Below, in pieces: positions 1-64,000 of a DNA stretch of 64,000 nt. The translations under genes and the position numbers were made by a program. The DNA is taken from the NCBI RefSeq assembly GCF_001586255.1, contig NZ_CP014544.1, forward strand, positions 899,501 to 963,500. The letters run 5' to 3'. Each line of letters opens with the position of its first letter. Position 1 is the first letter of the stretch. Under the pieces are notes generated by a model. It saw nothing but the letters and a program-made list of their open reading frames with translations. It made no database searches and was not told where the DNA came from. The stretch comes from Zhongshania aliphaticivorans (GTDB lineage: Bacteria; Pseudomonadota; Gammaproteobacteria; Pseudomonadales; Spongiibacteraceae).

Positions 1-1
1 C

Positions 2-919
2 CACCCCGACTTTAGTGATTTACAGTTTGATTTGCGTTGCGAGCGCGCGGTGCTGGTTGGCAATGGCAATGTGGCGATGGACGTGGCCAGAATTTTATTT
101 TCGCCCATTAGCACTTTGCATAATACCGATATTGCCAGCTATGCGCTGGACGCACTTGGCAAAAGTCAGCTCAAGGAAATTGTCATTCTTGGCCGTCGCG
201 GGCCGGAGCACGCCGCATTTAACTATCCCGAGTTAATGGAGCTTGGTGAGCTTGCCGATACCGCGATAAGTGTTGAGGGCACTGATTTATCCTTGACTCC
301 AGAAAACGCGGACTATGAAACCCAATTAAAAGTGAATGCCTTAGCCAAGCTGTGCAAAGAAAAATCTCAGGGTAGCCGTAGAATTGTATTTCGCTTTAAT
401 GCCGCGCCAACCGCTATTGTTGGCGAGGGGCAAGTTGCACAAATTAAGGTTGTAGATAGGCGTGATCAGTCTGAGCAGGCGTTAAACGCCGGCTTGGTGC
501 TGGCGGCGATTGGCTATCGCGGTTTGGCAATTGATGGCCTGCCTTTTGATGACGTGCGAGGTGTTATCCCCAGTCGTGACTCGCGCATTGTTGATAATGG
601 CATTGCGATTGCTGGCGCTTATGTAACGGGTTGGATTAAGCGCGGTCCTAAAGGCATTATTGGCAGCAATAAAAAATGCGCGCGTGATGCTGTGGCGGCG
701 GTGATGGCCGATGCCGACAGTAATGTATTGCCTATGGAAGGAACGCTGTCTGCGGCGCAAGTACTTGAGGCAATCAATGCGCGGGTGAGTGTCACGCTTG
801 GTTTTTCTGGCTGGCAGAAAATAGACAGGCAGGAGCAGTCTGATGGCCGAGCACAAGGCCGCCCCCGCCTTAAAATGACGGCGACCGGCGCTATGCTTGG
901 TTTAGTCACTGCGGGCTAG
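2..919 (+). CDS. Ferredoxin-NADP+ reductase, adrenodoxin reductase (FprA) family, 5' end outside window
   Basis: This is the C-terminal part of a flavoprotein that moves electrons between NADPH and ferredoxin; the reading frame is open back to base 2, so the start lies upstream. Near the visible N-terminus there is a GNGNVAMDVAR motif, the NADP-binding Rossmann signature of adrenodoxin-reductase-like enzymes. Near residues 205-225 of the visible part is GWIKRGPKGIIGSNKK, the conserved FAD/NADP-contacting segment of this family, and the tail keeps a W..ID..E...G.PR.K pattern. The N-terminal FAD-binding half is not visible. It may feed a P450 or ferredoxin-dependent oxygenase encoded upstream, but no partner is visible. 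The family call is firm; the physiological partner is unknown. Confidence 0.88.
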   Translation, partial: HPDFSDLQFDLRCERAVLVGNGNVAMDVARILFSPISTLHNTDIASYALDALGKSQLKEIVILGRRGPEHAAFNYPELMELGELADTAISVEGTDLSLTPENADYETQLKVNALAKLCKEKSQGSRRIVFRFNAAPTAIVGEGQVAQIKVVDRRDQSEQALNAGLVLAAIGYRGLAIDGLPFDDVRGVIPSRDSRIVDNGIAIAGAYVTGWIKRGPKGIIGSNKKCARDAVAAVMADADSNVLPMEGTLSAAQVLEAINARVSVTLGFSGWQKIDRQEQSDGRAQGRPRLKMTATGAMLGLVTAG

Positions 920-1214
920 GATAACCTGCGACGACGGGCTTTTAAGGTGTTTATAAACGCTATATAGCCCGCCATTCCTCGACCGATGTCCGTTCCTATT
1001 CAGAGCTTAAGCTTATCTGGCTTGTAGGTGTTTATACCTAGCTTGCCGCTACAAATTCGTCTTGTGATCCTTAGCTTTATGTTAAATGATGGCACTTTGA
1101 AAAACTTTGGCCCTAAAAAGGGTGATCGATGTTCGTGTGGAGTGTTATTTCCATATTGCAGCACCATTCGATTTAATTTGCTCGGAAGCTTCCCTCACTA
1201 TTGGTAAGACAGTT
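920..1214. other. Intergenic region, no gene seen
   Basis: About 295 bases between the reductase and the histidine kinase. The kinase frame is open back to a TTG at 1107, but no convincing ribosome-binding site or conserved sequence supports that longer start. No RNA gene or clear terminator was recognised. Confidence 0.5.
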
Positions 1215-3203
1215 ATGCAAATTATGACGGCGCCTGATCTTATTCGACGTTTGAGCTCTACTTACGCGATTCTTATCATTGGCATATCGAGTTTAATTCC
1301 TGCATTTTTCACTACCTACCTGTATTTTTTTCAAGACCACCATCTGCATTTTATCAGTCATGCTGGTCACGAATTGGCGATTGCGATAGCGCTCCTGCAG
1401 AGCGGTTTCATTGCAGTAATAGCATGGCAGTGTTTTCAGTACTCCGGTGAGCGATTTTTGCGCTGGTTGGCGCTTGGTTTCTTTTCTTTTACGCTTATTT
1501 ATGCCTGCCATGGAATTTTCACCCGTATAGCTTCAGTAAATATTTGGCAGTTTGTGCTATACGGGCCAGTTAGTAGGCTGGTCATGGTTGGCTGCTTTTT
1601 TGTTGGACTGCTGACTTATGGTAAACCGGCCTTGGATAATGACGAAAAGCAGCGCCGAGGTAGTTGGCGTTCTTGGACTACTGTTCTGATAATAATCAAT
1701 GTCGCAGTTTTTGGCCTGGCGTCAACAAGTTGGGCGCCGCCCGCACAAAAGGTTTTTGAACTTAGTGCTTTGCTGCTTTCGCTATTGTGTGTTGCGATCG
1801 TGCGGCTGCGGGGACTGAATTCGCCTCTGATGACAATTTACTCCGTATCACTGTTGTTTTTTGCTCAGTCATCGGCAACCTTTTTGCTCAGTTCGGCATG
1901 GAATCATCTGTGGTGGTTTGCGCATATTATTTTTGCTTCGGGTTTTATTTTACTTAGTTACAGCGTTATTAAAGTATTTCTTACTACTCGCTCCTTCGCA
2001 CTGGTATTTAGCCAAGAAGAGCTATTTGAGCAAGTTCGCGCCGAGAAGAGCCGAACGGAGAAAGCGCTGGCAGAATTGCAGGATGCTCATGCTGACCTAG
2101 GAAATACTCACGATTTACTACGCTCAGTACTGGCCTCGGCCTCAGAGTTTTCGATTGTCGCGACGGATATCAACGGCCTGATAACGATATTTAATAAGGG
2201 TTCTGAGCGAATGTTGGGTTATCGCGCAGCGGATATGGTGGGGTTGCAAACCCCGTTAATGTTCCATTGTGACGCTGAGATAGAAGCCCGCGGCAAGGAG
2301 CTTAGTGCAGAGTTCTATACTGTTGTTTCTGGCTTCCGAGTTTTTGTTGGGCGGTCAGAGGTTGATGGCCAAGAAACTCGGGAGTGGACGTATATTCACA
2401 AAGATGGGCATCGTTTTTCAGTGTCATTGGTGGTTACGACAATACGCTCCACGGTCGGCGAAATTACCGGTTATTTGGGTATTGCTGAAGATATAACGGA
2501 GCGGAAACGGCTCGCTAATTTGAAAAGCGAATTTCTCTCGACGGTCAGCCACGAATTGCGAACGCCGTTGACCTCAATAGTCGGCAGTCTTGATTTAATC
2601 GTTGGCGGGGTATTTGGACCTGTCTCAGAACCCATGTCAGGAATGGTGGATGTAGCCCACAAAAATAGTCAGCGACTACGCTCGCTAATAAACGATTTAC
2701 TCGATATGGAGAAAATGAGCGCCGGAAAGCTCAATTTTGAACTGGAATGGCAGCCGCTGGAGGCGATTGTGGTACCTGCAATTGAGGATATGCGTCCTTA
2801 CGGCAGTATGCGGCGTATTAGTTTGATATTTAAGACCTCCTTGAAAAATGAGCTGCTTGTGCGAGTTGATGCCATGCGTCTCCAACAAGTTTTGAGTAAT
2901 CTAATATCAAATGCCATTAAGTTTTCGCCCGAGGGTGGGCTCGTTGAAATTATTATTAAAACTGTCGACGACAAGGCTCGTGTAGAAGTATCTGACCACG
3001 GTAGCGGAATTCCCTGGTCTTTTCGTAAAAGCATTTTTACGCGATTCTCTCAAGCAGATAGCTCAGATACACGGCAGCATGGAGGCTCAGGGTTGGGGCT
3101 CGCGATAACTCGTCAGTTGATTGAGCGCATGGGAGGCTCAATTGGATTTGAATCGGAACCAGGGCAAGGGGCTGTATTTTGGTTTGAGCTACCATTGCGT
3201 TAA
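1215..3203 (+). CDS. Membrane-bound PAS-domain hybrid-type sensor histidine kinase (no receiver domain), orphan
   Basis: The ATG at 1215 gives 662 residues and starts just before the first membrane helix; an upstream TTG at 1107 would add 36 unlikely residues. Roughly residues 10-270 form a block of about seven or eight hydrophobic helices. A short coiled-coil (rich in E, K, A, L) leads into a PAS domain (about 300-430). The HisKA dimerisation/phosphoacceptor domain carries His446 in STVSHELRTPL. The HATPase_c domain has the N box (NLISNAIKFSPEGG), G1 box (DHGSGI) and G2 box (GSGLGLAI). The protein should autophosphorylate in response to a membrane or cytoplasmic cue. No response regulator lies next to it, so its partner is elsewhere. 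The downstream gene is convergent. The domain call is very secure; the signal is unknown. Confidence 0.92.
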   Translation: MQIMTAPDLIRRLSSTYAILIIGISSLIPAFFTTYLYFFQDHHLHFISHAGHELAIAIALLQSGFIAVIAWQCFQYSGERFLRWLALGFFSFTLIYACHGIFTRIASVNIWQFVLYGPVSRLVMVGCFFVGLLTYGKPALDNDEKQRRGSWRSWTTVLIIINVAVFGLASTSWAPPAQKVFELSALLLSLLCVAIVRLRGLNSPLMTIYSVSLLFFAQSSATFLLSSAWNHLWWFAHIIFASGFILLSYSVIKVFLTTRSFALVFSQEELFEQVRAEKSRTEKALAELQDAHADLGNTHDLLRSVLASASEFSIVATDINGLITIFNKGSERMLGYRAADMVGLQTPLMFHCDAEIEARGKELSAEFYTVVSGFRVFVGRSEVDGQETREWTYIHKDGHRFSVSLVVTTIRSTVGEITGYLGIAEDITERKRLANLKSEFLSTVSHELRTPLTSIVGSLDLIVGGVFGPVSEPMSGMVDVAHKNSQRLRSLINDLLDMEKMSAGKLNFELEWQPLEAIVVPAIEDMRPYGSMRRISLIFKTSLKNELLVRVDAMRLQQVLSNLISNAIKFSPEGGLVEIIIKTVDDKARVEVSDHGSGIPWSFRKSIFTRFSQADSSDTRQHGGSGLGLAITRQLIERMGGSIGFESEPGQGAVFWFELPLR

Positions 3204-3227
3204 GGTGTGGGTTGAACTCAGCGGCAT

Positions 3228-3258
3228 GTGCCTTTTGCCGTGAATCGGCAAAAGGCAC
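3228..3258. terminator. Stem-loop between convergent genes
   Basis: A perfect 13-bp inverted repeat (GTGCCTTTTGCCG and its complement) with a 5-base loop TGAAT lies between the stop of the histidine kinase and the end of the TetR gene. There is no clean T-tract on either side, so it is a probable bidirectional transcript end rather than a textbook intrinsic terminator. Confidence 0.6.
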
Positions 3259-3279
3259 GGATATTGGTAAGAGGGCTTG

Positions 3280-3912
3280 TCAGCCTAGCGTTACAGCACT
3301 GCTAACCATACTTTTCCAGCGCTGAACCAAACGCCGATATTGCTTGGGGTTTTCGCTGATGAGCATTTTCACCACATAGCCTCTTACTAAACAAAAGCTG
3401 ATATTGAGAATGTCTTCGGCGAGCTCCTTGTCCCAACCTAAATCTACCAGACGGTCGATCCACGCCTTTTCGACGAGGGAGCGACTGGTCACTGCAAGCT
3501 CAATTTGTTGGCCGCGTAATTCTTCGTTCTTGCCCCCCGCCATTAATATATCCAGTGCGACCATGAAATAGTCAGACATAAAGAAATCTTCGGCGTCTTT
3601 CATTGCCGCATCAACGGGATCGTCGTCGGGTCGAAAGGCGGCAATATTGCGGGTGAAAATACTATTCGATTGCTCGTAAGCGTATTGCATTGCTGCCAAG
3701 GTCAGATCATTTTTGGTGGGATAATGATGAAGCTGGGCGCCCTGGGAAACCCCTGCTTGCTTAGACACAGCAGAGGTGCGGAAATTAGCAAAGCCGACAT
3801 CTTTGATGACCTCAAAAGCGGCTTTTGACAAGCGATAACGCATAATCGCCGTGCGCTGTGTCTGCGGAACCCTCGCTTTTTTGGGGCTTTCTGCCAAAAT
3901 TATTGTCCTCAC
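3280..3912 (-). CDS. TetR/AcrR family transcriptional regulator
   Basis: A 210-residue protein with an N-terminal helix-turn-helix: FEVIKDVGFANFRTSAVSKQAGVS followed by the LHHYPTKNDL turn typical of TetR proteins (about residues 30-75). The C-terminal remainder is helical and would bind the ligand. The longest frame begins with GTG at 3912; the weak ribosome-binding site leaves the exact start uncertain, and an internal ATG lies 23 codons later, just before the HTH. It diverges from the LuxR-type gene at 4150, with 237 bases between them, so it may control itself and that gene. The ligand cannot be deduced. The N-terminal tail before the HTH is rich in K, R and P. Confidence 0.88.
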   Translation of the reverse strand: MRTIILAESPKKARVPQTQRTAIMRYRLSKAAFEVIKDVGFANFRTSAVSKQAGVSQGAQLHHYPTKNDLTLAAMQYAYEQSNSIFTRNIAAFRPDDDPVDAAMKDAEDFFMSDYFMVALDILMAGGKNEELRGQQIELAVTSRSLVEKAWIDRLVDLGWDKELAEDILNISFCLVRGYVVKMLISENPKQYRRLVQRWKSMVSSAVTLG

Positions 3913-4149
3913 CTAATTACCGAAAGGGGGCTTGTGATAAGCACCAATAGTGTTAAGCCTGCTCTCGCTTATGTCGAGGCCAGCTCAGCGAGGCACAGTA
4001 TACTAAATAGCAGGACCACAGGGAGACCTTTGCTGCGAGTACTGATGATTTTAGTATGAAATTTGGGCGTATCGACTAGTAGTTGACGATGACTTGAACC
4101 TAGCACTACACTGGATGCTAATTGTTAGCTAGGTAATAAAATAATAGCC
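3913..4149. promoter_or_regulatory. Divergent control region between tetR-type and luxR-type genes
   Basis: 237 bases separate the two divergent regulator genes and must hold both promoters. No strong palindromic TetR operator was recognised by eye. Confidence 0.4.
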
Positions 4150-4878
4150 ATGCATACACTTACTAGCCATCAACATCAATTCGCCCAAGATATCATGAGC
4201 CGGTCGGGAGCAAATAATTTTTGTTTGTTTTTGTTCTCTGCTCGGCCTGAGCGAGCGGGTGTTCACTTTTTTTGTCATTACGGCATGAGCGCCCAAATTA
4301 AATCGGTGTACAGCCAAGGCTTGTGGGCACACGATCCATTTTTAAATCACATAAAGCAGCAAGGTGCTAACAAGGAGGTGGCTGTTTTAGATCGCTGCCA
4401 GTTTGAGGGCAGCGATAGCGAAGGTGACAGCTATTGGAATTATATTAACCGCGTTGGTTATCGCGATATTGTTTCGGTAATTCACCCTTATACCCCTGAT
4501 ATTTTTTTGGTGGGCGGCCTAATGGGCCAAGATCGCGGTCGAGAATACGGCGAAATATCCGCTACTCATAGTGTGATTGATGACTTAGATCATTTTGTGG
4601 GGGAGTCGGCAACGGCGCTAATGTCGTCGTTGATTGCGCCATTACTTTCGGCGGATTCTAGCCATTATTCTACTATTGAGCAGACGCTGACACTGACACC
4701 GAGGGAGCGGGATGTCATTAATGCCTTATATGCAGGCTATGGCAATAAGCAGATCGCCGCTGTATTGTCGTTGTCCGAATACACTATTGAGAATCACTTT
4801 AAACGCTTGTTTCGTAAATTTAATGTACACAATCGTACCGCGCTCTTGGCGGCGGTTCAGCAGCTCGGTTTACTCTAA
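4150..4878 (+). CDS. LuxR-family transcriptional regulator
   Basis: 242 residues. The C-terminal 62 residues form a LuxR/FixJ helix-turn-helix: LTPRERDVINALYAGYGNKQIAAVLSLSEYTIENH, ending in FNVHNRTALLAAV. The N-terminal ~170 residues form a sensor-like domain that lacks a receiver (no phospho-acceptor Asp pattern) and shows no clear match to the acyl-homoserine-lactone binding motif. A paralogue with the same architecture lies at 37564-38319 in this window; both share SLSEYTIENH and a VH.RTAL tail. It sits directly upstream of, and co-oriented with, the lipocalin/kinase/small-protein operon at 5010, which it is likely to control (inference). The start ATG at 4150 is the first in frame. Confidence 0.9.
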   Translation: MHTLTSHQHQFAQDIMSRSGANNFCLFLFSARPERAGVHFFCHYGMSAQIKSVYSQGLWAHDPFLNHIKQQGANKEVAVLDRCQFEGSDSEGDSYWNYINRVGYRDIVSVIHPYTPDIFLVGGLMGQDRGREYGEISATHSVIDDLDHFVGESATALMSSLIAPLLSADSSHYSTIEQTLTLTPRERDVINALYAGYGNKQIAAVLSLSEYTIENHFKRLFRKFNVHNRTALLAAVQQLGLL

Positions 4879-5009
4879 AATTATTTTGTACTGCAGCGTT
4901 GGTCCGGCGAATAGCAGCGGTGCCGTTAGCTGAAATTGGTCCATTGCTGGTTTTTCCTTAATTGTTATGCTTGGTAATAATACTTAAGCAAATAATAAAG
5001 GAAGGCTCT

Positions 5010-5954
5010 ATGCAGCGCGTGTACACCACCGATATAAAACCACTCGACCCTATTCACGATAATCGTCATAAACTTGGCAGTGGGCCGCTGGCCCGAGAGT
5101 CGCTGGCTTATTTATTACAGCTGCCGGAAGAGGGGGTGGCGGGTATTGTTTACACTTGGGTCAATGGCGAAGGTAGGGCGGGTTGCGCGGTCACCCTTTT
5201 TGGCCCTGGCATTGGGCCAGAGCCGTTGATCGAAAGTTTTGATGGTATTGCGGTAGCCGCCGAAATGGATTTTTTTGACTGGCGCGTCGCGGGCTTGCAG
5301 CTGCGCTTGGGCACCTTGCTAGAAACTGCCCACATTCGCTATCAATCTGATAAATTCGAAATAGACTTTCATTTCACCGCCAGCCAACCCGCTTACGCTT
5401 ATAGCTCTCATAAAGGCGGTTGCCCCCAGTGGATTGCTCATGACCGCTTTGAGCAGCAGGGCACGCAATCGGGGTTGATTCGCTTCGCTGGCAAAGAGAT
5501 CGCGTTGCGCGGCTACACCCAGCGTGACCATTCCTGGGGTACCCGGGACTGGGGTGTGAATCAGCACTGGAAATGGATACACGCCCAAGCGGGCCCAGAG
5601 TTAAGCGTGCATTTTTGGAAGCTGGAGTCGATGGGCCAAACCCTGATTCGCGGTTACGTGGATAAGAACGGCCATATCGCTCAGGTGGTTGACGTGGATA
5701 TTGATTTTGAGATGAATGACGACATGACCACGCGTGTTGTCAATGCGGATATTGTCGATACCGCCGGGCGATCAACTCGCTTTCAAGGGGTCCCGTTCGC
5801 GACTTTTTATCTTTCACCTGATCCGATGATTACGCTTTTTGAATCGCCGATTTCCGCTTTCATCGACGGTCAGCCCGGCGGTGGCTGTTGCGAAGTGATG
5901 TGGACTAATAGCCTGATTAACTACGTTAAAGCAAAAGCCGAGGTGGTCAAATGA
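5010..5954 (+). CDS. Lipocalin-like (CrtC/AttH-like, DUF7064-type) protein
   Basis: 314 residues from the ATG at 5010, which has an AAGGAAGG ribosome-binding site four bases upstream; a longer frame from 4962 lacks support. There is no signal peptide. The segment RDHSWGTRDWG around residues 180-190 is a hallmark of the CrtC/AttH-like lipocalin-fold proteins, some of which hydrate or modify isoprenoids and some of which have no known activity. It heads a three-gene operon, overlapping the next gene by ATGA. This family is often seen beside APH-type kinases and acyl-CoA enzymes. A role in binding or hydrating a hydrophobic substrate is possible, but no reaction can be assigned. Confidence is moderate on fold and low on function. 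Confidence 0.6.
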   Translation: MQRVYTTDIKPLDPIHDNRHKLGSGPLARESLAYLLQLPEEGVAGIVYTWVNGEGRAGCAVTLFGPGIGPEPLIESFDGIAVAAEMDFFDWRVAGLQLRLGTLLETAHIRYQSDKFEIDFHFTASQPAYAYSSHKGGCPQWIAHDRFEQQGTQSGLIRFAGKEIALRGYTQRDHSWGTRDWGVNQHWKWIHAQAGPELSVHFWKLESMGQTLIRGYVDKNGHIAQVVDVDIDFEMNDDMTTRVVNADIVDTAGRSTRFQGVPFATFYLSPDPMITLFESPISAFIDGQPGGGCCEVMWTNSLINYVKAKAEVVK

Positions 5955-7105
5955 GCTTGTCTAGTGTGGCGGCGAGCTTTGAGTTGGGTCGCGATATTGA
6001 ACCTAGCGTGGTGGCGATGTTACAGCAGGCTGCGAACAATAAATCCCACGGTGTATACCAGTCGCTGAGTGCAGAGCAACTGCTGCCTAAGTTAGAGGCT
6101 TTCATTCGCGCTCAAGGTTTGGCTGGGGCTGAGGTGAAAGGTCTGCGCCGAATGGGTGGGGGCGCGTCTAAGGAGCAATTTGTTTTTGATTTACATTCTG
6201 CGGCCGGGCCTGTACAGCGCTGCGTACTGCGTATGGATCCCTTAGAAAGCGCGGTGGTGACTGATCGCCGTAAAGAGTACGAAGTGCTTAACTGCATGCA
6301 GAGTGTATTACCGGTGCCACCGGTGTTATGGGCAGACATAGAGGGCGCTGAGCTGGGGCGACCGGCACTGATTTGCGGCTTTATTGGTGGTGTCACCAAG
6401 CCCAGCGGTGACAGCGGCAATGTGTCGGGCTTGGGTGCGTTATTGCCTGAGCGGTTCCGCGAGCGGCTCTCGGCGCAATTTATTGACTACTTGGTGGCCA
6501 TGCATGGGGTGGCCGTGGATTTTAAGCCAGAGGTGTTTCAGGTGCCGGATGCCGACCCCCAGCAGGCGGCGCGCTGGCAATTAAATTGGTGGAGCAGTGT
6601 GTGGCAGGATGACGCCATTGAAGGCTCGCCGCTGATGGGCTTGGCCGAGCGCTGGATGCGCGACAATCTTCCCAGCGCGCGGGAATTAGTGGTGGTCCAC
6701 GCCGACTACCGCACCGGCAATTATTTATTTGACGAAGACAGCCAAGAAATTAGCACGGTTTTAGATTGGGAACTGGCCCATATTGGCGACTACCACGAAG
6801 ACCTGGCGTGGATTATTTGCCACAAGGGCGTGACCGAAGACGGTCAGATTATGGCGTCGGGGCTGATGACGCCAGAGGAACTGTGTGAACGCTACCGCGC
6901 GGCAACGGGCCGTCTAGTCGATGCCAAAACTCTGCATTTTTATAAGGTATTGAGCGTGTACAAATGTGTGGCAATTTGCCTTGCCACTGCGGCGCAAACT
7001 GCTAGTCGAAAGCACAGTCATCAAGATGTATTGCTGAGTTGGCTTACCGCAGCAGGGCACTCCTTTTCCGCCGAACTATTAAGCCTGCTTAAGGAGGTTC
7101 AGTAA
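5951..7105 (+). CDS. Phosphotransferase family protein (APH/ACAD10-11-like kinase)
   Basis: 384 residues, start overlapping the previous stop by four bases. It has an aminoglycoside-phosphotransferase fold: an N-lobe with GGGASKEQFVFDL (about residues 65-80), the catalytic HADYRTGN loop at residues 250-257 (Asp252 as base, Asn257 for magnesium), and a DWE motif replacing DFG at about 272. In this family, ACAD10/ACAD11 kinase domains and LvaA of Pseudomonas putida phosphorylate 4-hydroxyacyl-CoAs, which are then rearranged or dehydrated. Its next gene, a small helical protein overlapping by one base, parallels the LvaA-LvaB arrangement. I infer a hydroxyacyl-CoA kinase; aminoglycoside resistance is unlikely given the acyl-CoA setting. 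Confidence 0.85.
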   Translation: MSLSSVAASFELGRDIEPSVVAMLQQAANNKSHGVYQSLSAEQLLPKLEAFIRAQGLAGAEVKGLRRMGGGASKEQFVFDLHSAAGPVQRCVLRMDPLESAVVTDRRKEYEVLNCMQSVLPVPPVLWADIEGAELGRPALICGFIGGVTKPSGDSGNVSGLGALLPERFRERLSAQFIDYLVAMHGVAVDFKPEVFQVPDADPQQAARWQLNWWSSVWQDDAIEGSPLMGLAERWMRDNLPSARELVVVHADYRTGNYLFDEDSQEISTVLDWELAHIGDYHEDLAWIICHKGVTEDGQIMASGLMTPEELCERYRAATGRLVDAKTLHFYKVLSVYKCVAICLATAAQTASRKHSHQDVLLSWLTAAGHSFSAELLSLLKEVQ

Positions 7106-7587
7106 TGAATCCATCTAGCGCACTGCGCATTGATACCATGATGCGTACTCTGCAAGACACCATTATGCCCGCGATTCGCGATGATCAGCCCCTTGCCAAA
7201 GAGCAAGCGGGCCTAATGTTAGGTCATCTTGCGGCGTTGCAGCAGCAGGCTAATCGCGAGCATGCGGTTGATGATTACTGCCAGCGATTGCTGTTTAAAT
7301 TAGCCGATGCGCTACTGGAGCTTGGCGCAGCTGAGGAGAGTGTTGCAGGCTCGCTGGCAGAGCTTGATGTCGCGCGAAAAAACCTTGAGGTGACAGCTAT
7401 GGGCTTCCATCTAGAGCGTATTCTGGCATGTAGTGACACCAGTGCGGCATTTAAGCGTGAAAGCACGAAGGCATTAATTCAGTACGCTGAGGCGCATACT
7501 AATATGGGGCGCGCGTGGTTTTTGCCGATGGGATTTGACGGTAATCCTAAAGCATTGCCGACGGTAGATGCTCTGCTGGCCGAATAA
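7105..7587 (+). CDS. Small helical protein, possible kinase partner (LvaB-like role)
   Basis: 160 residues, overlapping the upstream kinase stop by one base (TAATG), so the two are probably translationally coupled. The protein appears all-helical, with no signal peptide, no membrane segment and no metal-binding motif. The first helices (around TLQDTIMPAI) recall the layout of DUF6285/LvaB-type partners of APH kinases, which are required for activity of LvaA. That similarity is weak and by eye only. If correct, the two proteins form one kinase. Otherwise it is an unrecognised conserved operon member. Confidence 0.55.
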   Translation: MNPSSALRIDTMMRTLQDTIMPAIRDDQPLAKEQAGLMLGHLAALQQQANREHAVDDYCQRLLFKLADALLELGAAEESVAGSLAELDVARKNLEVTAMGFHLERILACSDTSAAFKRESTKALIQYAEAHTNMGRAWFLPMGFDGNPKALPTVDALLAE

Positions 7588-7610
7588 TTTTATATACTGC
7601 GCCACAAAGT

Positions 7611-7638
7611 AAAACGGCAGCCCTAGGGCTGCCGTTTT
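7611..7638. terminator. Bidirectional terminator
   Basis: A perfect 28-base palindrome (AAAACGGCAGCCCT and its complement) lies between convergent genes. A-tract before and T-tract after the GC stem make it functional in either direction. Confidence 0.85.
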
Positions 7639-7676
7639 GGGTTTACATAGCAGCGTTGCTGCTAATGGCGTATAGC

Positions 7677-8909
7677 TTATGCGTCGGGGTTTTCCAGCAG
7701 TATAGCGCTGCCTTGGCCACCGCCTACACAGGCTGAAGCAATACCGTATTTAACGCCGCGGCGTTTCATTTCTTTAGCAACGGTTGTAGTACAGCGCACA
7801 CCGGTTGCAGCCAGTGGGTGGCCGTATGCAGTTGCGCCGCCGTTGACGTTGAGTTTGCTCTCGTCAATTTTTAACTCGCGGGCTACGGCAAGACACTGAG
7901 CCGAGAATGCTTCGTTAATTTCGAACAAACCAATGTCATCAATGCTTAGGCCAGTGGCTTCTAACAAGGCTTTGATTGCTGGAACTGGGCCGATACCCAT
8001 GTAGTGGGGATCAACACCGGCTGCAGAAGAGGCGACGATTTTAGCGAGGGGCTTAAGACCAGTGCGATCAGCATATGCTTTGCTAGAAACCAATGCGGCA
8101 GCGGCGCCGTCTACAATGCCCGAGCTATTGCCGCCAGTTTGTACGCCATCCTTAGTGAAAGAGGGGCGCAATTTCGCCAGTGTCTCTAGGGTGGTGGGGC
8201 GCACATGCTCGTCAGTTGCGAAGCTTTCAACACCGCGTGGCAGTTTAAACTGCTTGGTTTTCAAACCTTCGCATTCAAAGGTTTGGTTGGTGAGCGTGAG
8301 TATTTCATCAGCGAGCACACCGGATTTTTGCGCGGCTAAGGCCCGCTCAAAGCTGGTCATCGCGAATTGATCGACTTCAACGCGGCTTAAATTGTACTGC
8401 TTGGCGAGATTCTCGGCAGTGATACCCATTGGGATATCGGCGGCGGCGTCGTAGAGCAGCTCAAGCAGGTAGTCGCGGAAGTCGACTTGACCCAATTTAA
8501 AGCCGCTGCGGCTAGTGAAGCTGGCGACTGGCATACGAGACATTGATTCACTGCCTACGCAGAGCATCACTTCGGCTTTATTGAGCTGGCGGTAATCGGC
8601 AGCTGCGGCAATAAGTTCGAAACCTGAACCACACAGACGCTGCAGCATTAGTGCCGGTGCGCCTTGGGGAAGACCGGAGTACAAGCCAATGTGCCGAGGT
8701 AAATAGCCCGCGTCAAAGTCAGAGGGGGCAAGGTTGGCGGCAAATAGGCAGTCGATGTCCTGGGGATTGATCTTCGCCTCGCTAAGCAGGCCTTTCACGA
8801 CAGCAATACCGAGATCGGTTGCGGAAATGTTCGAGATTGTGCCGTTTACTGCACCAAAGCCGCTGCGGCGGCCATCGATTAGCCACGCGTCATCGTAGGT
8901 TGTGATCAT
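7677..8909 (-). CDS. Acetyl-CoA acetyltransferase / 3-ketoacyl-CoA thiolase
   Basis: 410 residues, normal thiolase length. The nucleophilic Cys93 is in LCGSGFE, the general-base His lies in NGGATAYGHPLAATG near residue 360, and the C-terminal active-site Cys is in CVGGGQG. It catalyses CoA-dependent cleavage of a 3-ketoacyl-CoA, or the reverse condensation. It is the last gene of a four-gene minus-strand operon (SDR, isomerase, acyl-CoA synthetase, thiolase) with a 77-base gap before it, closing a beta-oxidation sequence for the substrate activated by the preceding ligase. The chain-length preference cannot be read from sequence. Confidence 0.92.
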   Translation of the reverse strand: MITTYDDAWLIDGRRSGFGAVNGTISNISATDLGIAVVKGLLSEAKINPQDIDCLFAANLAPSDFDAGYLPRHIGLYSGLPQGAPALMLQRLCGSGFELIAAAADYRQLNKAEVMLCVGSESMSRMPVASFTSRSGFKLGQVDFRDYLLELLYDAAADIPMGITAENLAKQYNLSRVEVDQFAMTSFERALAAQKSGVLADEILTLTNQTFECEGLKTKQFKLPRGVESFATDEHVRPTTLETLAKLRPSFTKDGVQTGGNSSGIVDGAAAALVSSKAYADRTGLKPLAKIVASSAAGVDPHYMGIGPVPAIKALLEATGLSIDDIGLFEINEAFSAQCLAVARELKIDESKLNVNGGATAYGHPLAATGVRCTTTVAKEMKRRGVKYGIASACVGGGQGSAILLENPDA

Positions 8910-8986
8910 TGTAAAACTCCGGTTGGTCTATTGAATGTTAGCTAGCGTAACAAAAAATGGAAAATAATTCCCGTAAAGTTATTGGT

Positions 8987-10558
8987 CTAGCCGATGCTGC
9001 GCCCGTGATTCTCCCAGTAGGGAGCGCGGAGATCTTTTTTCGACACCTTGCCAGCGCCGGTGCGCGGGAAGTCGTCGACAAACGCTACTGATTTTGGGCA
9101 TTTGTAGCGCGCTAGGTGCGCTTTGCAATAATCTATTATATCGGCTTCGCTGGGCTTGGTGCCAGATCGGAGAATGATCATGGCTTTAACTTCTTCTCCC
9201 CATTTCTCGCTGGGCACGCCAATTACGGCAGCGGCGGCGACATCTGGATGCAGTGACAAGCAGTTTTCGACTTCGGTGGAATAGACGTTTTCACCGCCGG
9301 TGACGATCATGTCTTTGGCGCGGTCGACGATATAGAAGTAGCCTTCGTCGTCGAAGTAGCCCACATCACCCGATTTATACCAGCCAGTATTGAATACCTC
9401 CTGCCACGCTTCTCCCTTTTGCCAATAGCCTTTTGCGATAGAGGGTAGCTTAATGAGCATTTCGCCCGGCTGGTTGGCTGGCAGCGTTTGGCCATCGGTG
9501 TCGATAATTTTGATTTCGATTAGCGGCAGCGGTTTTCCGCAGGAGGTTAAACGATGCTCGTTGTTGAGGTCGTGGTCATCTGGGCGCAGCAGTGTGATTG
9601 CACCGCCGGATTCGGTGGAGCCATAAAATTGCATGAATTTACAGGGTATTTTTTCCATAGCGCGTTTTAATAGCCCAACGGAAATAGCCGAGCCAGCGTA
9701 CATAATTTCACGCAGACTGCTGAAATCGGTATTTTCTGTTTTCGGGTGATCCAGCAACATTTGTAGCATGACCGGCGCTACGCCAGCCAAGCTCGGTTTT
9801 TGCTCATTGATTAGCTGCAAGACTTCGGTCGGGTCAAATTGGGTGGCGATAACAATAGTAGCGCCGTTGTACATCGCCTGCATTGACAGACCAAGGCCCA
9901 GTAAATGGAAGCTTGGTACGCAAAATAAGAAGCGATCTTGTGCGCCCCAAGTATAGGCGGGCTCAAGGTGTTCACACAGGCGCATATTCATAATGCCCGC
10001 TTGGCAAAACTCTACGCCTTTGGGAATACCGGTGGTGCCGGAGGTGTAAATTTGCCATGTGGTATCGTCAAGACCGCAATAGGCGTTAGGGTCGCTGCTA
10101 TCGGCGCCGTCGTACCACTGCCAAAGGGGGTTTTGCTCGCGCTGACCAGCGATCATATCAATGCTCGGAATATCGAGGTCGATCATGCTGCGAGCGCTGT
10201 CCCAGAGGTCCTTAAAGCTATTTTGGACGATGGCCAAGGCCGGCTTGGCGTCGTTGAGGATGCCGGCAGCTTCAGTGCTCGACAGGCGCCAGTTCATGGG
10301 AATGAATACAGCATTAATTTTTGCACAGGCATAAATGGTGAGAAAATAGTCGTCGGCATTGCCTGCGTAGTACAGCACGCGGTCACCTTGGTTTACGCCG
10401 GCGCTGCGCATGGCATTGGCCATTTTGCTGGATTTTTCATCAAACTCAGCCCAGCTGAGCGCGTAGCCCATAAACTGAGTGGCAGTCTGTTGCGGGTACT
10501 GTTTGGCGTTATAGCGGACAATGTCTGCAACGTTGCGAATTTCTGGAAAGGCCCACAT
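8987..10558 (-). CDS. Acyl-CoA synthetase (AMP-forming)
   Basis: 523 residues of the ANL superfamily. The P-loop-like motif YTSGTTGIPKG is near residue 170, YGSTESGG near 315, the hinge region GWYKSGDVGYFDDEGYFYIVDR near 395, and the catalytic lysine segment GAGKVSKKDL near 505. It adenylates a carboxylate with ATP and transfers it to CoA. It lies 21 bases after the isomerase gene and before the thiolase in the same operon. If the nearby XylB- and XylC-like enzymes make a ring carboxylate, this ligase is the natural next step, comparable to AliA or perillate-CoA ligase (inference). A medium- or long-chain fatty acid substrate is the alternative. Confidence 0.92.
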   Translation of the reverse strand: MWAFPEIRNVADIVRYNAKQYPQQTATQFMGYALSWAEFDEKSSKMANAMRSAGVNQGDRVLYYAGNADDYFLTIYACAKINAVFIPMNWRLSSTEAAGILNDAKPALAIVQNSFKDLWDSARSMIDLDIPSIDMIAGQREQNPLWQWYDGADSSDPNAYCGLDDTTWQIYTSGTTGIPKGVEFCQAGIMNMRLCEHLEPAYTWGAQDRFLFCVPSFHLLGLGLSMQAMYNGATIVIATQFDPTEVLQLINEQKPSLAGVAPVMLQMLLDHPKTENTDFSSLREIMYAGSAISVGLLKRAMEKIPCKFMQFYGSTESGGAITLLRPDDHDLNNEHRLTSCGKPLPLIEIKIIDTDGQTLPANQPGEMLIKLPSIAKGYWQKGEAWQEVFNTGWYKSGDVGYFDDEGYFYIVDRAKDMIVTGGENVYSTEVENCLSLHPDVAAAAVIGVPSEKWGEEVKAMIILRSGTKPSEADIIDYCKAHLARYKCPKSVAFVDDFPRTGAGKVSKKDLRAPYWENHGRSIG

Positions 10559-10579
10559 ATTGTCGATCCTCTTTTAATA

Positions 10580-11371
10580 TTATTTATAGTGGAAGGTAAC
10601 TTGTTCTTTGTTGGCCACGGCTAACACCGCGTTCCAGGTGTCGTCGCTGCGAGTGCATTCGGTCAGCGCCCGAGACTCCATTTCCATTTGGCTTTCAAGG
10701 CCATTGCCGAAACTGCTCAAAAACAAATTCTTGTATTGACCATAGGTAAAGGTTGGTCCAGTTGCCAGCTCCCGGGCCAGTTGATTCGTGGCTTCGGCAA
10801 GTTCTTCGGATGCGTGGATTTCCGTGGCCAAGCCGTACTCCAAGGCTTGTTCGGCGCTCCAATTCTGATTGCGGGCAAAGAAGGAAAATGCCTTTCTGGT
10901 ACCAACACGCCGGGGTAGAAAATAGGAAGAGCCGCAATCGCAGGAAAAGCCAATGCCAGCGAAGGCCGCGTAAAACTTAGCATTGGGGCCGATTAGTACA
11001 AAGTCGGCTGCCGCCGCCAAGGCGACACCACCGCCCGCCACCAATGCGTCGCAGCTGAAAATTACCGGGGCGTCCATGCGCGCAAGTCGCGAAACACCCA
11101 TGTGCATATCGGCGGTTGCGGTTTTAATAAAACGAGGCAGGGCTGCACGCTCGCCGTTAGCAAAGGTTTTTAAATCTCCGCCCACACTGAAATAAGGGCC
11201 TTCGGCGTCGATGATAACCGCGCGAACGTCGCGATTATCATCGCATTCGGTAGCGAGTAGATTGAATTCGCGACAAAATGTCGAATCAAACGGGTTGCCT
11301 CGCTTACCTTGACTCAGGGTGATGCGGGCAACGCCATTCTCTATTTTAAATTTAAACGCCGTTAATTCCAT
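10580..11371 (-). CDS. Enoyl-CoA hydratase/isomerase family protein, PaaG-like
   Basis: 263 residues with a crotonase fold: an oxyanion-hole segment VGGDLKTFANG near residue 65 and VAGGGVALAAAAD near 112. Both catalytic glutamates of classical hydratases are replaced: Val stands where GGG-x-E has Glu, and the second Glu position is Phe in YAAFAGIG. Instead an Asp in FSCDCGSSYFLPRRVG matches the PaaG-type P-D-x-G-S motif of double-bond isomerases. I therefore favour an enoyl-CoA isomerase over a hydratase. It is the second gene of the minus-strand operon after a dienoyl-CoA-reductase-like SDR, which fits handling of unsaturated acyl-CoAs. Confidence 0.85.
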   Translation of the reverse strand: MELTAFKFKIENGVARITLSQGKRGNPFDSTFCREFNLLATECDDNRDVRAVIIDAEGPYFSVGGDLKTFANGERAALPRFIKTATADMHMGVSRLARMDAPVIFSCDALVAGGGVALAAAADFVLIGPNAKFYAAFAGIGFSCDCGSSYFLPRRVGTRKAFSFFARNQNWSAEQALEYGLATEIHASEELAEATNQLARELATGPTFTYGQYKNLFLSSFGNGLESQMEMESRALTECTRSDDTWNAVLAVANKEQVTFHYK

Positions 11372-11410
11372 GATTTAGCTCTCTTATCGTTAAGGTCTAG
11401 GGCGGTGTTA

Positions 11411-12292
11411 TTAGCCCGTAGAGCGCTCGCTCTTCTCTTTGTCAGCTGAGGCTTTCAGGTTCTCGCGAATATTACTCCAGTCGTCGTCGCTCAGATCAGA
11501 TAGGCTGGCAAAGGTGCTCGGCGCGGCTAAATGGTGGCCGCCATCAATGGCAATGGTCTGTCCTGTTAAGTAGTCGCAGCCGTCAGCTTGTAAGAAAATC
11601 ATTAAGTTAGCTAATTCTGGCATTTCACCGTAGCGGCGCATCGGTACGCTAGACGAATCGGTGGCGCCGCTCGATTTACCGGTGGGGTTGAGCTTTTCCC
11701 AAGCACCTTCGGTGGGGAAGGGGCCGGGGGCAACTGCGTTGAGACGAATGCCGTAAGGTCCCCACTCTACCGCGAGAGACTTGGTCATGGAGTCGATGGC
11801 GGTTTTAGACATTGCCGACGGCACGACATAGGCCGAACCGGTCCATACCCAGGTTACTAAGTTACTAACGATACTGCCGCGAATCCCAAGATTGATCCAG
11901 CGCTTACCCACGGCTAATACAGTGTAGAAAGAGCCGTCCATTACGGTGGAGCGAATAGCTTGATAGCCCCGTGGCGATAAGTCTTTGGTGGGGGAGATGA
12001 AGTTCGCTGCGGCGTTGTTGATCAAGCCGCTTAGCGGGCCTTCGGTGAAAATCGACTCTACCATGTCGTCAATCGATTCTGGGTCGCGGATATCGCAAAT
12101 GCGGTAGTGGATTTTGCCGCCGGTATCGGCACCCAGTTCTTCGCAGGTGGTCTGTAATACGCTTTCACGGCGTCCGCAAATGTACACTTCAGCGCCACAG
12201 GCGAGTAATCCTCTGCTGATTTCCTTGCCAAGACCTGTTCCGCCACCGGTAACGAGAATTCGTTTGCCATTAAGGGTGCTGTTATTAAACAT
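11411..12292 (-). CDS. Short-chain dehydrogenase, 2,4-dienoyl-CoA reductase-like
   Basis: 293 residues. The Rossmann motif TGGGTGLG is near residue 16 and NNAAANFI near 92, resembling the N.AA.NF signature of DECR-type reductases. SAMSKTAIDSMTKSLAVEWG replaces the usual YxxxK with SxxSK, again as in dienoyl-CoA reductases, and is followed by LNAVAPGPFPTEG. It would reduce a conjugated dienoyl-CoA with NADPH. The last ~25 residues are a charged tail. First gene of a four-gene minus-strand operon that diverges from the XylA-like reductase. This places unsaturated-acyl-CoA processing in the block. Confidence 0.85.
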   Translation of the reverse strand: MFNNSTLNGKRILVTGGGTGLGKEISRGLLACGAEVYICGRRESVLQTTCEELGADTGGKIHYRICDIRDPESIDDMVESIFTEGPLSGLINNAAANFISPTKDLSPRGYQAIRSTVMDGSFYTVLAVGKRWINLGIRGSIVSNLVTWVWTGSAYVVPSAMSKTAIDSMTKSLAVEWGPYGIRLNAVAPGPFPTEGAWEKLNPTGKSSGATDSSSVPMRRYGEMPELANLMIFLQADGCDYLTGQTIAIDGGHHLAAPSTFASLSDLSDDDWSNIRENLKASADKEKSERSTG

Positions 12293-12664
12293 AGTAAAGC
12301 CTCTTTATGTATTCAGTATTGTACTGTCAGCAGTGCTATTTAGTGTTAAATGTCAGTGTGCTAGCAAGCGCGTATCGAGCGATAAATTTTCTATAATGAT
12401 GATAATAGTACGCATGCGAAATAAAATGGTAAATAGCTAATTGCCATATTAGTGGAAATCCGTGAGTTTTATTGTGTGGCTCGGTAGTAGGGTTGGTATC
12501 TTGGTGAAATATTGGGCGGAAGTACTACGAGAATACATTGTGGTGGGGAATTTTCTAGTCTTGACATTAATGGTTCGCAAGCTTAAATTAAGTGAAGGTA
12601 ACTAATAATAGGTCAGGGCGCTTTGTTGGCGGCTGGTTGCGTCAAAGCGCGCGTAGGAGTTCAT
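12293..12664. promoter_or_regulatory. Divergent control region of the two catabolic operons
   Basis: 372 AT-rich bases between the minus-strand beta-oxidation operon and the plus-strand reductase/dehydrogenase set. It must carry both promoters; a TATAAT-like hexamer is at 12392-12397 on the plus strand but lacks a good -35 at the usual distance. No gene is visible. Confidence 0.45.
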
Positions 12665-13732
12665 GTGTCATTATTTTCATTTTTAAAGCCATCTTCCAAG
12701 CGGGTTACCGTTATGCCCGCCGGGGTGAGTTTTGAGGTTAAGCCCGGACAATCTATTCTGGAGGCGGGTTTGGCCGCCGGTTATGCAATGCCTCACAGCT
12801 GCACTGTAGGCACCTGTGGCACGTGTAAATGTAAGTTGGCTGAAGGCAAGGTTAGAGAATTAACGAATTTTGCCTATGTCTTAGAGGCAGAGGAGTTACA
12901 AAGTAATGTGATTCTGACCTGTCAGGCGGCATTAAAATCAGATGCAGTTGTTGAGATTCCCAATTTCGAATTGAAGCACCTAACGCCGCCAGAAGATTTC
13001 GAGGGCGAGATCATTAAGTGTGAAGACCTGACCCACGATACCCGTAAGGTAACGATTCGCCTCGATCGCCCCGTTAAGTTTGATGCGGGGCAGTACCTGC
13101 AGGTTCACCACGAAGAGATCTTTGGTGCGCGCTCGTATTCCTTTGCCATGGCGCCAGAAGAAGAGGGTTGCCAAGAGGTCGAGCTCTTTATTCGTAACGT
13201 GCCCGGCGGTGAGTTTACCGGCATGTTATTTGCCGACAAGCTAGCCGGTGTCAAAGTGGCGATTCATGGCCCCGCTGGCAACTTTTGGCTGCGCGATGGT
13301 CGCGGCCCGATTATTTGTGTTGGCGGTGGTAGTGGTCTTGCGCCTATTGTGAGCCTGTTAGAGCAGGCGGCCAAGCAGCCTCATGGCCGCCCCTGCGTGA
13401 TGTTCTTTGGTGCGCGCAGTCAAGCTGATTTGTATTGCTTGGATCGCATTCAAAAAATTGGCGAAGCTTGGGATGGCGCCTTCCAGTTTGTGCCAGTGTT
13501 ATCTGACGAGCCTGAAGACAGTGATTGGCAGGGCTTGCGCGGCTTTGTTAATACCGCGATTGAACCCGTTGCCGGGCAGTATTTGTCTGCAGATACCCAG
13601 GTCTATTTGTGTGGCCCGCCGCCGATGATCGACGCGGTGACGGCAACAGTCTTAGAGCTCGATATTGTTGAGAAAAATATTCACGCGGATAAGTTTTTAG
13701 ATGCCAGTCACGGTATTTCTCGCCAAGACTGA
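12665..13732 (+). CDS. XylA-like NADH:ferredoxin-type monooxygenase reductase
   Basis: The GTG at 12665 has AGGAG five bases upstream and gives 355 residues; a longer TTG start lacks a site. Residues 1-95 are a plant-type 2Fe-2S ferredoxin with ligands Cys46, Cys51, Cys54 and Cys86. Then comes an FNR-type flavin domain with RSYSFA near residue 155 and an NAD domain with CVGGGSGLAP near 220 and CGPPPMI near 315. The same domain order and size occur in XylA of the TOL plasmid and CymAb. It would pass NADH electrons to a diiron membrane hydroxylase, and the XylM-like protein at 26581 is the obvious partner. Followed by ALDH and ADH genes. Confidence 0.9.
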   Translation: MSLFSFLKPSSKRVTVMPAGVSFEVKPGQSILEAGLAAGYAMPHSCTVGTCGTCKCKLAEGKVRELTNFAYVLEAEELQSNVILTCQAALKSDAVVEIPNFELKHLTPPEDFEGEIIKCEDLTHDTRKVTIRLDRPVKFDAGQYLQVHHEEIFGARSYSFAMAPEEEGCQEVELFIRNVPGGEFTGMLFADKLAGVKVAIHGPAGNFWLRDGRGPIICVGGGSGLAPIVSLLEQAAKQPHGRPCVMFFGARSQADLYCLDRIQKIGEAWDGAFQFVPVLSDEPEDSDWQGLRGFVNTAIEPVAGQYLSADTQVYLCGPPPMIDAVTATVLELDIVEKNIHADKFLDASHGISRQD

Positions 13733-13745
13733 TGTGTGTTTACTC

Positions 13746-13769
13746 GCGACGCTTTTAGGTGAGCGTCGC
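13746..13769 (+). other. Stem-loop between reductase and aldehyde dehydrogenase genes
   Basis: A 7-bp inverted repeat GCGACGC / GCGTCGC encloses a 10-base loop. No T-tract follows, so an mRNA stability or processing element is as likely as a terminator. Confidence 0.4.
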
Positions 13770-13803
13770 CGGTTCAAATGTTAATAATAAACGGAGACGC
13801 TTT

Positions 13804-15276
13804 ATGAATTCCCTTAGTGATATCAGCGTGCCCTCGGGCAAAATGTTAATCGGTAGCGACTGGTGTGACGCCTATAGTGGCGAAACCCTGAGTGTTGAAA
13901 ATCCCGCTAATGGTGAAATTTTTACGTCTATCGCTGCCGGTGGCGCAGCAGAAATTGACGCGGCGGTAAAGGCGGCGCGCAAAACATTTGAATCGACGGC
14001 GTGGTCGCGGATGCGTCCTATCGATCGCAGCCGACTATTGGAGCAAGTTGCACTTAAAATTGAAGCTCACGCTGAAGAGCTGGCCCTGCTAGAGAGTTTT
14101 GATAACGGCAAGCCCAAACATTTGGCGATGATGGTCGACATTCCCTCGTCGGTTGAAGTATTTCGTTATATGGCGGGCTGGTGCACAAAAATTTACGGCA
14201 AAACCCTGCCAATTTCTGGTGATGGTCGCCAGTACCACGCCTATACTCTGCGTCAGCCTGTCGGTGTAGTGGGTGCGATTGTGCCCTGGAATTACCCTCT
14301 GCCAATGGCCTCCTGGAAAATTGCATCAGCGCTCGCTGCGGGTTGTACAGTGGTGCTTAAGCCCTCGGAAGTGACATCATTAACTACCTTGCGTCTTGCT
14401 GAGCTTATGCTCGAAGCGGGCGTTCCACCCGGTGCCTTGAACATTGTGACGGGGGTGGGTGAAGTCGCTGGCGAAGCCTTAATTACTCATCCAGACGTTG
14501 ATAAAATTGCCTTTACCGGCTCTACACCGGTAGGTAAGCATATATTGCGTAGCTCGGCTAATGACCTGCGCCGGGTCAGCTTAGAGCTGGGCGGTAAGTC
14601 GCCTACGATTATCATGCCAGATGCCGATCTCGACAAAGCCATACCCGATGCGGCCATGGCGATCTTCTTTAACTCTGGGCAAACTTGCTTTGCCGGATCG
14701 CGTTTGCTCTGCCACGAATCAATCTACGATGTGGTGGTGGCTGGTATTAATGAAGTTGCCAAAAACCTGCCGATTGGCGCCGGCCAAGATCCGACAACCA
14801 TGATTGGCCCCGTGGTGAATAAAAAGCAACGTGAACGCATAGAAAATTATATAAAAATTGGTCAGGAAGAGGGCGCTGAACGCATTTCGCCAGAGGGTGA
14901 CGTGCCAGGACAAGGTTACTTTGTTAAGCCCACTATTTTGTCTGGTGCGAGTGCGGACTCGCGAGTGTTTAATGAGGAAATATTTGGGCCGGTGCTTACG
15001 GCAACCAAATTCAGCACCGAAGAAGAGGCTGTGAAATTAGCAAATCAAAGTCAATATGGCTTGGGCGCTAACCTGTATTGTAAAAACGTTAAAACCGCCC
15101 ACAAAATGGCGGCAGCAATCCATGCTGGAACAGTGTGGATTAACACCTATTTTGTGGTGGATGCGGCAATGCCTTTTGGTGGATTTAAAGAGTCAGGTAT
15201 CGGTCGCGAAGTCGGTGAAGACGGCGTGTTGATGTTTACCGAGTCTAAATCCGTTTGTGCTTTATTGGACGATTGA
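13804..15276 (+). CDS. Aldehyde dehydrogenase, XylC-like
   Basis: 490 residues from the ATG at 13804, which has GGAG seven bases upstream; the frame runs on to a GTG at 13759 without support. Catalytic Cys295 lies in NSGQTCFAGSR and the general-base Glu261 in LELGGKSP. PWNYPLPMASWK contributes to the cofactor site and GSTPVG to the NAD-binding turn. It oxidises an aldehyde to a carboxylate with NAD(P)+. Its size matches benzaldehyde and p-cumic aldehyde dehydrogenases, and it sits between a XylA-like reductase and a zinc alcohol dehydrogenase, so it most likely makes a ring carboxylate (inference). General betaine-aldehyde-type activity is the alternative. Confidence 0.92.
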   Translation: MNSLSDISVPSGKMLIGSDWCDAYSGETLSVENPANGEIFTSIAAGGAAEIDAAVKAARKTFESTAWSRMRPIDRSRLLEQVALKIEAHAEELALLESFDNGKPKHLAMMVDIPSSVEVFRYMAGWCTKIYGKTLPISGDGRQYHAYTLRQPVGVVGAIVPWNYPLPMASWKIASALAAGCTVVLKPSEVTSLTTLRLAELMLEAGVPPGALNIVTGVGEVAGEALITHPDVDKIAFTGSTPVGKHILRSSANDLRRVSLELGGKSPTIIMPDADLDKAIPDAAMAIFFNSGQTCFAGSRLLCHESIYDVVVAGINEVAKNLPIGAGQDPTTMIGPVVNKKQRERIENYIKIGQEEGAERISPEGDVPGQGYFVKPTILSGASADSRVFNEEIFGPVLTATKFSTEEEAVKLANQSQYGLGANLYCKNVKTAHKMAAAIHAGTVWINTYFVVDAAMPFGGFKESGIGREVGEDGVLMFTESKSVCALLDD

Positions 15277-15317
15277 TTTTAGTGGGCCTTGTTTAACGTC
15301 GAATTAGGAAGATAAAA

Positions 15318-16421
15318 ATGCAAATAACAGCAGCAGTAAGCCGGTCGGCCGGAGCAGACTTTACGATAGAGAAGTTGGAGCTTGAAGATCCCCGCGCAGA
15401 TGAAGTGCTTGTTCGCATTGTCGGGGTTGGCGTGTGTCACACCGATATCGCGGCGCGAGATCAGGCGATTCCTGCGGAAATGCCCATTGTACTCGGGCAC
15501 GAAGGTGCGGGAATTGTTGAAAAAGTAGGTGCGGGCGTGACGTCGGTAAAACCGGGCGATCACGTGGTGTTGTCATACACCTTTTGTGAAAAGTGCGCGC
15601 CCTGCGACCACGATCACCACAACTATTGTCAGCAGTTTGCGCCGCTTAATTTTGTCGGTATTCGTGCAGATGGCTCTAAAGCGCTTTCAGATAGCGCGGG
15701 TTCAGTAAGCAGTCATTTCTTTGGTCAGTCGTCTTTCGCGAGCTACGCACTGTGCTATGAAAACAATGTGATTAAGGTGCGTGATGATGCCCCTTTGGAG
15801 CTGCTTGGCCCCTTAGGCTGCGGTATTCAGACCGGCGCAGGTACATTCATGCGTTCAATGGCCTGTGAGGCGGGTTCTGCGGTTGCGGTCACCGGTGGCG
15901 GAGCAGTGGGTCTTGCTGCCGTATTGGGCGCGGTGGTGCAGGGTTGCGAAACAATTATTGTTGTCGAGCCCCACGAGAATCGCCGCAAGTTGGCGCTGGA
16001 GTTGGGCGCGACGCACGTTATTGACCCAATGGCAGGTAATATGACCGAAGCTATACGGGCTATTGTGCCAAACGGCCTTAACTATGCGCTCGATACCACA
16101 GGCAAAAATGTGGTGTTTGCTGGACTTGTGGCAGCCATGGCTGCGGCAGGGACAATAGGAATTGTGGGTGTTCCGAGTACTGAAGACGATGCAATGCTTA
16201 AGCTGGATGTGCTTAACCTCCTGCTTTGTGGCATAAAAGTTAAGGGAATTTGTGAGGGGGATGCCGACCCTGCTGAGTTTATTCCCGTTATGGTTAACTT
16301 GCATATGGAAGGCAAATTCCCATTTGATAAAATTTGCGACTTCTATTCATTTAATGAAATTAATCAAGCAGTTGCCGATCAGCACAGCGGAAAATGTGTA
16401 AAGGCAATTTTGAAGTTGTAA
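15318..16421 (+). CDS. Zinc-dependent alcohol dehydrogenase, XylB-like
   Basis: 367 residues, medium-chain dehydrogenase family. Cys40 and the GHEGAG histidine are catalytic zinc ligands, and CEKCAPCDHDHHNYC supplies the four structural zinc cysteines. The Rossmann motif GGGAVGLA lies near residue 195, followed by a likely NAD-selective acidic residue in VVEPHENR. It resembles aryl-alcohol/benzyl-alcohol dehydrogenases such as XylB in length and motif layout. It lies 41 bases after the aldehyde dehydrogenase, giving a consecutive alcohol-to-aldehyde-to-acid pair. Substrate specificity for benzylic, perillyl or aliphatic alcohols cannot be decided by eye. Confidence 0.9.
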   Translation: MQITAAVSRSAGADFTIEKLELEDPRADEVLVRIVGVGVCHTDIAARDQAIPAEMPIVLGHEGAGIVEKVGAGVTSVKPGDHVVLSYTFCEKCAPCDHDHHNYCQQFAPLNFVGIRADGSKALSDSAGSVSSHFFGQSSFASYALCYENNVIKVRDDAPLELLGPLGCGIQTGAGTFMRSMACEAGSAVAVTGGGAVGLAAVLGAVVQGCETIIVVEPHENRRKLALELGATHVIDPMAGNMTEAIRAIVPNGLNYALDTTGKNVVFAGLVAAMAAAGTIGIVGVPSTEDDAMLKLDVLNLLLCGIKVKGICEGDADPAEFIPVMVNLHMEGKFPFDKICDFYSFNEINQAVADQHSGKCVKAILKL

Positions 16422-16755
16422 ATTGCCGTCAGCGCTCTGCCTTAATGTTATCGTCCACGGGATGCAAATATTAGGGTAGCGCGGTTTTGCTGTGGAATAT
16501 TTTAGTTATAAGCACGCATCCAAATGTCGGGGGTGTGCGTAATACCAATTGCAGAAATATTATCTAACAATAACTAACGACAGTTAATTCATGCAAAGTT
16601 CACAGATTTTTAGTTAGTAAGTAAAAATGTTTGACACATTAGTTCGCTTATGAATAAATAGTATACATAATGTTAGCAAGAATATCGTCGACATAGAATC
16701 GACGAATTTTGAAGCAATTTAGAAAGACAATAATTGTTATGCAAGGGTGAATGAT
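16422..16755. promoter_or_regulatory. Promoter region of TonB receptor with inverted repeat
   Basis: 334 AT-rich bases without a gene. A candidate promoter has TTGACA at 16631-16636 and TAAATA at 16655-16660 (18-base spacer). A 6-bp inverted repeat CGTCGA-N7-TCGACG at 16686-16704 lies just downstream, in the expected 5' leader, and could be an operator. Confidence 0.5.
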
Positions 16756-19152
16756 ATGAAGAAAAGTGTTTTAGCTGTCGCGGTCGCGACACTGCCGCTA
16801 TTGGCTACAGCGACGTACGCTCAAGACGGGAGTGGAACGAAAGCTAAGCGTAGCAACCGCTTGCTCGAAGAGGTAGTGGTTACGGCGCAGAAGCGGGAGG
16901 AGGACTCCCAAGATGTTCCTATTGCGATTCAGGCGTTTTCTGGTGATAAGCTCGATGCGTTCAATATTGAAGACACCGCCGACCTGCAGCGTATCACACC
17001 GGGATTAACCTTCACTTATACCTATGGCTACACACTGATTTACCTGCGCGGTGTTGGTAGTGATGCGTTCCTGCCCAATGCGGACCCCAGTGTGGCGACC
17101 TATATCGATGGCATAAACATTCCGGCTAGCCAGGGTAAGCAAGATACCTTAGGACCAGTAAAGCGGGTTGAAGTGCTTAAAGGTCCCCAGGGTACCTTGT
17201 TCGGCCGTAATGCCACGGCGGGCGCAATCAGCATTGTAACTGAAGATCCCCCAGTCGATGAGATTGTGGGTAATGTGAAGTACGCAACGGGCAATTACGG
17301 TAGCGAGGAGTACCAAGCGTATTTGGGATTGCCTATTTTTGACGGTCTCGGCGTCACCTTGGCAGCCTTCAAAGACGGTCACGAAAATTATGGCATGAAC
17401 TACAATAACGGCGTTGAACAACCGATTCGTGAAGATTTCTCCGAAGGCGGCCGTGTCAAAATCAAATGGGATGCCGATGAGTTCTCGGCAACCTTAATTG
17501 GTTCTTATGTGAATCAATATAATGGTAACTCGCTTACTCAGGAAAACACGCGCCCATCATTGATATTGGGTGCGGGCGCGGATGTCGATGAGCCAGATCG
17601 CGAGACCCACACCAACTTTGAGGGTGGTAACGGCACTATTAACACCATGTTTGGTGCGATACTTGAGTGGCGCCCTGGTCCTGTTGATCTCAAATTCACC
17701 TATGCAGACCAGCTAGCTGACGTAGACTTTGGGCAGTACGACTACGATTCTACCGATGAAGATCGCTCCGGATTTTTTGTTTACGATCAGTATAACGACC
17801 AGCAAACTTATGAATTTCAGGTGCTGTCGAATTCAGAGACTCCAGGCTCAGATAGCTTTGAATGGGTTGCGGGCTATTATCGTTTAGAGGCTGAGGGTGG
17901 CTTTGGCCGCTTATTCTTTTTTGTTAATAATGGCTTCGCAACGGGATTTTTACCAAAGGCTTTGGGTGGCTTGTTAGCTGATCAGCCAAAAGTAACGCTT
18001 GAGTCAGGCGGAATACTTAATACTGAGTCTGACGCTGTATACTTCCAGGGTACTTATAGCATTAGTGAAGATTGGAAGCTGACCTTGGGTGCACGCTATC
18101 AAGAGGAAACACGGGAAATTAGTAAAACTAATTTGTACTTGGTCGACACTTTGTCTCCTGGTATGGATCAGTCCTATTATGAGGGCGATGATTACTCGCG
18201 GAATACGCTTATTTCAGAATTTGGTGGTGAGCCACTAGAAGAAGACACCTTTTCACCAAAGATATCTCTGCAGTGGTTTCCTGATGAAACAACGCAGATT
18301 TATACTTCGATACAGCGCGGCTACAAAAGCCCAACCTACAACATTGTTAACTTCTTTGGCGACCCTGACGCAGTTGAAGGTGAAGAGGCAACCGCGATTG
18401 AATTGGGCTTCAAGTCTGAATGGCTAGATGGCACATTGCAGCTCAACGGCGCAATCTATGCATCTGAAACCAAGAACCTGCTTACCGGTATTGTGTCATT
18501 CACCTCTGGTGCAATTGTACGTTATGCCAACGCTGGCGCTGCAGAGGCGAAGGGTGTTGAGATGGACATGCAATGGCAGCCGATGCCAAACTGGAACCCA
18601 GGCTTAGCAATTACCGGTGGTGCTTCTTACGTAAACTCTGAGTTCACCGATTATGAAAATGGTGAGGGCTTCGACGATACCACGGGCTTGTACTTTGGAC
18701 CCGGTGGTTTAGAGGATATTCCGCTCGGCTTGTTGGGAATTGAACTGCCGATTTCCACTGGTGGTGTAATCAATGGCCCGCGCGATTTCACTGGCAACCA
18801 AGTGCCTCGTGCACCGAAGCTGACTTCGTCTGTATCTGTTAACCAATATATCGATATTGGCGATTTTGGTGGGCTTGAGTTGGCAGTAGACTACTCTTAT
18901 AAAAGTGAGTATTTCACAACGCCGCAGAACTCACCGTTCTATGTACAGGATCAGTATGAGATATGGTCTCTACGTACCAGCTACTTCTACGACCCTTGGG
19001 GCTTACAGTTAACGGCATTTGTTGATAATGCTAAAGACAAGGATTACTACGCTTCTATTTTGCAGCAAGACTTTGGTCGCTCGGTTACTTTGGCACCGCC
19101 ACGGCTTTATGGTCTGAAAATTAAGTGGGATTTTGATACTTTCTTAAACTAA
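16756..19152 (+). CDS. TonB-dependent outer-membrane receptor
   Basis: 798 residues from the ATG at 16756, with AAGGG eight bases upstream; a GTG at 16747 overlaps that site and is less likely. Signal peptide residues 1-23 end at ATYAQD. The TonB-box-like stretch EEVVVTAQKREE begins near residue 37, and the plug domain carries VEVLKGPQGTLFGRNATAGAISI, the classic receptor signature. The rest is a 22-strand barrel ending in the aromatic-rich IKWDFDTF. It imports a scarce or bulky ligand across the outer membrane using TonB energy. Lying after the alcohol/aldehyde dehydrogenase genes and before an SDR, it probably takes up the pathway substrate. Confidence 0.95.
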   Translation: MKKSVLAVAVATLPLLATATYAQDGSGTKAKRSNRLLEEVVVTAQKREEDSQDVPIAIQAFSGDKLDAFNIEDTADLQRITPGLTFTYTYGYTLIYLRGVGSDAFLPNADPSVATYIDGINIPASQGKQDTLGPVKRVEVLKGPQGTLFGRNATAGAISIVTEDPPVDEIVGNVKYATGNYGSEEYQAYLGLPIFDGLGVTLAAFKDGHENYGMNYNNGVEQPIREDFSEGGRVKIKWDADEFSATLIGSYVNQYNGNSLTQENTRPSLILGAGADVDEPDRETHTNFEGGNGTINTMFGAILEWRPGPVDLKFTYADQLADVDFGQYDYDSTDEDRSGFFVYDQYNDQQTYEFQVLSNSETPGSDSFEWVAGYYRLEAEGGFGRLFFFVNNGFATGFLPKALGGLLADQPKVTLESGGILNTESDAVYFQGTYSISEDWKLTLGARYQEETREISKTNLYLVDTLSPGMDQSYYEGDDYSRNTLISEFGGEPLEEDTFSPKISLQWFPDETTQIYTSIQRGYKSPTYNIVNFFGDPDAVEGEEATAIELGFKSEWLDGTLQLNGAIYASETKNLLTGIVSFTSGAIVRYANAGAAEAKGVEMDMQWQPMPNWNPGLAITGGASYVNSEFTDYENGEGFDDTTGLYFGPGGLEDIPLGLLGIELPISTGGVINGPRDFTGNQVPRAPKLTSSVSVNQYIDIGDFGGLELAVDYSYKSEYFTTPQNSPFYVQDQYEIWSLRTSYFYDPWGLQLTAFVDNAKDKDYYASILQQDFGRSVTLAPPRLYGLKIKWDFDTFLN

Positions 19153-19175
19153 GTCGATTTCTTCCAGCAAGTTTT

Positions 19176-19203
19176 AACCGCCCAATTGGGCGGTTTTTTT
19201 TTA
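19176..19203 (+). terminator. Intrinsic terminator after TonB receptor
   Basis: GC-rich hairpin AACCGCCC-AATT-GGGCGGTT directly followed by a run of T. It ends the receptor transcript just 17 bases before the next gene start, so the SDR may be read through weakly or have its own promoter. Confidence 0.88.
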
Positions 19204-19219
19204 ATAGCGTGGTGTGTTT

Positions 19220-20113
19220 ATGAAATATCAATCTGTATACCGAGATGGTCTGTTCAAGAATCAGGTCATTATTATCACTGGCGGTGGTAGCGGCATTGGT
19301 CGCTGTACCGCGCATGAGCTTGCTTCGCTCGGTGCGACCGTGGCAATTATGGGCCGTACCCGAGAGAAGCTGGAAATTGTTCAACAGGAAATTATTGCTG
19401 ACGGCGGCTTATGCGCGATATACCCCGGCGATATTCGCAATGAGGAACAGGTCATTGCTGTGATCGAAGCGGTACTAGCAGACCACAAACGCATAGACGG
19501 ACTGGTAAATAATGCTGGCGGTCAGTATCGACAGCCGATAAGTGAGATTAGCAGCAAGGGCTTTGAAGCCGTGGTGCGCCTTAATTTGTTCGGTGGATTT
19601 ATGATGATGCGCGAAGTCTACAATCGTTGGATGGCAAAAAACGGTGGAAGCATTGTCAATATTATTGCTGATATCTGGAATGGCTGGCCAAACTATGCCC
19701 ACTCGGGTGCATCGCGAGGCGGTATGCTCACGCTGTCAGAGAGTGCGGCCTCGGAATGGGCGCCCGCTGGAGTGAGGGTAAATTGTGTTGCTCCAGGTGG
19801 CATTGCGAGTAGCGGCTTCGATACTTATGAGCCGGCGGCACAAGCGGAGATTCTAAAATTTCCTCAAGCGATTCCCTTGCAGCGCTACGGTAATGTTGCG
19901 GAAATTTCCGGCGCAATAACGTATTTGCTTTCGCCGGTGGCGGCGTATATCACGGGTAGCTGCATTCGTGTTGATGGCGGCGCGCCAAACGCGCGCCTGT
20001 GCTGGAACCCGCCGACCGAACATAGCAACTCGCAAGCATACTCGGGCTTCCATCGCGACGAGGCGCCAAAGCTGTTAACCGAAGGAATCAAGGCCGAGTC
20101 GAGTCGAGGCTGA
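19220..20113 (+). CDS. SDR-family oxidoreductase, PECR-like
   Basis: 297 residues from the ATG at 19220 (a GTG two codons earlier is possible). The cofactor motif is TGGGSGIG near residue 19 and NNAGG is present. The normal YxxxK is absent: the segment HSGASRGGMLTLSESAASEWA has Ser and Arg in those positions. This HSGA.R.G pattern matches peroxisomal trans-2-enoyl-CoA reductase relatives rather than alcohol dehydrogenases. A role reducing or oxidising an acyl-CoA intermediate is inferred. It has an unusually long C-terminal extension of ~40 residues after the VDGG motif. It is convergent with the nitronate monooxygenase gene. Confidence 0.82.
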   Translation: MKYQSVYRDGLFKNQVIIITGGGSGIGRCTAHELASLGATVAIMGRTREKLEIVQQEIIADGGLCAIYPGDIRNEEQVIAVIEAVLADHKRIDGLVNNAGGQYRQPISEISSKGFEAVVRLNLFGGFMMMREVYNRWMAKNGGSIVNIIADIWNGWPNYAHSGASRGGMLTLSESAASEWAPAGVRVNCVAPGGIASSGFDTYEPAAQAEILKFPQAIPLQRYGNVAEISGAITYLLSPVAAYITGSCIRVDGGAPNARLCWNPPTEHSNSQAYSGFHRDEAPKLLTEGIKAESSRG

Positions 20114-20148
20114 ATACATTGCTGGTGCGTATGGAGTGCGGTTGATAG

Positions 20149-20173
20149 GCGCGCTTAAGGATTTTAAGCGCGC
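20149..20173. terminator. Stem-loop between convergent genes
   Basis: Perfect 10-bp inverted repeat GCGCGCTTAA / TTAAGCGCGC with a 5-base loop, between the SDR and the nitronate monooxygenase. There is no long T-tract. Confidence 0.6.
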
Positions 20174-20232
20174 ATAGTTGTGAGTTTCCGCCCTTGTATG
20201 CGCGTTTTAGCAACGAAGGGCGATTTGCTCAC

Positions 20233-21207
20233 TCAGCCAATGCGATCCAGAAAGGTGCGGCGAGCGGCCTCATATTCACGGCTGAGGCGGGCAACCAATT
20301 CAGCCGTTGGTACTATGTTTTTAACCGCATTAATACCTTGTCCGCAGCCCCAGATATCCTTCCAAGTATTAAAACTCTGGCTGGTTTCGCTTACATCAAT
20401 GGCTTTGTCGGCATCGCGTTTTAGTGATTTTGGATCTAGCCCTGCGCGCTCTACGGAGCCGACTAAAAAGTTGGCGGGTACGCCGCTGAAGGCGTCGGTG
20501 GTGATGATGTCTTTGGCGCTACCGTCAACGATCATGGCCTTGTAGTCGGCGACGGCATTGGCTTCTTTGGTAGCTATAAACGGCGAGCCAATATAAGCGA
20601 AGTCTGCGCCGGTGGCCAAGGCTGCCAGAATATTTTGGCCGGTGGCAATGCAGCCAGAGAGGGCGAGTGGTCCGTCCCACCACTCTCGTATTTCGGATAC
20701 CAAGGCAAAGGGTGAAATATTGCCGGTGTGGCCACCTGCACCTGCGGCAACGGCAATAAGACCATCAACCCCGCCTTCAACCGATTTTTTGGCTTGGCGA
20801 TTAGAAATAATATCGTTGAGCACAATACCACCGTAGCTGTGCACCACCTCGCAGATTTGTGGCGCGACATAGAGGCTCACAATCACAATAGGAATTTTAT
20901 ATTTTGCGATAATTTCCAGATCGCCCATTAAGCGGTCGTTGCTGGGGTGGGATATTTGGTTAATAGCAAAAGGCGCGGCTGGCTGATCTGGATTTTGGCG
21001 GTCGTATTCGGCTAACTCAGTTTGAATTTTGATAATCCAGTCTTCGAGTTGGCTTTGCGGGCGGGCATTTAGGGCGGGAATTGAGCCAATAATACCGGCC
21101 TTGCACTGGGCTATAACTAACTCCGGTGTCGAGGCGATAAACATTGGTGCGGCCATAACGGGTAGGCGCACATTTTTAGTGAGAATTTCGGGAAGAGCCA
21201 TGGTCAT
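20233..21207 (-). CDS. Nitronate monooxygenase family FMN protein
   Basis: 324 residues, a TIM-barrel flavoprotein of the 2-nitropropane dioxygenase/FabK group. FMN-binding segments are visible: GAGGHTGNISPF near residue 175 and LSGCIATGQNILAALATGADFAYIGSPF near 200-225. Classical activity oxidises alkyl nitronates, but many such genes in fatty-acid clusters act as enoyl-reductase-like or toxin-relief enzymes. It is 7 bases downstream of the acyl-CoA dehydrogenase on the minus strand, so the two are one operon, controlled most likely by the divergent LysR regulator. I cannot tell whether its electron acceptor is oxygen or an enoyl-CoA. Confidence 0.85.
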   Translation of the reverse strand: MTMALPEILTKNVRLPVMAAPMFIASTPELVIAQCKAGIIGSIPALNARPQSQLEDWIIKIQTELAEYDRQNPDQPAAPFAINQISHPSNDRLMGDLEIIAKYKIPIVIVSLYVAPQICEVVHSYGGIVLNDIISNRQAKKSVEGGVDGLIAVAAGAGGHTGNISPFALVSEIREWWDGPLALSGCIATGQNILAALATGADFAYIGSPFIATKEANAVADYKAMIVDGSAKDIITTDAFSGVPANFLVGSVERAGLDPKSLKRDADKAIDVSETSQSFNTWKDIWGCGQGINAVKNIVPTAELVARLSREYEAARRTFLDRIG

Positions 21208-21214
21208 ATCCTCG

Positions 21215-22351
21215 TTAAATAGAGCGGCTGATTAAGTCTTTCATAATTTCTGAGGTGCCGCCGTATAGGCGCATTACCCGTGCGTCGCGCCATAAGCGGG
21301 CAATTTCGTACTCCTCAATATAGCCGTAGCCACCAAAGAGCTGTAGGCAGTCGTCTACCACTTTACAGCGCAGCTCGCTGTGCCAGAGTTTGGCGGCGGC
21401 GGCTTCGTGGGTGGCGAGTTTGCCGTCAACCAGCGCTTGTATACAGGCATCTAAGTGGGCCCAACCTACTTGTAAATTGGTTTTGAGGTTGGCCAAAACA
21501 AAGCGGGTGTTTTGAAAGTCGAATACCGCTTTGCCAAAGGCTTGCCGCTCTTTTACGTAGTCTACGGCAATATCGTAGGCGTGCTGTGCTGCGGCCTGGC
21601 AGGAGATGGCGATGGACAGGCGCTCCTGGGGTAGCTCTTTCATCATATAGATAAAGCCTTCGCCTTGTTTACCCAGCATATTCTCCTGGGGAATAAAGAC
21701 GTCTTCAAAGAACAGCTCGGCGGTGTCAGATGAGCGGTTGCCGACCTTGTCGAGCTTGCGTCCTTTAATGAAGCCTGCTTGATCACAGCCGCAAACAAAC
21801 AGTGAAATTGCCCGCGCACCGCTATCGTCACCTACCCGAGCGGCAATAACGGCCACGTCGGCATTTAGACCATTGGTGATAAAGGTTTTGGACCCGTTGA
21901 GTAAGAAGCCGCCCTCTACCGGGGTAGCCTTGGTGCGGATGTTTTTTAAATCGCTACCGGTGCTGGGTTCGCTCATGCAAATGGCGCCAATGGCCTCGCC
22001 GCTTGCCATTTTGGGTAGCCAGTGTTGTTTGACCGTCTCACTGCCGTAGTTATTAATATAGTGGGCGACAATATCATTGTGTACCCCAAATGCCGGGCCG
22101 GTGGTGCCGGCGAGGGCCGTTTCCTCTAGCAGAATGGCATTGAATTTAAAGTCTAGTCCGCCGCCACCGTAGGTCTCTGGGATATCTGGCAGTAACATGC
22201 CGTTATTACCGCAGGCGCGCCAGAATTCGCGGCTGACAATACCTTTGGTTTCCCACTCCTCTACGTAGGGGGTAAGCTCCTGAGCGTACATTTTTTTGAC
22301 GCTCTCGCGAAACATTGCGTGGTCTTCGGTATAGATGGCGCGCTCTATCAT
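21215..22351 (-). CDS. Acyl-CoA dehydrogenase, LCAD-like
   Basis: 378 residues. FAD-contacting segments CMSEPSTGSDL and FITNG are present. The C-terminal GGYGYIEEYEIARLWRDARV and YGGTSEIM segments are close to mammalian long-chain acyl-CoA dehydrogenase. The C-terminal position of the MCAD catalytic Glu is Gly here (YGGT), so the base is expected at the IVD/LCAD position, in LPQERLSIA near residue 245. It introduces a 2,3 double bond and hands electrons to ETF. First gene of the two-gene operon that diverges from the LysR regulator. It could act on branched or cyclic acyl-CoAs, as such LCAD-type enzymes often do (inference). Confidence 0.92.
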   Translation of the reverse strand: MIERAIYTEDHAMFRESVKKMYAQELTPYVEEWETKGIVSREFWRACGNNGMLLPDIPETYGGGGLDFKFNAILLEETALAGTTGPAFGVHNDIVAHYINNYGSETVKQHWLPKMASGEAIGAICMSEPSTGSDLKNIRTKATPVEGGFLLNGSKTFITNGLNADVAVIAARVGDDSGARAISLFVCGCDQAGFIKGRKLDKVGNRSSDTAELFFEDVFIPQENMLGKQGEGFIYMMKELPQERLSIAISCQAAAQHAYDIAVDYVKERQAFGKAVFDFQNTRFVLANLKTNLQVGWAHLDACIQALVDGKLATHEAAAAKLWHSELRCKVVDDCLQLFGGYGYIEEYEIARLWRDARVMRLYGGTSEIMKDLISRSI

Positions 22352-22397
22352 GAGGTTGATCCTGTGGTCTTAATTTGACGCAAAGATTGACAAAGTT

Positions 22398-22422
22398 TAA
22401 ATATTCCGTCTAATGATATTTA
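22398..22422. promoter_or_regulatory. Putative LysR binding site (T-N11-A type)
   Basis: A perfect 7-bp dyad TAAATAT-N11-ATATTTA sits in the 99-base divergent region between the acyl-CoA dehydrogenase and the LysR gene. This is the classic LysR-type box architecture and location. Confidence 0.7.
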
Positions 22423-22450
22423 TTCTATATTATTCGAAAAGGGAATACCT

Positions 22451-23338
22451 TTGAATCCAAATAAACTGCGTCATATTGTGGCGGTAGATCGCTGCGGATC
22501 ATTAACCGCAGCGGCAAAGCAGGTTCACATTACGCAATCGGCCCTGACTAAAAACATTGCCGACATTGAAGCTGAGGTCGGTTTTGCCTTATTTGAACGC
22601 TACGCCCGTGGCATGCACGCCACGTCTCAGGGGCGAAGCTTTATTGATCGCGCAGCGCGCATTGTGGCCGACCTAGATCAGTTGACAACCGATGCCAAGT
22701 TGGGACGCCAGCTAAGTAGTTCGCGGATACGTGTGGGAGTTTGTCCGCCGTCCTTGGTGTCGCTGTTAAACACCGCGCTAACGCAAATGCTAATGGCTCA
22801 CCCCGATGTCAGAATTGAACAAACCGCAGGTTGGATTGAGCAGAGCATTCACCATTTAGTAAACCGCGATATTGATTTATTAGTTGGTCCGGCGCCGGCA
22901 ATTAGCTTGCACAAATCTCAATTTACCATCCATCCGCTGCCGCCACTGGAAATCTGTTTTTTTGTACGTAAGGCCCACCCTTTGGGTGACCGAAAAAAGA
23001 TAAATATAGGCGAGTTAAATCAGTTTCCGATGGCGCTGGCAGACCGCAGTGTGGCAACCGCGGAGCTGATTAATCAACTGTTTGGTGCGCCGGTTATTCC
23101 GCCAGAAAAACAGTTGCATATCATTGGTCATTTTTCAGCTGCCTGCAAAATTGTCGCCAACAGCGATACCATTGGTACCGTGTCAGCCTCATATAAAGAC
23201 AATGAGGCCTTTCTTGATGAGTTTTCGTTTTTAAATATTGTCGAAAAAGTGGAGCCCGTGCCCTTGGCGGCAGCTTATAGCACTAAATTTTTGCCAAGTG
23301 AGCCAATGAAAACCCTAGTAAGAATGCTTGAGTCCTAG
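22451..23338 (+). CDS. LysR-family transcriptional regulator
   Basis: 295 residues beginning with TTG at 22451, placed right at the normal LysR N-terminus and preceded by AAGGGA. The winged HTH covers residues 1-60 (HIVAVDRCGSLTAAAKQVHITQSALTKNIADIE). The effector-binding periplasmic-binding-like domain covers about 90-290. It diverges from the acyl-CoA dehydrogenase/nitronate monooxygenase operon, with a perfect dyad between them, so it very probably activates that operon in response to a pathway intermediate and represses itself. The inducer is unknown. Confidence 0.92.
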   Translation: MNPNKLRHIVAVDRCGSLTAAAKQVHITQSALTKNIADIEAEVGFALFERYARGMHATSQGRSFIDRAARIVADLDQLTTDAKLGRQLSSSRIRVGVCPPSLVSLLNTALTQMLMAHPDVRIEQTAGWIEQSIHHLVNRDIDLLVGPAPAISLHKSQFTIHPLPPLEICFFVRKAHPLGDRKKINIGELNQFPMALADRSVATAELINQLFGAPVIPPEKQLHIIGHFSAACKIVANSDTIGTVSASYKDNEAFLDEFSFLNIVEKVEPVPLAAAYSTKFLPSEPMKTLVRMLES

Positions 23339-23430
23339 GCATTGGTATAAGCTTATGGGCTGAGCTCTGCTTGTAATATGTGTAAAACATACCGCTCGGA
23401 ACTTTTTGGATTAAATGATCGCTAGCGAAC

Positions 23431-23458
23431 TTTACTTTTGCAAACTAATAGCTATACT
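23431..23458 (+). promoter_or_regulatory. Candidate sigma70 promoter
   Basis: TTTACT (23431-23436) and TATACT (23453-23458) with a 16-base spacer, about 75 bases upstream of the FadB/J-like gene start. By eye only. Confidence 0.4.
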
Positions 23459-23532
23459 AGGTATTCAAGTGGTTCTGGTAGTTCACATTTTTCTTGAGGT
23501 GAAAGCAGGGCGTAACTATCTAGGAGTTATCG

Positions 23533-25269
23533 GTGCTTAAGAGTCAATCTATGAAGAACATAACTGTAACTGCAGATTCGAGTGGCGTTATGGTGGCGAC
23601 TCTAGATATGCCGGGGCGGCCCTTCAATGTATTTTCTGAAGCGATGATGGCTGATCTTGCCGCCTTAATTGAGTTGATCGAAAAGGCTGTTGCAGCGGGT
23701 CAGCCGCCTGCCGGATTGGTCATCACGTCCGGTAAATCGAGTTTTGTTGCGGGCGCCGATTTAGCCATGATCCAAGATTTTGGCGCCATGCGGTTTTCTG
23801 CCACGTGGCAAGAAATGCGTGATCGCTATAGTTATCTAGGCAAATTATTCCGCCGTTTAGAAAAGTTGCCGGTGCCCACTGTTGCTGCGGTAAATGGTCT
23901 CGCCCTCGGTGGTGGCTTAGAGTTGGCGATGGCCTGCCATGGCCGGGTGTGTATTGATGCGCCCTATGTCCAGCTCGGACTCCCCGAAGTCTTGCTTGGC
24001 CTTTTGCCTGGCGCGGGTGGCACCCAGCGTTTACCTCGCTATGTTGGTCTTGAACTCAGCACTAAAATGTTGCTGGATGGCAAGCCGCTGTCTGCGGCGC
24101 AAGCTAAAGCAAGCGGTTTAGTAGACCGCCTTGCCTCAGCAGAAAATCTTGTGGCTACCGCCAGCGAAATGGTACTGAGCATGAACGCTGGTGCGCGCTG
24201 GGATTCGCCAGAATATCGTATGGCCACCGATGTCGCTGTGGCAACGACAGATACTGGTTTTCGGCACTGGGCTTGCCAAGTGGCCGGCATCAGCGACCGC
24301 GATGCCAAGCTCTATCCAGCAGTCGATGCCATTATCAATTGCCTCGTTGGCGGCTACACAAAACCAATTGATACAGCCTGTGATGTTGAGTGGGATATCT
24401 TTGTCGATTTAATGAGTAATCCGGTGTCGTCAAATATGGTGACGAGCTGCTTTTTATCAAAGACCGCAGCGACTAAGCAGTCGTTAGTGGGTTTACCCGC
24501 TGTTTCAGCTCCGACGAGTTTTGTTCTCTTGGGAGACCTCGATTTAGGTAAAAATCCGTTTAGAAAAATGGCCCAGCAAGCGGAAGCAGATTTTTATATA
24601 GCCGCCGCGAGCAGTGATGATGGTCGCGCAGATTTATTGGTTCACCAGCTTGGCTCAGCCCCAAGCGGTGCGGGCGCAAAGCCGGTGCTGCGACTGGCGA
24701 ATAACTTTGCCCGCAGTGAAGTTGTTGAATTGGCGGCGGCTGAATCGGCGGAGTCTAATGCGCGTGCCATGGCGGTATTGCAACGCAGTGCAAAGGCTAT
24801 TGTATTGAGCCGTAGTGCCCAGAGCGTGAATGAAGTGCTACTTACCGCTATGCGCGCGGCATATGCAAACGCGGGTGTTTCCGCACAGAATTTTTATACC
24901 CAGTGTGAGGCGGTCGGTTTGGAGTCTTTGGCACGAATAGCGATCGACGACCTCGCAGTGCCAGCTCAAAATACCCAAGTGCCAAATAAAGAACTTGGCC
25001 TACCCTTGTTGCTTGGCTTGTCAGTTGCTGTTTACGACTGGCTAACAAGCCAGTTGAGCGATGATGACAGCGCTAATGACGCTCTACTGGCGGGCGTGGA
25101 TTTACTGGCTATTTACGGCGTTGGCTTTCCTAAATGGACGGGTGGTCCGCTGTCTTGCCTGAGTATGTTCCAGCGCGGCGAATTGGCGTATAGCGGCTCA
25201 CAAGAATTAATAGCTCAACTGCAATGGCAGTTTAAAAATGAGTTGGGCTACAAGCTAAGCGCAGCCTAA
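23533..25269 (+). CDS. FadB/FadJ-like enoyl-CoA hydratase with degenerate 3-hydroxyacyl-CoA dehydrogenase half
   Basis: 578 residues from the GTG at 23533 (AGGAG six bases upstream; ATG at 23551 is the alternative). Residues 1-200 are a complete crotonase domain with both catalytic glutamates, Glu130 in GGGLELA and Glu152 in LPEVLLG, plus GAGGTQRLPR. After the usual helical linker, the region where FadB/J have an NAD-binding Rossmann fold is shortened by about 140 residues. No GxGxMG motif is seen (only LGDLDLG) and the active-site H-F-F-N-P segment is missing. The C-terminal helical domain with FPKWTGGPL remains. It should hydrate enoyl-CoAs but not oxidise 3-hydroxyacyl-CoAs. The frame is intact, so this is a remodelled protein, not an obvious pseudogene. 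Confidence 0.85.
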   Translation: MLKSQSMKNITVTADSSGVMVATLDMPGRPFNVFSEAMMADLAALIELIEKAVAAGQPPAGLVITSGKSSFVAGADLAMIQDFGAMRFSATWQEMRDRYSYLGKLFRRLEKLPVPTVAAVNGLALGGGLELAMACHGRVCIDAPYVQLGLPEVLLGLLPGAGGTQRLPRYVGLELSTKMLLDGKPLSAAQAKASGLVDRLASAENLVATASEMVLSMNAGARWDSPEYRMATDVAVATTDTGFRHWACQVAGISDRDAKLYPAVDAIINCLVGGYTKPIDTACDVEWDIFVDLMSNPVSSNMVTSCFLSKTAATKQSLVGLPAVSAPTSFVLLGDLDLGKNPFRKMAQQAEADFYIAAASSDDGRADLLVHQLGSAPSGAGAKPVLRLANNFARSEVVELAAAESAESNARAMAVLQRSAKAIVLSRSAQSVNEVLLTAMRAAYANAGVSAQNFYTQCEAVGLESLARIAIDDLAVPAQNTQVPNKELGLPLLLGLSVAVYDWLTSQLSDDDSANDALLAGVDLLAIYGVGFPKWTGGPLSCLSMFQRGELAYSGSQELIAQLQWQFKNELGYKLSAA

Positions 25270-25345
25270 TTTAAGTAAAATTTTTTAGCTATATAGTACT
25301 CAAGCGAAAATTACGATTGTGAAGTAAATAAATTGGTGGTTCATA

Positions 25346-26491
25346 ATGATAGAAAGAACGCTCTTTAACGAAGAACATAATATGTTTCGGGAATCGGTTC
25401 GGCGGTTTATTGAGAAGGAAATCGCCCCCTATCACGAACAATGGGAAAAAGACGGTGTTGTGCCCCGTGAACTTTGGCTAAAAGCGGGTGAAGCGGGCAT
25501 GCTCTGCTGCACCATCGCGGAAGAGTATGGCGGCTTAGGTGCCGATTACCTCTACGACGTAGTGGTATTTGAAGAATTGTTCCGCTCCGGTTACTCCGGC
25601 CCAGGATTTTTGATTCACACCGATTTGGTTGCTACGTATATCAATTCATTTGGTACCGAAGAGCAGAAAAAACGTATTCTGCCGAAGATGGTATCCGGTG
25701 AATGGATCGGTTCTCTCGGTATGACAGAACCCCATGCGGGCAGCGATCTAAAAAATATTCGTACCAAAGCGGTTCGCGATGGTGATGACTTCATCATCAA
25801 TGGTCAGAAAGTCTTTATTTCTAACGGCCAGAACTGCGATATTTTAGTGTGCGCAACCAAGACCGATTCTGCTGCTGGCGCCAACGGCGTTACTTTGTTC
25901 ATTGTTGAAGGCGACATGAAAGGCTTTGTGCGCGGTAAAAACCTCGACAAACTGGGCATGAAAGCGCAGGACACCTCAGAACTGTTTTTTGAAGACGTTC
26001 GCGTACCCGCCACCAATATGCTTGGTGAAGAGGGTAAGGGTTTCAAAATCATGATGCAGAAACTCGCCCAAGAGCGTCTTGCCCAAACGATTCGCAGTGC
26101 GACGGTCACCGAGACTGTTATCGAGTGGACCAGAGACTACGTGTCTCAACGTGAAGCCTTTGGCCAGACTATTGCCGACTTCCAAAACACCCAGTTTAAA
26201 CTGGCCGAGCTGTACGCCGAAGCAGTGGTTGGTCGGGTGTTTACCGATAAGTGCATTGAATTATTTATTGCTGGCAAGCTGGATTCCGTAACGGCCGCAA
26301 TCGCCAAAATGCAGTTGAGTAACTTGCACTGCAAAGCAGTAGATGAGTGTTTGCAGCTGTTTGGCGGCTGGGGCTATATGTGGGAATACCCCATTTGTCG
26401 CGCTTATGCCGATGCTCGTATTGTCAAAATTGCCGGTGGCTCCATCGAGATAATGAAAACGATTATTTCAAAGGAAATATTTAAAAAGTGA
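25346..26491 (+). CDS. Acyl-CoA dehydrogenase, LCAD-like
   Basis: 381 residues, closely resembling mammalian ACADL across its length. Segments include MTEPHAGSDL, FISNGQ, LAQERLAQT (probable catalytic Glu), GGWGYMWEYPI and IAGGSIEIMK. As in the paralogue at 21215, the MCAD-type C-terminal catalytic Glu is absent. It oxidises acyl-CoA to trans-2-enoyl-CoA, passing electrons to ETF. Located 76 bases after the FadB/J-like gene in the same direction, so oxidation and hydration are coupled. The two paralogues probably act on different intermediates, for example a saturated ring acyl-CoA and a later linear one (inference). Confidence 0.93.
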   Translation: MIERTLFNEEHNMFRESVRRFIEKEIAPYHEQWEKDGVVPRELWLKAGEAGMLCCTIAEEYGGLGADYLYDVVVFEELFRSGYSGPGFLIHTDLVATYINSFGTEEQKKRILPKMVSGEWIGSLGMTEPHAGSDLKNIRTKAVRDGDDFIINGQKVFISNGQNCDILVCATKTDSAAGANGVTLFIVEGDMKGFVRGKNLDKLGMKAQDTSELFFEDVRVPATNMLGEEGKGFKIMMQKLAQERLAQTIRSATVTETVIEWTRDYVSQREAFGQTIADFQNTQFKLAELYAEAVVGRVFTDKCIELFIAGKLDSVTAAIAKMQLSNLHCKAVDECLQLFGGWGYMWEYPICRAYADARIVKIAGGSIEIMKTIISKEIFKK

Positions 26492-26508
26492 TCTAAACTT
26501 CGACTAGA

Positions 26509-26536
26509 GAGCCTCGATATTGCATCGAGGCTTTTT
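26509..26536 (+). terminator. Intrinsic terminator
   Basis: Hairpin GCCTCGAT-ATTGC-ATCGAGGC followed by TTTTTT, ending the acyl-CoA dehydrogenase transcript. Confidence 0.9.
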
Positions 26537-26580
26537 TAGTGTGGTATTAAAATAAAGCACTAAAATAAGAGGTTATTAGC

Positions 26581-27687
26581 ATGTTTGATTATGCGCGTTA
26601 CTACTTTTCTCCATTGATTCAGTTGCTTACCGCTGTGTCGATCATCGTTGGCGGACCGTGGGTGTGGTTCGGAATAATAACGTTGCCGGCACTGGCCTTA
26701 GCCGACTATTTACTACCTATTGACCTTAAAGAGCGTCATATTAATAACCGAACCTTGGCAAATATTCCGATTTGGATCAGCTCGGTGGCGGGACCATGCT
26801 TATTATTTGTACTGGCATGGAAAATTGGTGGTGGCACACTTAGCACTGCCGAGCTCCTTGGTGCTACTTTGTCGGTAACTTGGCTGTCGGTTATTGTGGT
26901 GGTGCCAGCCGCCCATGAGTTGTATCACCAGCGCGGTGTAATGCGTCAGTTTGTCGGGACCTATTGTCAGGTTGTATACCTTGATTGCACGCGGAATATC
27001 GCGCATATGTCGGGTCACCACTTAGATGTTGGTACACCGCTAGACAGTGATACCGCCGCACGGGGTGAGTCGCTGTACACATTTGCATTGCCCGCGGTAT
27101 ACCACAGTACAATTTGCGCGTTTCGCTTAGAAAGCGACGCGCTTGAAAAACGCGGTATGGGTCGATATTCGCTTAAACACCGCATGTGGCCTGCCATTAT
27201 TGCCCAGCTTGCTTTCCAGGGAATTATATTCGCGATTGGTGGCCCGGTGGCCTTGGTGTGCGGTATTGCCTCGGTTTTGGTTGCGCGCCTTTGGGTAGAG
27301 ACCTTTAACTTCTTCCAGCATTTTGGTCAGGTTCGGGTGCCTGGTAAACCGATTGGTCGCCGCCATGTTTGGAATCACCTTGGGCCAATGACTCGTGTAA
27401 TCGCCTTTGAGATCACCAATCACGCGGATCACCACCTCAATGCCTATACGCCGTATTACAAGCTTAAGCCTGATACGACAGCAATCAAAATGCCTAATGT
27501 CTTCATCTGCTTCTTGAGCGCCTTAATTCCGCCGGTATGGAATAATGTCATTGCCAAACCTGCACTAAAGCGTTGGGACTTGGAGTTGGCAAGCAGCGAA
27601 GAACGCGTCTTAGCTAAAGCGCAAAACGAGCGCGCTGGCTGGCCAGATTGGTTTGGTGATGAGCAAGAGGTCAAGGCTGCTGCTTAA
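26581..27687 (+). CDS. XylM/CymAa-like membrane-bound diiron monooxygenase
   Basis: 368 residues, the same length as xylene monooxygenase XylM (369). Several hydrophobic helices precede and separate four histidine clusters typical of AlkB-type diiron hydroxylases: His112-E-L-Y-His116, His142-x3-His146-His147, FQ-His247-FG, and NHADHH with His281, His284 and His285. Segments such as GTPLDSDTAARGESLY, FEITNHADHH and FLSALIPPVWNNVIAKPAL match XylM better than alkane-1-monooxygenase AlkB. It would hydroxylate a methyl group on a ring or an alkyl chain using electrons from the XylA-like reductase at 12665. It is flanked by terminators and so transcribed alone. The family is firm; the substrate (toluene-like, p-cymene, limonene or methylcyclohexane) is open. 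Confidence 0.88.
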   Translation: MFDYARYYFSPLIQLLTAVSIIVGGPWVWFGIITLPALALADYLLPIDLKERHINNRTLANIPIWISSVAGPCLLFVLAWKIGGGTLSTAELLGATLSVTWLSVIVVVPAAHELYHQRGVMRQFVGTYCQVVYLDCTRNIAHMSGHHLDVGTPLDSDTAARGESLYTFALPAVYHSTICAFRLESDALEKRGMGRYSLKHRMWPAIIAQLAFQGIIFAIGGPVALVCGIASVLVARLWVETFNFFQHFGQVRVPGKPIGRRHVWNHLGPMTRVIAFEITNHADHHLNAYTPYYKLKPDTTAIKMPNVFICFLSALIPPVWNNVIAKPALKRWDLELASSEERVLAKAQNERAGWPDWFGDEQEVKAAA

Positions 27688-27725
27688 GTGTAGTAGCCTT
27701 ACTTAAGAGACAGACCATATTATTT

Positions 27726-27751
27726 TGCCGACGCTAGCGTCGGCATTTTTT
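27726..27751. terminator. Terminator between convergent genes
   Basis: Palindromic TGCCGACGCTAGCGTCGGCA followed by a T7 run. It serves the monooxygenase transcript and lies next to the end of the PlsB gene. Confidence 0.88.
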
Positions 27752-27803
27752 TGTTTTATCGATTGCCTGAAATATTGGTGCAAATATTCATCTGCCACTT
27801 AGT

Positions 27804-30158
27804 TTAACTGTAAGCCAGTGTCTCTTCTAAGCGCGCGCGTTCTGCAATCCGTCTGGCATCGCTAACCGATGCCAGTACTCGGAGGTTGGCGGTAAGGTGG
27901 CGCAGTTCATTTAGCCATTGTTGACGCCGTTCAACGACATCCGCTGAGGCTTCAAGCAAGTTTAGGCTTTCGGCGATTTTGATGGCGTTTTCAAAGTACA
28001 CCGACGACACCGATTCTTCGCAGTGAATACGTTGCTGCAATACCCGTTGTTTTCCCAGTGTGAGCGCGCGCTCTATGAGTGCTTTGGGCTCGCTGTTACG
28101 CATGGCCGCTTCCATGCGCAGGGTGCGGGCAATGAGTAAATAGGCTTCTATAAACGAACGTAGTGTGCCGTGACCAATGAGTGGCTCAAACTGTTTAATC
28201 ATTTCCTGAGCACCAATTTCGCCGGTGCTAATGAGGCTTTGCCACTGCGGTAGACGCAGGCTCATTTCCTGTTCTAAGGTTTGGATGAAATCCTCGCTGC
28301 CCTGAAAGAAAAATTCGTATTTTAACAGCTCGCGTATTCGTAGCGCTTCGTGATGGAACTCTGCCATGGCGGCGTCGCCGTCACTGCGCACGCCGAGTAG
28401 GGCGAGTTCGGCAATGGCGCTCGTGGTAAGGAAGTGCAGTATACCGTTGCGATAGAACGCGGCCTTGCGGCCGCTGTCGTGGGGAATCATATAGACCGAC
28501 TCAATGCCGTCGTTAACGATGTTAATGACGCCGGTTTCACCGAGTTGCTGCAAATAGATCCGTAGTGTGGCCTCACTAAAGTGTTCGACTTCGTTGCTAA
28601 CCTTGAAATTAAGCAATTTTGATAGTGTGAGTAAGGACGCTATGCCGTCGCTGAGTTCTTTGAAGTTAATGGCCCTGTGGCCGTTTTCAAGCAACACGTA
28701 GCAAATTAGCCCGTTTACGGTGACCGGCGTTGCTAGGTTTACGTCAACGGCGAGGTCAAATGCTAATTTTTGAACGGCGCGGGGTTCTACTACGGGATTA
28801 GATTTGTCGATATAACGGCTGATGGGAACGCCTTCGCCAAAACTGACGTGGATTTTGCCGTGGGGGTTTTTTAGGCCACTGATGTATTCCATAAACCACG
28901 AGGCTGATTCCGGCCGTTTACTGCCGCCGCCTTGGAGGGCATCGTAATCAGCGATCTCCGGTACTTGGTCGTAGCAAATGGATATGGGCATCATGACCAG
29001 ATCTTGCGCATCGTCTCGAGCATAGGCGCTGGCCACGTAGTTAATTAGGCCGTAGCGTGGTGGCATTAGTTTGCCAATGCGCGAGCGGGTGCCTTCCAGT
29101 GCCCACATAACGGGGAAGCGCTTCTCGCCCAAGTAGTCGATGTAATTTTTGAATACCGCCTTGTAGGTTTCGTCATTGCTGAAACTGCGCCGAATAAAAA
29201 TAGCACCTGAGCTGCGCAATAATTTGCCGAGGCCCGGCAGGCTCATATTTATGCCACCAAAAATATGCGCCGGTGGCAAATTGTACTTATGAAATAGCCA
29301 GATCAGTAAAAATCCGTCGATATGGGATTTATGGGTAAACAAAAAGGCGACGGGCTTTTCTTTGAGCAGTTTACGGATGCGCTCAATCTCGTGCTCGTCA
29401 ATATCGATGTCGGGGTCAAAGCCTCGCGTCGACATAAACTTGCCTAATGCGGCGGCGAGGTCATTGCCCATTGGTGTGGGCGTCGCGGCCATCTCGGTAA
29501 GGCATTGGCGAGCGTATTTCTCGAGGTTGGCGAGGGGCTTGCCACTTTGCTTTTGAATGGTGGCTAGCGCTGCGCGCATCGCCGGGCGCGTTAGCACTTC
29601 ATCGTTAATCAGGTGCGGAATGCGATACCGCGCGCCGCTGACATTGCGTTGGGCTTTTTCGAGAGATAATAAGGCGGAACGCTCAATGAACGCGCTCAGG
29701 TTTGTGTACTGAAACCCTTGCTCCTGCTTTTTGGCAAACTCAGATTGGAGGCTTGATAATGTCGCGCCCAAGCCCACCACCACACTGTTGTCCAAGCCGC
29801 CGGTGAGACTGGACAGAAACTGATGCAGGCGATTTGGGTTGGTGGTGCGTCCAGCTATAAAATCGATCAACTCTAAGCTTTCGTTCTGCTTATCTTTTGG
29901 CTCCCAGTTGAGGCGAATGGGCACTAAAAAGCAGTCTGTGTGTTTGCTTAGCGTTTGGCACAGATCACCTTTACGCAGTGAATGTAGAGCCGTATTGCGC
30001 AAGGGGCGATACACCACTTCATACTTACTACCAGAGGGCTGAAATTTCGTGATGTAGCTACTTATCAATTTCATCTCGCGCTTATTGCTGCAGTCTGCGA
30101 TGAAAACGATAGTTTGCTTTATACCTGTTGGCCAAGGATTTTTATTGGTTTCTGTCAT
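27804..30158 (-). CDS. Glycerol-3-phosphate 1-O-acyltransferase (PlsB family)
   Basis: 784 residues, close to the ~800 of PlsB. The acyltransferase HX4D motif is His276-KSHI-Asp281, followed by GAIFIRRSF, ALEGTRSRIGKLMPPRYG (block III) and MMPISICYDQVPE (block IV). It acylates glycerol-3-phosphate at position 1 with acyl-CoA or acyl-ACP at the inner membrane. The large C-terminal helical half is typical. It is the last gene of the minus-strand neutral-lipid locus, so this copy probably supplies precursors for TAG and wax-ester storage rather than, or in addition to, membrane lipid synthesis. Whether a second housekeeping plsB exists cannot be seen here. Confidence 0.92.
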   Translation of the reverse strand: MTETNKNPWPTGIKQTIVFIADCSNKREMKLISSYITKFQPSGSKYEVVYRPLRNTALHSLRKGDLCQTLSKHTDCFLVPIRLNWEPKDKQNESLELIDFIAGRTTNPNRLHQFLSSLTGGLDNSVVVGLGATLSSLQSEFAKKQEQGFQYTNLSAFIERSALLSLEKAQRNVSGARYRIPHLINDEVLTRPAMRAALATIQKQSGKPLANLEKYARQCLTEMAATPTPMGNDLAAALGKFMSTRGFDPDIDIDEHEIERIRKLLKEKPVAFLFTHKSHIDGFLLIWLFHKYNLPPAHIFGGINMSLPGLGKLLRSSGAIFIRRSFSNDETYKAVFKNYIDYLGEKRFPVMWALEGTRSRIGKLMPPRYGLINYVASAYARDDAQDLVMMPISICYDQVPEIADYDALQGGGSKRPESASWFMEYISGLKNPHGKIHVSFGEGVPISRYIDKSNPVVEPRAVQKLAFDLAVDVNLATPVTVNGLICYVLLENGHRAINFKELSDGIASLLTLSKLLNFKVSNEVEHFSEATLRIYLQQLGETGVINIVNDGIESVYMIPHDSGRKAAFYRNGILHFLTTSAIAELALLGVRSDGDAAMAEFHHEALRIRELLKYEFFFQGSEDFIQTLEQEMSLRLPQWQSLISTGEIGAQEMIKQFEPLIGHGTLRSFIEAYLLIARTLRMEAAMRNSEPKALIERALTLGKQRVLQQRIHCEESVSSVYFENAIKIAESLNLLEASADVVERRQQWLNELRHLTANLRVLASVSDARRIAERARLEETLAYS

Positions 30159-30181
30159 GCAGTTTATTCCTATAAATTACA

Positions 30182-31021
30182 TTAGTGACTGCTTAGGCGT
30201 TTGTTAAGCCACTCGGCAATATCGGCGTAAATTTCGTATTTGCATGCCTCATGAAAAATTTCGTGGTAGAGCTTGGGGTATATCACTATTTTTTTGTCGG
30301 TCGATGCAATGGTGTCGTAAAGCATTTGCGAGCCTTTGGGGTGGGCGAGTGCATCTTGTTCGCCGTGCAAAAGTAGCATCGGGGTATTGATTGACTTGGC
30401 GCCGGCCATTGCCTGGACGCTACCTGCCAATATTTCAACTATTAAATTTGCTGTGCCTCTGCCACTGAGCACTAATGGATCTTCGCGGTATTCAGCAACC
30501 ACCTCGGGCACGCTGCATACCAAACTTGGGTCTACGGCAAAAACCGGCAGACGGGGAAATACCGCTGCTATTGTTTTTAAAATGCGCTTTAGCAGTGGGC
30601 CAACGGCTTCATCGGTGGCCAGTGCGGGGCCAGACAGCACGCAGGCATCAATGAGCTCCGGGTTTTGAATAAGTACATTGGTGGCGATGACACCACCCAT
30701 ACTGTGGCCAATCATAAAGCAGGGAAGCTCCGGCGCAGTGGCGCGGACGCGTTGAATAAACTCCACGGTAGTGTCGATAAACATTGAAAAATTATCGATA
30801 TGGCCTTTTTTGCCATCAGACAAACCATGTCCAGGATGGTCGAGAGCATAGCAGTTATAGCCGCTATTATTCAGGGTTTCTGCCAGCGCCTGATAGCGAG
30901 CGCCGTGTTCACCAAGGCCGTGCACAATAACAACGTGGGCCTTAGCCTGAGAGACAGACCAACTGCGAGTATGTATGTTTAGCCCATTGGCGTTGGTAAA
31001 GCTTTCTACATGAACTGGCAT
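30182..31021 (-). CDS. Alpha/beta hydrolase, monoacylglycerol lipase-like
   Basis: 279 residues. The nucleophile elbow GHSMGG has Ser107; HGLGEHGARY near residue 34 forms the oxyanion region; LLHGEQDALAHPKGS carries the acid Asp, and YHEIFHE the catalytic His. This matches the monoacylglycerol lipase/lysophospholipase group. It hydrolyses monoacylglycerol to fatty acid and glycerol. There is no signal peptide, so it acts in the cytoplasm, fitting mobilisation of stored lipid together with the patatin gene upstream in the operon (26-base gap). Confidence 0.9.
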   Translation of the reverse strand: MPVHVESFTNANGLNIHTRSWSVSQAKAHVVIVHGLGEHGARYQALAETLNNSGYNCYALDHPGHGLSDGKKGHIDNFSMFIDTTVEFIQRVRATAPELPCFMIGHSMGGVIATNVLIQNPELIDACVLSGPALATDEAVGPLLKRILKTIAAVFPRLPVFAVDPSLVCSVPEVVAEYREDPLVLSGRGTANLIVEILAGSVQAMAGAKSINTPMLLLHGEQDALAHPKGSQMLYDTIASTDKKIVIYPKLYHEIFHEACKYEIYADIAEWLNKRLSSH

Positions 31022-31047
31022 AGTAAAATAACTCTTTTTAGGCGTAT

Positions 31048-32463
31048 TTAATGGCGGTGAGGATACAGTATTTGAGCATCGATTTTTTTCAATAGCTGAT
31101 CTAACAAACGGCTGATATGGGTTTGGATGCGAATGCGTTCAATATGTGGCCAGCTCGCCTGCTCTCCGGCGTTGATCAGGGCCAGTGCCTCTTCATTACT
31201 TCGCCCCGCTAATAAGCTAATAGGATTGTGTAAGCGGCTCGGTGGCAGAATATTGATGTCGCCGGTGTAGGTTTGGGAGAGTACTTGGCCCAATATCGTC
31301 GCCGCACTATTGAATGTCGACTGGCTGGCGCCGGGATGACTGATTAGCTTATTGCCGGCTAATAGCCACTCCCGCGTGGTGTTTTTAAACGCGCGCTTGA
31401 TAACGCCTGCACCGACCGAGGATTTTTCCCCGTGAATAAAGGGCAGTGCCGCAGGATTGGTTTGGCTAACAATAAAATGGTTAACACCGTATAAACGCGC
31501 AATGCGTTTTATGGGCATATCGTCTGAAATTGAGCCATCCATCCATTTTCGGTCTTCAAGGTAGGGACGAATATTGCCGTGTTCATCTTTTGCTCTGAGG
31601 GCGACGGCGGGGAAAAATCCGGGAAATGCGGACGAGGCCATTACCGCGTCGCGCACCAAGACATTTGGCGAGGCAATGGCGTTGAGTAACCTAGAGGATT
31701 GGTGCTTTTCTACCGGTGCAACGGATATGTTCAGTTTATAGCCGGTGAGCTGGTAGGCTTCTTCAAAGGTAATTTCCGGGATTAGACGGGCGTACAGCTC
31801 TTTAACGGCGCTGAGCGGAATTGCCTGCTTACGCAATAAGCCAAAACCAGGCAGGGCGCGGCTGTTTTGTTCCACTTCAAAGCGAATGTACTCTGGGTCA
31901 AATATTTTTTGGAGTTCTTGTTGCGAATGAGTGGCAACCAAAGAGCTTATTAACGCGCCGCCGCTGGAGCCGCAGATGATTTTAGGTAAAAGATCCTGTT
32001 CCCAGAGCGATTTTACAACGCCAAGATGAAAGTAGAACAGGGTGCCTGAACCGCTTAACATGAGTGCTGATCGGCCAAAACAATGGCTGGCGCGCTGAAA
32101 AAAATCGGCTTTTTGCGCCAGGCTAATATTGGTGACGTCGTCGCTGGCTAAGTAGGACAGTGCTTCGCCGACTTCGGTGGTGTATTCGTCTATTAAAAAT
32201 TTGGTGCCAAAGGCGGCGCGTTTGTACAGTAGGGCATTACCCATGCCGGCCATATTGCCGTGAATTCCCTCATTAAGTGCAAATAGTAAGCCTTTACTAT
32301 CGCCGCTAGCGCGCTTTTCACTGATTTTGGTGAGTCGATTTCGTATTGAGCGGTAATCGTACAGACGACTGCTTTCCGCTTGCCGCCAAGCCAGCATGCC
32401 AGATTTGCGGTCGCGCTCGATTGCGGCTTCACGCCATTCATTGTAACTATTAGCTTGCGTCAT
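31048..32463 (-). CDS. Patatin-like lipase (TGL3-like, DUF3336 plus patatin)
   Basis: 471 residues. The first ~140 residues are a helical DUF3336-type domain found ahead of patatin in triacylglycerol lipases. The patatin domain follows with Ser167 in GSSGGAL (GxSxG) and Asp309 in WMDGSISDDMP, forming the Ser-Asp dyad. It probably hydrolyses triacylglycerol or phospholipid at lipid-droplet surfaces. In the storage operon it lies between the wax synthase and the monoglyceride lipase, so synthesis and turnover are encoded together. No signal peptide is seen. Confidence 0.9.
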   Translation of the reverse strand: MTQANSYNEWREAAIERDRKSGMLAWRQAESSRLYDYRSIRNRLTKISEKRASGDSKGLLFALNEGIHGNMAGMGNALLYKRAAFGTKFLIDEYTTEVGEALSYLASDDVTNISLAQKADFFQRASHCFGRSALMLSGSGTLFYFHLGVVKSLWEQDLLPKIICGSSGGALISSLVATHSQQELQKIFDPEYIRFEVEQNSRALPGFGLLRKQAIPLSAVKELYARLIPEITFEEAYQLTGYKLNISVAPVEKHQSSRLLNAIASPNVLVRDAVMASSAFPGFFPAVALRAKDEHGNIRPYLEDRKWMDGSISDDMPIKRIARLYGVNHFIVSQTNPAALPFIHGEKSSVGAGVIKRAFKNTTREWLLAGNKLISHPGASQSTFNSAATILGQVLSQTYTGDINILPPSRLHNPISLLAGRSNEEALALINAGEQASWPHIERIRIQTHISRLLDQLLKKIDAQILYPHRH

Positions 32464-32511
32464 AAGCGGTCCGTAATATGGGGCTAAGTGTCTTGCACTG
32501 GGGCGTTGCCA

Positions 32512-33939
32512 TTACTTGCCGCTATTGAGTTTTTGCTGCAGCAGCGTGAATTCCTCCTGCAAACAGTTCACCATAAATGTGTCGTCTGGGAGGATTGCCT
32601 CGGTTGTGGTAATGCTAATATTGAGTGAGCCGTTGTAACTCATAACCACAAAGAATAGGCCCATGTTGTCGCCAAGGGGCACCATTCCGTATTGCTCTCG
32701 GCACTGTGCACCTTTTAAGAAAAGCGGGGCTGTTGGTCCGGGAACATTCGAAACCGCAAGATTGCATATTTTTCCGGTGACGCCGGAAGCGAGCAGTAGC
32801 TTGGTGAACGCGGCCATGCCGACGCTGGGCAGTTCCTGACTGAGATCGGTAACCATTCTGGCGGCTGTGCCGGTGCGGGCAGCTTTAGCCTCTTGGGTGG
32901 TGGCTACAATAAGCTGTAAGCGCTCAATTGGGTCACTGATTTGGCTGGCTAAGTTAATTGCCATCGCGCTAATATTATTGCCGTCGTCGGCTGCGTCGCC
33001 GGGGCGACGGGCGTTTATTGGCACCCAGGCCACGAGTGGAATATTGGGGAGTTCCTGATGGTGACTGAGGTAGCGGTTTAGCGCGCCGCTGCAAATGCCG
33101 AGAATAATATCGTTCAGCGTGGCCCCAGCGCATAGTCCACGCAAGAGCTTGATTTGGTCGAGTGGAAAGCTGTGAGTGACGAGTTTTTTCTCTGGGCTCA
33201 CGGCTTGATTAAAGCGGGTTTTAGGTACCGGTGGCTTTTTTACGTGCGGCACAAGGTCTGTGTGAGTTTTTGTGCCACGCATAGACTTTAATTGGCTAAT
33301 AATGCGATTGGCGGCCTTCACTGGCGACTGCAGGTAATTTTGCCGCGCTTTGCGCAGCAATTGCTGGCGACTCGGGTAGGGGTGCTGTTCTGGGACGTTG
33401 CCTACGTTTATGGGGCTTGTTGTTGGCTCGGGGTTGCTGTCGTGCAAACCAAGAAAAAGCTGCATTGCCGCGGTGCCGTCAATGGCGGCGTGGTGAAGCT
33501 TAATTAGTAGCGCGAAACTGCCGACGGCTAAGTTGTCAATATTGTCTAGGCCAGTGACGATCTGCGCTTCCCACGGTGGCCGCCGCAGATCTAAGGGGCG
33601 GGAGTGGAAGTTGGCTGCGGCTTTGTTTAGTGCCGTGCGGTCGCCGGGTGCCGCTGCATTGACGCGGCTGAGGTGATTTTCAAATTGGAAGTGTGGATCT
33701 TTTTCCCAGTAGGGGTAATCAAGATTCATTGCGACCGATTTAATTCTATGGGTAAAAATGGTGCTTAGCGGAAGTCGCTTTTGTAATTGGCTGCTTATCG
33801 CGGCGAGGGGGTCGTACTCAACTTGTGCCTGAACGGGTGTTTCGGGCGGCGTGTAAACACATATCATGGTGACGTTAGACAGATTGTTTTCAGTTTCCAT
33901 ATAGAGAAACTGAGCGTCCTGAGGCTTGAGCTGCTTCAT
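32512..33939 (-). CDS. Wax ester synthase / diacylglycerol O-acyltransferase (WS/DGAT)
   Basis: 475 residues, normal for the family. The active-site HHxxxDG motif is His149-His150-AAI-Asp154-Gly. NDIILGICSGAL and NVPGP in the C-terminal half are also conserved WS/DGAT landmarks. It transfers acyl groups from acyl-CoA to long-chain alcohols or diacylglycerol, making wax esters or triacylglycerol at the membrane/lipid-droplet surface. It overlaps the upstream HAD-PlsC gene by four bases (ATGA), indicating translational coupling. Relative wax versus TAG preference cannot be judged from the sequence. Confidence 0.95.
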   Translation of the reverse strand: MKQLKPQDAQFLYMETENNLSNVTMICVYTPPETPVQAQVEYDPLAAISSQLQKRLPLSTIFTHRIKSVAMNLDYPYWEKDPHFQFENHLSRVNAAAPGDRTALNKAAANFHSRPLDLRRPPWEAQIVTGLDNIDNLAVGSFALLIKLHHAAIDGTAAMQLFLGLHDSNPEPTTSPINVGNVPEQHPYPSRQQLLRKARQNYLQSPVKAANRIISQLKSMRGTKTHTDLVPHVKKPPVPKTRFNQAVSPEKKLVTHSFPLDQIKLLRGLCAGATLNDIILGICSGALNRYLSHHQELPNIPLVAWVPINARRPGDAADDGNNISAMAINLASQISDPIERLQLIVATTQEAKAARTGTAARMVTDLSQELPSVGMAAFTKLLLASGVTGKICNLAVSNVPGPTAPLFLKGAQCREQYGMVPLGDNMGLFFVVMSYNGSLNISITTTEAILPDDTFMVNCLQEEFTLLQQKLNSGK

Positions 33940-35468
33940 GTTGTCACCTTCCTTTTACGTGGCGCCTTTTTTGCGGCGGTTTGCGTCGCTGGGGTGCTGG
34001 CTTCAGGTGATGCAAAACCCAGTGCCTGTAAATACTGCTGCCGAACATCGGCAATATGGCTATTCAGGTTTTCTCGTTGCCAGTTGCTCGTATCGATCGG
34101 CGGCAAGATTTCTACGGTGACTTTGGCGGCGTGGAATAGCTTGTCACCTTTGGTCTGGATGTTAACGGAGTTGTGTATTACCACCGGCACGATATTGACC
34201 TTGGCATCTAAGGCGAGGTGGAAGGCACCCTTTTTAAATGGGCCTGGCATGCGCGACGTGCTGCGGGTGCCCTCTGGCGCCACTGCTACGCTGCGGCCTT
34301 CTTTAGTAATAGCGTCGACTAAAGGTGCCATGCTGGCGATAGCCGCTTTGCCGTCTTCGCGGTCGATGGGAATGACGCCAGCAAATTCATAGGCGTCCGA
34401 CAGCAAGGGCTCGCGACCAAAGGCGCGCTTGCCAATCCCCGCGTAGTTCTCGCGCAGGAGTTTAAGAATAATAAAGCCGTCGGCGGCGCTTTGATGATTA
34501 AAAATGACGACGCTGGCAGGGTTGTCGCGTAAGTAGTGCTCGTTGATAAGCTCGATATCCATGCCGATCAATTTGCACACGCTGTCGGTGAAGTGCTTAA
34601 GCATGAATCCGCGCCCGCGCTTACGGTCGCCGTCTAGGCGCGCGATACCTAAGCCGCCGAGATAGCTGGTGACCAGCGACACATACACCGCAGCGGTGCC
34701 GCCTAATTCCCGCAGGCGCCAGCGCCGAGGTTTAAAGGCGACGCTGGGCCAGTCTTTGAAATCGGCGTGCTGCTTGAGACGGGCATTGGGGTTGACCGCA
34801 GTGGGGTGGCCGACGACGTCCAGCAGCGGTAGGTCTTCATCGCTGTCGGTATAGAAAAAGGCCTTTTCTAGCTGGCAGTTTAGCTGGCTGGCCAATTTCT
34901 CTGCCGCAAGGCGTTTGCCAAAACCCCAGCAAACCGGCATTGTCACGGCGCCAGTGAATATGCCTTCGGCAACAATATAGTGAGAGCTGGCAATGTGTTC
35001 AATTTGCAAATCTTGCGCCACTTGTCTTATTGCTTGCTCCGGTGCTGAGGAGGCTATGGCGACAACATGGCCACGCGCTCGGTGTGCGGCAATAAGTGCG
35101 CGTGCTTCTGGGTAAATTCGTTTGTTAATCTGTTTTTCGTAGACTTGCCTGCAAAGCTCATCAAAGCTTTGTACCGGGCTGCCTTTTAAAAACGATGCGC
35201 CAAGCTCCATTAGGCCGTGGTCGTCCATTAGCCCCGCTTGATGGTTTATTAGAGCAAGTACTACCCTTGCAAAATCTTGTGTGGTGATGTCGCCGCGCCG
35301 CAGTTGTTCGCGCAAAATAAATAGCGAGGAATAACCAGCAATGATGGTGCCGTCAAAGTCAAAGAGGGCCAGTGTGCCGGGCCCGGTGGGGGTTGTGTTG
35401 ATTTCTGCTAACAAATCATCCGTTGTAGACACTGTTGGCATCCCTCGCGCGTTGCTTGCACTGCCCAT
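33936..35468 (-). CDS. Bifunctional HAD-IB hydrolase / 1-acylglycerol-3-phosphate O-acyltransferase
   Basis: 510 residues in two domains. Residues about 30-245 are a HAD-IB phosphatase-like domain: DFDGTI (nucleophile motif), ASSAPE (motif II) and YTDSDEDLPLL (motif III). Residues about 290-490 are a PlsC acyltransferase with His325-QSAA-Asp330 and VAPEGTRS. Such fusions make phosphatidic acid and may also dephosphorylate it or a precursor (the phosphatase role is less certain), providing diacylglycerol for the coupled WS/DGAT downstream. The C-terminus is basic (AAKKAPRKRKV). First gene of the lipid operon, divergent from badH. Start ATG at 35468 is followed by a short variable leader. Confidence 0.92.
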   Translation of the reverse strand: MGSASNARGMPTVSTTDDLLAEINTTPTGPGTLALFDFDGTIIAGYSSLFILREQLRRGDITTQDFARVVLALINHQAGLMDDHGLMELGASFLKGSPVQSFDELCRQVYEKQINKRIYPEARALIAAHRARGHVVAIASSAPEQAIRQVAQDLQIEHIASSHYIVAEGIFTGAVTMPVCWGFGKRLAAEKLASQLNCQLEKAFFYTDSDEDLPLLDVVGHPTAVNPNARLKQHADFKDWPSVAFKPRRWRLRELGGTAAVYVSLVTSYLGGLGIARLDGDRKRGRGFMLKHFTDSVCKLIGMDIELINEHYLRDNPASVVIFNHQSAADGFIILKLLRENYAGIGKRAFGREPLLSDAYEFAGVIPIDREDGKAAIASMAPLVDAITKEGRSVAVAPEGTRSTSRMPGPFKKGAFHLALDAKVNIVPVVIHNSVNIQTKGDKLFHAAKVTVEILPPIDTSNWQRENLNSHIADVRQQYLQALGFASPEASTPATQTAAKKAPRKRKVTT

Positions 35469-35645
35469 TATTAAGCTGCTGCAAATTATGAGTTGTTACG
35501 TCGATTTGGGCTAGTATTTCATTGCTACCTCAGCGTTCGACTTAAGGTAGCATAGTGCCCCACGCCTGCGTGTTTGGTGCCCGTCTAAAGTGTGGCTTAG
35601 CTTATATTACAATTTTAATTAGTATGCAAAACAATAGCAAGCGTA

Positions 35646-35675
35646 TTGTAAGGTTGCTAAGGCTGTGTCTATAAT
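35646..35675 (+). promoter_or_regulatory. Candidate sigma70 promoter of badHI
   Basis: TTGTAA and a perfect TATAAT separated by 18 bases, 118 bases upstream of the badH start. Confidence 0.5.
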
Positions 35676-35736
35676 GAGAATCAGTGGCGACGAAATGCCG
35701 TGTCGCCGAAGATAAGGCCGCAATATGTGGTTACAC

Positions 35737-35763
35737 AGTGTAGACAGTAATGGCGCCTACACT
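35737..35763. promoter_or_regulatory. Putative operator of badHI
   Basis: Perfect 7-bp dyad AGTGTAG-N13-CTACACT, 27 bases long, centred ~43 bases before the badH start and downstream of the candidate promoter, the position expected for a repressor site. Confidence 0.5.
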
Positions 35764-35792
35764 AGGCTCAGACGATAGAAGAGAGGTGTGTT

Positions 35793-36563
35793 TTGAAAGG
35801 CTTATCGGGAAAAATAGCGATTGTAACCGGTGGTGGTAGCGGTATTGGTGAAGCGATAGTACTTCGTTTGGCTGCAGAGGGCTGTCATGTCGCCCTATTT
35901 GATATTAATCCCGAGGCATCGGCAGCGGTGGCAGAAAAGTCCAAAGCGGCGGGTGCGGCTGGGTCTGTAGTGCCGTTTATGACGGATATTACTAATCTTG
36001 ATGCAGTAGAAGCATCCGTCGCTAAGGTTGAAGCCGAATTAGGCCCAATTTGGCTGCTGGTTAACAATGCTGGTTGGGATAAGCCTGCGCCTTTCTTAAC
36101 GACTGGCCCAGATTTGTGGCAAAAAATTATTAGCCTGAATTTGCTCGGCCCTATCAATCTGCACTCTGCCGTGTGTAAGCGGATGGTGGAGCGCAAAGGT
36201 GGTCGGGTGGTGAATGTGGCTTCCGATGCGGGCCGTGTTGGCACCAGCAATGAAGCGGTTTACTCCGCCTGTAAGGGCGGCACTATTGCGTTTACTAAGT
36301 CGATGGCCCGCGAACTGGCGCGCAGCAATATCCTTGTTAATGCGGTTTGCCCTGGTCCCACAGATACCCCAGCAATGGCGGCGGTTGTTGGCACGGGTGC
36401 CGAAGCTGAGAAATGGAAAGAGTCTATGGCCAGAGGCATTCCTCTGCGTCGCATGGCGCAACCAGAAGATTACCCCGGCATGATCGCCTTTTTAGGCAGC
36501 GACGACGCCGCCTATATGACCGGGCAAGCAATCTCCATTTCTGGTGGTTTAACCATGAGTTAA
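35793..36563 (+). CDS. badH: 2-hydroxycyclohexanecarboxyl-CoA dehydrogenase (BadH-like SDR)
   Basis: 256 residues beginning with TTG at 35793, preceded by an AGAGAGG ribosome-binding site. It is a short-chain dehydrogenase with TGGGSGIG (residues 12-19), NNAGWD, and the catalytic Tyr-Lys pair in YSACKGG. Segments NNAGWD, SDAGRVG, VYSACKGG, VCPGPTDT and ISGGLTM match BadH of Rhodopseudomonas palustris, by recollection, almost word for word. It oxidises 2-hydroxycyclohexane-1-carboxyl-CoA to the 2-keto form with NAD+. It lies 65 bases upstream of badI, the next enzyme of the pathway, which strongly supports the call. Confidence 0.85.
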   Translation: MKGLSGKIAIVTGGGSGIGEAIVLRLAAEGCHVALFDINPEASAAVAEKSKAAGAAGSVVPFMTDITNLDAVEASVAKVEAELGPIWLLVNNAGWDKPAPFLTTGPDLWQKIISLNLLGPINLHSAVCKRMVERKGGRVVNVASDAGRVGTSNEAVYSACKGGTIAFTKSMARELARSNILVNAVCPGPTDTPAMAAVVGTGAEAEKWKESMARGIPLRRMAQPEDYPGMIAFLGSDDAAYMTGQAISISGGLTMS

Positions 36564-36576
36564 TGCCGTTGAGCTC

Positions 36577-36594
36577 CGCCCCTGAAAAGGGGCG
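36577..36594 (+). other. GNRA-capped hairpin between badH and badI
   Basis: CGCCCCT-GAAA-AGGGGCG: a 7-bp GC stem closed by a GAAA tetraloop, with no T-tract. It may protect or differentially expose the badH and badI parts of the mRNA. Confidence 0.5.
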
Positions 36595-36628
36595 CTGCCA
36601 AGGTCTTTTAATTTAAGAGGAATACATT

Positions 36629-37420
36629 ATGTTTGCTACTACACCTTATGAAGACATTATTTACGAAAACCGCAACGGTGCGGCGTGGATTATTATTAAC
36701 CGCCCTAAGGTTTATAACGCTTTTCGCGGCAAAACCATTGAAGAGCTGATCCACGCTTTTTTGACTGCTGCTAGCGACAAAACCGTTGGTGTTGTGGTGT
36801 TAACAGGTACTGGTGATAAAGCATTTTGTACCGGTGGCGATCAGTCTAATCACGACGGCGACTACGATGGTCGTGGCGTTGTTGGTCTGCCTATTGATGA
36901 GTTGCAGTCAGCTATTCGGGATATTCCTAAGCCGGTTATTGCCGCAGTCAACGGTTATGCTATTGGTGGTGGGCATGTGCTGGCAACGATTTGTGACCTG
37001 ACCATTGCTGCAGATACCGCGCAGATGGGGCAGGTTGGCCCTAAAGTAGGTTCTGTTGATGCTGGCTGGGGCACGGCCTACCTCGCGCGGATTGTTGGCG
37101 AGAAGAAAGCCCGCGAAATTTGGTATATGTGTAAGCGTTATACCGCTCAAGAAATGGCCGATATGGGCCTAGTAAACAAAGTGGTCCCCGCTGCTGAGCT
37201 CGAGGCTGAAGTAACCAGCTGGTGTGAAACCATGCTGCAGCACAGCCCAACGGCAATGGCCTTGGCGAAGCGTTCATTCAACTGCGACAGCGAGTCAATT
37301 CGCGGCACCAGCATGATGGCGCTGAATGCGGTTAAAATGTACTACGACACTGACGAGTCTAAAGAAGGCGTTAATGCCTTTAATGAGAAGCGTAAACCAA
37401 ATTTTCGTAAGTTCATTTAA
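36629..37420 (+). CDS. badI: 2-ketocyclohexanecarboxyl-CoA hydrolase (BadI)
   Basis: 263 residues with a crotonase fold close to naphthoate synthase MenB. Segments GDKAFCTGGDQS, YDGRGVVGLP, GYAIGGGHVLATICDLTI, GQVGPKVGSVD, REIWYMCKRY and YYDTDES match BadI of R. palustris by recollection. It cleaves the ring of 2-ketocyclohexane-1-carboxyl-CoA by adding water, giving pimeloyl-CoA. RBS AAGAGG precedes the ATG at 36629. With badH it forms a dedicated two-gene operon ending in a hairpin terminator. The remaining steps (CoA ligase, acyl-CoA dehydrogenase, hydratase) may come from other genes in the window. Confusion with menB is possible but less fitting next to badH. Confidence 0.88.
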   Translation: MFATTPYEDIIYENRNGAAWIIINRPKVYNAFRGKTIEELIHAFLTAASDKTVGVVVLTGTGDKAFCTGGDQSNHDGDYDGRGVVGLPIDELQSAIRDIPKPVIAAVNGYAIGGGHVLATICDLTIAADTAQMGQVGPKVGSVDAGWGTAYLARIVGEKKAREIWYMCKRYTAQEMADMGLVNKVVPAAELEAEVTSWCETMLQHSPTAMALAKRSFNCDSESIRGTSMMALNAVKMYYDTDESKEGVNAFNEKRKPNFRKFI

Positions 37421-37428
37421 ATCTTGCT

Positions 37429-37483
37429 AAACATCGACGGTGTGCTGCGCAAGCAAGTAGCTCATCGTCGATGTTTGTTTTGT
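37429..37483 (+). terminator. Terminator of badHI
   Basis: Inverted repeat AAACATCGACG / CGTCGATGTTT (37429-37439 and 37466-37476) with a structured 26-base loop, followed by GTTTTGTGTTT. Confidence 0.7.
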
Positions 37484-37563
37484 GTTTACACGTGTTGCGC
37501 CGCCTTATAATTTTATAAAATCCTGCGGTGTGGCCAAGTAAGTTTGCGACGAGGATGCATCCT

Positions 37564-38319
37564 ATGTCCCTCAGCCCGGTCGCGGAGTTTAATTCACTTA
37601 ACGCCGCTTACAGTTGTGATGTACTGCGCACTAGCCGCGCGAGCGAGCTGGCCTTATTCCTTTACGATGTGTCTGGTGACGGCCCGTCGATCCGTTTTTT
37701 GCACAATACCGGTATTGCGCCAGAACTGCTTACGGTCTATCGGCAGGGCGTGTTCCGCGATGATCCCTTGTTGCCCCACGGCGGCGTTAGTAATGCGTTA
37801 TTGGGAGGGGGCGAGCTTGGTATGTCGCATTTGCCCGCCAAGCAGTTTGGCGCGGCAGCAAATTATTATACTCATGCACTGCGCGGGGCTGGCTATATAG
37901 AAACTGCGGCTTTGTCGCGGCGGTTAAGTCGGCGGTTTTACTTGGTGGCGGGTATGCTATTGGGTAATGGCGCGCGCCAGTCTCGGCATATTTATGCGGA
38001 GAGTGCTGTAGCGAAAACCCAAAGCTGGTTAATGAGCGCAGCAGACCATTTAATCGACAACGGTATCCTGGCTGCCTGCCGAGAAAATGAGCTGAGTAAA
38101 TCAGCACGCCCTCTTGCTGATATTCCTGTGCGGCATCAAATGCTCCTGACGCCGCGAGAAAAAGACGTGGTAGCGCAAATGCTGCGGGGTTTTAGCAATA
38201 AACAGATTAGCGCCTGCTTGGCCTTGTCTGAGTATACGATTGAAAATCACCTGCGGCGAATTTACAAAAAATTCGATGTCCACAGTCGCACCGCATTGAT
38301 TGCCGCGTTAAGCCACTAA
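37564..38319 (+). CDS. LuxR-family transcriptional regulator
   Basis: 251 residues from the ATG at 37564, with GAGGA eight bases upstream; a GTG at 37528 would add 12 residues. The C-terminal LuxR HTH spans about 185-251 (LTPREKDVVAQMLRGFSNKQISACLALSEYTIENH). The N-terminal ~170 residues are a sensor-like domain with a YRQGVFRDDPLL segment comparable to YSQGLWAHDPFL of the paralogue at 4150. There is no receiver domain. Placed after badHI and before a TonB receptor on the same strand, it may control the receptor or badHI. No convincing acyl-homoserine-lactone pocket motif is seen. Confidence 0.9.
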   Translation: MSLSPVAEFNSLNAAYSCDVLRTSRASELALFLYDVSGDGPSIRFLHNTGIAPELLTVYRQGVFRDDPLLPHGGVSNALLGGGELGMSHLPAKQFGAAANYYTHALRGAGYIETAALSRRLSRRFYLVAGMLLGNGARQSRHIYAESAVAKTQSWLMSAADHLIDNGILAACRENELSKSARPLADIPVRHQMLLTPREKDVVAQMLRGFSNKQISACLALSEYTIENHLRRIYKKFDVHSRTALIAALSH

Positions 38320-38495
38320 TATTGTCCCCTTATTGCGTAAAACGTCGCACCAAAGCTCTCTGTGTATTTGTATTTAATTTAGCTTGTTATTGGTAGTAAT
38401 TTTGTTTGCGTAAATATCGCATGCTAATTAATAGTCTGCTAAGTTTAAGTCTGCCTGTTTACTCAAATAATATAAATAATCGACGAGGTTTGTTT

Positions 38496-40601
38496 ATGCA
38501 CAAAGTTAAGCTTAATGCGGCGAGATTATTGGGCGCATTTCTTATTATGCCTTCGCTGGCAACTTATGCGGAGCTCGAGGAGGTCATCGTGACCGCCCAA
38601 AAGCGTGCGGAAAATGTCCAAGATGTACCTATTGCCATTACTGCAGCATCGGCAAGCATGCTGGAAAAAACTGGCATAAGTGGCTCGGATGAATTAACGC
38701 AGGTCGTTCCCAATTTACAATTTAGTCGGCAAGTGGGTTCAGCCACCCCGTTTATTCGGGGTGTGGGCACAAAAAACTCCTCGGTTGGTGATGAGAGCAG
38801 TGTATCGACCTATGTAGACGGGGTTTACTACTCGTCTATGGCGGGCTCGGTAATGGACTTTAATAATATCGAGCGGGTTGAAGTGCTGCGGGGGCCGCAG
38901 GGTACGCTGTTTGGTCGCAATGCCACCGGCGGTCTAATTCACGTAATCACTAAAGATCCCACGCATGAAACCTCCGGGTTGCTTGGCTTGAGCTACGGCA
39001 GCTATGGCGAGCTGCGCACAGACGCGTATGCCAGCACCGGTTTAACTGATTCGGTAGCCATCGACCTGTCGGCATTTTACCTAAACCGCGATAAAGGCTA
39101 CGGCGACAATATTACTCGCGGAGAAGAGCGGCCAGGAGAAGAGAGCAGTTCGCTGCGCAGTAAAGTGCTATTTGATATTGATGACAATAGCAGTTTGGTT
39201 TTGAGCGCGCTGCGCGCTAATCGGCGCAGTGATGTGGGTATTGCTCGTCAAGCGGCAGTGGGCACCACCGCAACCGGTGGCGGTACTAATACCGGTGATT
39301 ATCAGGATATAAACACCAATCAGGAGCCACTGGCAGACACCTCTACCGATTCTTTTTCTGGTAAATATCGTCGCGATTTTGAGCACTTTGAATTAATTTC
39401 AACCACCGCTAAAACCCGAAGTGAATTGAATTATTTACTCGATCAAGACTCCGGCCCCAGCGAAGTGGTTAACTTCTATATCCGCCAGTATACCGAGCAG
39501 TTTAGTCAGGAGTTTCAGCTAAATTCGACCGGGGATGGCGCCCTGCAGTGGACAGCAGGCTTGTATTATCTCAATGCAGACGCCGCCTATGACGATACTG
39601 TCGTTGCAACGCCGAGTGCCAATATTGGCGTGGACTCTCTACAGGAAACCACCTCGTATGCCGCATACGCTCAGGGGAGTTACGATATCAGCTCGGCCAC
39701 CAAGGCAACGCTTGGGGCGCGCTATACCAAAGACAAGCGCGAGCTTTCCGGCGCCACTACTGTTGGTAGTAATGTGGCCCCCTTTACTGCGGATGAAAGC
39801 TGGACCTCACCTAGTTGGCGCTTGGCGTTAGACCACGAGTTAAAAGACAATGTGCTGCTGTATGCAAGTTACAGCCGAGGCTTTAAAAGTGGTGTTTACA
39901 ATACCCTTGTGGTCACCGGCAGTGCGCCGGAGCCGGTTGATCCTGAAGAGCTTGATGCCTATGAGGTGGGTTTTAAAGGCGACTTCCTTGATCGTAGTTT
40001 GCGGGTGAATGCCTCATTGTTCTATTACGACTTCCAAAACCTTCAGTTGCAGCAAATTCTCGGTGGTGCGGTATTTTTGTTTAATGTTGGCGATTCGGAA
40101 ATGTACGGTGCAGAGGTCGAGACCCAATATTACGTTACCGATAATTTCGATATTAACGTCGCGGTGGCGCTGCTAGAGACCGAGTACACCAATTTTGACG
40201 CCGGTCCTGTGATATCGCCAAAGTCGAGTGGCTCAGGTAACGAACAAAGCTTTGCTGATCTCGCTGGTAATGAAATGACCCGCGCGCCAAAATTCACCTC
40301 AAATATTAGCGCTAATTACCGCCAAGATACCGCGTTGGGGGAGGTTAACTACAATGTTTCTTATTACTACAACGACGGCTTCTACTGGGAGCCAGACAAC
40401 CGTACCGAGCAAGACAGCTATGATGTTTTGAATGCCGAAGTTGCCCTTACCACCAAGGATGAAGCGTGGCGCTTCCGGCTTTATGCTCGCAATATGCTCG
40501 ATAGCGAGTACTCGTATTACTCGCAGCAAAGTACCTTTGGTGATTTTGTTTCGGCGGCGCCGCCAGCGACTTACGGGGTTGCGGTGCGCTACAGTTTTTA
40601 A
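38496..40601 (+). CDS. TonB-dependent outer-membrane receptor
   Basis: 701 residues from the ATG at 38496 (CGAGG seven bases upstream); the frame extends to a TTG at 38406 without support. Signal peptide about residues 1-24 ends at ATYAE. EEVIVTAQKRAENVQDVP starts right after it. The plug carries VEVLRGPQGTLFGRNATGG, and the protein ends in a barrel with terminal YGVAVRYSF, the aromatic C-terminus needed for Bam insertion. It is somewhat shorter than the other three receptors in the window. It follows a LuxR regulator and ends at a strong terminator, so it is probably a single-gene unit. Ligand unknown. Confidence 0.94.
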   Translation: MHKVKLNAARLLGAFLIMPSLATYAELEEVIVTAQKRAENVQDVPIAITAASASMLEKTGISGSDELTQVVPNLQFSRQVGSATPFIRGVGTKNSSVGDESSVSTYVDGVYYSSMAGSVMDFNNIERVEVLRGPQGTLFGRNATGGLIHVITKDPTHETSGLLGLSYGSYGELRTDAYASTGLTDSVAIDLSAFYLNRDKGYGDNITRGEERPGEESSSLRSKVLFDIDDNSSLVLSALRANRRSDVGIARQAAVGTTATGGGTNTGDYQDINTNQEPLADTSTDSFSGKYRRDFEHFELISTTAKTRSELNYLLDQDSGPSEVVNFYIRQYTEQFSQEFQLNSTGDGALQWTAGLYYLNADAAYDDTVVATPSANIGVDSLQETTSYAAYAQGSYDISSATKATLGARYTKDKRELSGATTVGSNVAPFTADESWTSPSWRLALDHELKDNVLLYASYSRGFKSGVYNTLVVTGSAPEPVDPEELDAYEVGFKGDFLDRSLRVNASLFYYDFQNLQLQQILGGAVFLFNVGDSEMYGAEVETQYYVTDNFDINVAVALLETEYTNFDAGPVISPKSSGSGNEQSFADLAGNEMTRAPKFTSNISANYRQDTALGEVNYNVSYYYNDGFYWEPDNRTEQDSYDVLNAEVALTTKDEAWRFRLYARNMLDSEYSYYSQQSTFGDFVSAAPPATYGVAVRYSF

Positions 40602-40633
40602 TCGCTAATTTGTGGCGGCAGGAATGCTGCCTA

Positions 40634-40673
40634 GTAACAAAAAACGGGCCCAATCGGGCCCGTTTTTTGTTAC
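40634..40673. terminator. Strong bidirectional terminator
   Basis: Perfect 18-bp stem (GTAACAAAAAACGGGCCC and its complement) with a 4-base loop AATC. It is A-rich on one side and T-rich on the other and lies between convergent genes. Confidence 0.9.
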
Positions 40674-40689
40674 CTGATTGTGCGAAGCA

Positions 40690-41835
40690 TCACAGGCTGT
40701 CTAGGGCTTGGGTGTCGTCAATTGCGTGGGTCATGCGGCTAATGAATTCTAAGCTGGTGTCGCGGGGTTGCATGTCGGGCACATCGGGGTTGGGGCTGAG
40801 TACCGGTGTCCACCATGCTAGGGCGCCGAAGAGGTTCTGGCGGTAGTAATTCCATGCATCGCCAAAGGGCGTGTCTGGGCCGCCATTGGCCTTCAGCTCT
40901 TTTAGGTAGTATTGGATAAGGTCTTTTTCCCACGCGCGGCGATCGCCTATGGTTAAGCTGGTTGATAAGACATAGGCCAAGTCGCGCCCCCAGTGACCAA
41001 CACACATACATTGCCAGTCGCTCAACCCCATGTGTTTGTCGGCGGTGATATACCAATTTTTCAGGTGAACATCGGAGTGAACCACGGTGTGGGGCAGGCT
41101 TTTATGCGCATTGACACTGGCGAGGGTGGCCGGCCAAATTTGATCGGCCTTTTTAAATAAATTTGCGGGAATAACTTCTTTTGCTTCACGAAAGCCGATG
41201 TCGGCCTGGGGGCCGAAACCTGCCTCGTTGGCGGTAATCGTAAAAAAATCCGACCACGTATTGAGGTAGGACAGCTCGCCTTGTAATGCCGCACTTTGAT
41301 AGTACTTGCCGTGGAGTTTGGCGAGAATCCCCAGCTGCTCCTTGGCAAGCTGTTCAGTAATGACTGTGGTGTGGTCGCTAAAGGTCACGCTGCCGGTCAT
41401 GTCGTCGAGCATGACGATGGAATTCAGGGTGTTTGGATTGAAATTGGCAAAGCGGGCGGTAGGCGCTTCGATATCGAGTTGTGGTCGAACAATATTGTAA
41501 AACTTTACTTCACCTTCAATGGCGCCGTTCATGCCCAGTAGGCAGCGGCTGGGCAGGGTAAATGTAGCCTTACAGAACACGCTGCTAGGCAGGGTGTGCT
41601 GTTCCGAGCTGTACTGAATTTCAATGCGGCGACGGCTCGATGTGCCCTCGTCCTCTGGCCCGAGGGTAAAACCGGTTACCGTGCTGCCATTGGCCTTGGC
41701 GCCCAGGACGTCGTCTAGCCAGTCGGTGGTAATGTCTTCGAATGCCATGGGAATTTCGTCGCGCTTGCGAACGAGTTTGCGCTGGGCGGTTTCCTGGTCA
41801 AAGGCGGCTTTTATTTGCTCAAAGTTCATTTTCAT
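40690..41835 (-). CDS. EcKinase/CHK-like phosphotransferase
   Basis: 381 residues with a kinase-like (APH superfamily) fold. The catalytic loop is VVHSDVHLKNWYI (HxDxHxxN) near residue 250, and LSDWQCMCVGHWGRDLAYVL contains the metal-binding Asp in place of DFG. This pattern is typical of ecdysteroid-22-kinase-like/CHK-type proteins, which in bacteria often lie in steroid or terpenoid catabolic regions and may phosphorylate alcohols. The alternative start at 41829 removes two residues. It diverges from the LiuC/AtuE-like gene with 234 bases between. It differs clearly from the APH kinase at 5951. The substrate is unknown. Confidence 0.8.
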   Translation of the reverse strand: MKMNFEQIKAAFDQETAQRKLVRKRDEIPMAFEDITTDWLDDVLGAKANGSTVTGFTLGPEDEGTSSRRRIEIQYSSEQHTLPSSVFCKATFTLPSRCLLGMNGAIEGEVKFYNIVRPQLDIEAPTARFANFNPNTLNSIVMLDDMTGSVTFSDHTTVITEQLAKEQLGILAKLHGKYYQSAALQGELSYLNTWSDFFTITANEAGFGPQADIGFREAKEVIPANLFKKADQIWPATLASVNAHKSLPHTVVHSDVHLKNWYITADKHMGLSDWQCMCVGHWGRDLAYVLSTSLTIGDRRAWEKDLIQYYLKELKANGGPDTPFGDAWNYYRQNLFGALAWWTPVLSPNPDVPDMQPRDTSLEFISRMTHAIDDTQALDSL

Positions 41836-42069
41836 CGTGAATTCACCTTTTGCTTATTGTTTGAATTGCATTTTTAATACCGCTTAGGCTAACAGGCAGC
41901 GGTCTGTTCTTCGATAGACGGATTTCCGTCAATATAAAAGCTAGCGAAAGGTTCGCATGTGTAGTATATTTTAATCATTGTATTGCTGAATGGTTGAGAA
42001 ATCGCAGAGCATGTTACTTTTTGTGCCTAAAATTCAGCAATTTCATTGAGTAGAGGATAGACATACACC

Positions 42070-42861
42070 ATGGCAGACGCTCCAATTCAATACACTGTAG
42101 ATGCCCGCGGCGTTGCGACAGTTACCCTTATTCGGCCAGAAATTCACAATGCCTTCGATGACACCGTAGTTGCAGCGCTGAGCGAGGCATTTACCAAAGC
42201 GGCGCAAGATGACTCAGTAAGAGCGCTAATTTTGGCGTCTACTGGCAAGAGCTTTTGTGCTGGCGGCGACCTGAACTGGATGCGGCGCATGGCCCAATAC
42301 GGCTATGAAGAGAATCTTCGTGACTCGGAATTGCTGGCAGAAATGCTACGTCGTTTAAATACCTTACCAAAGTTGACCATTGCCAGAGTGCAAGGCGCAG
42401 CTTTTGGTGGCGGTGTAGGTTTGGTGAGTTGTTGCGATATTGCGGTGGCTTCACCAGCGGCGGCATTCTGCTTAAGTGAAGTTAAGGTCGGGATGATTCC
42501 GGCAACCATCAGCCCCTATGTTATTAACGCAATTGGCGAGCGCGCATCGCGGCGCTACTTTACTACCGCAGAGCTTATTGATGCGGCCAAAGCCAGAGAG
42601 TTGGGCTTGGTTACTGAGCTGGTTGAGTCTGAAGCGCATTTGGATGAAGGTATTGAGCGTATCTTAAAAAGCCTTTTGCGCAATGGTCCACGGGGCGTTG
42701 CTGAGGCGAAGCGCCTAATTATGGACTACGCGAACCGTGAAATTACCCCCGAGCTCATTGCCGACAGCAGCAAGCGTATTGCAGAAACCCGGGGTAGCAC
42801 CGAAGGCCAAGAGGGCTTAACCGCATTCTTAGAAAAGCGTAAACCCAACTGGATCGTTTGA
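42070..42861 (+). CDS. Enoyl-CoA hydratase, LiuC/AtuE-like
   Basis: 263 residues. Crotonase fold with FCAGGDLNWMRRMA near residue 60, FGGGVGLVSCCD near 115 and FCLSEVKVGMIPATISPYV near 135. The first catalytic Glu is Gly here and the second (SEVK) is kept, which is the pattern of methylglutaconyl-CoA hydratase (LiuC) and isohexenylglutaconyl-CoA hydratase (AtuE). It hydrates a branched glutaconyl-CoA in leucine or acyclic terpene breakdown. It lies upstream of the split AtuA genes, so a terpenoid role is favoured, but no carboxylase (AtuC/F or LiuB/D) is present in the window. Confidence 0.85.
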   Translation: MADAPIQYTVDARGVATVTLIRPEIHNAFDDTVVAALSEAFTKAAQDDSVRALILASTGKSFCAGGDLNWMRRMAQYGYEENLRDSELLAEMLRRLNTLPKLTIARVQGAAFGGGVGLVSCCDIAVASPAAAFCLSEVKVGMIPATISPYVINAIGERASRRYFTTAELIDAAKARELGLVTELVESEAHLDEGIERILKSLLRNGPRGVAEAKRLIMDYANREITPELIADSSKRIAETRGSTEGQEGLTAFLEKRKPNWIV

Positions 42862-42987
42862 GACCTGTTGGATCGCGCAATTATGTTAATTATCTAGGCA
42901 GTTAGCTGCTTGGAACGAATTAAACGAGTAAGCCAAGCACTGCAATTGTGGTGCGCCATTTTTTTACACGATCTATAGGTACTGACT

Positions 42988-44355
42988 ATGAGTGACAAAA
43001 CCGTACTGATCGCCAACGGACAGGGTTTTTGGGGCGACAGTCTCCTCGGACCCAAGCGTCTGGTGTCGGAAGGCCCGCTGGATTATCTGACGCTGGATTA
43101 TTTGGCCGAAGTAACCATGAGCATTATGCAGAAGCAGCGCCTGCGCAACCCCGAGCTGGGCTACGCCACTGACTTCGTGTCGATGCTGAAAGAGATTCTG
43201 CCAACGTGTAAAGAAAAAGGCATTAAAGTTATTGCCAACGCTGGTGGTGTTAACCCTCAGGGCTGCTTGAAGGCGATAAAAGAAGTTGTTAAAGAATTAG
43301 GCTTGACCGGCATTAAAATCGGTATTGTCGAAGGCGACGATATCCTCGACCAGATTCCCGAGCTGATGAAGTCCGGAGAAGCGTTTAAAAACCTCGATAC
43401 CGGCGAAGGTGTTGAGCAAGTGCTGAGCAGAATGTCGAGCGCCAACGTGTATATCGGCGCTAAGCCGATTGCTGACGCTTTGGCCCAGGGCGCTGACATT
43501 GTAGTTACTGGCCGCGCTACCGACCCCTCGGTAGTACTTGCGCCGCTGATTTATGAATTTGGCTGGTCGATGGACGATTTCGACAAGCTAGCTGCCGGTA
43601 CGGTTATGGGTCATATTCTAGAATGTGGCGCCCAGTGCACCGGTGGTAACTACTGCGATTGGAAATCTGTGCCCGATTTTGCTCGCATTGGCTACCCAGT
43701 TGTAGAGGCCAAAGCTGACGGCACATTTGTTGTTACTAAGCACGAAGGTACTGGTGGTTTGGTCAATATCGATACCATCTCTTCGCAGTTGCTGTATGAG
43801 CTAGGTGATCCAAAGGGTTACCTTGGACCAGACTGCCAGACCGACTTCACCACCATTCAGCTAGAGCAAGATGGCGAGAACCGCGTGCGTGTATCTGGTA
43901 TTAAGGGTAGTGCGCCAACGCCGACTTACAAAGTGTCGATGTCATATGAAAACGGCTACAAGATTGTTGGTACTCTGACTTATACCGCGCCAGATGCGGT
44001 TCAGAAAGCCGAGCTAGCAGCACAAATTTTGTTTGACCGTGTGGCCCTTTACGGTACGCCGATTCCAGAAGAAGATCGCTTCGTAGAAGTGTTTGGCACC
44101 AATGTTTGCTACAAGGGCATTGTGAAGCAGAACGAAGAGCCTGCAGAAGTGTTGTTGCGTGTTGGCGCAAAGAGCCAGAACAAAGAATTGCTTAATCTAC
44201 TTGGCAGGGAAGTTGCGCCACTGATTACTAGCGGCCCTGTGGGTGTTACTGGATTTGCGGCGGGTCGTCCACGGCCAACCGAGATTGTTGGCTACTGGCC
44301 GGCGTTGATCGACAAAACCAAAGTCACCACCACCGTTACGGTAGAGGAAGTATAA
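42988..44355 (+). CDS. AtuA-family protein, N-terminal domain (DUF1446)
   Basis: 455 residues of the DUF1446/acyclic terpene utilisation family: ANGQGFWGDS, IANAGGVNPQGC near residue 85, GRATDPSVVLAPLIYEFGW, and GTVMGHILECGAQCTGGNYCDW near 205. AtuA is needed for citronellol/geraniol growth in Pseudomonas but its reaction is not established. Here only the large domain is present; the C-terminal piece is encoded by a separate gene two bases downstream. RBS is weak (CTATAGGTACTGACT). It is co-oriented with the LiuC/AtuE-like hydratase. Confidence 0.88.
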   Translation: MSDKTVLIANGQGFWGDSLLGPKRLVSEGPLDYLTLDYLAEVTMSIMQKQRLRNPELGYATDFVSMLKEILPTCKEKGIKVIANAGGVNPQGCLKAIKEVVKELGLTGIKIGIVEGDDILDQIPELMKSGEAFKNLDTGEGVEQVLSRMSSANVYIGAKPIADALAQGADIVVTGRATDPSVVLAPLIYEFGWSMDDFDKLAAGTVMGHILECGAQCTGGNYCDWKSVPDFARIGYPVVEAKADGTFVVTKHEGTGGLVNIDTISSQLLYELGDPKGYLGPDCQTDFTTIQLEQDGENRVRVSGIKGSAPTPTYKVSMSYENGYKIVGTLTYTAPDAVQKAELAAQILFDRVALYGTPIPEEDRFVEVFGTNVCYKGIVKQNEEPAEVLLRVGAKSQNKELLNLLGREVAPLITSGPVGVTGFAAGRPRPTEIVGYWPALIDKTKVTTTVTVEEV

Positions 44356-44357
44356 TC

Positions 44358-44690
44358 ATGGCTAAAGTACAGTTGATGGATATTGCCATTGCCCGCAGCG
44401 GTGATAAAGGCGACGGTTCCAATGTGGGTATTAAAGCTCGCACCCCGGCGATATATCAGTTTCTTAAAAAGACACTGACCACCGAGTTGGTAAAAGAGCA
44501 CTTTAAAGAAATCTGCTTTGGTACAGTGACGCGCTATGAGTTAGATAACCTCAACGCGCTGAATTTTATTTTGGAAGATTCACTCGGTGGTGGCGGTACT
44601 GAAACACTGATTATGGATGCTCAGGGTAAGGTTCATGGTCTAGCGTTACTGTTTATGGAAATGGACGTGCCCGACGAACTTTTGGCATAA
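44358..44690 (+). CDS. AtuA-related small protein (C-terminal AtuA domain)
   Basis: 110 residues, starting two bases after the stop of the large AtuA gene, so coupled. It opens with LMDIAIARSGDKGDGSNVGI, the conserved GDKGD motif found in the C-terminal domain of full-length AtuA. It probably assembles with the DUF1446 protein. A frameshift is unlikely because it has its own ATG and the domain boundary is natural; split forms are common. A terminator follows at 44761. Confidence 0.85.
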   Translation: MAKVQLMDIAIARSGDKGDGSNVGIKARTPAIYQFLKKTLTTELVKEHFKEICFGTVTRYELDNLNALNFILEDSLGGGGTETLIMDAQGKVHGLALLFMEMDVPDELLA

Positions 44691-44760
44691 TCCGCGTGCG
44701 ACAACGACTGCAATAGCTTAAGCTTCTGCATGTTGATGTTCATTTGCGATGAAACAATGA

Positions 44761-44787
44761 AGGCAGGCGCTTTGCGTCTGCCTTTTT
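44761..44787 (+). terminator. Intrinsic terminator after AtuA genes
   Basis: AGGCAGGCGC-TTT-GCGTCTGCCT hairpin (one G-T pair) followed by a T run. Confidence 0.85.
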
Positions 44788-44834
44788 GCATTGCACATTA
44801 TTAAAAACTGCGCAATTTACAGAAAGGGCTGGGT

Positions 44835-45800
44835 ATGACAGGGATTATTCATCAGCTTCGCCATGCGGCGATGACGAATAGAAAACGGATCTTATTGCCG
44901 GAAAGCGCAGATCCACGTGTTATGCAGGCCGCAGCAGAATTGGCTGCCCAAAATATTGTTCAGATTGTGTTTATTACGCTGCCTGACGGAGTGCTTACCG
45001 CGCCGAAGGGTGTTGAGGTGTTCTCTGAACTGAGTGATGCCAATGACTGGCGTGAACGCGCAGCGGCGGCCTTGACTGAATTTCGTGCCGCTAAGGGAAT
45101 GACCTTGGACAAGGCGAGGGTGGCGCTTGAGAACCCCTTGTTGCTGGCGGCGCTGCTCGTCAGGCTGGGCTATGCTGATGGCTGTGTGGCGGGCTCGATA
45201 GCAACCACTGCCGACGTGTTGCGTGCAGGTATTCAGGGGCTGGGTTTGGCTAAAGGCGCAAAGCAGGTGTCCAGTATCTTTATTATGGAACTGCGTGACG
45301 GGCGTTTACTCAGTTTTGGTGATTGCGCAGTGAACCCTGACCCCGATAGCGTAGCCCTTGCCGACATTGCTATTTGCAGCGCAAAGAGTCATGAATTGCT
45401 AACTGGCCAGACACCAAGCGTCGCACTGCTTTCATTCTCGACCAGAGGCTCGGCAGAACACCCCAATGTTGAGAAAGTTAGAGCCGCGCTGGAACACGTG
45501 CAAGTTGCGTGTCCGGAGTTGGCGGTTGACGGCGAAATGCAATTTGATGCGGCCTTGGTGCCGGAAATTGCTCAGAAAAAGGCGCCGAACTCGGTTGTTG
45601 CAGGTAAGGCCAATGTATTTATTTTTCCAGATTTAAACGCAGGCAATATTGGCTACAAAATCGCGGAGCGCATTGGCGGTGCAAAAGCAATTGGCCCGGT
45701 TCTGCAGGGCTTTGCCAAACCGTGGATGGACTTATCCCGTGGTTGCTCTGCCGAAGATATCGCAAATGTTGCGGTTATAGCGGCGGTGCTGGCGAAATAG
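44835..45800 (+). CDS. pta: Phosphate acetyltransferase
   Basis: 321 residues, the short (single-domain) form of Pta. RILLPESADPRVMQAA opens the domain, GSIATTADVLRAG lies near residue 125, FSTRGSAEHPNVEKVRAAL near 195 and NVFIFPDLNAGNIGYKI near 250, all typical. It interconverts acetyl-CoA and acetyl phosphate. No acetate kinase gene is adjacent, so ackA is elsewhere or the enzyme belongs to a different acyl phosphate route. Its place after acyl-CoA catabolic genes fits overflow of acetyl-CoA. Start at ATG 44835, with AGAAAGGG upstream. Confidence 0.92.
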   Translation: MTGIIHQLRHAAMTNRKRILLPESADPRVMQAAAELAAQNIVQIVFITLPDGVLTAPKGVEVFSELSDANDWRERAAAALTEFRAAKGMTLDKARVALENPLLLAALLVRLGYADGCVAGSIATTADVLRAGIQGLGLAKGAKQVSSIFIMELRDGRLLSFGDCAVNPDPDSVALADIAICSAKSHELLTGQTPSVALLSFSTRGSAEHPNVEKVRAALEHVQVACPELAVDGEMQFDAALVPEIAQKKAPNSVVAGKANVFIFPDLNAGNIGYKIAERIGGAKAIGPVLQGFAKPWMDLSRGCSAEDIANVAVIAAVLAK

Positions 45801-46169
45801 TTAACGTTAGTTTGGCAGGCTTCTCTTATTGAGTGATGGGGCGATTAATGATGATTCCAGAAGGCGAGTATTCAGAATAAATCTATTCCATTAATTTGAT
45901 AAATTGCCCTAGCTGGTTTTTAAAAATTATCTTTGCCTAGTGTGCCGGGCTGGGCGCAAGGTCGTGTTATATGCCTTCGCGCCAAGAGTAAGAATGAATG
46001 CTTACATTTCTTGTTTTACACCAAAAAATATGAGCTCGTGTCAGCAGTGTTGGCAAATGGTTTTTGTTCGGCGTTGGTGTAATAGATCACTACACTTAGC
46101 CTGATTCGAAAGCCATTGTTGAGTTTGTCGGCCGTCGCCGAAAGTGAGTGTGCTGCGCATATTTTGGAT
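45801..46169. other. Intergenic region, no gene seen
   Basis: 369 bases between pta and the tRNA. AT-rich stretches and poor ORFs only. On the minus strand there is a weak TCGGC/GCCGA hairpin downstream of the tRNA but no T-tract. Confidence 0.5.
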
Positions 46170-46246
46170 TGGTCGGAATGAGAGGATTCGAACCTCCGAC
46201 CCCTGCGTCCCGAACGCAGTGCTCTACCAAGCTGAGCTACATTCCG
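46170..46246 (-). tRNA. tRNA-Pro (anticodon CGG)
   Basis: Read on the minus strand, 77 bases fold as a cloverleaf: acceptor CGGAATG/CATTCCG, D-arm GCTC/GAGC, anticodon arm CTGCG-TTCGGGA-CGCAG with anticodon CGG, T-arm GGAGG-TTCGAAT-CCTCT and encoded ACCA 3' end. It closely resembles the E. coli proK product by recollection. tRNA genes often mark island borders, but no repeated 3' end was noticed in the window. Confidence 0.95.
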
Positions 46247-46462
46247 CTTGCTGTTACTGGCATGTGTACCGGCCGTTAACTATATCAAAGTGTATTTCCC
46301 TCCTCAATTTTGGCTTTGTGACGGTGCGCGGCTTGCTAATTTAATGAGCGGGTAAGGCGTTGTGGAGAAAAATTCATGAATGTTTTCTATGAGAACATTG
46401 GTTAATTCTTTGTAACAAGCTAGGATGTGGCCCATAAATAATAATTTATTGGGGAGTGTTTT

Positions 46463-49000
46463 ATGCTGCGGCTACAGGCTTGGGGGTTGGGGGTGTCGGT
46501 TTTATCGCCGTTATTGCTTGGCTCTGGATTCTTGCACGCGGAGTCATCGACGACGCCCCGTGTTAAAGCCGTACTCGAAGAGGTGGTGGTCACGGCCCGC
46601 CGAAGGGAAGAAAGCCTTCAGGAAACCCCATTGGCAGTGACGGCCTTGGGCTCAGATTACTTAGAGGCGATGGGGGTTAGCTCTATTGCCGATGTCGAAA
46701 CCCTTAGCCCCAGCCTGCAGTTCTCGCAAACCAATTACAAAGCCCCCGCCATATTTATTCGCGGCATTGGCCAGCGCTCTGGTAATCCGGTGTTAGACCC
46801 CGGCGTGGGTATTTATTTAAATGGGGTGTATGTGCCGCGCTCGGATGCCCAGCTCCTCGATGCCGTAGATGTGGCAAATATTCAAGTGCTGCGCGGCCCC
46901 CAGGGAACCTTGTTTGGTAAAAACAATATTGGCGGTGCGCTGTTGGTGGATTCTAAGCGCCCACATATCGATGCGCTGGAATTGTCTGCTCGAGTTACGC
47001 TGGGCAGCGATGGCCGTAAAGACGCTAAGCTAAATGCTAATGTGCCCTGGGCTGGCGATGCGATTAGTACACGTTTTGCGCTGAGCTCTAAGCGTAGTGA
47101 TGGCTATATTGAGAATGCGGCGTCTAGCCATAATTTATTTGATGAAGATCGCACGGCGTTTTCCCAACGCACTATTTGGGATGTGAACGACAGCCTCGAG
47201 CTTGATTTCTTTAGCTTTTTTAGCCGGATAGACGAGCGCGGTACACCGTATAACTGTCAATTTCAGAACAGTGGCGCAATCTTGACGCAGGGGGTTTATC
47301 GCGGCGACGGCGGTGAAAACTTGCAGGCGGCCTGTGACGCCAGCACGGCCTTGGCAGACCAGTTTGCCGTGAGTCAAAACGACGATGATGCGGTATACGC
47401 CATCGATAACCAGATGCACGCCCTGACCCTGCGCTTGCCGGTGCTGGGCTTTGATATGGAAAGCATTACCAGCTACGCCTTTCAGAACAATATTCGCATC
47501 AGTGGCGATTCCGACGGCACCGCAGTGCGGAGTGTTAGCGTGGGGCCCAACGCTGGTAATGTGGTGTTTGCGGGCGGCGGCATGACCGCGCCAGACGCCG
47601 AGCGCAATCAATTTACCCAAGAACTAAAGTTTAATGGCAGTCTGCTCGACGATACCTTGAACCTGACCTTTGGGGTGTTCTACGCACGAGAGGAGTTGAC
47701 GAATACCCTTGATGGTACTGAGGTTGGCGACAACGGTTTGGTCGGTATTCCCGCCAGTGCCGCGGTTGGTTTACCGGTGCCGCTGCCGGTGCCGTCGGAA
47801 TTATTATTGCCTGTCCAGGCTAATACCGCCTCCTTGGCGGACTATGAAAATGAAACTAAGGCGATTTTTGCGCAGGCGTCGTGGGATGTTTACGATTGGC
47901 TGCAACTCACCTTGGGGCTGCGTTATACCGAAGAGGAGCGCAGCAGTATTCACACCATGGTGGTGCCAGATTACGAGGAATACGCAAATCGCCTCAATGC
48001 CCAGATTGGCAGTAACCCTGCCATCATCACGCCAGTTGTGCACGCCATGGACGGTATCTATAGCCCTGTTAGTCGCGATCAATACTTTGCCTATCAGGCC
48101 CCGGAAGTACCTCTGGTTTTTTTGCCGTCGATTGCGGGCAGCACCACATTCTCTGAATTCACGCCACTGTTCACAGCCAATATGATTGCGCCGGATGAGC
48201 TCGCCAGCCGCTTAAATCTCGATAGTTTGATTGCCTATGTGACGGTAAGTGACGGTTTTAAGTCGGGTGGCCTCGATGTGCGCTCTACCCAAACCGGCTC
48301 CAATATTCAGCAGTTTGAGCCCGAGCAAGTGCGTAATACCGAGTTCGGCGTGAAGATTGACGCCCTTGATCAGCGCCTGCGATTTAATGTGGCAGTCTAC
48401 CAGCTGGACTACACCGATTTGCAGGTGGCGCTGTATGAACGTGGCAATACCAATACCGAAGTGGTGCAGTTCACCGGTAACGCCGGTAAGGCAGTGGTTG
48501 ACGGTTTTGAATTGGAGTTAACGGCACTGCTGGGTAACTGGACGGTTAATGCCAATGCCGGATACACCGACGGCGATTTTATTGAATACGATTTGGGCAC
48601 CAATACCGCCGATGGTTTTGCCATTGTCGATCGTAGCAATGAAGCCTTTCCCCAAGTGCCTCAAAATGTGCGGGGCTTGGTGGTTCAGTACGATTGGCCC
48701 ACGGATTTAGGATTATTCGTACCCAGTCTCCAGTACTACTATTCTGATGAGATTTTTATCGGCACCGATTATCTTAGCGGCAATTACGATAGCTCCTTTA
48801 TTGATCAATACGAGACCTACAATGGTCGGCTGATGTGGGAAGTGAATGAGCGCCTAAATGTCAGCGCGTATATCAATAACCTTAAAGACACCCCTTATTT
48901 CGTTGGCGGAATTGCAGTAACCAGCGTGATTGGTGTGGCGAATCGGGTGCCTGGCGCACCGCGTCATTTTGGTCTTGAAGTGAGTTACCAGTTTCAGTAA
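46463..49000 (+). CDS. TonB-dependent outer-membrane receptor
   Basis: 845 residues, GGGGAG six bases before the ATG. The signal peptide is about residues 1-29, ending near LHAES. EEVVVTARRREESLQETP follows, and the plug has IQVLRGPQGTLFGKNNIGG. It ends in FGLEVSYQFQ, with the terminal aromatic rule met by the Phe before Gln. The barrel has long loops rich in D, N and G. It is ten bases upstream of the M20 peptidase, so the two form a unit: the receptor may import an N-acyl amino acid or peptide-like compound that the peptidase cleaves (inference). Ligand unknown. Confidence 0.95.
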   Translation: MLRLQAWGLGVSVLSPLLLGSGFLHAESSTTPRVKAVLEEVVVTARRREESLQETPLAVTALGSDYLEAMGVSSIADVETLSPSLQFSQTNYKAPAIFIRGIGQRSGNPVLDPGVGIYLNGVYVPRSDAQLLDAVDVANIQVLRGPQGTLFGKNNIGGALLVDSKRPHIDALELSARVTLGSDGRKDAKLNANVPWAGDAISTRFALSSKRSDGYIENAASSHNLFDEDRTAFSQRTIWDVNDSLELDFFSFFSRIDERGTPYNCQFQNSGAILTQGVYRGDGGENLQAACDASTALADQFAVSQNDDDAVYAIDNQMHALTLRLPVLGFDMESITSYAFQNNIRISGDSDGTAVRSVSVGPNAGNVVFAGGGMTAPDAERNQFTQELKFNGSLLDDTLNLTFGVFYAREELTNTLDGTEVGDNGLVGIPASAAVGLPVPLPVPSELLLPVQANTASLADYENETKAIFAQASWDVYDWLQLTLGLRYTEEERSSIHTMVVPDYEEYANRLNAQIGSNPAIITPVVHAMDGIYSPVSRDQYFAYQAPEVPLVFLPSIAGSTTFSEFTPLFTANMIAPDELASRLNLDSLIAYVTVSDGFKSGGLDVRSTQTGSNIQQFEPEQVRNTEFGVKIDALDQRLRFNVAVYQLDYTDLQVALYERGNTNTEVVQFTGNAGKAVVDGFELELTALLGNWTVNANAGYTDGDFIEYDLGTNTADGFAIVDRSNEAFPQVPQNVRGLVVQYDWPTDLGLFVPSLQYYYSDEIFIGTDYLSGNYDSSFIDQYETYNGRLMWEVNERLNVSAYINNLKDTPYFVGGIAVTSVIGVANRVPGAPRHFGLEVSYQFQ

Positions 49001-49010
49001 GGCATAGATT

Positions 49011-50468
49011 ATGAAAAAGCTATTGGCCGGGGCGCTGGTCGCCCTAATATTATTGTGCGCGGTTGTGCTCCTGCGGGGCTGGCAATTTGGCGCTGATGCG
49101 CCGCCGCTCGAAACATCGGCTAGCCTTAACTGGGATGAGGCCCGCGCCATTGCCAGCTTAAGTGCTGCTATACAGATACCCACGGTATCGCGAGGTGGAG
49201 ATCAGCCCCCAGACGCTGCGGCGTTTGCCGCATTTCACGCCTTTTTGAAAGAGCGCTACCCGCGGGTATTTAGTCAGCTCGAGGTGGAGGTGGTGGCTGG
49301 CCAGTCGCTGTTACTGCACTGGCCGGCTAGTGGCGAGCAGACCCCTATCATGTTTTTAGCCCACCAAGATGTGGTGCCGGTGAGTGGGGGTAGTGAAGAG
49401 GAATGGACGCATCCGCCGTTTGCGGGGGTGGTCGCCGACGGCTTTATATGGGGGCGCGGCGCCCTTGATGATAAGGGCAGTTTAATTAGTTTGTTAGAGG
49501 CGGCGGAGCGCTTGCTGGCCGAGGGCTTTGTGCCTGAGCGGGCAATATATTTTGGCTTTGGTCACGACGAAGAAGTGGGCGGCGAAGGTGCTAAAGCCAT
49601 GGCGGCGATATTGGCCGAGCGTGATGTGCGTCTTGGCTTTTTGCTAGACGAAGGTGGTTTTGTTACCAAGGGCTTGATCCCTGGTGTGGATGGCCGGGTG
49701 GCGCTAATCGGCCCCGCGGAAAAGGGCTATACCAGTTTAAAAATCACGGCTCGCGGGGTGGGTGGTCACGCCTCAATGCCGCCGCGTCATACCGCCTTGG
49801 GCTTGGTGGCGCGGGCAATTAACCGTTTAGAGAATAATCCCTTTCCGGCTGATCTTAGCTTTACCCGCGACACGATTATGGCGCTGGGTGCCAAGGCGCC
49901 GTTTGTCCAGCGGCTTGTGTTTGCCAATTTGTGGCTGTTCGGACCGCTGGCCGAGGCAACTCTGGCCGAGATGCCAACCACCGCTGCAGGTATTCGTACG
50001 ACCACGGCCGCAACAATGATGACGGCTGGGGTAAAGGATAATGTACTACCGCACAGTGCCGAGGCCGTGGTCAATTTTCGGATATTGCCCGGTGACACTG
50101 TCGAGTCGGTAATTCAATACGTGACCGAGGTTATTGACGATCCCCACATCGAAGTCTCGCTATACAGTGATTTTTCTAATAATCCTTCAAAGCTTGCCCC
50201 GCTTAATTCCTCGGGGTTTAAAGTTTTGAGTCAACTTATTCGGCAAGTGCGACCAGACACCACTGTTGCGCCGCGCCTTGTGGTTGGCGCGACCGACGCC
50301 CGCCACTTTGAGGAGATAAGTGATGCCAGCTACCGCTTTCTTGGGCTTGAGGTTGGGCCAGATGAGTTGGCGGGAATGCACGGCACTGATGAACGAGTGT
50401 CTACCGCCAGCTTTATAGATTCCGCACGCTTATATTACCTGCTAATAAAGCATTCCGTAGATTTGTAG
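49011..50468 (+). CDS. M20 family metallopeptidase, PM20D1-like
   Basis: 485 residues. An uncleaved signal anchor or signal peptide occupies residues 5-25. Zinc ligands are visible: LAHQDVVPV (His, catalytic Asp), GRGALDDKG (bridging Asp), GHDEEVGGEGA (Glu base and ligand), DEGGFV (ligand) and the C-terminal MHGTDERV (His). The dimerisation lid lies between. The pattern and length resemble human PM20D1, an N-fatty-acyl amino acid hydrolase/synthase, more than cytoplasmic aminoacylases. It probably acts in the periplasm or on the membrane. It follows a TonB receptor by ten bases, and an Ntn-type acylase lies downstream at 52288. Confidence 0.9.
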   Translation: MKKLLAGALVALILLCAVVLLRGWQFGADAPPLETSASLNWDEARAIASLSAAIQIPTVSRGGDQPPDAAAFAAFHAFLKERYPRVFSQLEVEVVAGQSLLLHWPASGEQTPIMFLAHQDVVPVSGGSEEEWTHPPFAGVVADGFIWGRGALDDKGSLISLLEAAERLLAEGFVPERAIYFGFGHDEEVGGEGAKAMAAILAERDVRLGFLLDEGGFVTKGLIPGVDGRVALIGPAEKGYTSLKITARGVGGHASMPPRHTALGLVARAINRLENNPFPADLSFTRDTIMALGAKAPFVQRLVFANLWLFGPLAEATLAEMPTTAAGIRTTTAATMMTAGVKDNVLPHSAEAVVNFRILPGDTVESVIQYVTEVIDDPHIEVSLYSDFSNNPSKLAPLNSSGFKVLSQLIRQVRPDTTVAPRLVVGATDARHFEEISDASYRFLGLEVGPDELAGMHGTDERVSTASFIDSARLYYLLIKHSVDL

Positions 50469-50543
50469 TGCAGCCACGGCAATGAGCTAAATAGTGCCGC
50501 AGTTTACGGTGTTTTAATCACGTATGTTATTATTGCGCCGTTA

Positions 50544-50564
50544 AGCGGCGGGACTGCCGCCGCT
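50544..50564 (+). terminator. Hairpin after the peptidase gene
   Basis: AGCGGCGG-GACTG-CCGCCGCT, 8-bp GC stem, no T-tract. Weak terminator or mRNA-end structure. Confidence 0.4.
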
Positions 50565-50672
50565 GTATCTTAGCGTATAAGCAGAGCAGCTCATGCTAGG
50601 TTTATCGCGCATTGAATGAAACTCAAGCATCTTAATGATTAATCCTTCGATTTGACGACACAGGACTCTGCC

Positions 50673-51800
50673 ATGACATTTATCTATTCCGCTAAGCGTA
50701 CCGCCCTGGGCGGCTTAAACGGCCAGTTTGTGAAGGCCAGCGCGCCGGAGTTAGGGGCAACTGCAATTAAAGCCGCGTGCGAGGGCTTTGATGTTGCTGA
50801 GCGCATCGATGAAGTGCTGATGGGGAATGTGGTATCTGCCGGTATTGGTCAGGCGCCTGCGCGGCAAGCTGCGTTAAAAGCCGGTTTGAGCGAGGCGACG
50901 CCCTGTGTAACGGTAAGTAAAGTCTGCGGCTCAGGTATGCAGTCTATTATGAGCGGCATGGATCAAATCAAAGCGGGTAGCAGCAAACTGGTGATTGCTG
51001 GCGGTATGGAGAACATGAGCTTGGCGCCGTATCTTATGGATCGCGCCCGCCAAGGTTATCGCCTAGGTCATGGCCAGCTGCGCGATGCTATGTTTGTCGA
51101 CGGTCTAGAGGACGCTTATTCCGGTAAGTTAATGGGCTTGGTGGCTGAGCAAGTTGCAGCAGAGCATCATTTTACCCGCGAGGAACTCGATGATTATGCG
51201 CTAATGTCACTAGAACGTGCGCTGGCAGCCCAAAAGTCAGGCGCTTTCATCAATGAGATTGCCGCTCACGATGGTCACAGTGATGATGAGCAGCCGGGCA
51301 ATGCGCGCCCCGAAAAAATTCGTCAGTTGCGCCCCGCGTTCTCTAAGGAGGGGGTCATAACGGCTGCTAATGCCAGTTCTATTTCTGACGGTGCGGCGGC
51401 CTTATTAATTGGTAGCGGCCTAGACGCTGAGCCCTTGGCCAAAATCCTAGCTTATTCTCGTCATGCTGGCGCGCCAGAGCAATTCCCAGTCGCGCCGGTG
51501 TACGCGGTTGAAAAGTTGATGAAGGGCCTTGGCTGGGGGGCGGGCGATGTCGATTTGTTTGAAATAAACGAAGCCTTTGCCATGGTTGCATTGCTACCCC
51601 ATAAGCTCCTAGGTATTCCGCTAGAAAAGATCAATGTGAATGGCGGCGCGTGTTCGCTGGGGCATCCGCTGGGCTGCTCTGGGGCGCGCATTGTGGTGAC
51701 CTTGATTCACGCCTTACGTAATCGCGGTTTGAAACGTGGCATTGCCAGCCTATGCATTGGCGGCGGCGAAGCCACCGCTGTGGCAATTGAGCTAGTTTAA
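50673..51800 (+). CDS. Acetyl-CoA C-acetyltransferase / thiolase
   Basis: 375 residues from the ATG at 50673 (AGGA eight bases upstream); the TTG at 50652 is less likely. Nucleophilic Cys85 in VCGSGMQSI, His in GHPLGCSGAR near residue 328, and Cys in LCIGGGEATA near 360. It is a few residues shorter than typical biosynthetic thiolases (~390) but has all catalytic groups. It catalyses acetoacetyl-CoA or longer 3-ketoacyl-CoA cleavage. No hydroxyacyl-CoA dehydrogenase is adjacent, so it stands alone between the peptidase and acylase genes. Confidence 0.93.
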   Translation: MTFIYSAKRTALGGLNGQFVKASAPELGATAIKAACEGFDVAERIDEVLMGNVVSAGIGQAPARQAALKAGLSEATPCVTVSKVCGSGMQSIMSGMDQIKAGSSKLVIAGGMENMSLAPYLMDRARQGYRLGHGQLRDAMFVDGLEDAYSGKLMGLVAEQVAAEHHFTREELDDYALMSLERALAAQKSGAFINEIAAHDGHSDDEQPGNARPEKIRQLRPAFSKEGVITAANASSISDGAAALLIGSGLDAEPLAKILAYSRHAGAPEQFPVAPVYAVEKLMKGLGWGAGDVDLFEINEAFAMVALLPHKLLGIPLEKINVNGGACSLGHPLGCSGARIVVTLIHALRNRGLKRGIASLCIGGGEATAVAIELV

Positions 51801-52287
51801 GTCTATTTGAGCCGCTCCGTTCGGGGCGGCTCGTTTTACTCGTCCCTCCCTCGTTTTTTATTTCCATTTACACTGCCTGCGAAAAGTCTGTTTGCGGCTA
51901 TTAAACCTTCGTAAAAACTATGAGCCGCGCCTGAGCTTGCAGGGTAGTTTATCGCCCGTGCATTTAGCTCACTCTAAAGTGAACACATTGCAGCAAGGTG
52001 CGTGAGTCGGTTTAGGCAACGCCAGAGCGGGGAGTTTGGGCTTAGGGTCAGACCTTGGTATTAAGTTACTTAGTGTATATTATGTGTCTTTGCGCGCCTT
52101 GTGCTTTGGCCTGTGCATTGGGTGCCGAGGGCGGGCGTGACGTGTTTTCAATAATAGATTTTGCGATTGTTTTCCATGCCTCACTCAAGAGTGCTGACGT
52201 GAATGGTGAAGGCTAAACCAGCTTTAAATGCGGCTATTTGAATAATAATTAGTTGTCGCAGTCTTAAATAAATAGATGGATGTATAA
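51801..52287. other. Intergenic region with terminator; otherwise nothing recognised
   Basis: 487 bases. After the terminator at 51809 no gene, repeat or RNA was recognised. The part nearest 52287 must contain the acylase promoter. Confidence 0.5.
51809..51838 (+). terminator. Intrinsic terminator after thiolase
   Basis: GAGCCGCTCC-GTTC-GGGGCGGCTC hairpin (one G-T pair) followed by GTTTTA. Confidence 0.8.
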
Positions 52288-54738
52288 ATGATAAATCGCA
52301 GTATTTATATTGCTACAGTGAGCCTGTTGATTTCCGCTTGTGGCGGAGGTAATTCCTATTCGAGTGGCCAAAAGCCTATTGACCCTGTGGTGGAGGACAG
52401 TGCTTTCCGCGCGGAAATTCGTCGCGGTGAGTACGGCATGGTGCATATTAAAGCCAATGACTACGCCGGTATCGGCTATGGCTATAGCTACGCCTTTGCC
52501 GAAGATAATATTTGCACTATTGCCGATGTCTATGTGACGGTGTCTGGCGAACGGTCAAAATACTTTGGGCCTGATGCCAGTTGGACCATGACGGGTAATG
52601 GCACCACCAATAATAATTTAAATTCAGATTTTTTCTTTAAATTAATTAACGCCGAACAGCGCGTGGAAAATCTAATGGCACAGGCGCCGCCACTGGGGCC
52701 TTTGCCTGAGGCCCAAGCGCTGGTGAAGGGTTATGTGGCGGGATACAACCGCTACCTGCGCGATGTTGGTGTTGAAAACCTACCTGATCCCACGTGCCGT
52801 GGTGCGAGCTGGGTGAGGCCGATTACCGAATTGGATGTGTACCGTCGTTTTTACCAGCTGGCCTTGCTCGGTAGCTCGGCCGTGGCAATTAATGGCATTG
52901 GTAGCGCGCAACCGCCGGGACCAAACTCGCTGAGCGCGAATACGTCGAGCCCCGAGCAGATCGCACAGCAGCTTGGTGAGGCTTGGCAGGGTATTCAAAT
53001 TGGCAGTAATGCGATTGCGCTGGGTTCTGAAGCAACGGCAAACGGCAAGGGTATGCTATTGGGGAATCCGCATTTCCCTTGGGATGGCGCTGAGCGTTTC
53101 CATCAAGCGCATATGACTATTCCCGGTACATTAGATACGACGGGTTCAGCTTTGTTTGGCGTGCCCATGATCTTAATTGGGCATACCCAGAACTTGGCGT
53201 GGAGCCATACCGTGTCGTCGGCGTGGCGATTTACGCCCTATCAATTAACGTTGGTGCCGGGCGACCCGACCTCCTATTTAGTCGACGGTCAGCCGGAAGC
53301 GATGCTTGCCCAAGAATTAAGTGTTGAGCTTGCTGATGGCACTGCGGTATCTCGTACCCTTTACTCAACGCGCTGGGGGCCGGTGTTGACCGAGATACTG
53401 GGTTTACCGGTATTTCCGTGGACCCCTGCAGTGGCGTTCGCTCTGGCCGACGCCAATGCGCTTAATTTCCGCTATTTAAATCATTTTGTGGAAACCAATC
53501 GCGCGCAGAGTGTCCGCGAGTTATTGGCAATAATGCAGCGCAATCAAGGTATCCCTTGGGTGAACACCATTGCTGCCGACAGTAATGGCGAGGCCTTGTA
53601 CGCGGATATTTCGGTGACGCCAAATGTCTCGGATCAAAAGGCCCTAGAGTGCGCGTCACCTCTTGGCGTGGCCACAGCAAATACCTTGGGTTTACCGGTG
53701 TTAGACGGTTCGCGGGCTGCTTGTGCCTGGGATAATGACGCCGATGCGGTGCAAACCGGTATTATTGGCCCTGACAATATGCCCTGGTTGATTCGTCGCG
53801 ATTACCTCACTAACTCGAACGACAGTTATTGGCTATCGAGCCCTGAACAGCCTCTTGAAGGCTTTTTTCGTATTATTGGCGACGAAGGTACTGAGCGGCG
53901 GATGCGCACCCGTCTCGGACTGCTTATGACCAAGCAGCGGATTGATGGTAGCGACGGTCTACCCGGTACTAAATTTACTCGCCAACAAATGCAGGATCTC
54001 ATTTTTAATAATCGTCACATGGCGGCCGAACTGTGGTTGGATGACTTGCTGCAATTGTGCGCGGTAACACCCGGTATGATTGGTGCCGGTGGTCCGGTGC
54101 AAACCGCTGAGGCCTGTGCGGTATTAGCCAGCTGGACTCGCCGCGACGATCTTGATGCCCCAGGTGCGGTGCTATTTAGGCGCTTTGTTGCGAATTTGTT
54201 TATTAGTGATGTGCCTACGGGGACGGCGGCAAGTGGCTTTGGTTTTGCCGATGTGTGGACAACGCCTTTTGACGTTAACGATCCTGTGAATACACCTAGC
54301 GGGCTGAATATTGCTAATCCCCACGTGCAATACGCGCTGGCATCGGCAATTAGCGACTTACAAGGGAACGGTATTCCATTGGATGCCAGCTTGCGCACCC
54401 ATGCTACCGAATCGCGCGGAGAGGCCAAAATTCCTATGCATGGCGGTCCCGGTGGCTACGGCGTATTTAATGCGATGAGCAATACCTGGAGCAATTCAGA
54501 GGCGGGCTATAACGACGTCGTTCATGGCGCCAGCTTTGTGCAGGTGGTGTCTTTTGATGGCGACGAGTGTCCTGATACGCAAACGATTTTGACTTACTCG
54601 CAATCGACTAATAGTGAGTCGCCTTATTTCGCCGACCAAACCCAGATGTATTCGCGCAAAGAGTGGGTTGCTGGTCGTTTTTGTGAGGCGGAGGTTGCGG
54701 CCGACCGTCGTTTGTCGAGTATGGAAATAAGCGAATAG
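52288..54738 (+). CDS. Penicillin-acylase-family Ntn-hydrolase, lipoprotein
   Basis: 816 residues. Signal peptide with lipobox LISAC, Cys18, so membrane-anchored. It is an S45/Ntn-hydrolase precursor: an N-terminal chain of about 239 residues with AFAEDNICTIAD, then the autocatalytic site at Gly239-Ser240-Asn241, Ser240 becoming the N-terminal nucleophile of the large chain. LLGNPHFPWDG and GHTQNLAWSHT downstream are characteristic. Relatives cleave N-acyl groups (penicillin, acyl-homoserine lactones, aculeacin, PvdQ substrates). Several internal cysteines could form disulfides in the periplasm. It sits before the quinoprotein cluster and after a PM20D1-like peptidase, so an amide substrate is plausible. 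Quorum-signal degradation is possible but not shown. Confidence 0.9.
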   Translation: MINRSIYIATVSLLISACGGGNSYSSGQKPIDPVVEDSAFRAEIRRGEYGMVHIKANDYAGIGYGYSYAFAEDNICTIADVYVTVSGERSKYFGPDASWTMTGNGTTNNNLNSDFFFKLINAEQRVENLMAQAPPLGPLPEAQALVKGYVAGYNRYLRDVGVENLPDPTCRGASWVRPITELDVYRRFYQLALLGSSAVAINGIGSAQPPGPNSLSANTSSPEQIAQQLGEAWQGIQIGSNAIALGSEATANGKGMLLGNPHFPWDGAERFHQAHMTIPGTLDTTGSALFGVPMILIGHTQNLAWSHTVSSAWRFTPYQLTLVPGDPTSYLVDGQPEAMLAQELSVELADGTAVSRTLYSTRWGPVLTEILGLPVFPWTPAVAFALADANALNFRYLNHFVETNRAQSVRELLAIMQRNQGIPWVNTIAADSNGEALYADISVTPNVSDQKALECASPLGVATANTLGLPVLDGSRAACAWDNDADAVQTGIIGPDNMPWLIRRDYLTNSNDSYWLSSPEQPLEGFFRIIGDEGTERRMRTRLGLLMTKQRIDGSDGLPGTKFTRQQMQDLIFNNRHMAAELWLDDLLQLCAVTPGMIGAGGPVQTAEACAVLASWTRRDDLDAPGAVLFRRFVANLFISDVPTGTAASGFGFADVWTTPFDVNDPVNTPSGLNIANPHVQYALASAISDLQGNGIPLDASLRTHATESRGEAKIPMHGGPGGYGVFNAMSNTWSNSEAGYNDVVHGASFVQVVSFDGDECPDTQTILTYSQSTNSESPYFADQTQMYSRKEWVAGRFCEAEVAADRRLSSMEISE

Positions 54739-54749
54739 ACCGCTAAAAC

Positions 54750-54780
54750 GGCACGGCAGCGTAAGCGCTGCCGTGCCTTT
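54750..54780 (+). terminator. Hairpin after acylase gene
   Basis: GGCACGGCAGCG-TAAG-CGCTGCCGTGCC, 12-bp perfect stem followed by TTT only; partial terminator between acylase and quinoprotein genes. Confidence 0.65.
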
Positions 54781-54817
54781 AGCAGGGAAGACCTCATACA
54801 ATAATAACGGGGCATTA

Positions 54818-56764
54818 ATGAAGAAGCGCATAATTGTTTTTATCATCGTGGCGGTGGGTCTCGCCGCTGCTCTGAGTCGTGCACCAGTGCAAACGTGGCT
54901 TGTGCAGCATGGGGAAGCATGGGTGTTGCGCAATGCGGAACACTTGCCACTGGCCCGTGCCGGTGAATACCTTTTTGACAAGCACTGTGCCAGCTGTCAC
55001 GACAATCCAACAATGCATGCGCCGACACGTGAGGCGCTATCTAGACTCGCCAAAGAAGATCTGATGATTGCCATGGAGTTTGGCAAAATGCAGCCAATGG
55101 CGGCTCATCTTAGTAAACAGAAGCGGGGCTTGATTGCGCATTATTTAGCGGGCAGTGCGACTAATCAGTACGATTGGATTGCCGATGCAATGTGTGAGCA
55201 ATCGCAAAATACCAGCGCCAGTCCAATTTTGGCGAGCTGGGGCTTAGGGCCTGAAAATCGTCGCTTTATCTCGTCTAAGCAAACGCTTATCGACGCAAAT
55301 AACGTTGGCGATCTTAGTTTGGCATGGAGCTTTGCCTTTCCGCGAGTCAGCGATATGCGTTCGCAACCTGCGGTAATTGGTGATCGCCTGTTTGTTGGCG
55401 ATAAAGCGGGAAAGTTATTCGTTTTAAATCGTCATAGTGGCTGCGTCATCGCTCACACCAAAATGATTAGTGGTATTCGCTCAGCTATTACCGTCGCGAC
55501 CCTGAGCGACTCTAGACAGTTGCTGGTTTTTGCAGACTCATTGGCAACGGTATATGCCCTTGATCCCAATACCTTGGATATTGTTTGGCAGCGCTCGGCG
55601 CGGCTGAACAATTACTCGGTAATTTCGGGGTCGATTAGCTACCACGATGATCGTCTTTATGTGCCGATTTCCTTATTCGAGGTGGCGGCGGCGGGCAGCC
55701 CCAGTCATATTTGTTGCACTTCTCATGGCGGGGTAATGGCGCTTGCCGCAGACAGCGGCGACAAGCTGTGGACGTGGCATGCCAGTCGTGATGCCATTTT
55801 GCAGGGTAAAAATAGAGTGGGCCAAGATCGCTATGGGCCGTCTGGTGCGGCGGTGTGGTCAACGCCCACCATCGATGTCCAGCGCAATCGATTGTATATC
55901 GGAACTGGCGAAAATCTGAGTGCACCGGCTACCGACACCAGTGACGCGGTGATTGCACTGGATTTAGATAGCGGCGACCTAGTGTGGAAATTTCAGGCTA
56001 CTGCCGGTGATATTTGGAATGCAGCGTGTTTAAACGGTGGGGCGAATTGCCCAGACAATCCCGGTCAAGATTTTGATTTTGGCGCGTCAATTATTATTGC
56101 GGATTTTGATGGTAGGCAGTTGCTATTAGCGGGTCAAAAATCCGGCGAAGTGTTTGCCCTTAATCCCGACGGCAATGATAAGCAACGCGTAGTTTGGCGA
56201 AAGCGGCTTAGCCAAGGTACAAGCAATGGTGGTATTCATTGGGGTATGGCACTGGCGGGTGACTCGCTGTATGTGCCGATAGCCGACCCGGAGCGAGAGG
56301 TGGCGGGGTATACCCCAAAGCCGGGGCTGTATGCTTTAAATGTAAGCGATGGCGATGTGCTTTGGGGGCATGCCGTTAAGCGAAATTGCGATTTTGACTA
56401 CAGTAAACGGCCCTTGGTTGGCTTAGAAAATAATCGCTCGGCGAGCAAAGTGGATCCAGCTGAACTCTATCGATGCAGCTTTTACTACGGTTTGTCGTCG
56501 GCCATTACGGTGAGTGATGAGCTCGTCTTTAGTGGCGGGCTCGATGGCACTATGCGGGTGTTTGACCGCGCCAGTGGCAAGGTTCTGTGGACAGACAATA
56601 CGGCGGTGCCGGTCAATGCAAGCAACGGATTAGCGGGCCATGGCGGCGCTATTGATGTTGCTGGGCAAATTGTGGTTGGCGAGTGGCTGTATGTGCTTTC
56701 GGGTTACAGCATGTTTGGGCAGCTGCCCGGCAATGTTTTGCTGGCCTACAAAATTAAAAACTAA
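54818..56764 (+). CDS. Haem-PQQ dehydrogenase, polyvinyl-alcohol dehydrogenase-like
   Basis: 648 residues from the ATG at 54818. Signal peptide or anchor at residues 4-20. A cytochrome c domain comes first: CASCH at residues 57-61, with Met in GKMQPM as likely distal ligand. Then comes an eight-bladed PQQ propeller with repeated G.V.ALD...GD..W blades and a vicinal Cys299-Cys300 in ICCTSHGG, comparable to the CC segment of PVA dehydrogenase. Domain order (haem first) is that of PVA dehydrogenases, opposite to quinohaemoprotein alcohol dehydrogenases. It would oxidise secondary alcohols in the periplasm with electrons to haem. It overlaps no neighbour; TonB receptor 52 bases downstream. Confidence 0.82.
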   Translation: MKKRIIVFIIVAVGLAAALSRAPVQTWLVQHGEAWVLRNAEHLPLARAGEYLFDKHCASCHDNPTMHAPTREALSRLAKEDLMIAMEFGKMQPMAAHLSKQKRGLIAHYLAGSATNQYDWIADAMCEQSQNTSASPILASWGLGPENRRFISSKQTLIDANNVGDLSLAWSFAFPRVSDMRSQPAVIGDRLFVGDKAGKLFVLNRHSGCVIAHTKMISGIRSAITVATLSDSRQLLVFADSLATVYALDPNTLDIVWQRSARLNNYSVISGSISYHDDRLYVPISLFEVAAAGSPSHICCTSHGGVMALAADSGDKLWTWHASRDAILQGKNRVGQDRYGPSGAAVWSTPTIDVQRNRLYIGTGENLSAPATDTSDAVIALDLDSGDLVWKFQATAGDIWNAACLNGGANCPDNPGQDFDFGASIIIADFDGRQLLLAGQKSGEVFALNPDGNDKQRVVWRKRLSQGTSNGGIHWGMALAGDSLYVPIADPEREVAGYTPKPGLYALNVSDGDVLWGHAVKRNCDFDYSKRPLVGLENNRSASKVDPAELYRCSFYYGLSSAITVSDELVFSGGLDGTMRVFDRASGKVLWTDNTAVPVNASNGLAGHGGAIDVAGQIVVGEWLYVLSGYSMFGQLPGNVLLAYKIKN

Positions 56765-56816
56765 GCATAAAAAATAATAAATATTGCGGTCACGGCGACC
56801 GGCCAAGGAGCGTAAA

Positions 56817-59174
56817 ATGACAATAAAATTCACCGTGAGTGATTTGGCTCTTAAACCGATTATCCTCGCCATTGGCTTGGCTAATGCGGCAATTGCCGCA
56901 CCAGTACTCGAAGAGGTGGTGGTTACGGCCCAAAAGCGCACAGAAAGTCTTCAGGATGTGCCGGGCGCTGTTTCGGCACTCTCAGCCGATGATTTGCAAG
57001 AGTCTGGATTTCGCGATATTAGCGATGTCTCTGCTCTGGTCCCCTCACTGTATATCTTAACTACCGAGCAGCCAATGAGTACCGCAGTGCGCATACGCGG
57101 TATTGGTAACGCGGCCAATGTTCCCACCTTTGAGCCTGCAGTAGCACTGTATATTGATGGTGCATTTCGCTCGCGGTCGGGGGTGGGCCTAGGGGATATT
57201 GTTGACGTGCAAGCGATCGAGGTATTGAAGGGACCGCAGAGTACCTTGTACGGTAAAAATGCGTCTGCCGGTTTGATTGCAGTATCGTCAGCGCCGCCAA
57301 GCCGCGAGTTAGAAACCATGGTGGAATTCACTTATGCCAGCGACAACTTACATCAGCTTAAGGGCTATGTTAGCGGACCCCTCACCGAAAAAATGGCAGG
57401 CCGTTTAAGTGCCAGTACCACTCGGCGCGGTAATCTGACCGAAAACCTCAGTGGCCCAGACAGCGGTAATCTCAATGACATCGCGCTGCGTGGCCAATTG
57501 CAGTATGACTTTTCGGATCGCTGGAGCGCGCGTTTAATTGCGGGTTGGTTAGAGCGCGACATGAATGCCATGGCGGCCGATATGTATTACAGCGCCAAAA
57601 CCCGCGAGATGATCAGTGAGGCGGGTTATGACATTAGCAATAACGATCCCCTCGATCACGTAGTGGAACACAATTTGAAACCGCTTATTGTGCAGGATTC
57701 CAGCGATATTATTTTGAATGTGCAATACGGCGGCGACGGTTACAGCTTTACCTCTATTTCAAGCTTTGACACATACGACTCTGAAAAATACATGTATAAC
57801 GTCGAGCTTATGCCGATCAATATCGCCAGTAATTTCGACAAGCACGCGGGCGACTCTATTTCCCAAGAGTTCCGTATCGCGTCTGAAGGCAGCGATAGCC
57901 TGCGTTGGATGACAGGGGTGTATTATTATTACAACGACTTTCAGCGCGGTGATTGGGATCAGCCCTTCTTGCGCATGGAAGATCAGGTTGAAGAATACGG
58001 TACGATTGTAGCGAAATATTTTGTGGCCGCAGCGCTGCCTGTTCCGCTGCCATTGCCGGTAGGGTCTCCCGCCCAGGTGCCGATATTAGGGGTTGACGGC
58101 GACGAAGCCTTTTACCGTGCGGAGCAGCAGACCACCAGTTACGGTGTATTTGCTCAAGCCGACTTTGACCTCAGCGAAAAATGGAATCTCAGTCTAGGGC
58201 TGCGTTATTCCGAGGAAGAAAAAGACGGTTATATCGCGACCTACAATACCGCAGCCAACGGTTGCTCGGCACCTTTCGATACGAATCCCGTGTGTTCCGT
58301 CGCCCCAAATGTTGATCCCTATGGCTCAACGCAAAGCTGGTCGGCAACGACGGGTAAAACCAGCCTCAGTTATTTTGCTAGCCCGGATATTATGTTGTAC
58401 CTAACATACTCAACAGGGTTTAAAGCGGGCGGCTTTAATTTGGAGTCGGGAACGGTTCCGCCAGAACTGCGCGACTTTGATTCTGAAGAAGTACAGAACT
58501 TTGAGTTTGGCTGGAAAGCAGAATTTTGGGACCAGCGTGCGCGGCTTAACGGTGCGCTATTTCATACCATTTATGATGGCCAGCAGAATGCCTCTTTTGT
58601 TGGCTTAAGTTTTGTGGTGAACAGTGCGGACCAGGTTATTATGGATGGCGCTGAGGTCGAAGGTTTACTGTTGCTATCTGATCGCTTCACTTTAAGCATA
58701 AGTGCCACTGCACTAGATGTTGTTTACAAGAGCTACGACGGTGGGCAATGCTATTACGGCCGCGAACCCGACAATGAATACGCGCAGTGTGACCTCAGTG
58801 GGGAGAAGCTGCCGTTTACCCCGAGCCTCGCTGGTAACGCAGCTCTGCGTTATACCCAGCCGCTGTTTAGCGGCGATCTCTACAGTCGTTTGGCCTATCG
58901 TTATCAGGGCTCAACCCACTATATTCCCGATCTTGATCCCCGTCACGAGGAGCCAGCCTACGGCGTTTTTGATGCTCGGCTCGGTTGGCGCAGCGCCAAT
59001 GTCGATGTCGCCTTGTGGGTGAAGAATTTAACAGATGAACAGTATGCCTCGGCTATCGGTCCGGCCACGTTCCACGCGGTACTCGATGCCAATGTTGGCT
59101 CGCCGGAGGGCTCTTATCAAACCTTTTTGGGCGACCCTCGCAGCGTCGGTATGACTCTGCGTTTAAATTATTAG
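56817..59174 (+). CDS. TonB-dependent outer-membrane receptor
   Basis: 785 residues from the ATG at 56817, with AAGGAG upstream. Signal peptide about residues 1-27, ending IAAPV. EEVVVTAQKRTESLQDVP follows, and the plug has IEVLKGPQSTLYGKNASAG. The barrel ends in VGMTLRLNY. A pair of conserved Cys near residues 640-660 probably forms a loop disulfide. It is sandwiched between the PVA-dehydrogenase-like protein and the haem-tagged propeller, all within a co-directional group with gaps of 52 and 65 bases, so it likely imports the substrate that these periplasmic oxidoreductases handle. Confidence 0.95.
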   Translation: MTIKFTVSDLALKPIILAIGLANAAIAAPVLEEVVVTAQKRTESLQDVPGAVSALSADDLQESGFRDISDVSALVPSLYILTTEQPMSTAVRIRGIGNAANVPTFEPAVALYIDGAFRSRSGVGLGDIVDVQAIEVLKGPQSTLYGKNASAGLIAVSSAPPSRELETMVEFTYASDNLHQLKGYVSGPLTEKMAGRLSASTTRRGNLTENLSGPDSGNLNDIALRGQLQYDFSDRWSARLIAGWLERDMNAMAADMYYSAKTREMISEAGYDISNNDPLDHVVEHNLKPLIVQDSSDIILNVQYGGDGYSFTSISSFDTYDSEKYMYNVELMPINIASNFDKHAGDSISQEFRIASEGSDSLRWMTGVYYYYNDFQRGDWDQPFLRMEDQVEEYGTIVAKYFVAAALPVPLPLPVGSPAQVPILGVDGDEAFYRAEQQTTSYGVFAQADFDLSEKWNLSLGLRYSEEEKDGYIATYNTAANGCSAPFDTNPVCSVAPNVDPYGSTQSWSATTGKTSLSYFASPDIMLYLTYSTGFKAGGFNLESGTVPPELRDFDSEEVQNFEFGWKAEFWDQRARLNGALFHTIYDGQQNASFVGLSFVVNSADQVIMDGAEVEGLLLLSDRFTLSISATALDVVYKSYDGGQCYYGREPDNEYAQCDLSGEKLPFTPSLAGNAALRYTQPLFSGDLYSRLAYRYQGSTHYIPDLDPRHEEPAYGVFDARLGWRSANVDVALWVKNLTDEQYASAIGPATFHAVLDANVGSPEGSYQTFLGDPRSVGMTLRLNY

Positions 59175-59239
59175 ACGCACTTTTTGATTTGCGCCGGTTT
59201 ATGCGGCGCTGCGTACAAAAAAAATAATAGGATAGTGTA

Positions 59240-61033
59240 ATGCGAGCAGTAATGAATAAAATCTTGTGGGCAGGGCTGTGCATGGTGCTGGCGGGACACG
59301 CGCTGGCGAAGGACCTGATAGTGACTGATGACTCTGGCGAAGGATTGGCTACGGTAATGGTTACCCGGGTATTGGCGCAAAAGCCGAAGCTGATCTTGGC
59401 TGATGAGGGTTATCCCGCCGACGGTGTCAGTAATCAGTCTGCTGTCGAAAATACCCGCTTTAGCGATGCCAATGGCATGCTAAATTTTCCTGATACTGGC
59501 ATTGCCTATGATTATCGCTTTCGCAAGCCTGGCTTTAAAGATGTTAGCTTGCGCGCGGCAGCGGTCGCTGCACAGTTGTCTTTGGGTGAAGGCCTGACGG
59601 TGCAGATGGAGCGTGAGCAGGATCGCCGAGTGCTGGCAGAACAAAAGCCGTCGAATGTGTGGTTGTCTCAGCTTGATATCGGTGGTGGCGAGGCCTTACG
59701 ACAACATTTCGCCTTAAATTGTGCGTTTTGCCATCAACAGGCCTCGCCGTTTATGCGGGTTGAACGCAGCGCTGAAGAGTGGTTGACCGTTATTGATTGC
59801 ATGGGTGGTTATGGTGCTCGTATTGCTGGTGACTTGCGCCAGCCTTTGGCGGAGGGTTTGGCCGCGGGTTACCACAGTTTAAACGCGAGCTATGAAACGG
59901 TGCCAGAGCCCCGGCCCTGGGATTCGGCCCTGGCTGGAGCGAGTTATACCGAGTGGCCGATTGGTGACGGTTTCTCCCAAATGCATGACTTTATTCTGCA
60001 TCCCAATGGCATGGTGTACGTAGGCGATAATCTTCAAGACCGCATTTATGAAGTGAATCCCAAAACGGGTGTATACACGGTGTACACGGTGCCCCATGAG
60101 TCCGACGACAAGCTTGGCGGATTCTTAGGAAATCGCTTCAAAGCTTACGGCAAAATTAATAATTATATGGGGGTGCACTCATTTGCCGTGTCGCCTAAAG
60201 ATGGCCATATTTTTATCACGCCGTCGATGCAGCGAGCCTTGTTGGAATTTGACCCCCAGACCAAAACCTTTACCCGTCACGAAATGACTCGGGGCTTTTA
60301 TCCCCATACTATTCGTACCGACGAGCAAGACCGAGTGTGGTTTACCCTCGCGCTGTCGTCCCAAGTAGCGATGTGGGATCGTCAAAAAAAGGTATTTAGC
60401 TATTTCGATATCCCCGCTCGCAATATTAAAGAGTGGCTGACCATTAAGCTTCTGCCGCTGATATTTTGGCTGGACCCAGAGACGCGTCCTATGCCCTCAG
60501 TCGATCGTGAGTCTAGCGGGCTGCCTATGCCGTACGGTATCGATGTCGCGCCAGACGGACGGGTCTGGTTTGCGCGGCTATATGCCAATGATTTCGGTTA
60601 TATCGATCCTGAAACGGGCGAAGTCACGGTAATTGATATTGAAGTGATTGGTCCGCGCCGCCTGCGGGTAGATGCCGAGAACCGCGTGTGGATGGTGGCG
60701 TTTCAGGCTGGTTTGTTAGTTATGTACGACCCGCAAACTAAAATTCTAAAGGAATATGATTTACCCGTTGTTAGCGAATTTCCCTATGCATTGAATGTGG
60801 ATAGGGCGCGCAGCGTAGTGTGGGTTAACGGTAATCAGTCAGACACAGTTATGCGCTTTGATATCGCGACTGAGACTTGGCAGGTTTACCCAATGCCGCG
60901 CCGTCGCACATTTACACGAGATATTGAAATCGCTGAAGACGGCTCGGTATATACCTCGAACTCGCATTTTCCAAGCTGGCAAATAGAAGATGCTCAGCCT
61001 ACCTTGATTCACATTACGCCTTACCCGCAATGA
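59240..61033 (+). CDS. Vgb-like beta-propeller with single haem c motif, periplasmic
   Basis: 597 residues. Signal peptide 1-23 (ending ALAKD). Residues ~25-110 form a carboxypeptidase-regulatory/Ig-like domain (VTDDSGEGLATVMVTR..., YDYRFRKPGFKDVSL). CAFCH at 161-165 binds one haem c in a short helical domain. Residues ~235-590 are a Virginiamycin-B-lyase-like propeller with repeats such as DEQDRVWFTLA, APDGRVWFARLY and DAENRVWMVAF. Vgb-type proteins usually cleave or bind a ligand. The haem suggests electron transfer coupled to the propeller. It overlaps the next gene by ATGA, so is coupled to the PQQ dehydrogenase. No close described relative came to mind; the function is unknown. Confidence 0.75.
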   Translation: MRAVMNKILWAGLCMVLAGHALAKDLIVTDDSGEGLATVMVTRVLAQKPKLILADEGYPADGVSNQSAVENTRFSDANGMLNFPDTGIAYDYRFRKPGFKDVSLRAAAVAAQLSLGEGLTVQMEREQDRRVLAEQKPSNVWLSQLDIGGGEALRQHFALNCAFCHQQASPFMRVERSAEEWLTVIDCMGGYGARIAGDLRQPLAEGLAAGYHSLNASYETVPEPRPWDSALAGASYTEWPIGDGFSQMHDFILHPNGMVYVGDNLQDRIYEVNPKTGVYTVYTVPHESDDKLGGFLGNRFKAYGKINNYMGVHSFAVSPKDGHIFITPSMQRALLEFDPQTKTFTRHEMTRGFYPHTIRTDEQDRVWFTLALSSQVAMWDRQKKVFSYFDIPARNIKEWLTIKLLPLIFWLDPETRPMPSVDRESSGLPMPYGIDVAPDGRVWFARLYANDFGYIDPETGEVTVIDIEVIGPRRLRVDAENRVWMVAFQAGLLVMYDPQTKILKEYDLPVVSEFPYALNVDRARSVVWVNGNQSDTVMRFDIATETWQVYPMPRRRTFTRDIEIAEDGSVYTSNSHFPSWQIEDAQPTLIHITPYPQ

Positions 61034-62979
61034 AAATACCGCGCGCGATACTGCTGCTGGGCGCCTGCGCAGTTACTTTGCCAGTAGCTGCGCAGGACTG
61101 GTCTTATTATCGGGGAGATCAAGGGGGCTCAGGTTTCTCTGCGCATCAGCAAATTAGTAGCGACAATGTCGAGGGCTTGGCAGTGGCCTGGCAGTATCGT
61201 AGCGGCGAGGCGGAGACATTTGCCGAACAGTTGCCGCGCAGCGCCTTAGAAACCACGCCGATATTATTGCCAGAGGCCGCGGGTGGGCATTTGGTGTTCT
61301 GCACAGCGTTCAATCAGGTAATCGCTCTTAATCCAGAAACCGGCGTTGAACGCTGGCGATTTGATCCTAAAATCTCGCTGGCCGGTGATCGCCCGTTTAA
61401 GTGTCGTGGCGTGAGTTGGTGGGCCGATTCTGCTAATGATGGTGAACTGTGCGGTCAGCGTATATTCACCGCAACCCATGATCGCCGTTTGATTGCCCTC
61501 GATGCTCGCAATGGCAAATTGTGTGCAGGCTTTGGTAATAAGGGCACGGTAAAACTGTATACCGATGAAGAGGGTTTTGTTCCCGGTGATATCGGCAGCG
61601 TGTCGCCACCGGTGGTGATAAATAACACCATCATTGTGGGGTCGGCGGTGGTGGATTTTGTTCGCGCCCACACCCCGCGCGGCACGGTAAAGGCCTTTGA
61701 CGCTCGCAGCGGAGCGCTGCGCTGGCAATTTGAACCCATCCCTTTAGATGCAACCGCGCCGAACGCCGGGCAGTGGCCTGTCGATGCCGTTGCTGCCTCT
61801 GGTGGCGCAAACGCCTGGGCGCCATTATCGGTGGATGAAGCGCGGGATCTGGTCTTTATTCCTACCGGCGCGCCATCGCCAGATTATTACGGCGCGCTTC
61901 GCCCTGGCGATAATCGCTATGCGAACTCGCTGGTAGTATTGCGCGGTAGCACCGGCGAAATGGTGTGGAATTTTCAGTTTGTGCATCACGATGTTTGGGA
62001 TTACGACACCCCCGCGCAGCCGATGTTGATCGATTTACAACGCAGTGGCAAATCGATTCCTGCGGTTGTGCAGCTAACTAAGCAGGGTTTTGTTTTTGTG
62101 TTTCATCGGGAGACCGGTGAGCCATTATTCCCCATTCTTGAAAAGCCTGTGCCTCAGTTGGCGGTGGTGGGTGAACATTTGTCACCTACTCAGCCAGTGT
62201 CCACTGAACTGCCCTTATTATTGAATCACAATTTAAATGCCGAAAGCGCTTGGGGGTTGACGCCTTGGGATCGCGGTGCCTGCGCGGAAAAAATTGCGGG
62301 TTTGAATAATCAGGGCTTGTTTACCGCATTGACCGAGAGCCCCACGCTAATGCTGCCAGGTAGTCTTGGTGGTGCGAATTGGGGCGGCGGGGTATTTTGG
62401 CCGGAACGCCAGCAACTGGTAATTAATGTAAATACCGCGCCGTTTGTAGGATATTTAAAACCCACTAGCAGCGCCGAAACGGGAGAGCATTTACCGCCCG
62501 CAGGTAAAACCATGCGTATTACCATGGCAGGCACGCCCTATACCGTGGTGGTTGAGAGTCTGCTGTCGCCACTGGGAATTCCCTGTAGTGAACCGCCGTG
62601 GGGAAAATTAATGGCGATCGATTTAGCCAAGGGCGAAGTGCTGTGGCAAAAGCCCTTGGGGTCAGTTCATGAGATGGCGCCCCTGCCGCTGCCCTTCGAC
62701 ATTAATTGGGGCACACCGAATTTGGGTGGCGCGCTAATGACGGCGGGCAACCTGGTGTTTATCGGCGCAACGATGGATCGGCGCTTCCGAGCGTTTTCGG
62801 CTGCCAGCGGTGAAATGCTATGGCAGCACACCTTGCCCGTCGATGCGACTGCATCGCCAATGACCTACCAGCGGGGCGGTCGACAATATGTGGTAATTGC
62901 GGCTGGGGGGCATCATATGTATCAGCGGTCGATGGGTGATTATATTATTGCGTTTGCTTTGCCTGCTAAGTCTAATTAG
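61030..62979 (+). CDS. PQQ-dependent dehydrogenase, glucose/quinate-type, soluble
   Basis: 649 residues with a signal peptide (1-21, ending VAAQD). Lacks the ~150-residue N-terminal membrane domain of Gcd/QuiA, so it is periplasmic and soluble. Core motifs of this branch are present: YRGDQGGSGFSAHQQI, FKCRGVSWW, HDRRLIALDARNGK, VHHDVWDYDTPAQP at residues 318-331, and WGTPNLGGALMTAGNLVFIGATMDRRFRAFSAASGEMLW. It oxidises a polyol, sugar or cyclic alcohol with PQQ. There is no haem domain, so it probably passes electrons to the upstream haem-containing propeller, whose gene overlaps by four bases. Substrate not predictable. Confidence 0.9.
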   Translation: MKIPRAILLLGACAVTLPVAAQDWSYYRGDQGGSGFSAHQQISSDNVEGLAVAWQYRSGEAETFAEQLPRSALETTPILLPEAAGGHLVFCTAFNQVIALNPETGVERWRFDPKISLAGDRPFKCRGVSWWADSANDGELCGQRIFTATHDRRLIALDARNGKLCAGFGNKGTVKLYTDEEGFVPGDIGSVSPPVVINNTIIVGSAVVDFVRAHTPRGTVKAFDARSGALRWQFEPIPLDATAPNAGQWPVDAVAASGGANAWAPLSVDEARDLVFIPTGAPSPDYYGALRPGDNRYANSLVVLRGSTGEMVWNFQFVHHDVWDYDTPAQPMLIDLQRSGKSIPAVVQLTKQGFVFVFHRETGEPLFPILEKPVPQLAVVGEHLSPTQPVSTELPLLLNHNLNAESAWGLTPWDRGACAEKIAGLNNQGLFTALTESPTLMLPGSLGGANWGGGVFWPERQQLVINVNTAPFVGYLKPTSSAETGEHLPPAGKTMRITMAGTPYTVVVESLLSPLGIPCSEPPWGKLMAIDLAKGEVLWQKPLGSVHEMAPLPLPFDINWGTPNLGGALMTAGNLVFIGATMDRRFRAFSAASGEMLWQHTLPVDATASPMTYQRGGRQYVVIAAGGHHMYQRSMGDYIIAFALPAKSN

Positions 62980-63024
62980 GGGGAGTCGTAGTGCGGCGCT
63001 GGTCGGCCTAGTGCTTTCGGTGTA

Positions 63025-63342
63025 ATGTCGCAGAAACAGCTAACACAGAGCGTCACCATGAACGTAGATAAAGCCAAAAAACGTATCGCCAAGCAGGTTA
63101 AAAAAGGCTTTCACGGTTACCCACTTATATCTTTAGCGTATTTTGGCAAAAGCCCTGACTCAGCCAGTGAAGTCGTTATCTCGTTTATTTCGGAAGAGGG
63201 GGCTGCTGCGCAGGAGCAAAAATTTAGCTGCGAACAGGATGCTCGTGAAGACGAAACTATTCAGTCGATTTTAGTCAAAATCATTGAGCGGGCGGATGTC
63301 GCTACGGTGCTTGAAACAGAGGGTGTTTCGCTTGGGGGTTGA
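63025..63342 (+). CDS. Hypothetical small protein
   Basis: 105 residues; an internal ATG at 63058 (MNVDKAKKRIAKQVKKG) gives 94 residues and is equally plausible. The N-terminal part is strongly basic (AKKRIAKQVKKG), followed by an acidic mixed alpha/beta stretch ending in LETEGVSLGG. No known domain recognised; no signal peptide. Located 45 bases after the PQQ dehydrogenase and before the insertion sequence. Basic/acidic partition suggests a small soluble binding protein. Confidence 0.5.
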   Translation: MSQKQLTQSVTMNVDKAKKRIAKQVKKGFHGYPLISLAYFGKSPDSASEVVISFISEEGAAAQEQKFSCEQDAREDETIQSILVKIIERADVATVLETEGVSLGG

Positions 63343-63392
63343 TCGCTGCGGGGCTCTTTGGCAGATGTGGCGGTGGTGTCGTGCCGATCGCT

Positions 63393-64000
63393 GGCTCTTC
63401 ATCATTAACGGGGGACACCGGCATTCATTAAACTGAATTTGCGAAGAAACAGTTTGATGGAGAATACCGATGTCCCACGCAGGAAGAATTATAGGCATAC
63501 CTGGCCTTGAGATTGAACGGGTAGTCCGCAGGAAAGGGATCGAAGTCTGGGCAAAGCCTGTGCACAGGCCGCCTTGTAAGCATTGTCAGGGCAATGGCCT
63601 GAGGATTAAAGCCACGCATCTCAGGACGGTGAAGCACACTCGTCAGGGGAATCAAGTGATGACCTTGCACCTTCGAGTACCCAAGTACCATTGCCAGGAG
63701 TGTAAGCGCTATTTTCGTCACGCCTTTACCGGTATTCGTCCGCGTTTTCGCGCTTCAGAAGCCTATCGACTGGAAGTGTTCGAAGCCCACGATGGCGGTG
63801 TAACGCAGCGCAAGTTGTCTCGAACCCATCAAATCAGCCCAGCGACGGTAGAGCGTTGGTATCAGCACCATATTAAGCAAAAGCGTTCCGAGGGGGATCG
63901 CCGATATTGCCCTCGCGTATTAGGGATAGATGAGCATTTCTTTACCCGTAAAAAGGGTTATGCGACCACGCTTACCGACCTCAAGAATCACAAAGTGTTT
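63393..64000 (+). mobile_element. ISL3-family insertion sequence, left part only
   Basis: The transposase at 63470 belongs to ISL3. A GGCTCTT motif at 63393-63399 and another at 63352-63358 resemble the 5' end of ISL3 inverted repeats; the right end is outside the window so neither the exact border nor the 8-bp duplication can be checked. Confidence 0.65.
63470..64000 (+). CDS. ISL3-family transposase, 3' end outside window
   Basis: 177 residues are visible, start ATG at 63470 with GGAGAA upstream; the frame is open at the window end. An N-terminal zinc ribbon has Cys36-x2-Cys39 and Cys75-x2-Cys78, then a helix-turn-helix segment (TQRKLSRTHQISPATVERWYQHH) and the start of the DDE catalytic domain with Asp154 in VLGIDEHFF. 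The order zinc ribbon, HTH and DDE is diagnostic of ISL3. It would excise and insert its element. The frame is intact as far as visible. Confidence 0.93.
   Translation, partial: MSHAGRIIGIPGLEIERVVRRKGIEVWAKPVHRPPCKHCQGNGLRIKATHLRTVKHTRQGNQVMTLHLRVPKYHCQECKRYFRHAFTGIRPRFRASEAYRLEVFEAHDGGVTQRKLSRTHQISPATVERWYQHHIKQKRSEGDRRYCPRVLGIDEHFFTRKKGYATTLTDLKNHKVF

Follow-up and report, generated by a model that had tools for sequence, protein, structure and literature searches.

Gene content and likely function of a probable CoA-dependent branch of a hydrocarbon-catabolic island in Zhongshania aliphaticivorans

Gene content of the locus

The window (the whole 64,000-nucleotide stretch of Z. aliphaticivorans DNA that was analysed) was originally predicted to contain genes for a reductase, an aldehyde dehydrogenase (ALDH), an alcohol dehydrogenase (ADH), and a hydroxylase of 355, 490, 367, and 368 amino acids, respectively, with the hydroxylase gene ca. 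10 kb away from the other three. The four open reading frames were confirmed, and Pfam and structure matches agreed with the enzyme families. The distance from the end of the ADH gene to the start of the hydroxylase gene is 10.16 kb; the contiguous arrangement of the TOL upper operon is not present. A CoA ligase, two acyl-CoA dehydrogenases, crotonases, and dienoyl-CoA-reductase-like SDRs were found in the block, as expected. The genes originally listed are thus real, but the locus is longer than was thought and also reaches 4962-7587 and 35793-37420. Its features are as follows.

4962..5954, + strand: DUF7064/DUF7065 protein, a conserved locus partner (relatives in G658 (two), L020, and L021)
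5951..7105, + strand: APH-family small-molecule kinase (PF01636; relatives in G658, G492, L020, and L021)
7105..7587, + strand: 160-aa kinase-linked protein (no Pfam match; relatives in G658, L020, and L021)
7677..8909, - strand: 3-ketoacyl-CoA thiolase (TIGR01930, 387 bits, over the cut-off of 241)
8987..10558, - strand: acyl-CoA (AMP-forming) ligase (PF00501/PF13193; best NCBIfam model PRK06187, over cut-off)
10580..11371, - strand: ECH263, crotonase-fold hydratase/isomerase (PF00378)
11411..12292, - strand: SDR293, 2,4-dienoyl-CoA-reductase-like (best NCBIfam model PRK07677, 220 bits, cut-off 318)
12665..13732, + strand: 2Fe-2S/FAD/NAD reductase, CymAb/XylA type (355 aa from GTG; Pfam Fer2, FAD_binding_6, NAD_binding_1)
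13804..15276, + strand: ALDH (490 aa from ATG; PF00171, Aldedh)
15318..16421, + strand: zinc MDR ADH, XylB type (367 aa; PF08240/PF00107, ADH_N + ADH_zinc_N)
16747..19152, + strand: TonB-dependent receptor (PF00593/PF07715)
19214..20113, + strand: SDR299, second dienoyl-CoA-reductase-like SDR (PRK07677 second-best NCBIfam match, below cut-off)
20233..21207, - strand: flavin oxidoreductase, nitronate monooxygenase/FabK-like (PF03060; TIGR03151 far below cut-off)
21215..22351, - strand: acyl-CoA dehydrogenase ACAD378 (acyl-CoA-dehydrogenase family models)
22451..23338, + strand: LysR-type regulator (LysR-family models, none over cut-off among those listed)
23533..25269, + strand: crotonase-domain protein with ~350 unassigned residues, candidate ring hydratase (PF00378, residues 16-221 only)
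25346..26491, + strand: acyl-CoA dehydrogenase ACAD381 (acyl-CoA dehydrogenase models; 75-78% in L018, L020, and G658)
26581..27687, + strand: membrane di-iron methyl hydroxylase, CymAa/XylM type (368 aa; PF00487; AlkB fold; His motifs; cym-anchor clade)
35793..36563, + strand: BadH-like SDR, 2-hydroxycyclohexanecarboxyl-CoA dehydrogenase type (TIGR03206)
36629..37420, + strand: BadI-like ring-opening hydrolase, 2-ketocyclohexanecarboxyl-CoA hydrolase type (TIGR03210)
42070..44690, + strand: gamma-carboxygeranoyl-CoA-hydratase-like crotonase, AtuA, and AtuA ferredoxin-like protein (PF07287, 525 bits; PF23544)

Proteins are referred to below by these names or by the first coordinate of their genes. 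An alternative GTG start at 13759 would lengthen the ALDH. Relatives of proteins of the CoA block were found in other genomes: ligase 8987 is 44-47% identical to ligases adjoining hydroxylase relatives in G658, L016, and L017, SDR293 has relatives at 63-64% in L020 and L018, SDR299 has one at 69% in G658, and genes for relatives of the 23533 protein (34-38%) immediately precede the hydroxylase gene in L018 and L020. Among the best 25 NCBIfam models listed for ECH263, none was over its cut-off. The TonB receptor, a probable component of substrate uptake, is 58% and 55% identical to two receptors of the region upstream of the window. The crotonase at 42070-44690 gave 279 bits with its second-best match, NF004227 (cut-off 426), and the AtuA-type genes there probably represent a neighbouring terpenoid function.

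Both acyl-CoA dehydrogenases contain a QERL segment and a glycine in the tail (YGGTSEIMK in ACAD378), the latter presumably at the site of the catalytic Glu of other acyl-CoA dehydrogenases; we take this combination to be that of LCAD/IVD and not that of ACAD11, which has an Asp. An LvaA/LvaC-type elimination from 4-phosphoacyl-CoA, as described in the available text of PMC12440821, had been considered for ACAD378/ACAD381 on account of the APH kinase, whose PDB sequence relatives include ACAD11, and was set aside on these residues. A single-sequence structural model of the DUF7064 protein (pLDDT 37.6) was also set aside.

BadH and BadI are the pair of enzymes that opens cyclohexanecarboxyl-CoA rings. 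They were the best model for each of the two window proteins, yet both scores were under the curated cut-offs: 318 bits for the BadH-like protein (next model, 206; cut-off, 431) and 443 bits for the BadI-like one (next model, 360; cut-off, 467.6). A storage-lipid block of 7.7 kb separates this pair from hydroxylase 26581.

The hydroxylase and its redox partners

A structural model of hydroxylase 26581 (pLDDT 90.9) matched the AlkB-fold structures 8f6t (TM 0.82) and 8sbb (TM 0.81), and the sequence could be aligned with solved AlkB structures. The histidines of the HExxH, HxxxHH, QH, and HxxHH motifs were invariant across 30 aligned sequences and also aligned to AlkB. In a tree of 66 rows, 29 of which were drawn from the best 120 of 597 and the best 120 of 276 homologues, the hydroxylase fell into a 57-row XylM/CymAa-type clade (support 100/100). 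As anticipated, it did not group with the AlkB-like rows, a separate set of nine made up of own-genome and other proteins and containing no named alkane AlkB. The label "XylM-like", in contrast, had to be given up: XylM rows formed a 14-row clade (96/87) with hydroxylase 26581 outside, while the latter belonged to a 42-row clade (100/92), sister to XylM, together with the cym-type hydroxylase of G121. Exact placement is unsure for the long branches (G192, G011, the AlkB-like rows, OWN_par2, G308b, and anchor G121). We conclude that hydroxylase 26581 is not a member of XylM.

Membership in alkane AlkB was rejected on the separation from the AlkB-like rows and on the absence of a rubredoxin motif nearby. 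A single rubredoxin pattern, searched in six frames, was absent from the window and from L024-L026; the same pattern had one match in L027, adjoining an AlkB-like gene. The genome's own AlkB-like proteins are encoded elsewhere and are at most 28% identical to hydroxylase 26581. The likeness to the AlkB alkane system lies in the fold and histidine motifs, but the clade differs, and a 2Fe-2S/FAD reductase stands in place of rubredoxin.

G121 was chosen as the cym anchor from gene lengths and context, not as a named CymAa. Its consecutive genes code for an SDR, an ALDH, a hydroxylase, a reductase, and an outer-membrane protein of 252, 494, 376, 349, and 463 amino acids, respectively; lengths given for LB400 and F1 in the available text of PMC5224996 are 252 (CymB), 494 (CymC), 375-376 (CymAa), 349 (CymAb), and 460 (CymD).

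The four window genes had been likened to the TOL upper pathway of pWW0, and the enzyme classes are indeed the same. The pWW0 record annotates xylM, a 2Fe-2S protein, a benzaldehyde dehydrogenase, and a zinc-binding dehydrogenase, the last three of which we take to be XylA, XylC, and XylB, respectively. Judged by sequence identity, the hydroxylase, reductase, and ALDH are nearer to the cym-type (p-cymene) operon of G121 than to xyl (49%, 46%, and 57% versus 38%, 39%, and 33%), the ALDH also being 59% identical to that of G658. The ADH, unlike these, is XylB-type (49% identical to the pWW0 zinc-binding dehydrogenase), and for this gene the TOL comparison held. The locus differs from the xyl operon in the clade of its hydroxylase, in being non-contiguous, and in its downstream genes. 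It resembles the cym/cmt system of P. putida F1 and B. xenovorans LB400 in its two-component methyl hydroxylase of the cym-anchor clade, in its ALDH and reductase, and in the p-cumate-type meta-cleavage genes of the island, but the ADH replaces the 252-aa CymB beside ALDH, hydroxylase, and reductase, the hydroxylase is apart from the reductase, and there is an additional CoA branch that includes BadHI-like genes.

The surrounding island and its conservation

The original prediction held that aromatic ring cleavage was missing from this pathway. However, a meta-cleavage cluster of predicted p-cumate type lies outside the window, 9-19 kb upstream (C1 880-891 kb), and encodes a Rieske oxygenase, an extradiol-type dioxygenase, a hydrolase, a hydratase, and an acetaldehyde dehydrogenase. 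A second hydroxylase, 60% identical to hydroxylase 26581, is encoded 48 kb upstream, together with this cluster, and no relative of the window reductase, ADH, or ALDH was found in the upstream region. Because the p-cumate-type cluster is part of the same island, the reductase/ALDH/ADH set may serve more than one pathway instead of being dedicated to one. The upstream region also encodes a GMC oxidoreductase that could act on the alcohol produced by the upstream hydroxylase, so the ADH need not be shared.

The gene order of 3280-27687 recurs in G023 (74-98% identity), apart from SDR299, of which no counterpart was found, and the TonB receptor, which is in two ORFs; the arrangement is thus not due to chance. 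The same eight of 18 genus genomes contain close relatives of the reductase (at least 75%), ACAD381 (at least 90%), and the BadI-like gene (at least 92%), as well as a member of the hydroxylase clade (at least 60%), while none of the four was found at these limits in the other ten. The 18 genomes are related, and the co-occurrence therefore does not represent 18 independent events. A ninth genome, G361, encodes a BadI-like protein (87%) but lacks close relatives of the reductase and ACAD381, and no other island gene was recognised alongside; a further copy of this kind is present in G252.

Among five genomes in which the junction between ACAD381 and the lipid block was found, the hydroxylase occupies it in two, our own and G023, which explains, at least partly, the split between reductase and hydroxylase. 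In five of the eight genomes (G123, G252, G232, G308, and G378), the hydroxylase is nearer to the upstream paralogue (69-78%) than to 26581; in the first four it does not adjoin the module, and the link there is one of co-occurrence alone. G378 lacks the window hydroxylase but keeps the reductase, ALDH, and ADH (86-90%) and the upstream hydroxylase (78%). One reductase-ALDH-ADH set of G123 adjoins p-cumate-type genes and a second one adjoins SDR293-ECH263-ligase, with the BadH/BadI-like pair within ~10 kb. The set with SDR293-ECH263-ligase was the only one seen in G1160 and G252.

Outside the genus, the Sphingomonadales loci L018 and L020 contain relatives of SDR293, ACAD381, and the BadH- and BadI-like proteins (62-78%) beside hydroxylase relatives. 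Most of the module is also found in G658, of the Pseudomonas-like family f21 (hydroxylase, 58%; reductase-ALDH-ADH; ACAD381, 77%; ligase), with no BadI relative within the 40 kb read; the shared core thus need not imply ring opening. In a phylum-wide sample of 398 genomes, our own genome alone had a hydroxylase match at E<=1e-50. In a second Pseudomonas-like genus (398 genomes), matches were observed in five (two at 58%, three at 38%).

Predicted pathway and alternative substrates

Most likely, the module forms the CoA branch of an island for hydrocarbon catabolism, and p-menthane-type cyclic monoterpenes (limonene, phellandrene, terpinene, and similar compounds) are its probable substrates. 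From the observed gene content, fold, clade, conservation, and co-occurrence we infer the substrate, the reaction order, and the sharing of the reductase as follows. The substrate would enter via TonB receptor 16747, and its ring methyl group would be hydroxylated by hydroxylase 26581, with electrons passing from NADH through reductase 12665. ADH 15318 and ALDH 13804 would convert the alcohol to the aldehyde and the acid, from which ligase 8987 would form the CoA thioester. Crotonase 23533 or 10580 would then hydrate the ring double bond, BadH-like SDR 35793 would oxidise the hydrated ring, and BadI-like protein 36629 would open it hydrolytically; beta-oxidation by the acyl-CoA dehydrogenases, the dienoyl-CoA-reductase-like SDRs, and the thiolase would follow. 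The reductase/ALDH/ADH set would probably serve the upstream hydroxylase too, giving one compound family two exits, for aromatic (p-cymene-like) and alicyclic members.

The cym-type clade, the BadH/BadI-like pair, the co-occurrence within the genus, and the AtuA-type genes all speak for this reading. CymA is described as converting limonene to perillyl alcohol in E. coli (PMC9084310, available text). According to the accessible part of PMC4109377, ring opening of perillyl-CoA in Castellaniella was proposed to occur via the BadH/BadI relatives MrcD/MrcE, and a mutant in mrcC (dienoyl-reductase) did not grow on limonene. By that description, the C. defragrans mrc/geo genes resemble the module in conversion of the acid to its CoA ester, BadH/BadI-type opening, a dienoyl-CoA reductase, and acyl-CoA dehydrogenases; there, CtmAB attacks limonene without oxygen, whereas an O2-dependent hydroxylase is predicted here. 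No Castellaniella, Thauera, or named monoterpene degrader was among the best 120 of 7999 matches to SDR293. The original suggestion of alicyclic or terpenoid methyl oxidation with a CoA route fits the non-AlkB clade, the lack of a rubredoxin motif in the window, and the BadH/BadI-like pair, but was incomplete in that aromatic ring-cleavage genes are also present.

More tentatively, the whole may form a two-exit monoterpene island, in which one NADH reductase/ALDH/ADH set would serve two duplicated methyl hydroxylases, aromatic acids would go to p-cumate-type oxygenolytic cleavage, alicyclic acids would be ring-opened in the BadH/BadI-like manner on an aerobic CoA route, and a hitherto undescribed phosphorylation of a hydroxylated intermediate would fall to the DUF7064/7065-APH kinase trio; we regard this combination as possible but doubtful.

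Petroleum alkylcyclohexanes are a serious rival to terpenes as the substrate. Methylcyclohexane would be converted to cyclohexanecarboxylate and its CoA ester, ACAD378/381 would form cyclohexene-carboxyl-CoA, and the BadH/BadI-like pair, which is present, would lead to pimeloyl-CoA; among named genomes, the closest is a Zhongshania MAG with "oil" in its isolate name. ACAD378/381 do match cyclohexanecarboxyl-CoA dehydrogenase models (203-235 bits), but the scores are far under the cut-off (575-650) and are exceeded by those of an acryloyl-CoA reductase model (276 and 323 bits, likewise under cut-off). Since the presence of two dienoyl-CoA-reductase-like SDRs hints at an unsaturated substrate, and the nearby p-cumate-type and AtuA-type genes point to terpenoids, we consider this route unlikely.

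An acyclic monoterpene route in the style of Pseudomonas sp. M1, with a MyrH-type hydroxylase, MyrB/MyrA, a CoA ligase, beta-oxidation, and propionyl-CoA release from a beta-myrcene-like compound, has the same enzyme logic (PMC7794910; PMC13111069; available text). The M1 island, by description, shares a membrane hydroxylase, ADH, ALDH, CoA ligase, and beta-oxidation with the module; its substrate, however, is acyclic, and the accessible descriptions mention no BadHI-type genes. The AtuA genes of the window and the module of G658, BadI-free over the 40 kb read, would suit this route, but it leaves the BadH/BadI-like genes without a role, no hydroxylase match at E<=1e-50 was found in 25 genomes of G094's Pseudomonas-like genus, and we find it improbable. 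That the reductase-ALDH-ADH set serves solely the upstream p-cymene/p-cumate-type cluster, with 26581 a duplicate that overlaps with it in aromatic specificity while the CoA genes act on an unrelated acid, accords with the lack of relatives of the set upstream, its retention in G378, and the rarity of 26581 at the junction, but is very unlikely given that the second set of G123 and the one seen in G1160 adjoin SDR293-ECH263-ligase, and that in both Sphingomonadales loci a hydroxylase relative stands together with relatives of ACAD381 and of the BadH- and BadI-like proteins.

If the module acts as proposed, an O2-dependent cym-type methyl hydroxylase would be tied to the ring opening of anaerobic benzoate and monoterpene degraders, and the use of monoterpenes or alkylcyclohexanes by marine Zhongshania would have a genetic basis. 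In the open-licence PMC literature, no article had both "Zhongshania" and "methylcyclohexane", and "Zhongshania" with "terpene" appeared, in the text available, in the context of rubber-degrading consortia alone. Since the hydroxylase is present or absent at one junction within the genus, the idea of a shared reductase can be tested by gene removal.

Phylogenetic position of the membrane hydroxylase

The window (C1:899501-963500) lies in a genome of 4.20 Mb. The four genes singled out by the original prediction as a xylene-type module, encoding a reductase (12665), an ALDH (13804), an ADH (15318) and a membrane hydroxylase (26581), are intact and of the predicted lengths. The hydroxylase is a member of PF00487 that can be aligned to solved AlkB structures, and its predicted structure (pLDDT 90.9, high confidence) has the same fold as AlkB (TM 0.82 and 0.81). 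A phylogeny against XylM, CymAa and AlkB had been proposed as a check; in a tree of 66 rows, 26581 falls in a 57-row group (support 100/100) that contains XylM and the cym-type proteins, and the nine AlkB-like rows fall outside. Inside this group it belongs to a 42-row clade (100/92) that lacks XylM and holds the protein of genome G121, whose position within the clade is uncertain because it forms a long branch. The G121 gene row reads SDR (252 aa), ALDH (494), hydroxylase (376), reductase (349) and outer-membrane protein (463), lengths that parallel those of CymB, CymC, CymAa, CymAb and CymD (252, 494, 375-376, 349 and 460 aa) in the excerpted text of PMC5224996; p-cumate-type genes lie farther along. 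Several relatives among the matches listed are labelled 'p-cymene methyl-monooxygenase' by JGI. From clade membership, the G121 gene row and these names, we conclude that the hydroxylase is, by sequence, a CymAa-clade protein and not XylM. The closest named relative among the matches listed, from a Zhongshania MAG, is 93% identical. The genome encodes two further such hydroxylases, at 60% and 44% identity, and three AlkB-like proteins (at most 28%).

Probable CoA-dependent ring opening

The best NCBIfam model for 35793-36563 was BadH (318 bits, next 206; below the curated cut-off of 431) and that for 36629-37420 was BadI (443 bits, next the MenB-type at 360; below the cut-off of 467.6). The same models came top for the relatives on a Sphingopyxis plasmid (locus L020), at 325 and 410 bits; there, relatives of the hydroxylase (53%), the SDR293 dehydrogenase (63%) and the acyl-CoA dehydrogenase ACAD381 (75%) share one 31-kb stretch with the BadH/BadI-like genes. 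A second Sphingomonadales locus resembles it in this gene content, and at locus L017 a BadI-like relative (61%) adjoins a hydroxylase (58%) and a ligase (47%). Besides the pair, the window carries a CoA ligase, crotonases, a thiolase and dienoyl-CoA-reductase-like SDRs, and together these follow the same logic as a route that PMC4109377, in excerpt, proposes for Castellaniella: perillate is converted to perillyl-CoA and the ring is opened by MrcF/D/E. CymA is described as converting limonene to perillyl alcohol (PMC9084310, in excerpt). A crotonase resembling gamma-carboxygeranoyl-CoA hydratase, AtuA and an AtuA ferredoxin-like protein (42070-44690) hint further at a terpenoid. Judged from gene content, the substrate is likely alicyclic, with CoA-dependent ring opening, and a terpene is favoured over a petroleum alkylcyclohexane.

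Rieske/extradiol genes stand instead of the BadH/BadI-like pair at other hydroxylase-clade loci: the own 44% paralogue, G121, L019, L021 and a second copy in G308 (weak matches, 23-32%). Neither gene type was found in the covered stretches of G658, G492 and L016, or in those around the 62-64% hydroxylase copies of G123, G252, G232 and G308.

A storage-lipid block (27804-35468: GPAT, lipase-type hydrolase, DUF3336-patatin, WS/DGAT and HAD-acyltransferase) separates the hydroxylase from the BadH/BadI-like pair; this block is conserved in G023, G378, G232 and G308. The protein encoded at 23533-25269 has a crotonase domain and, after it, about 350 residues that match no Pfam family.

Hydroxylase paralogues and reductase-ALDH-ADH sets

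The nearest paralogue lies upstream of the window:

C1:876899-877984, 60% hydroxylase paralogue, own genome

Near it are an extradiol-type dioxygenase, an SDR, a hydrolase, an acylating acetaldehyde dehydrogenase, Rieske oxygenase subunits and a hydratase, with an aldolase and an aldolase/adducin-type protein labelled from reading of the sequences; by their annotation, these correspond to the genes of a p-cumate-type pathway. The reported gene arrangement is confirmed, and the predicted methyl oxidation of an alicyclic or terpenoid compound with a CoA route holds in outline, but the "XylM-like" label and the stated lack of aromatic ring cleavage need amending. No relatives of the window reductase, ADH or ALDH were found in 37.6 kb around this paralogue; a GMC oxidoreductase was present. 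Adjoining the paralogue (L024 6758-13285) are a LuxR-family regulator that weakly matches MalT-TPR, a cytochrome P450 and the GMC oxidoreductase; in Pseudomonas sp. M1, a MalT-type regulator accompanies the myrcene hydroxylase (PMC7794910, in excerpt). The order of upstream cluster and window block is conserved in G023 and G378.

Full-length reductases of the 12665 type number two in the genome, the second (44%) adjoining the 44% hydroxylase paralogue; remaining matches are partial (at most 42%). By tblastn, 26581 lies between ACAD381 (25346-26491) and the GPAT gene in the own genome and G023, the junction lacks it in G378, G232 and G308, and the covered stretches of G123, G1160 and G252 gave no match to GPAT. 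G378 is without 26581, yet keeps the reductase (86%), ALDH (90%) and ADH (88%). G123 has two reductase-ALDH-ADH sets, one adjoining p-cumate-type genes and the other adjoining SDR293, the crotonase ECH263 and the ligase, the BadH/BadI-like pair lying no more than about 10 kb from the latter; this latter kind is the sole set seen in G1160 and G252, and p-cumate-type genes are also on the G1160 contig. The simplest account would be that two hydroxylases in the own genome have one upper set in common and that G123 has two sets.

At L026 1-13571, the 44% hydroxylase comes with a reductase, an ADH and a TonB receptor of its own and adjoins Rieske and extradiol-type genes, by gene content a further aromatic methyl-oxidation cluster. 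In G023, the TonB receptor adjoining the ADH is divided between two ORFs and no SDR299 was detected, which could be real loss or an assembly fault.

Conservation in the genus

The reductase (at least 75%), ACAD381 (at least 90%), the BadI-like gene (at least 92%) and a hydroxylase-clade member (at least 60%) occur in the identical 8 of 18 genus genomes, the G1160 hydroxylase being a 277-residue fragment at a contig start. At these limits, none of the four was found in the other ten, where weaker relatives occur (reductase, 34-43%, in four; ACAD, at most 57%, in all ten); in G361 a BadI-like gene reaches 87%, and this genome also has a XylM-type operon and a hydroxylase fragment of 119 residues (51%). 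The association of hydroxylase with reductase across the 18 genomes gave a Fisher p of 2e-5, uncorrected for kinship. Another element stays with the locus in G023, G378, G232, G308, G123 and G1160:

4962-7587, overlapping trio of a DUF7064/7065 protein, an APH kinase and a 160-aa protein

Relatives of the trio adjoin hydroxylase relatives in G658, L020 and L021, and the kinase does so also in G492.

At 52288-62979, genes for a penicillin-amidase-type protein and for two proteins of the PQQ type, between which lie ORFs resembling TonB receptors, possibly form a further catabolic cluster. An ORF at 63470-64000 resembles an ISL3-kind transposase, a label taken from reading of the sequence.
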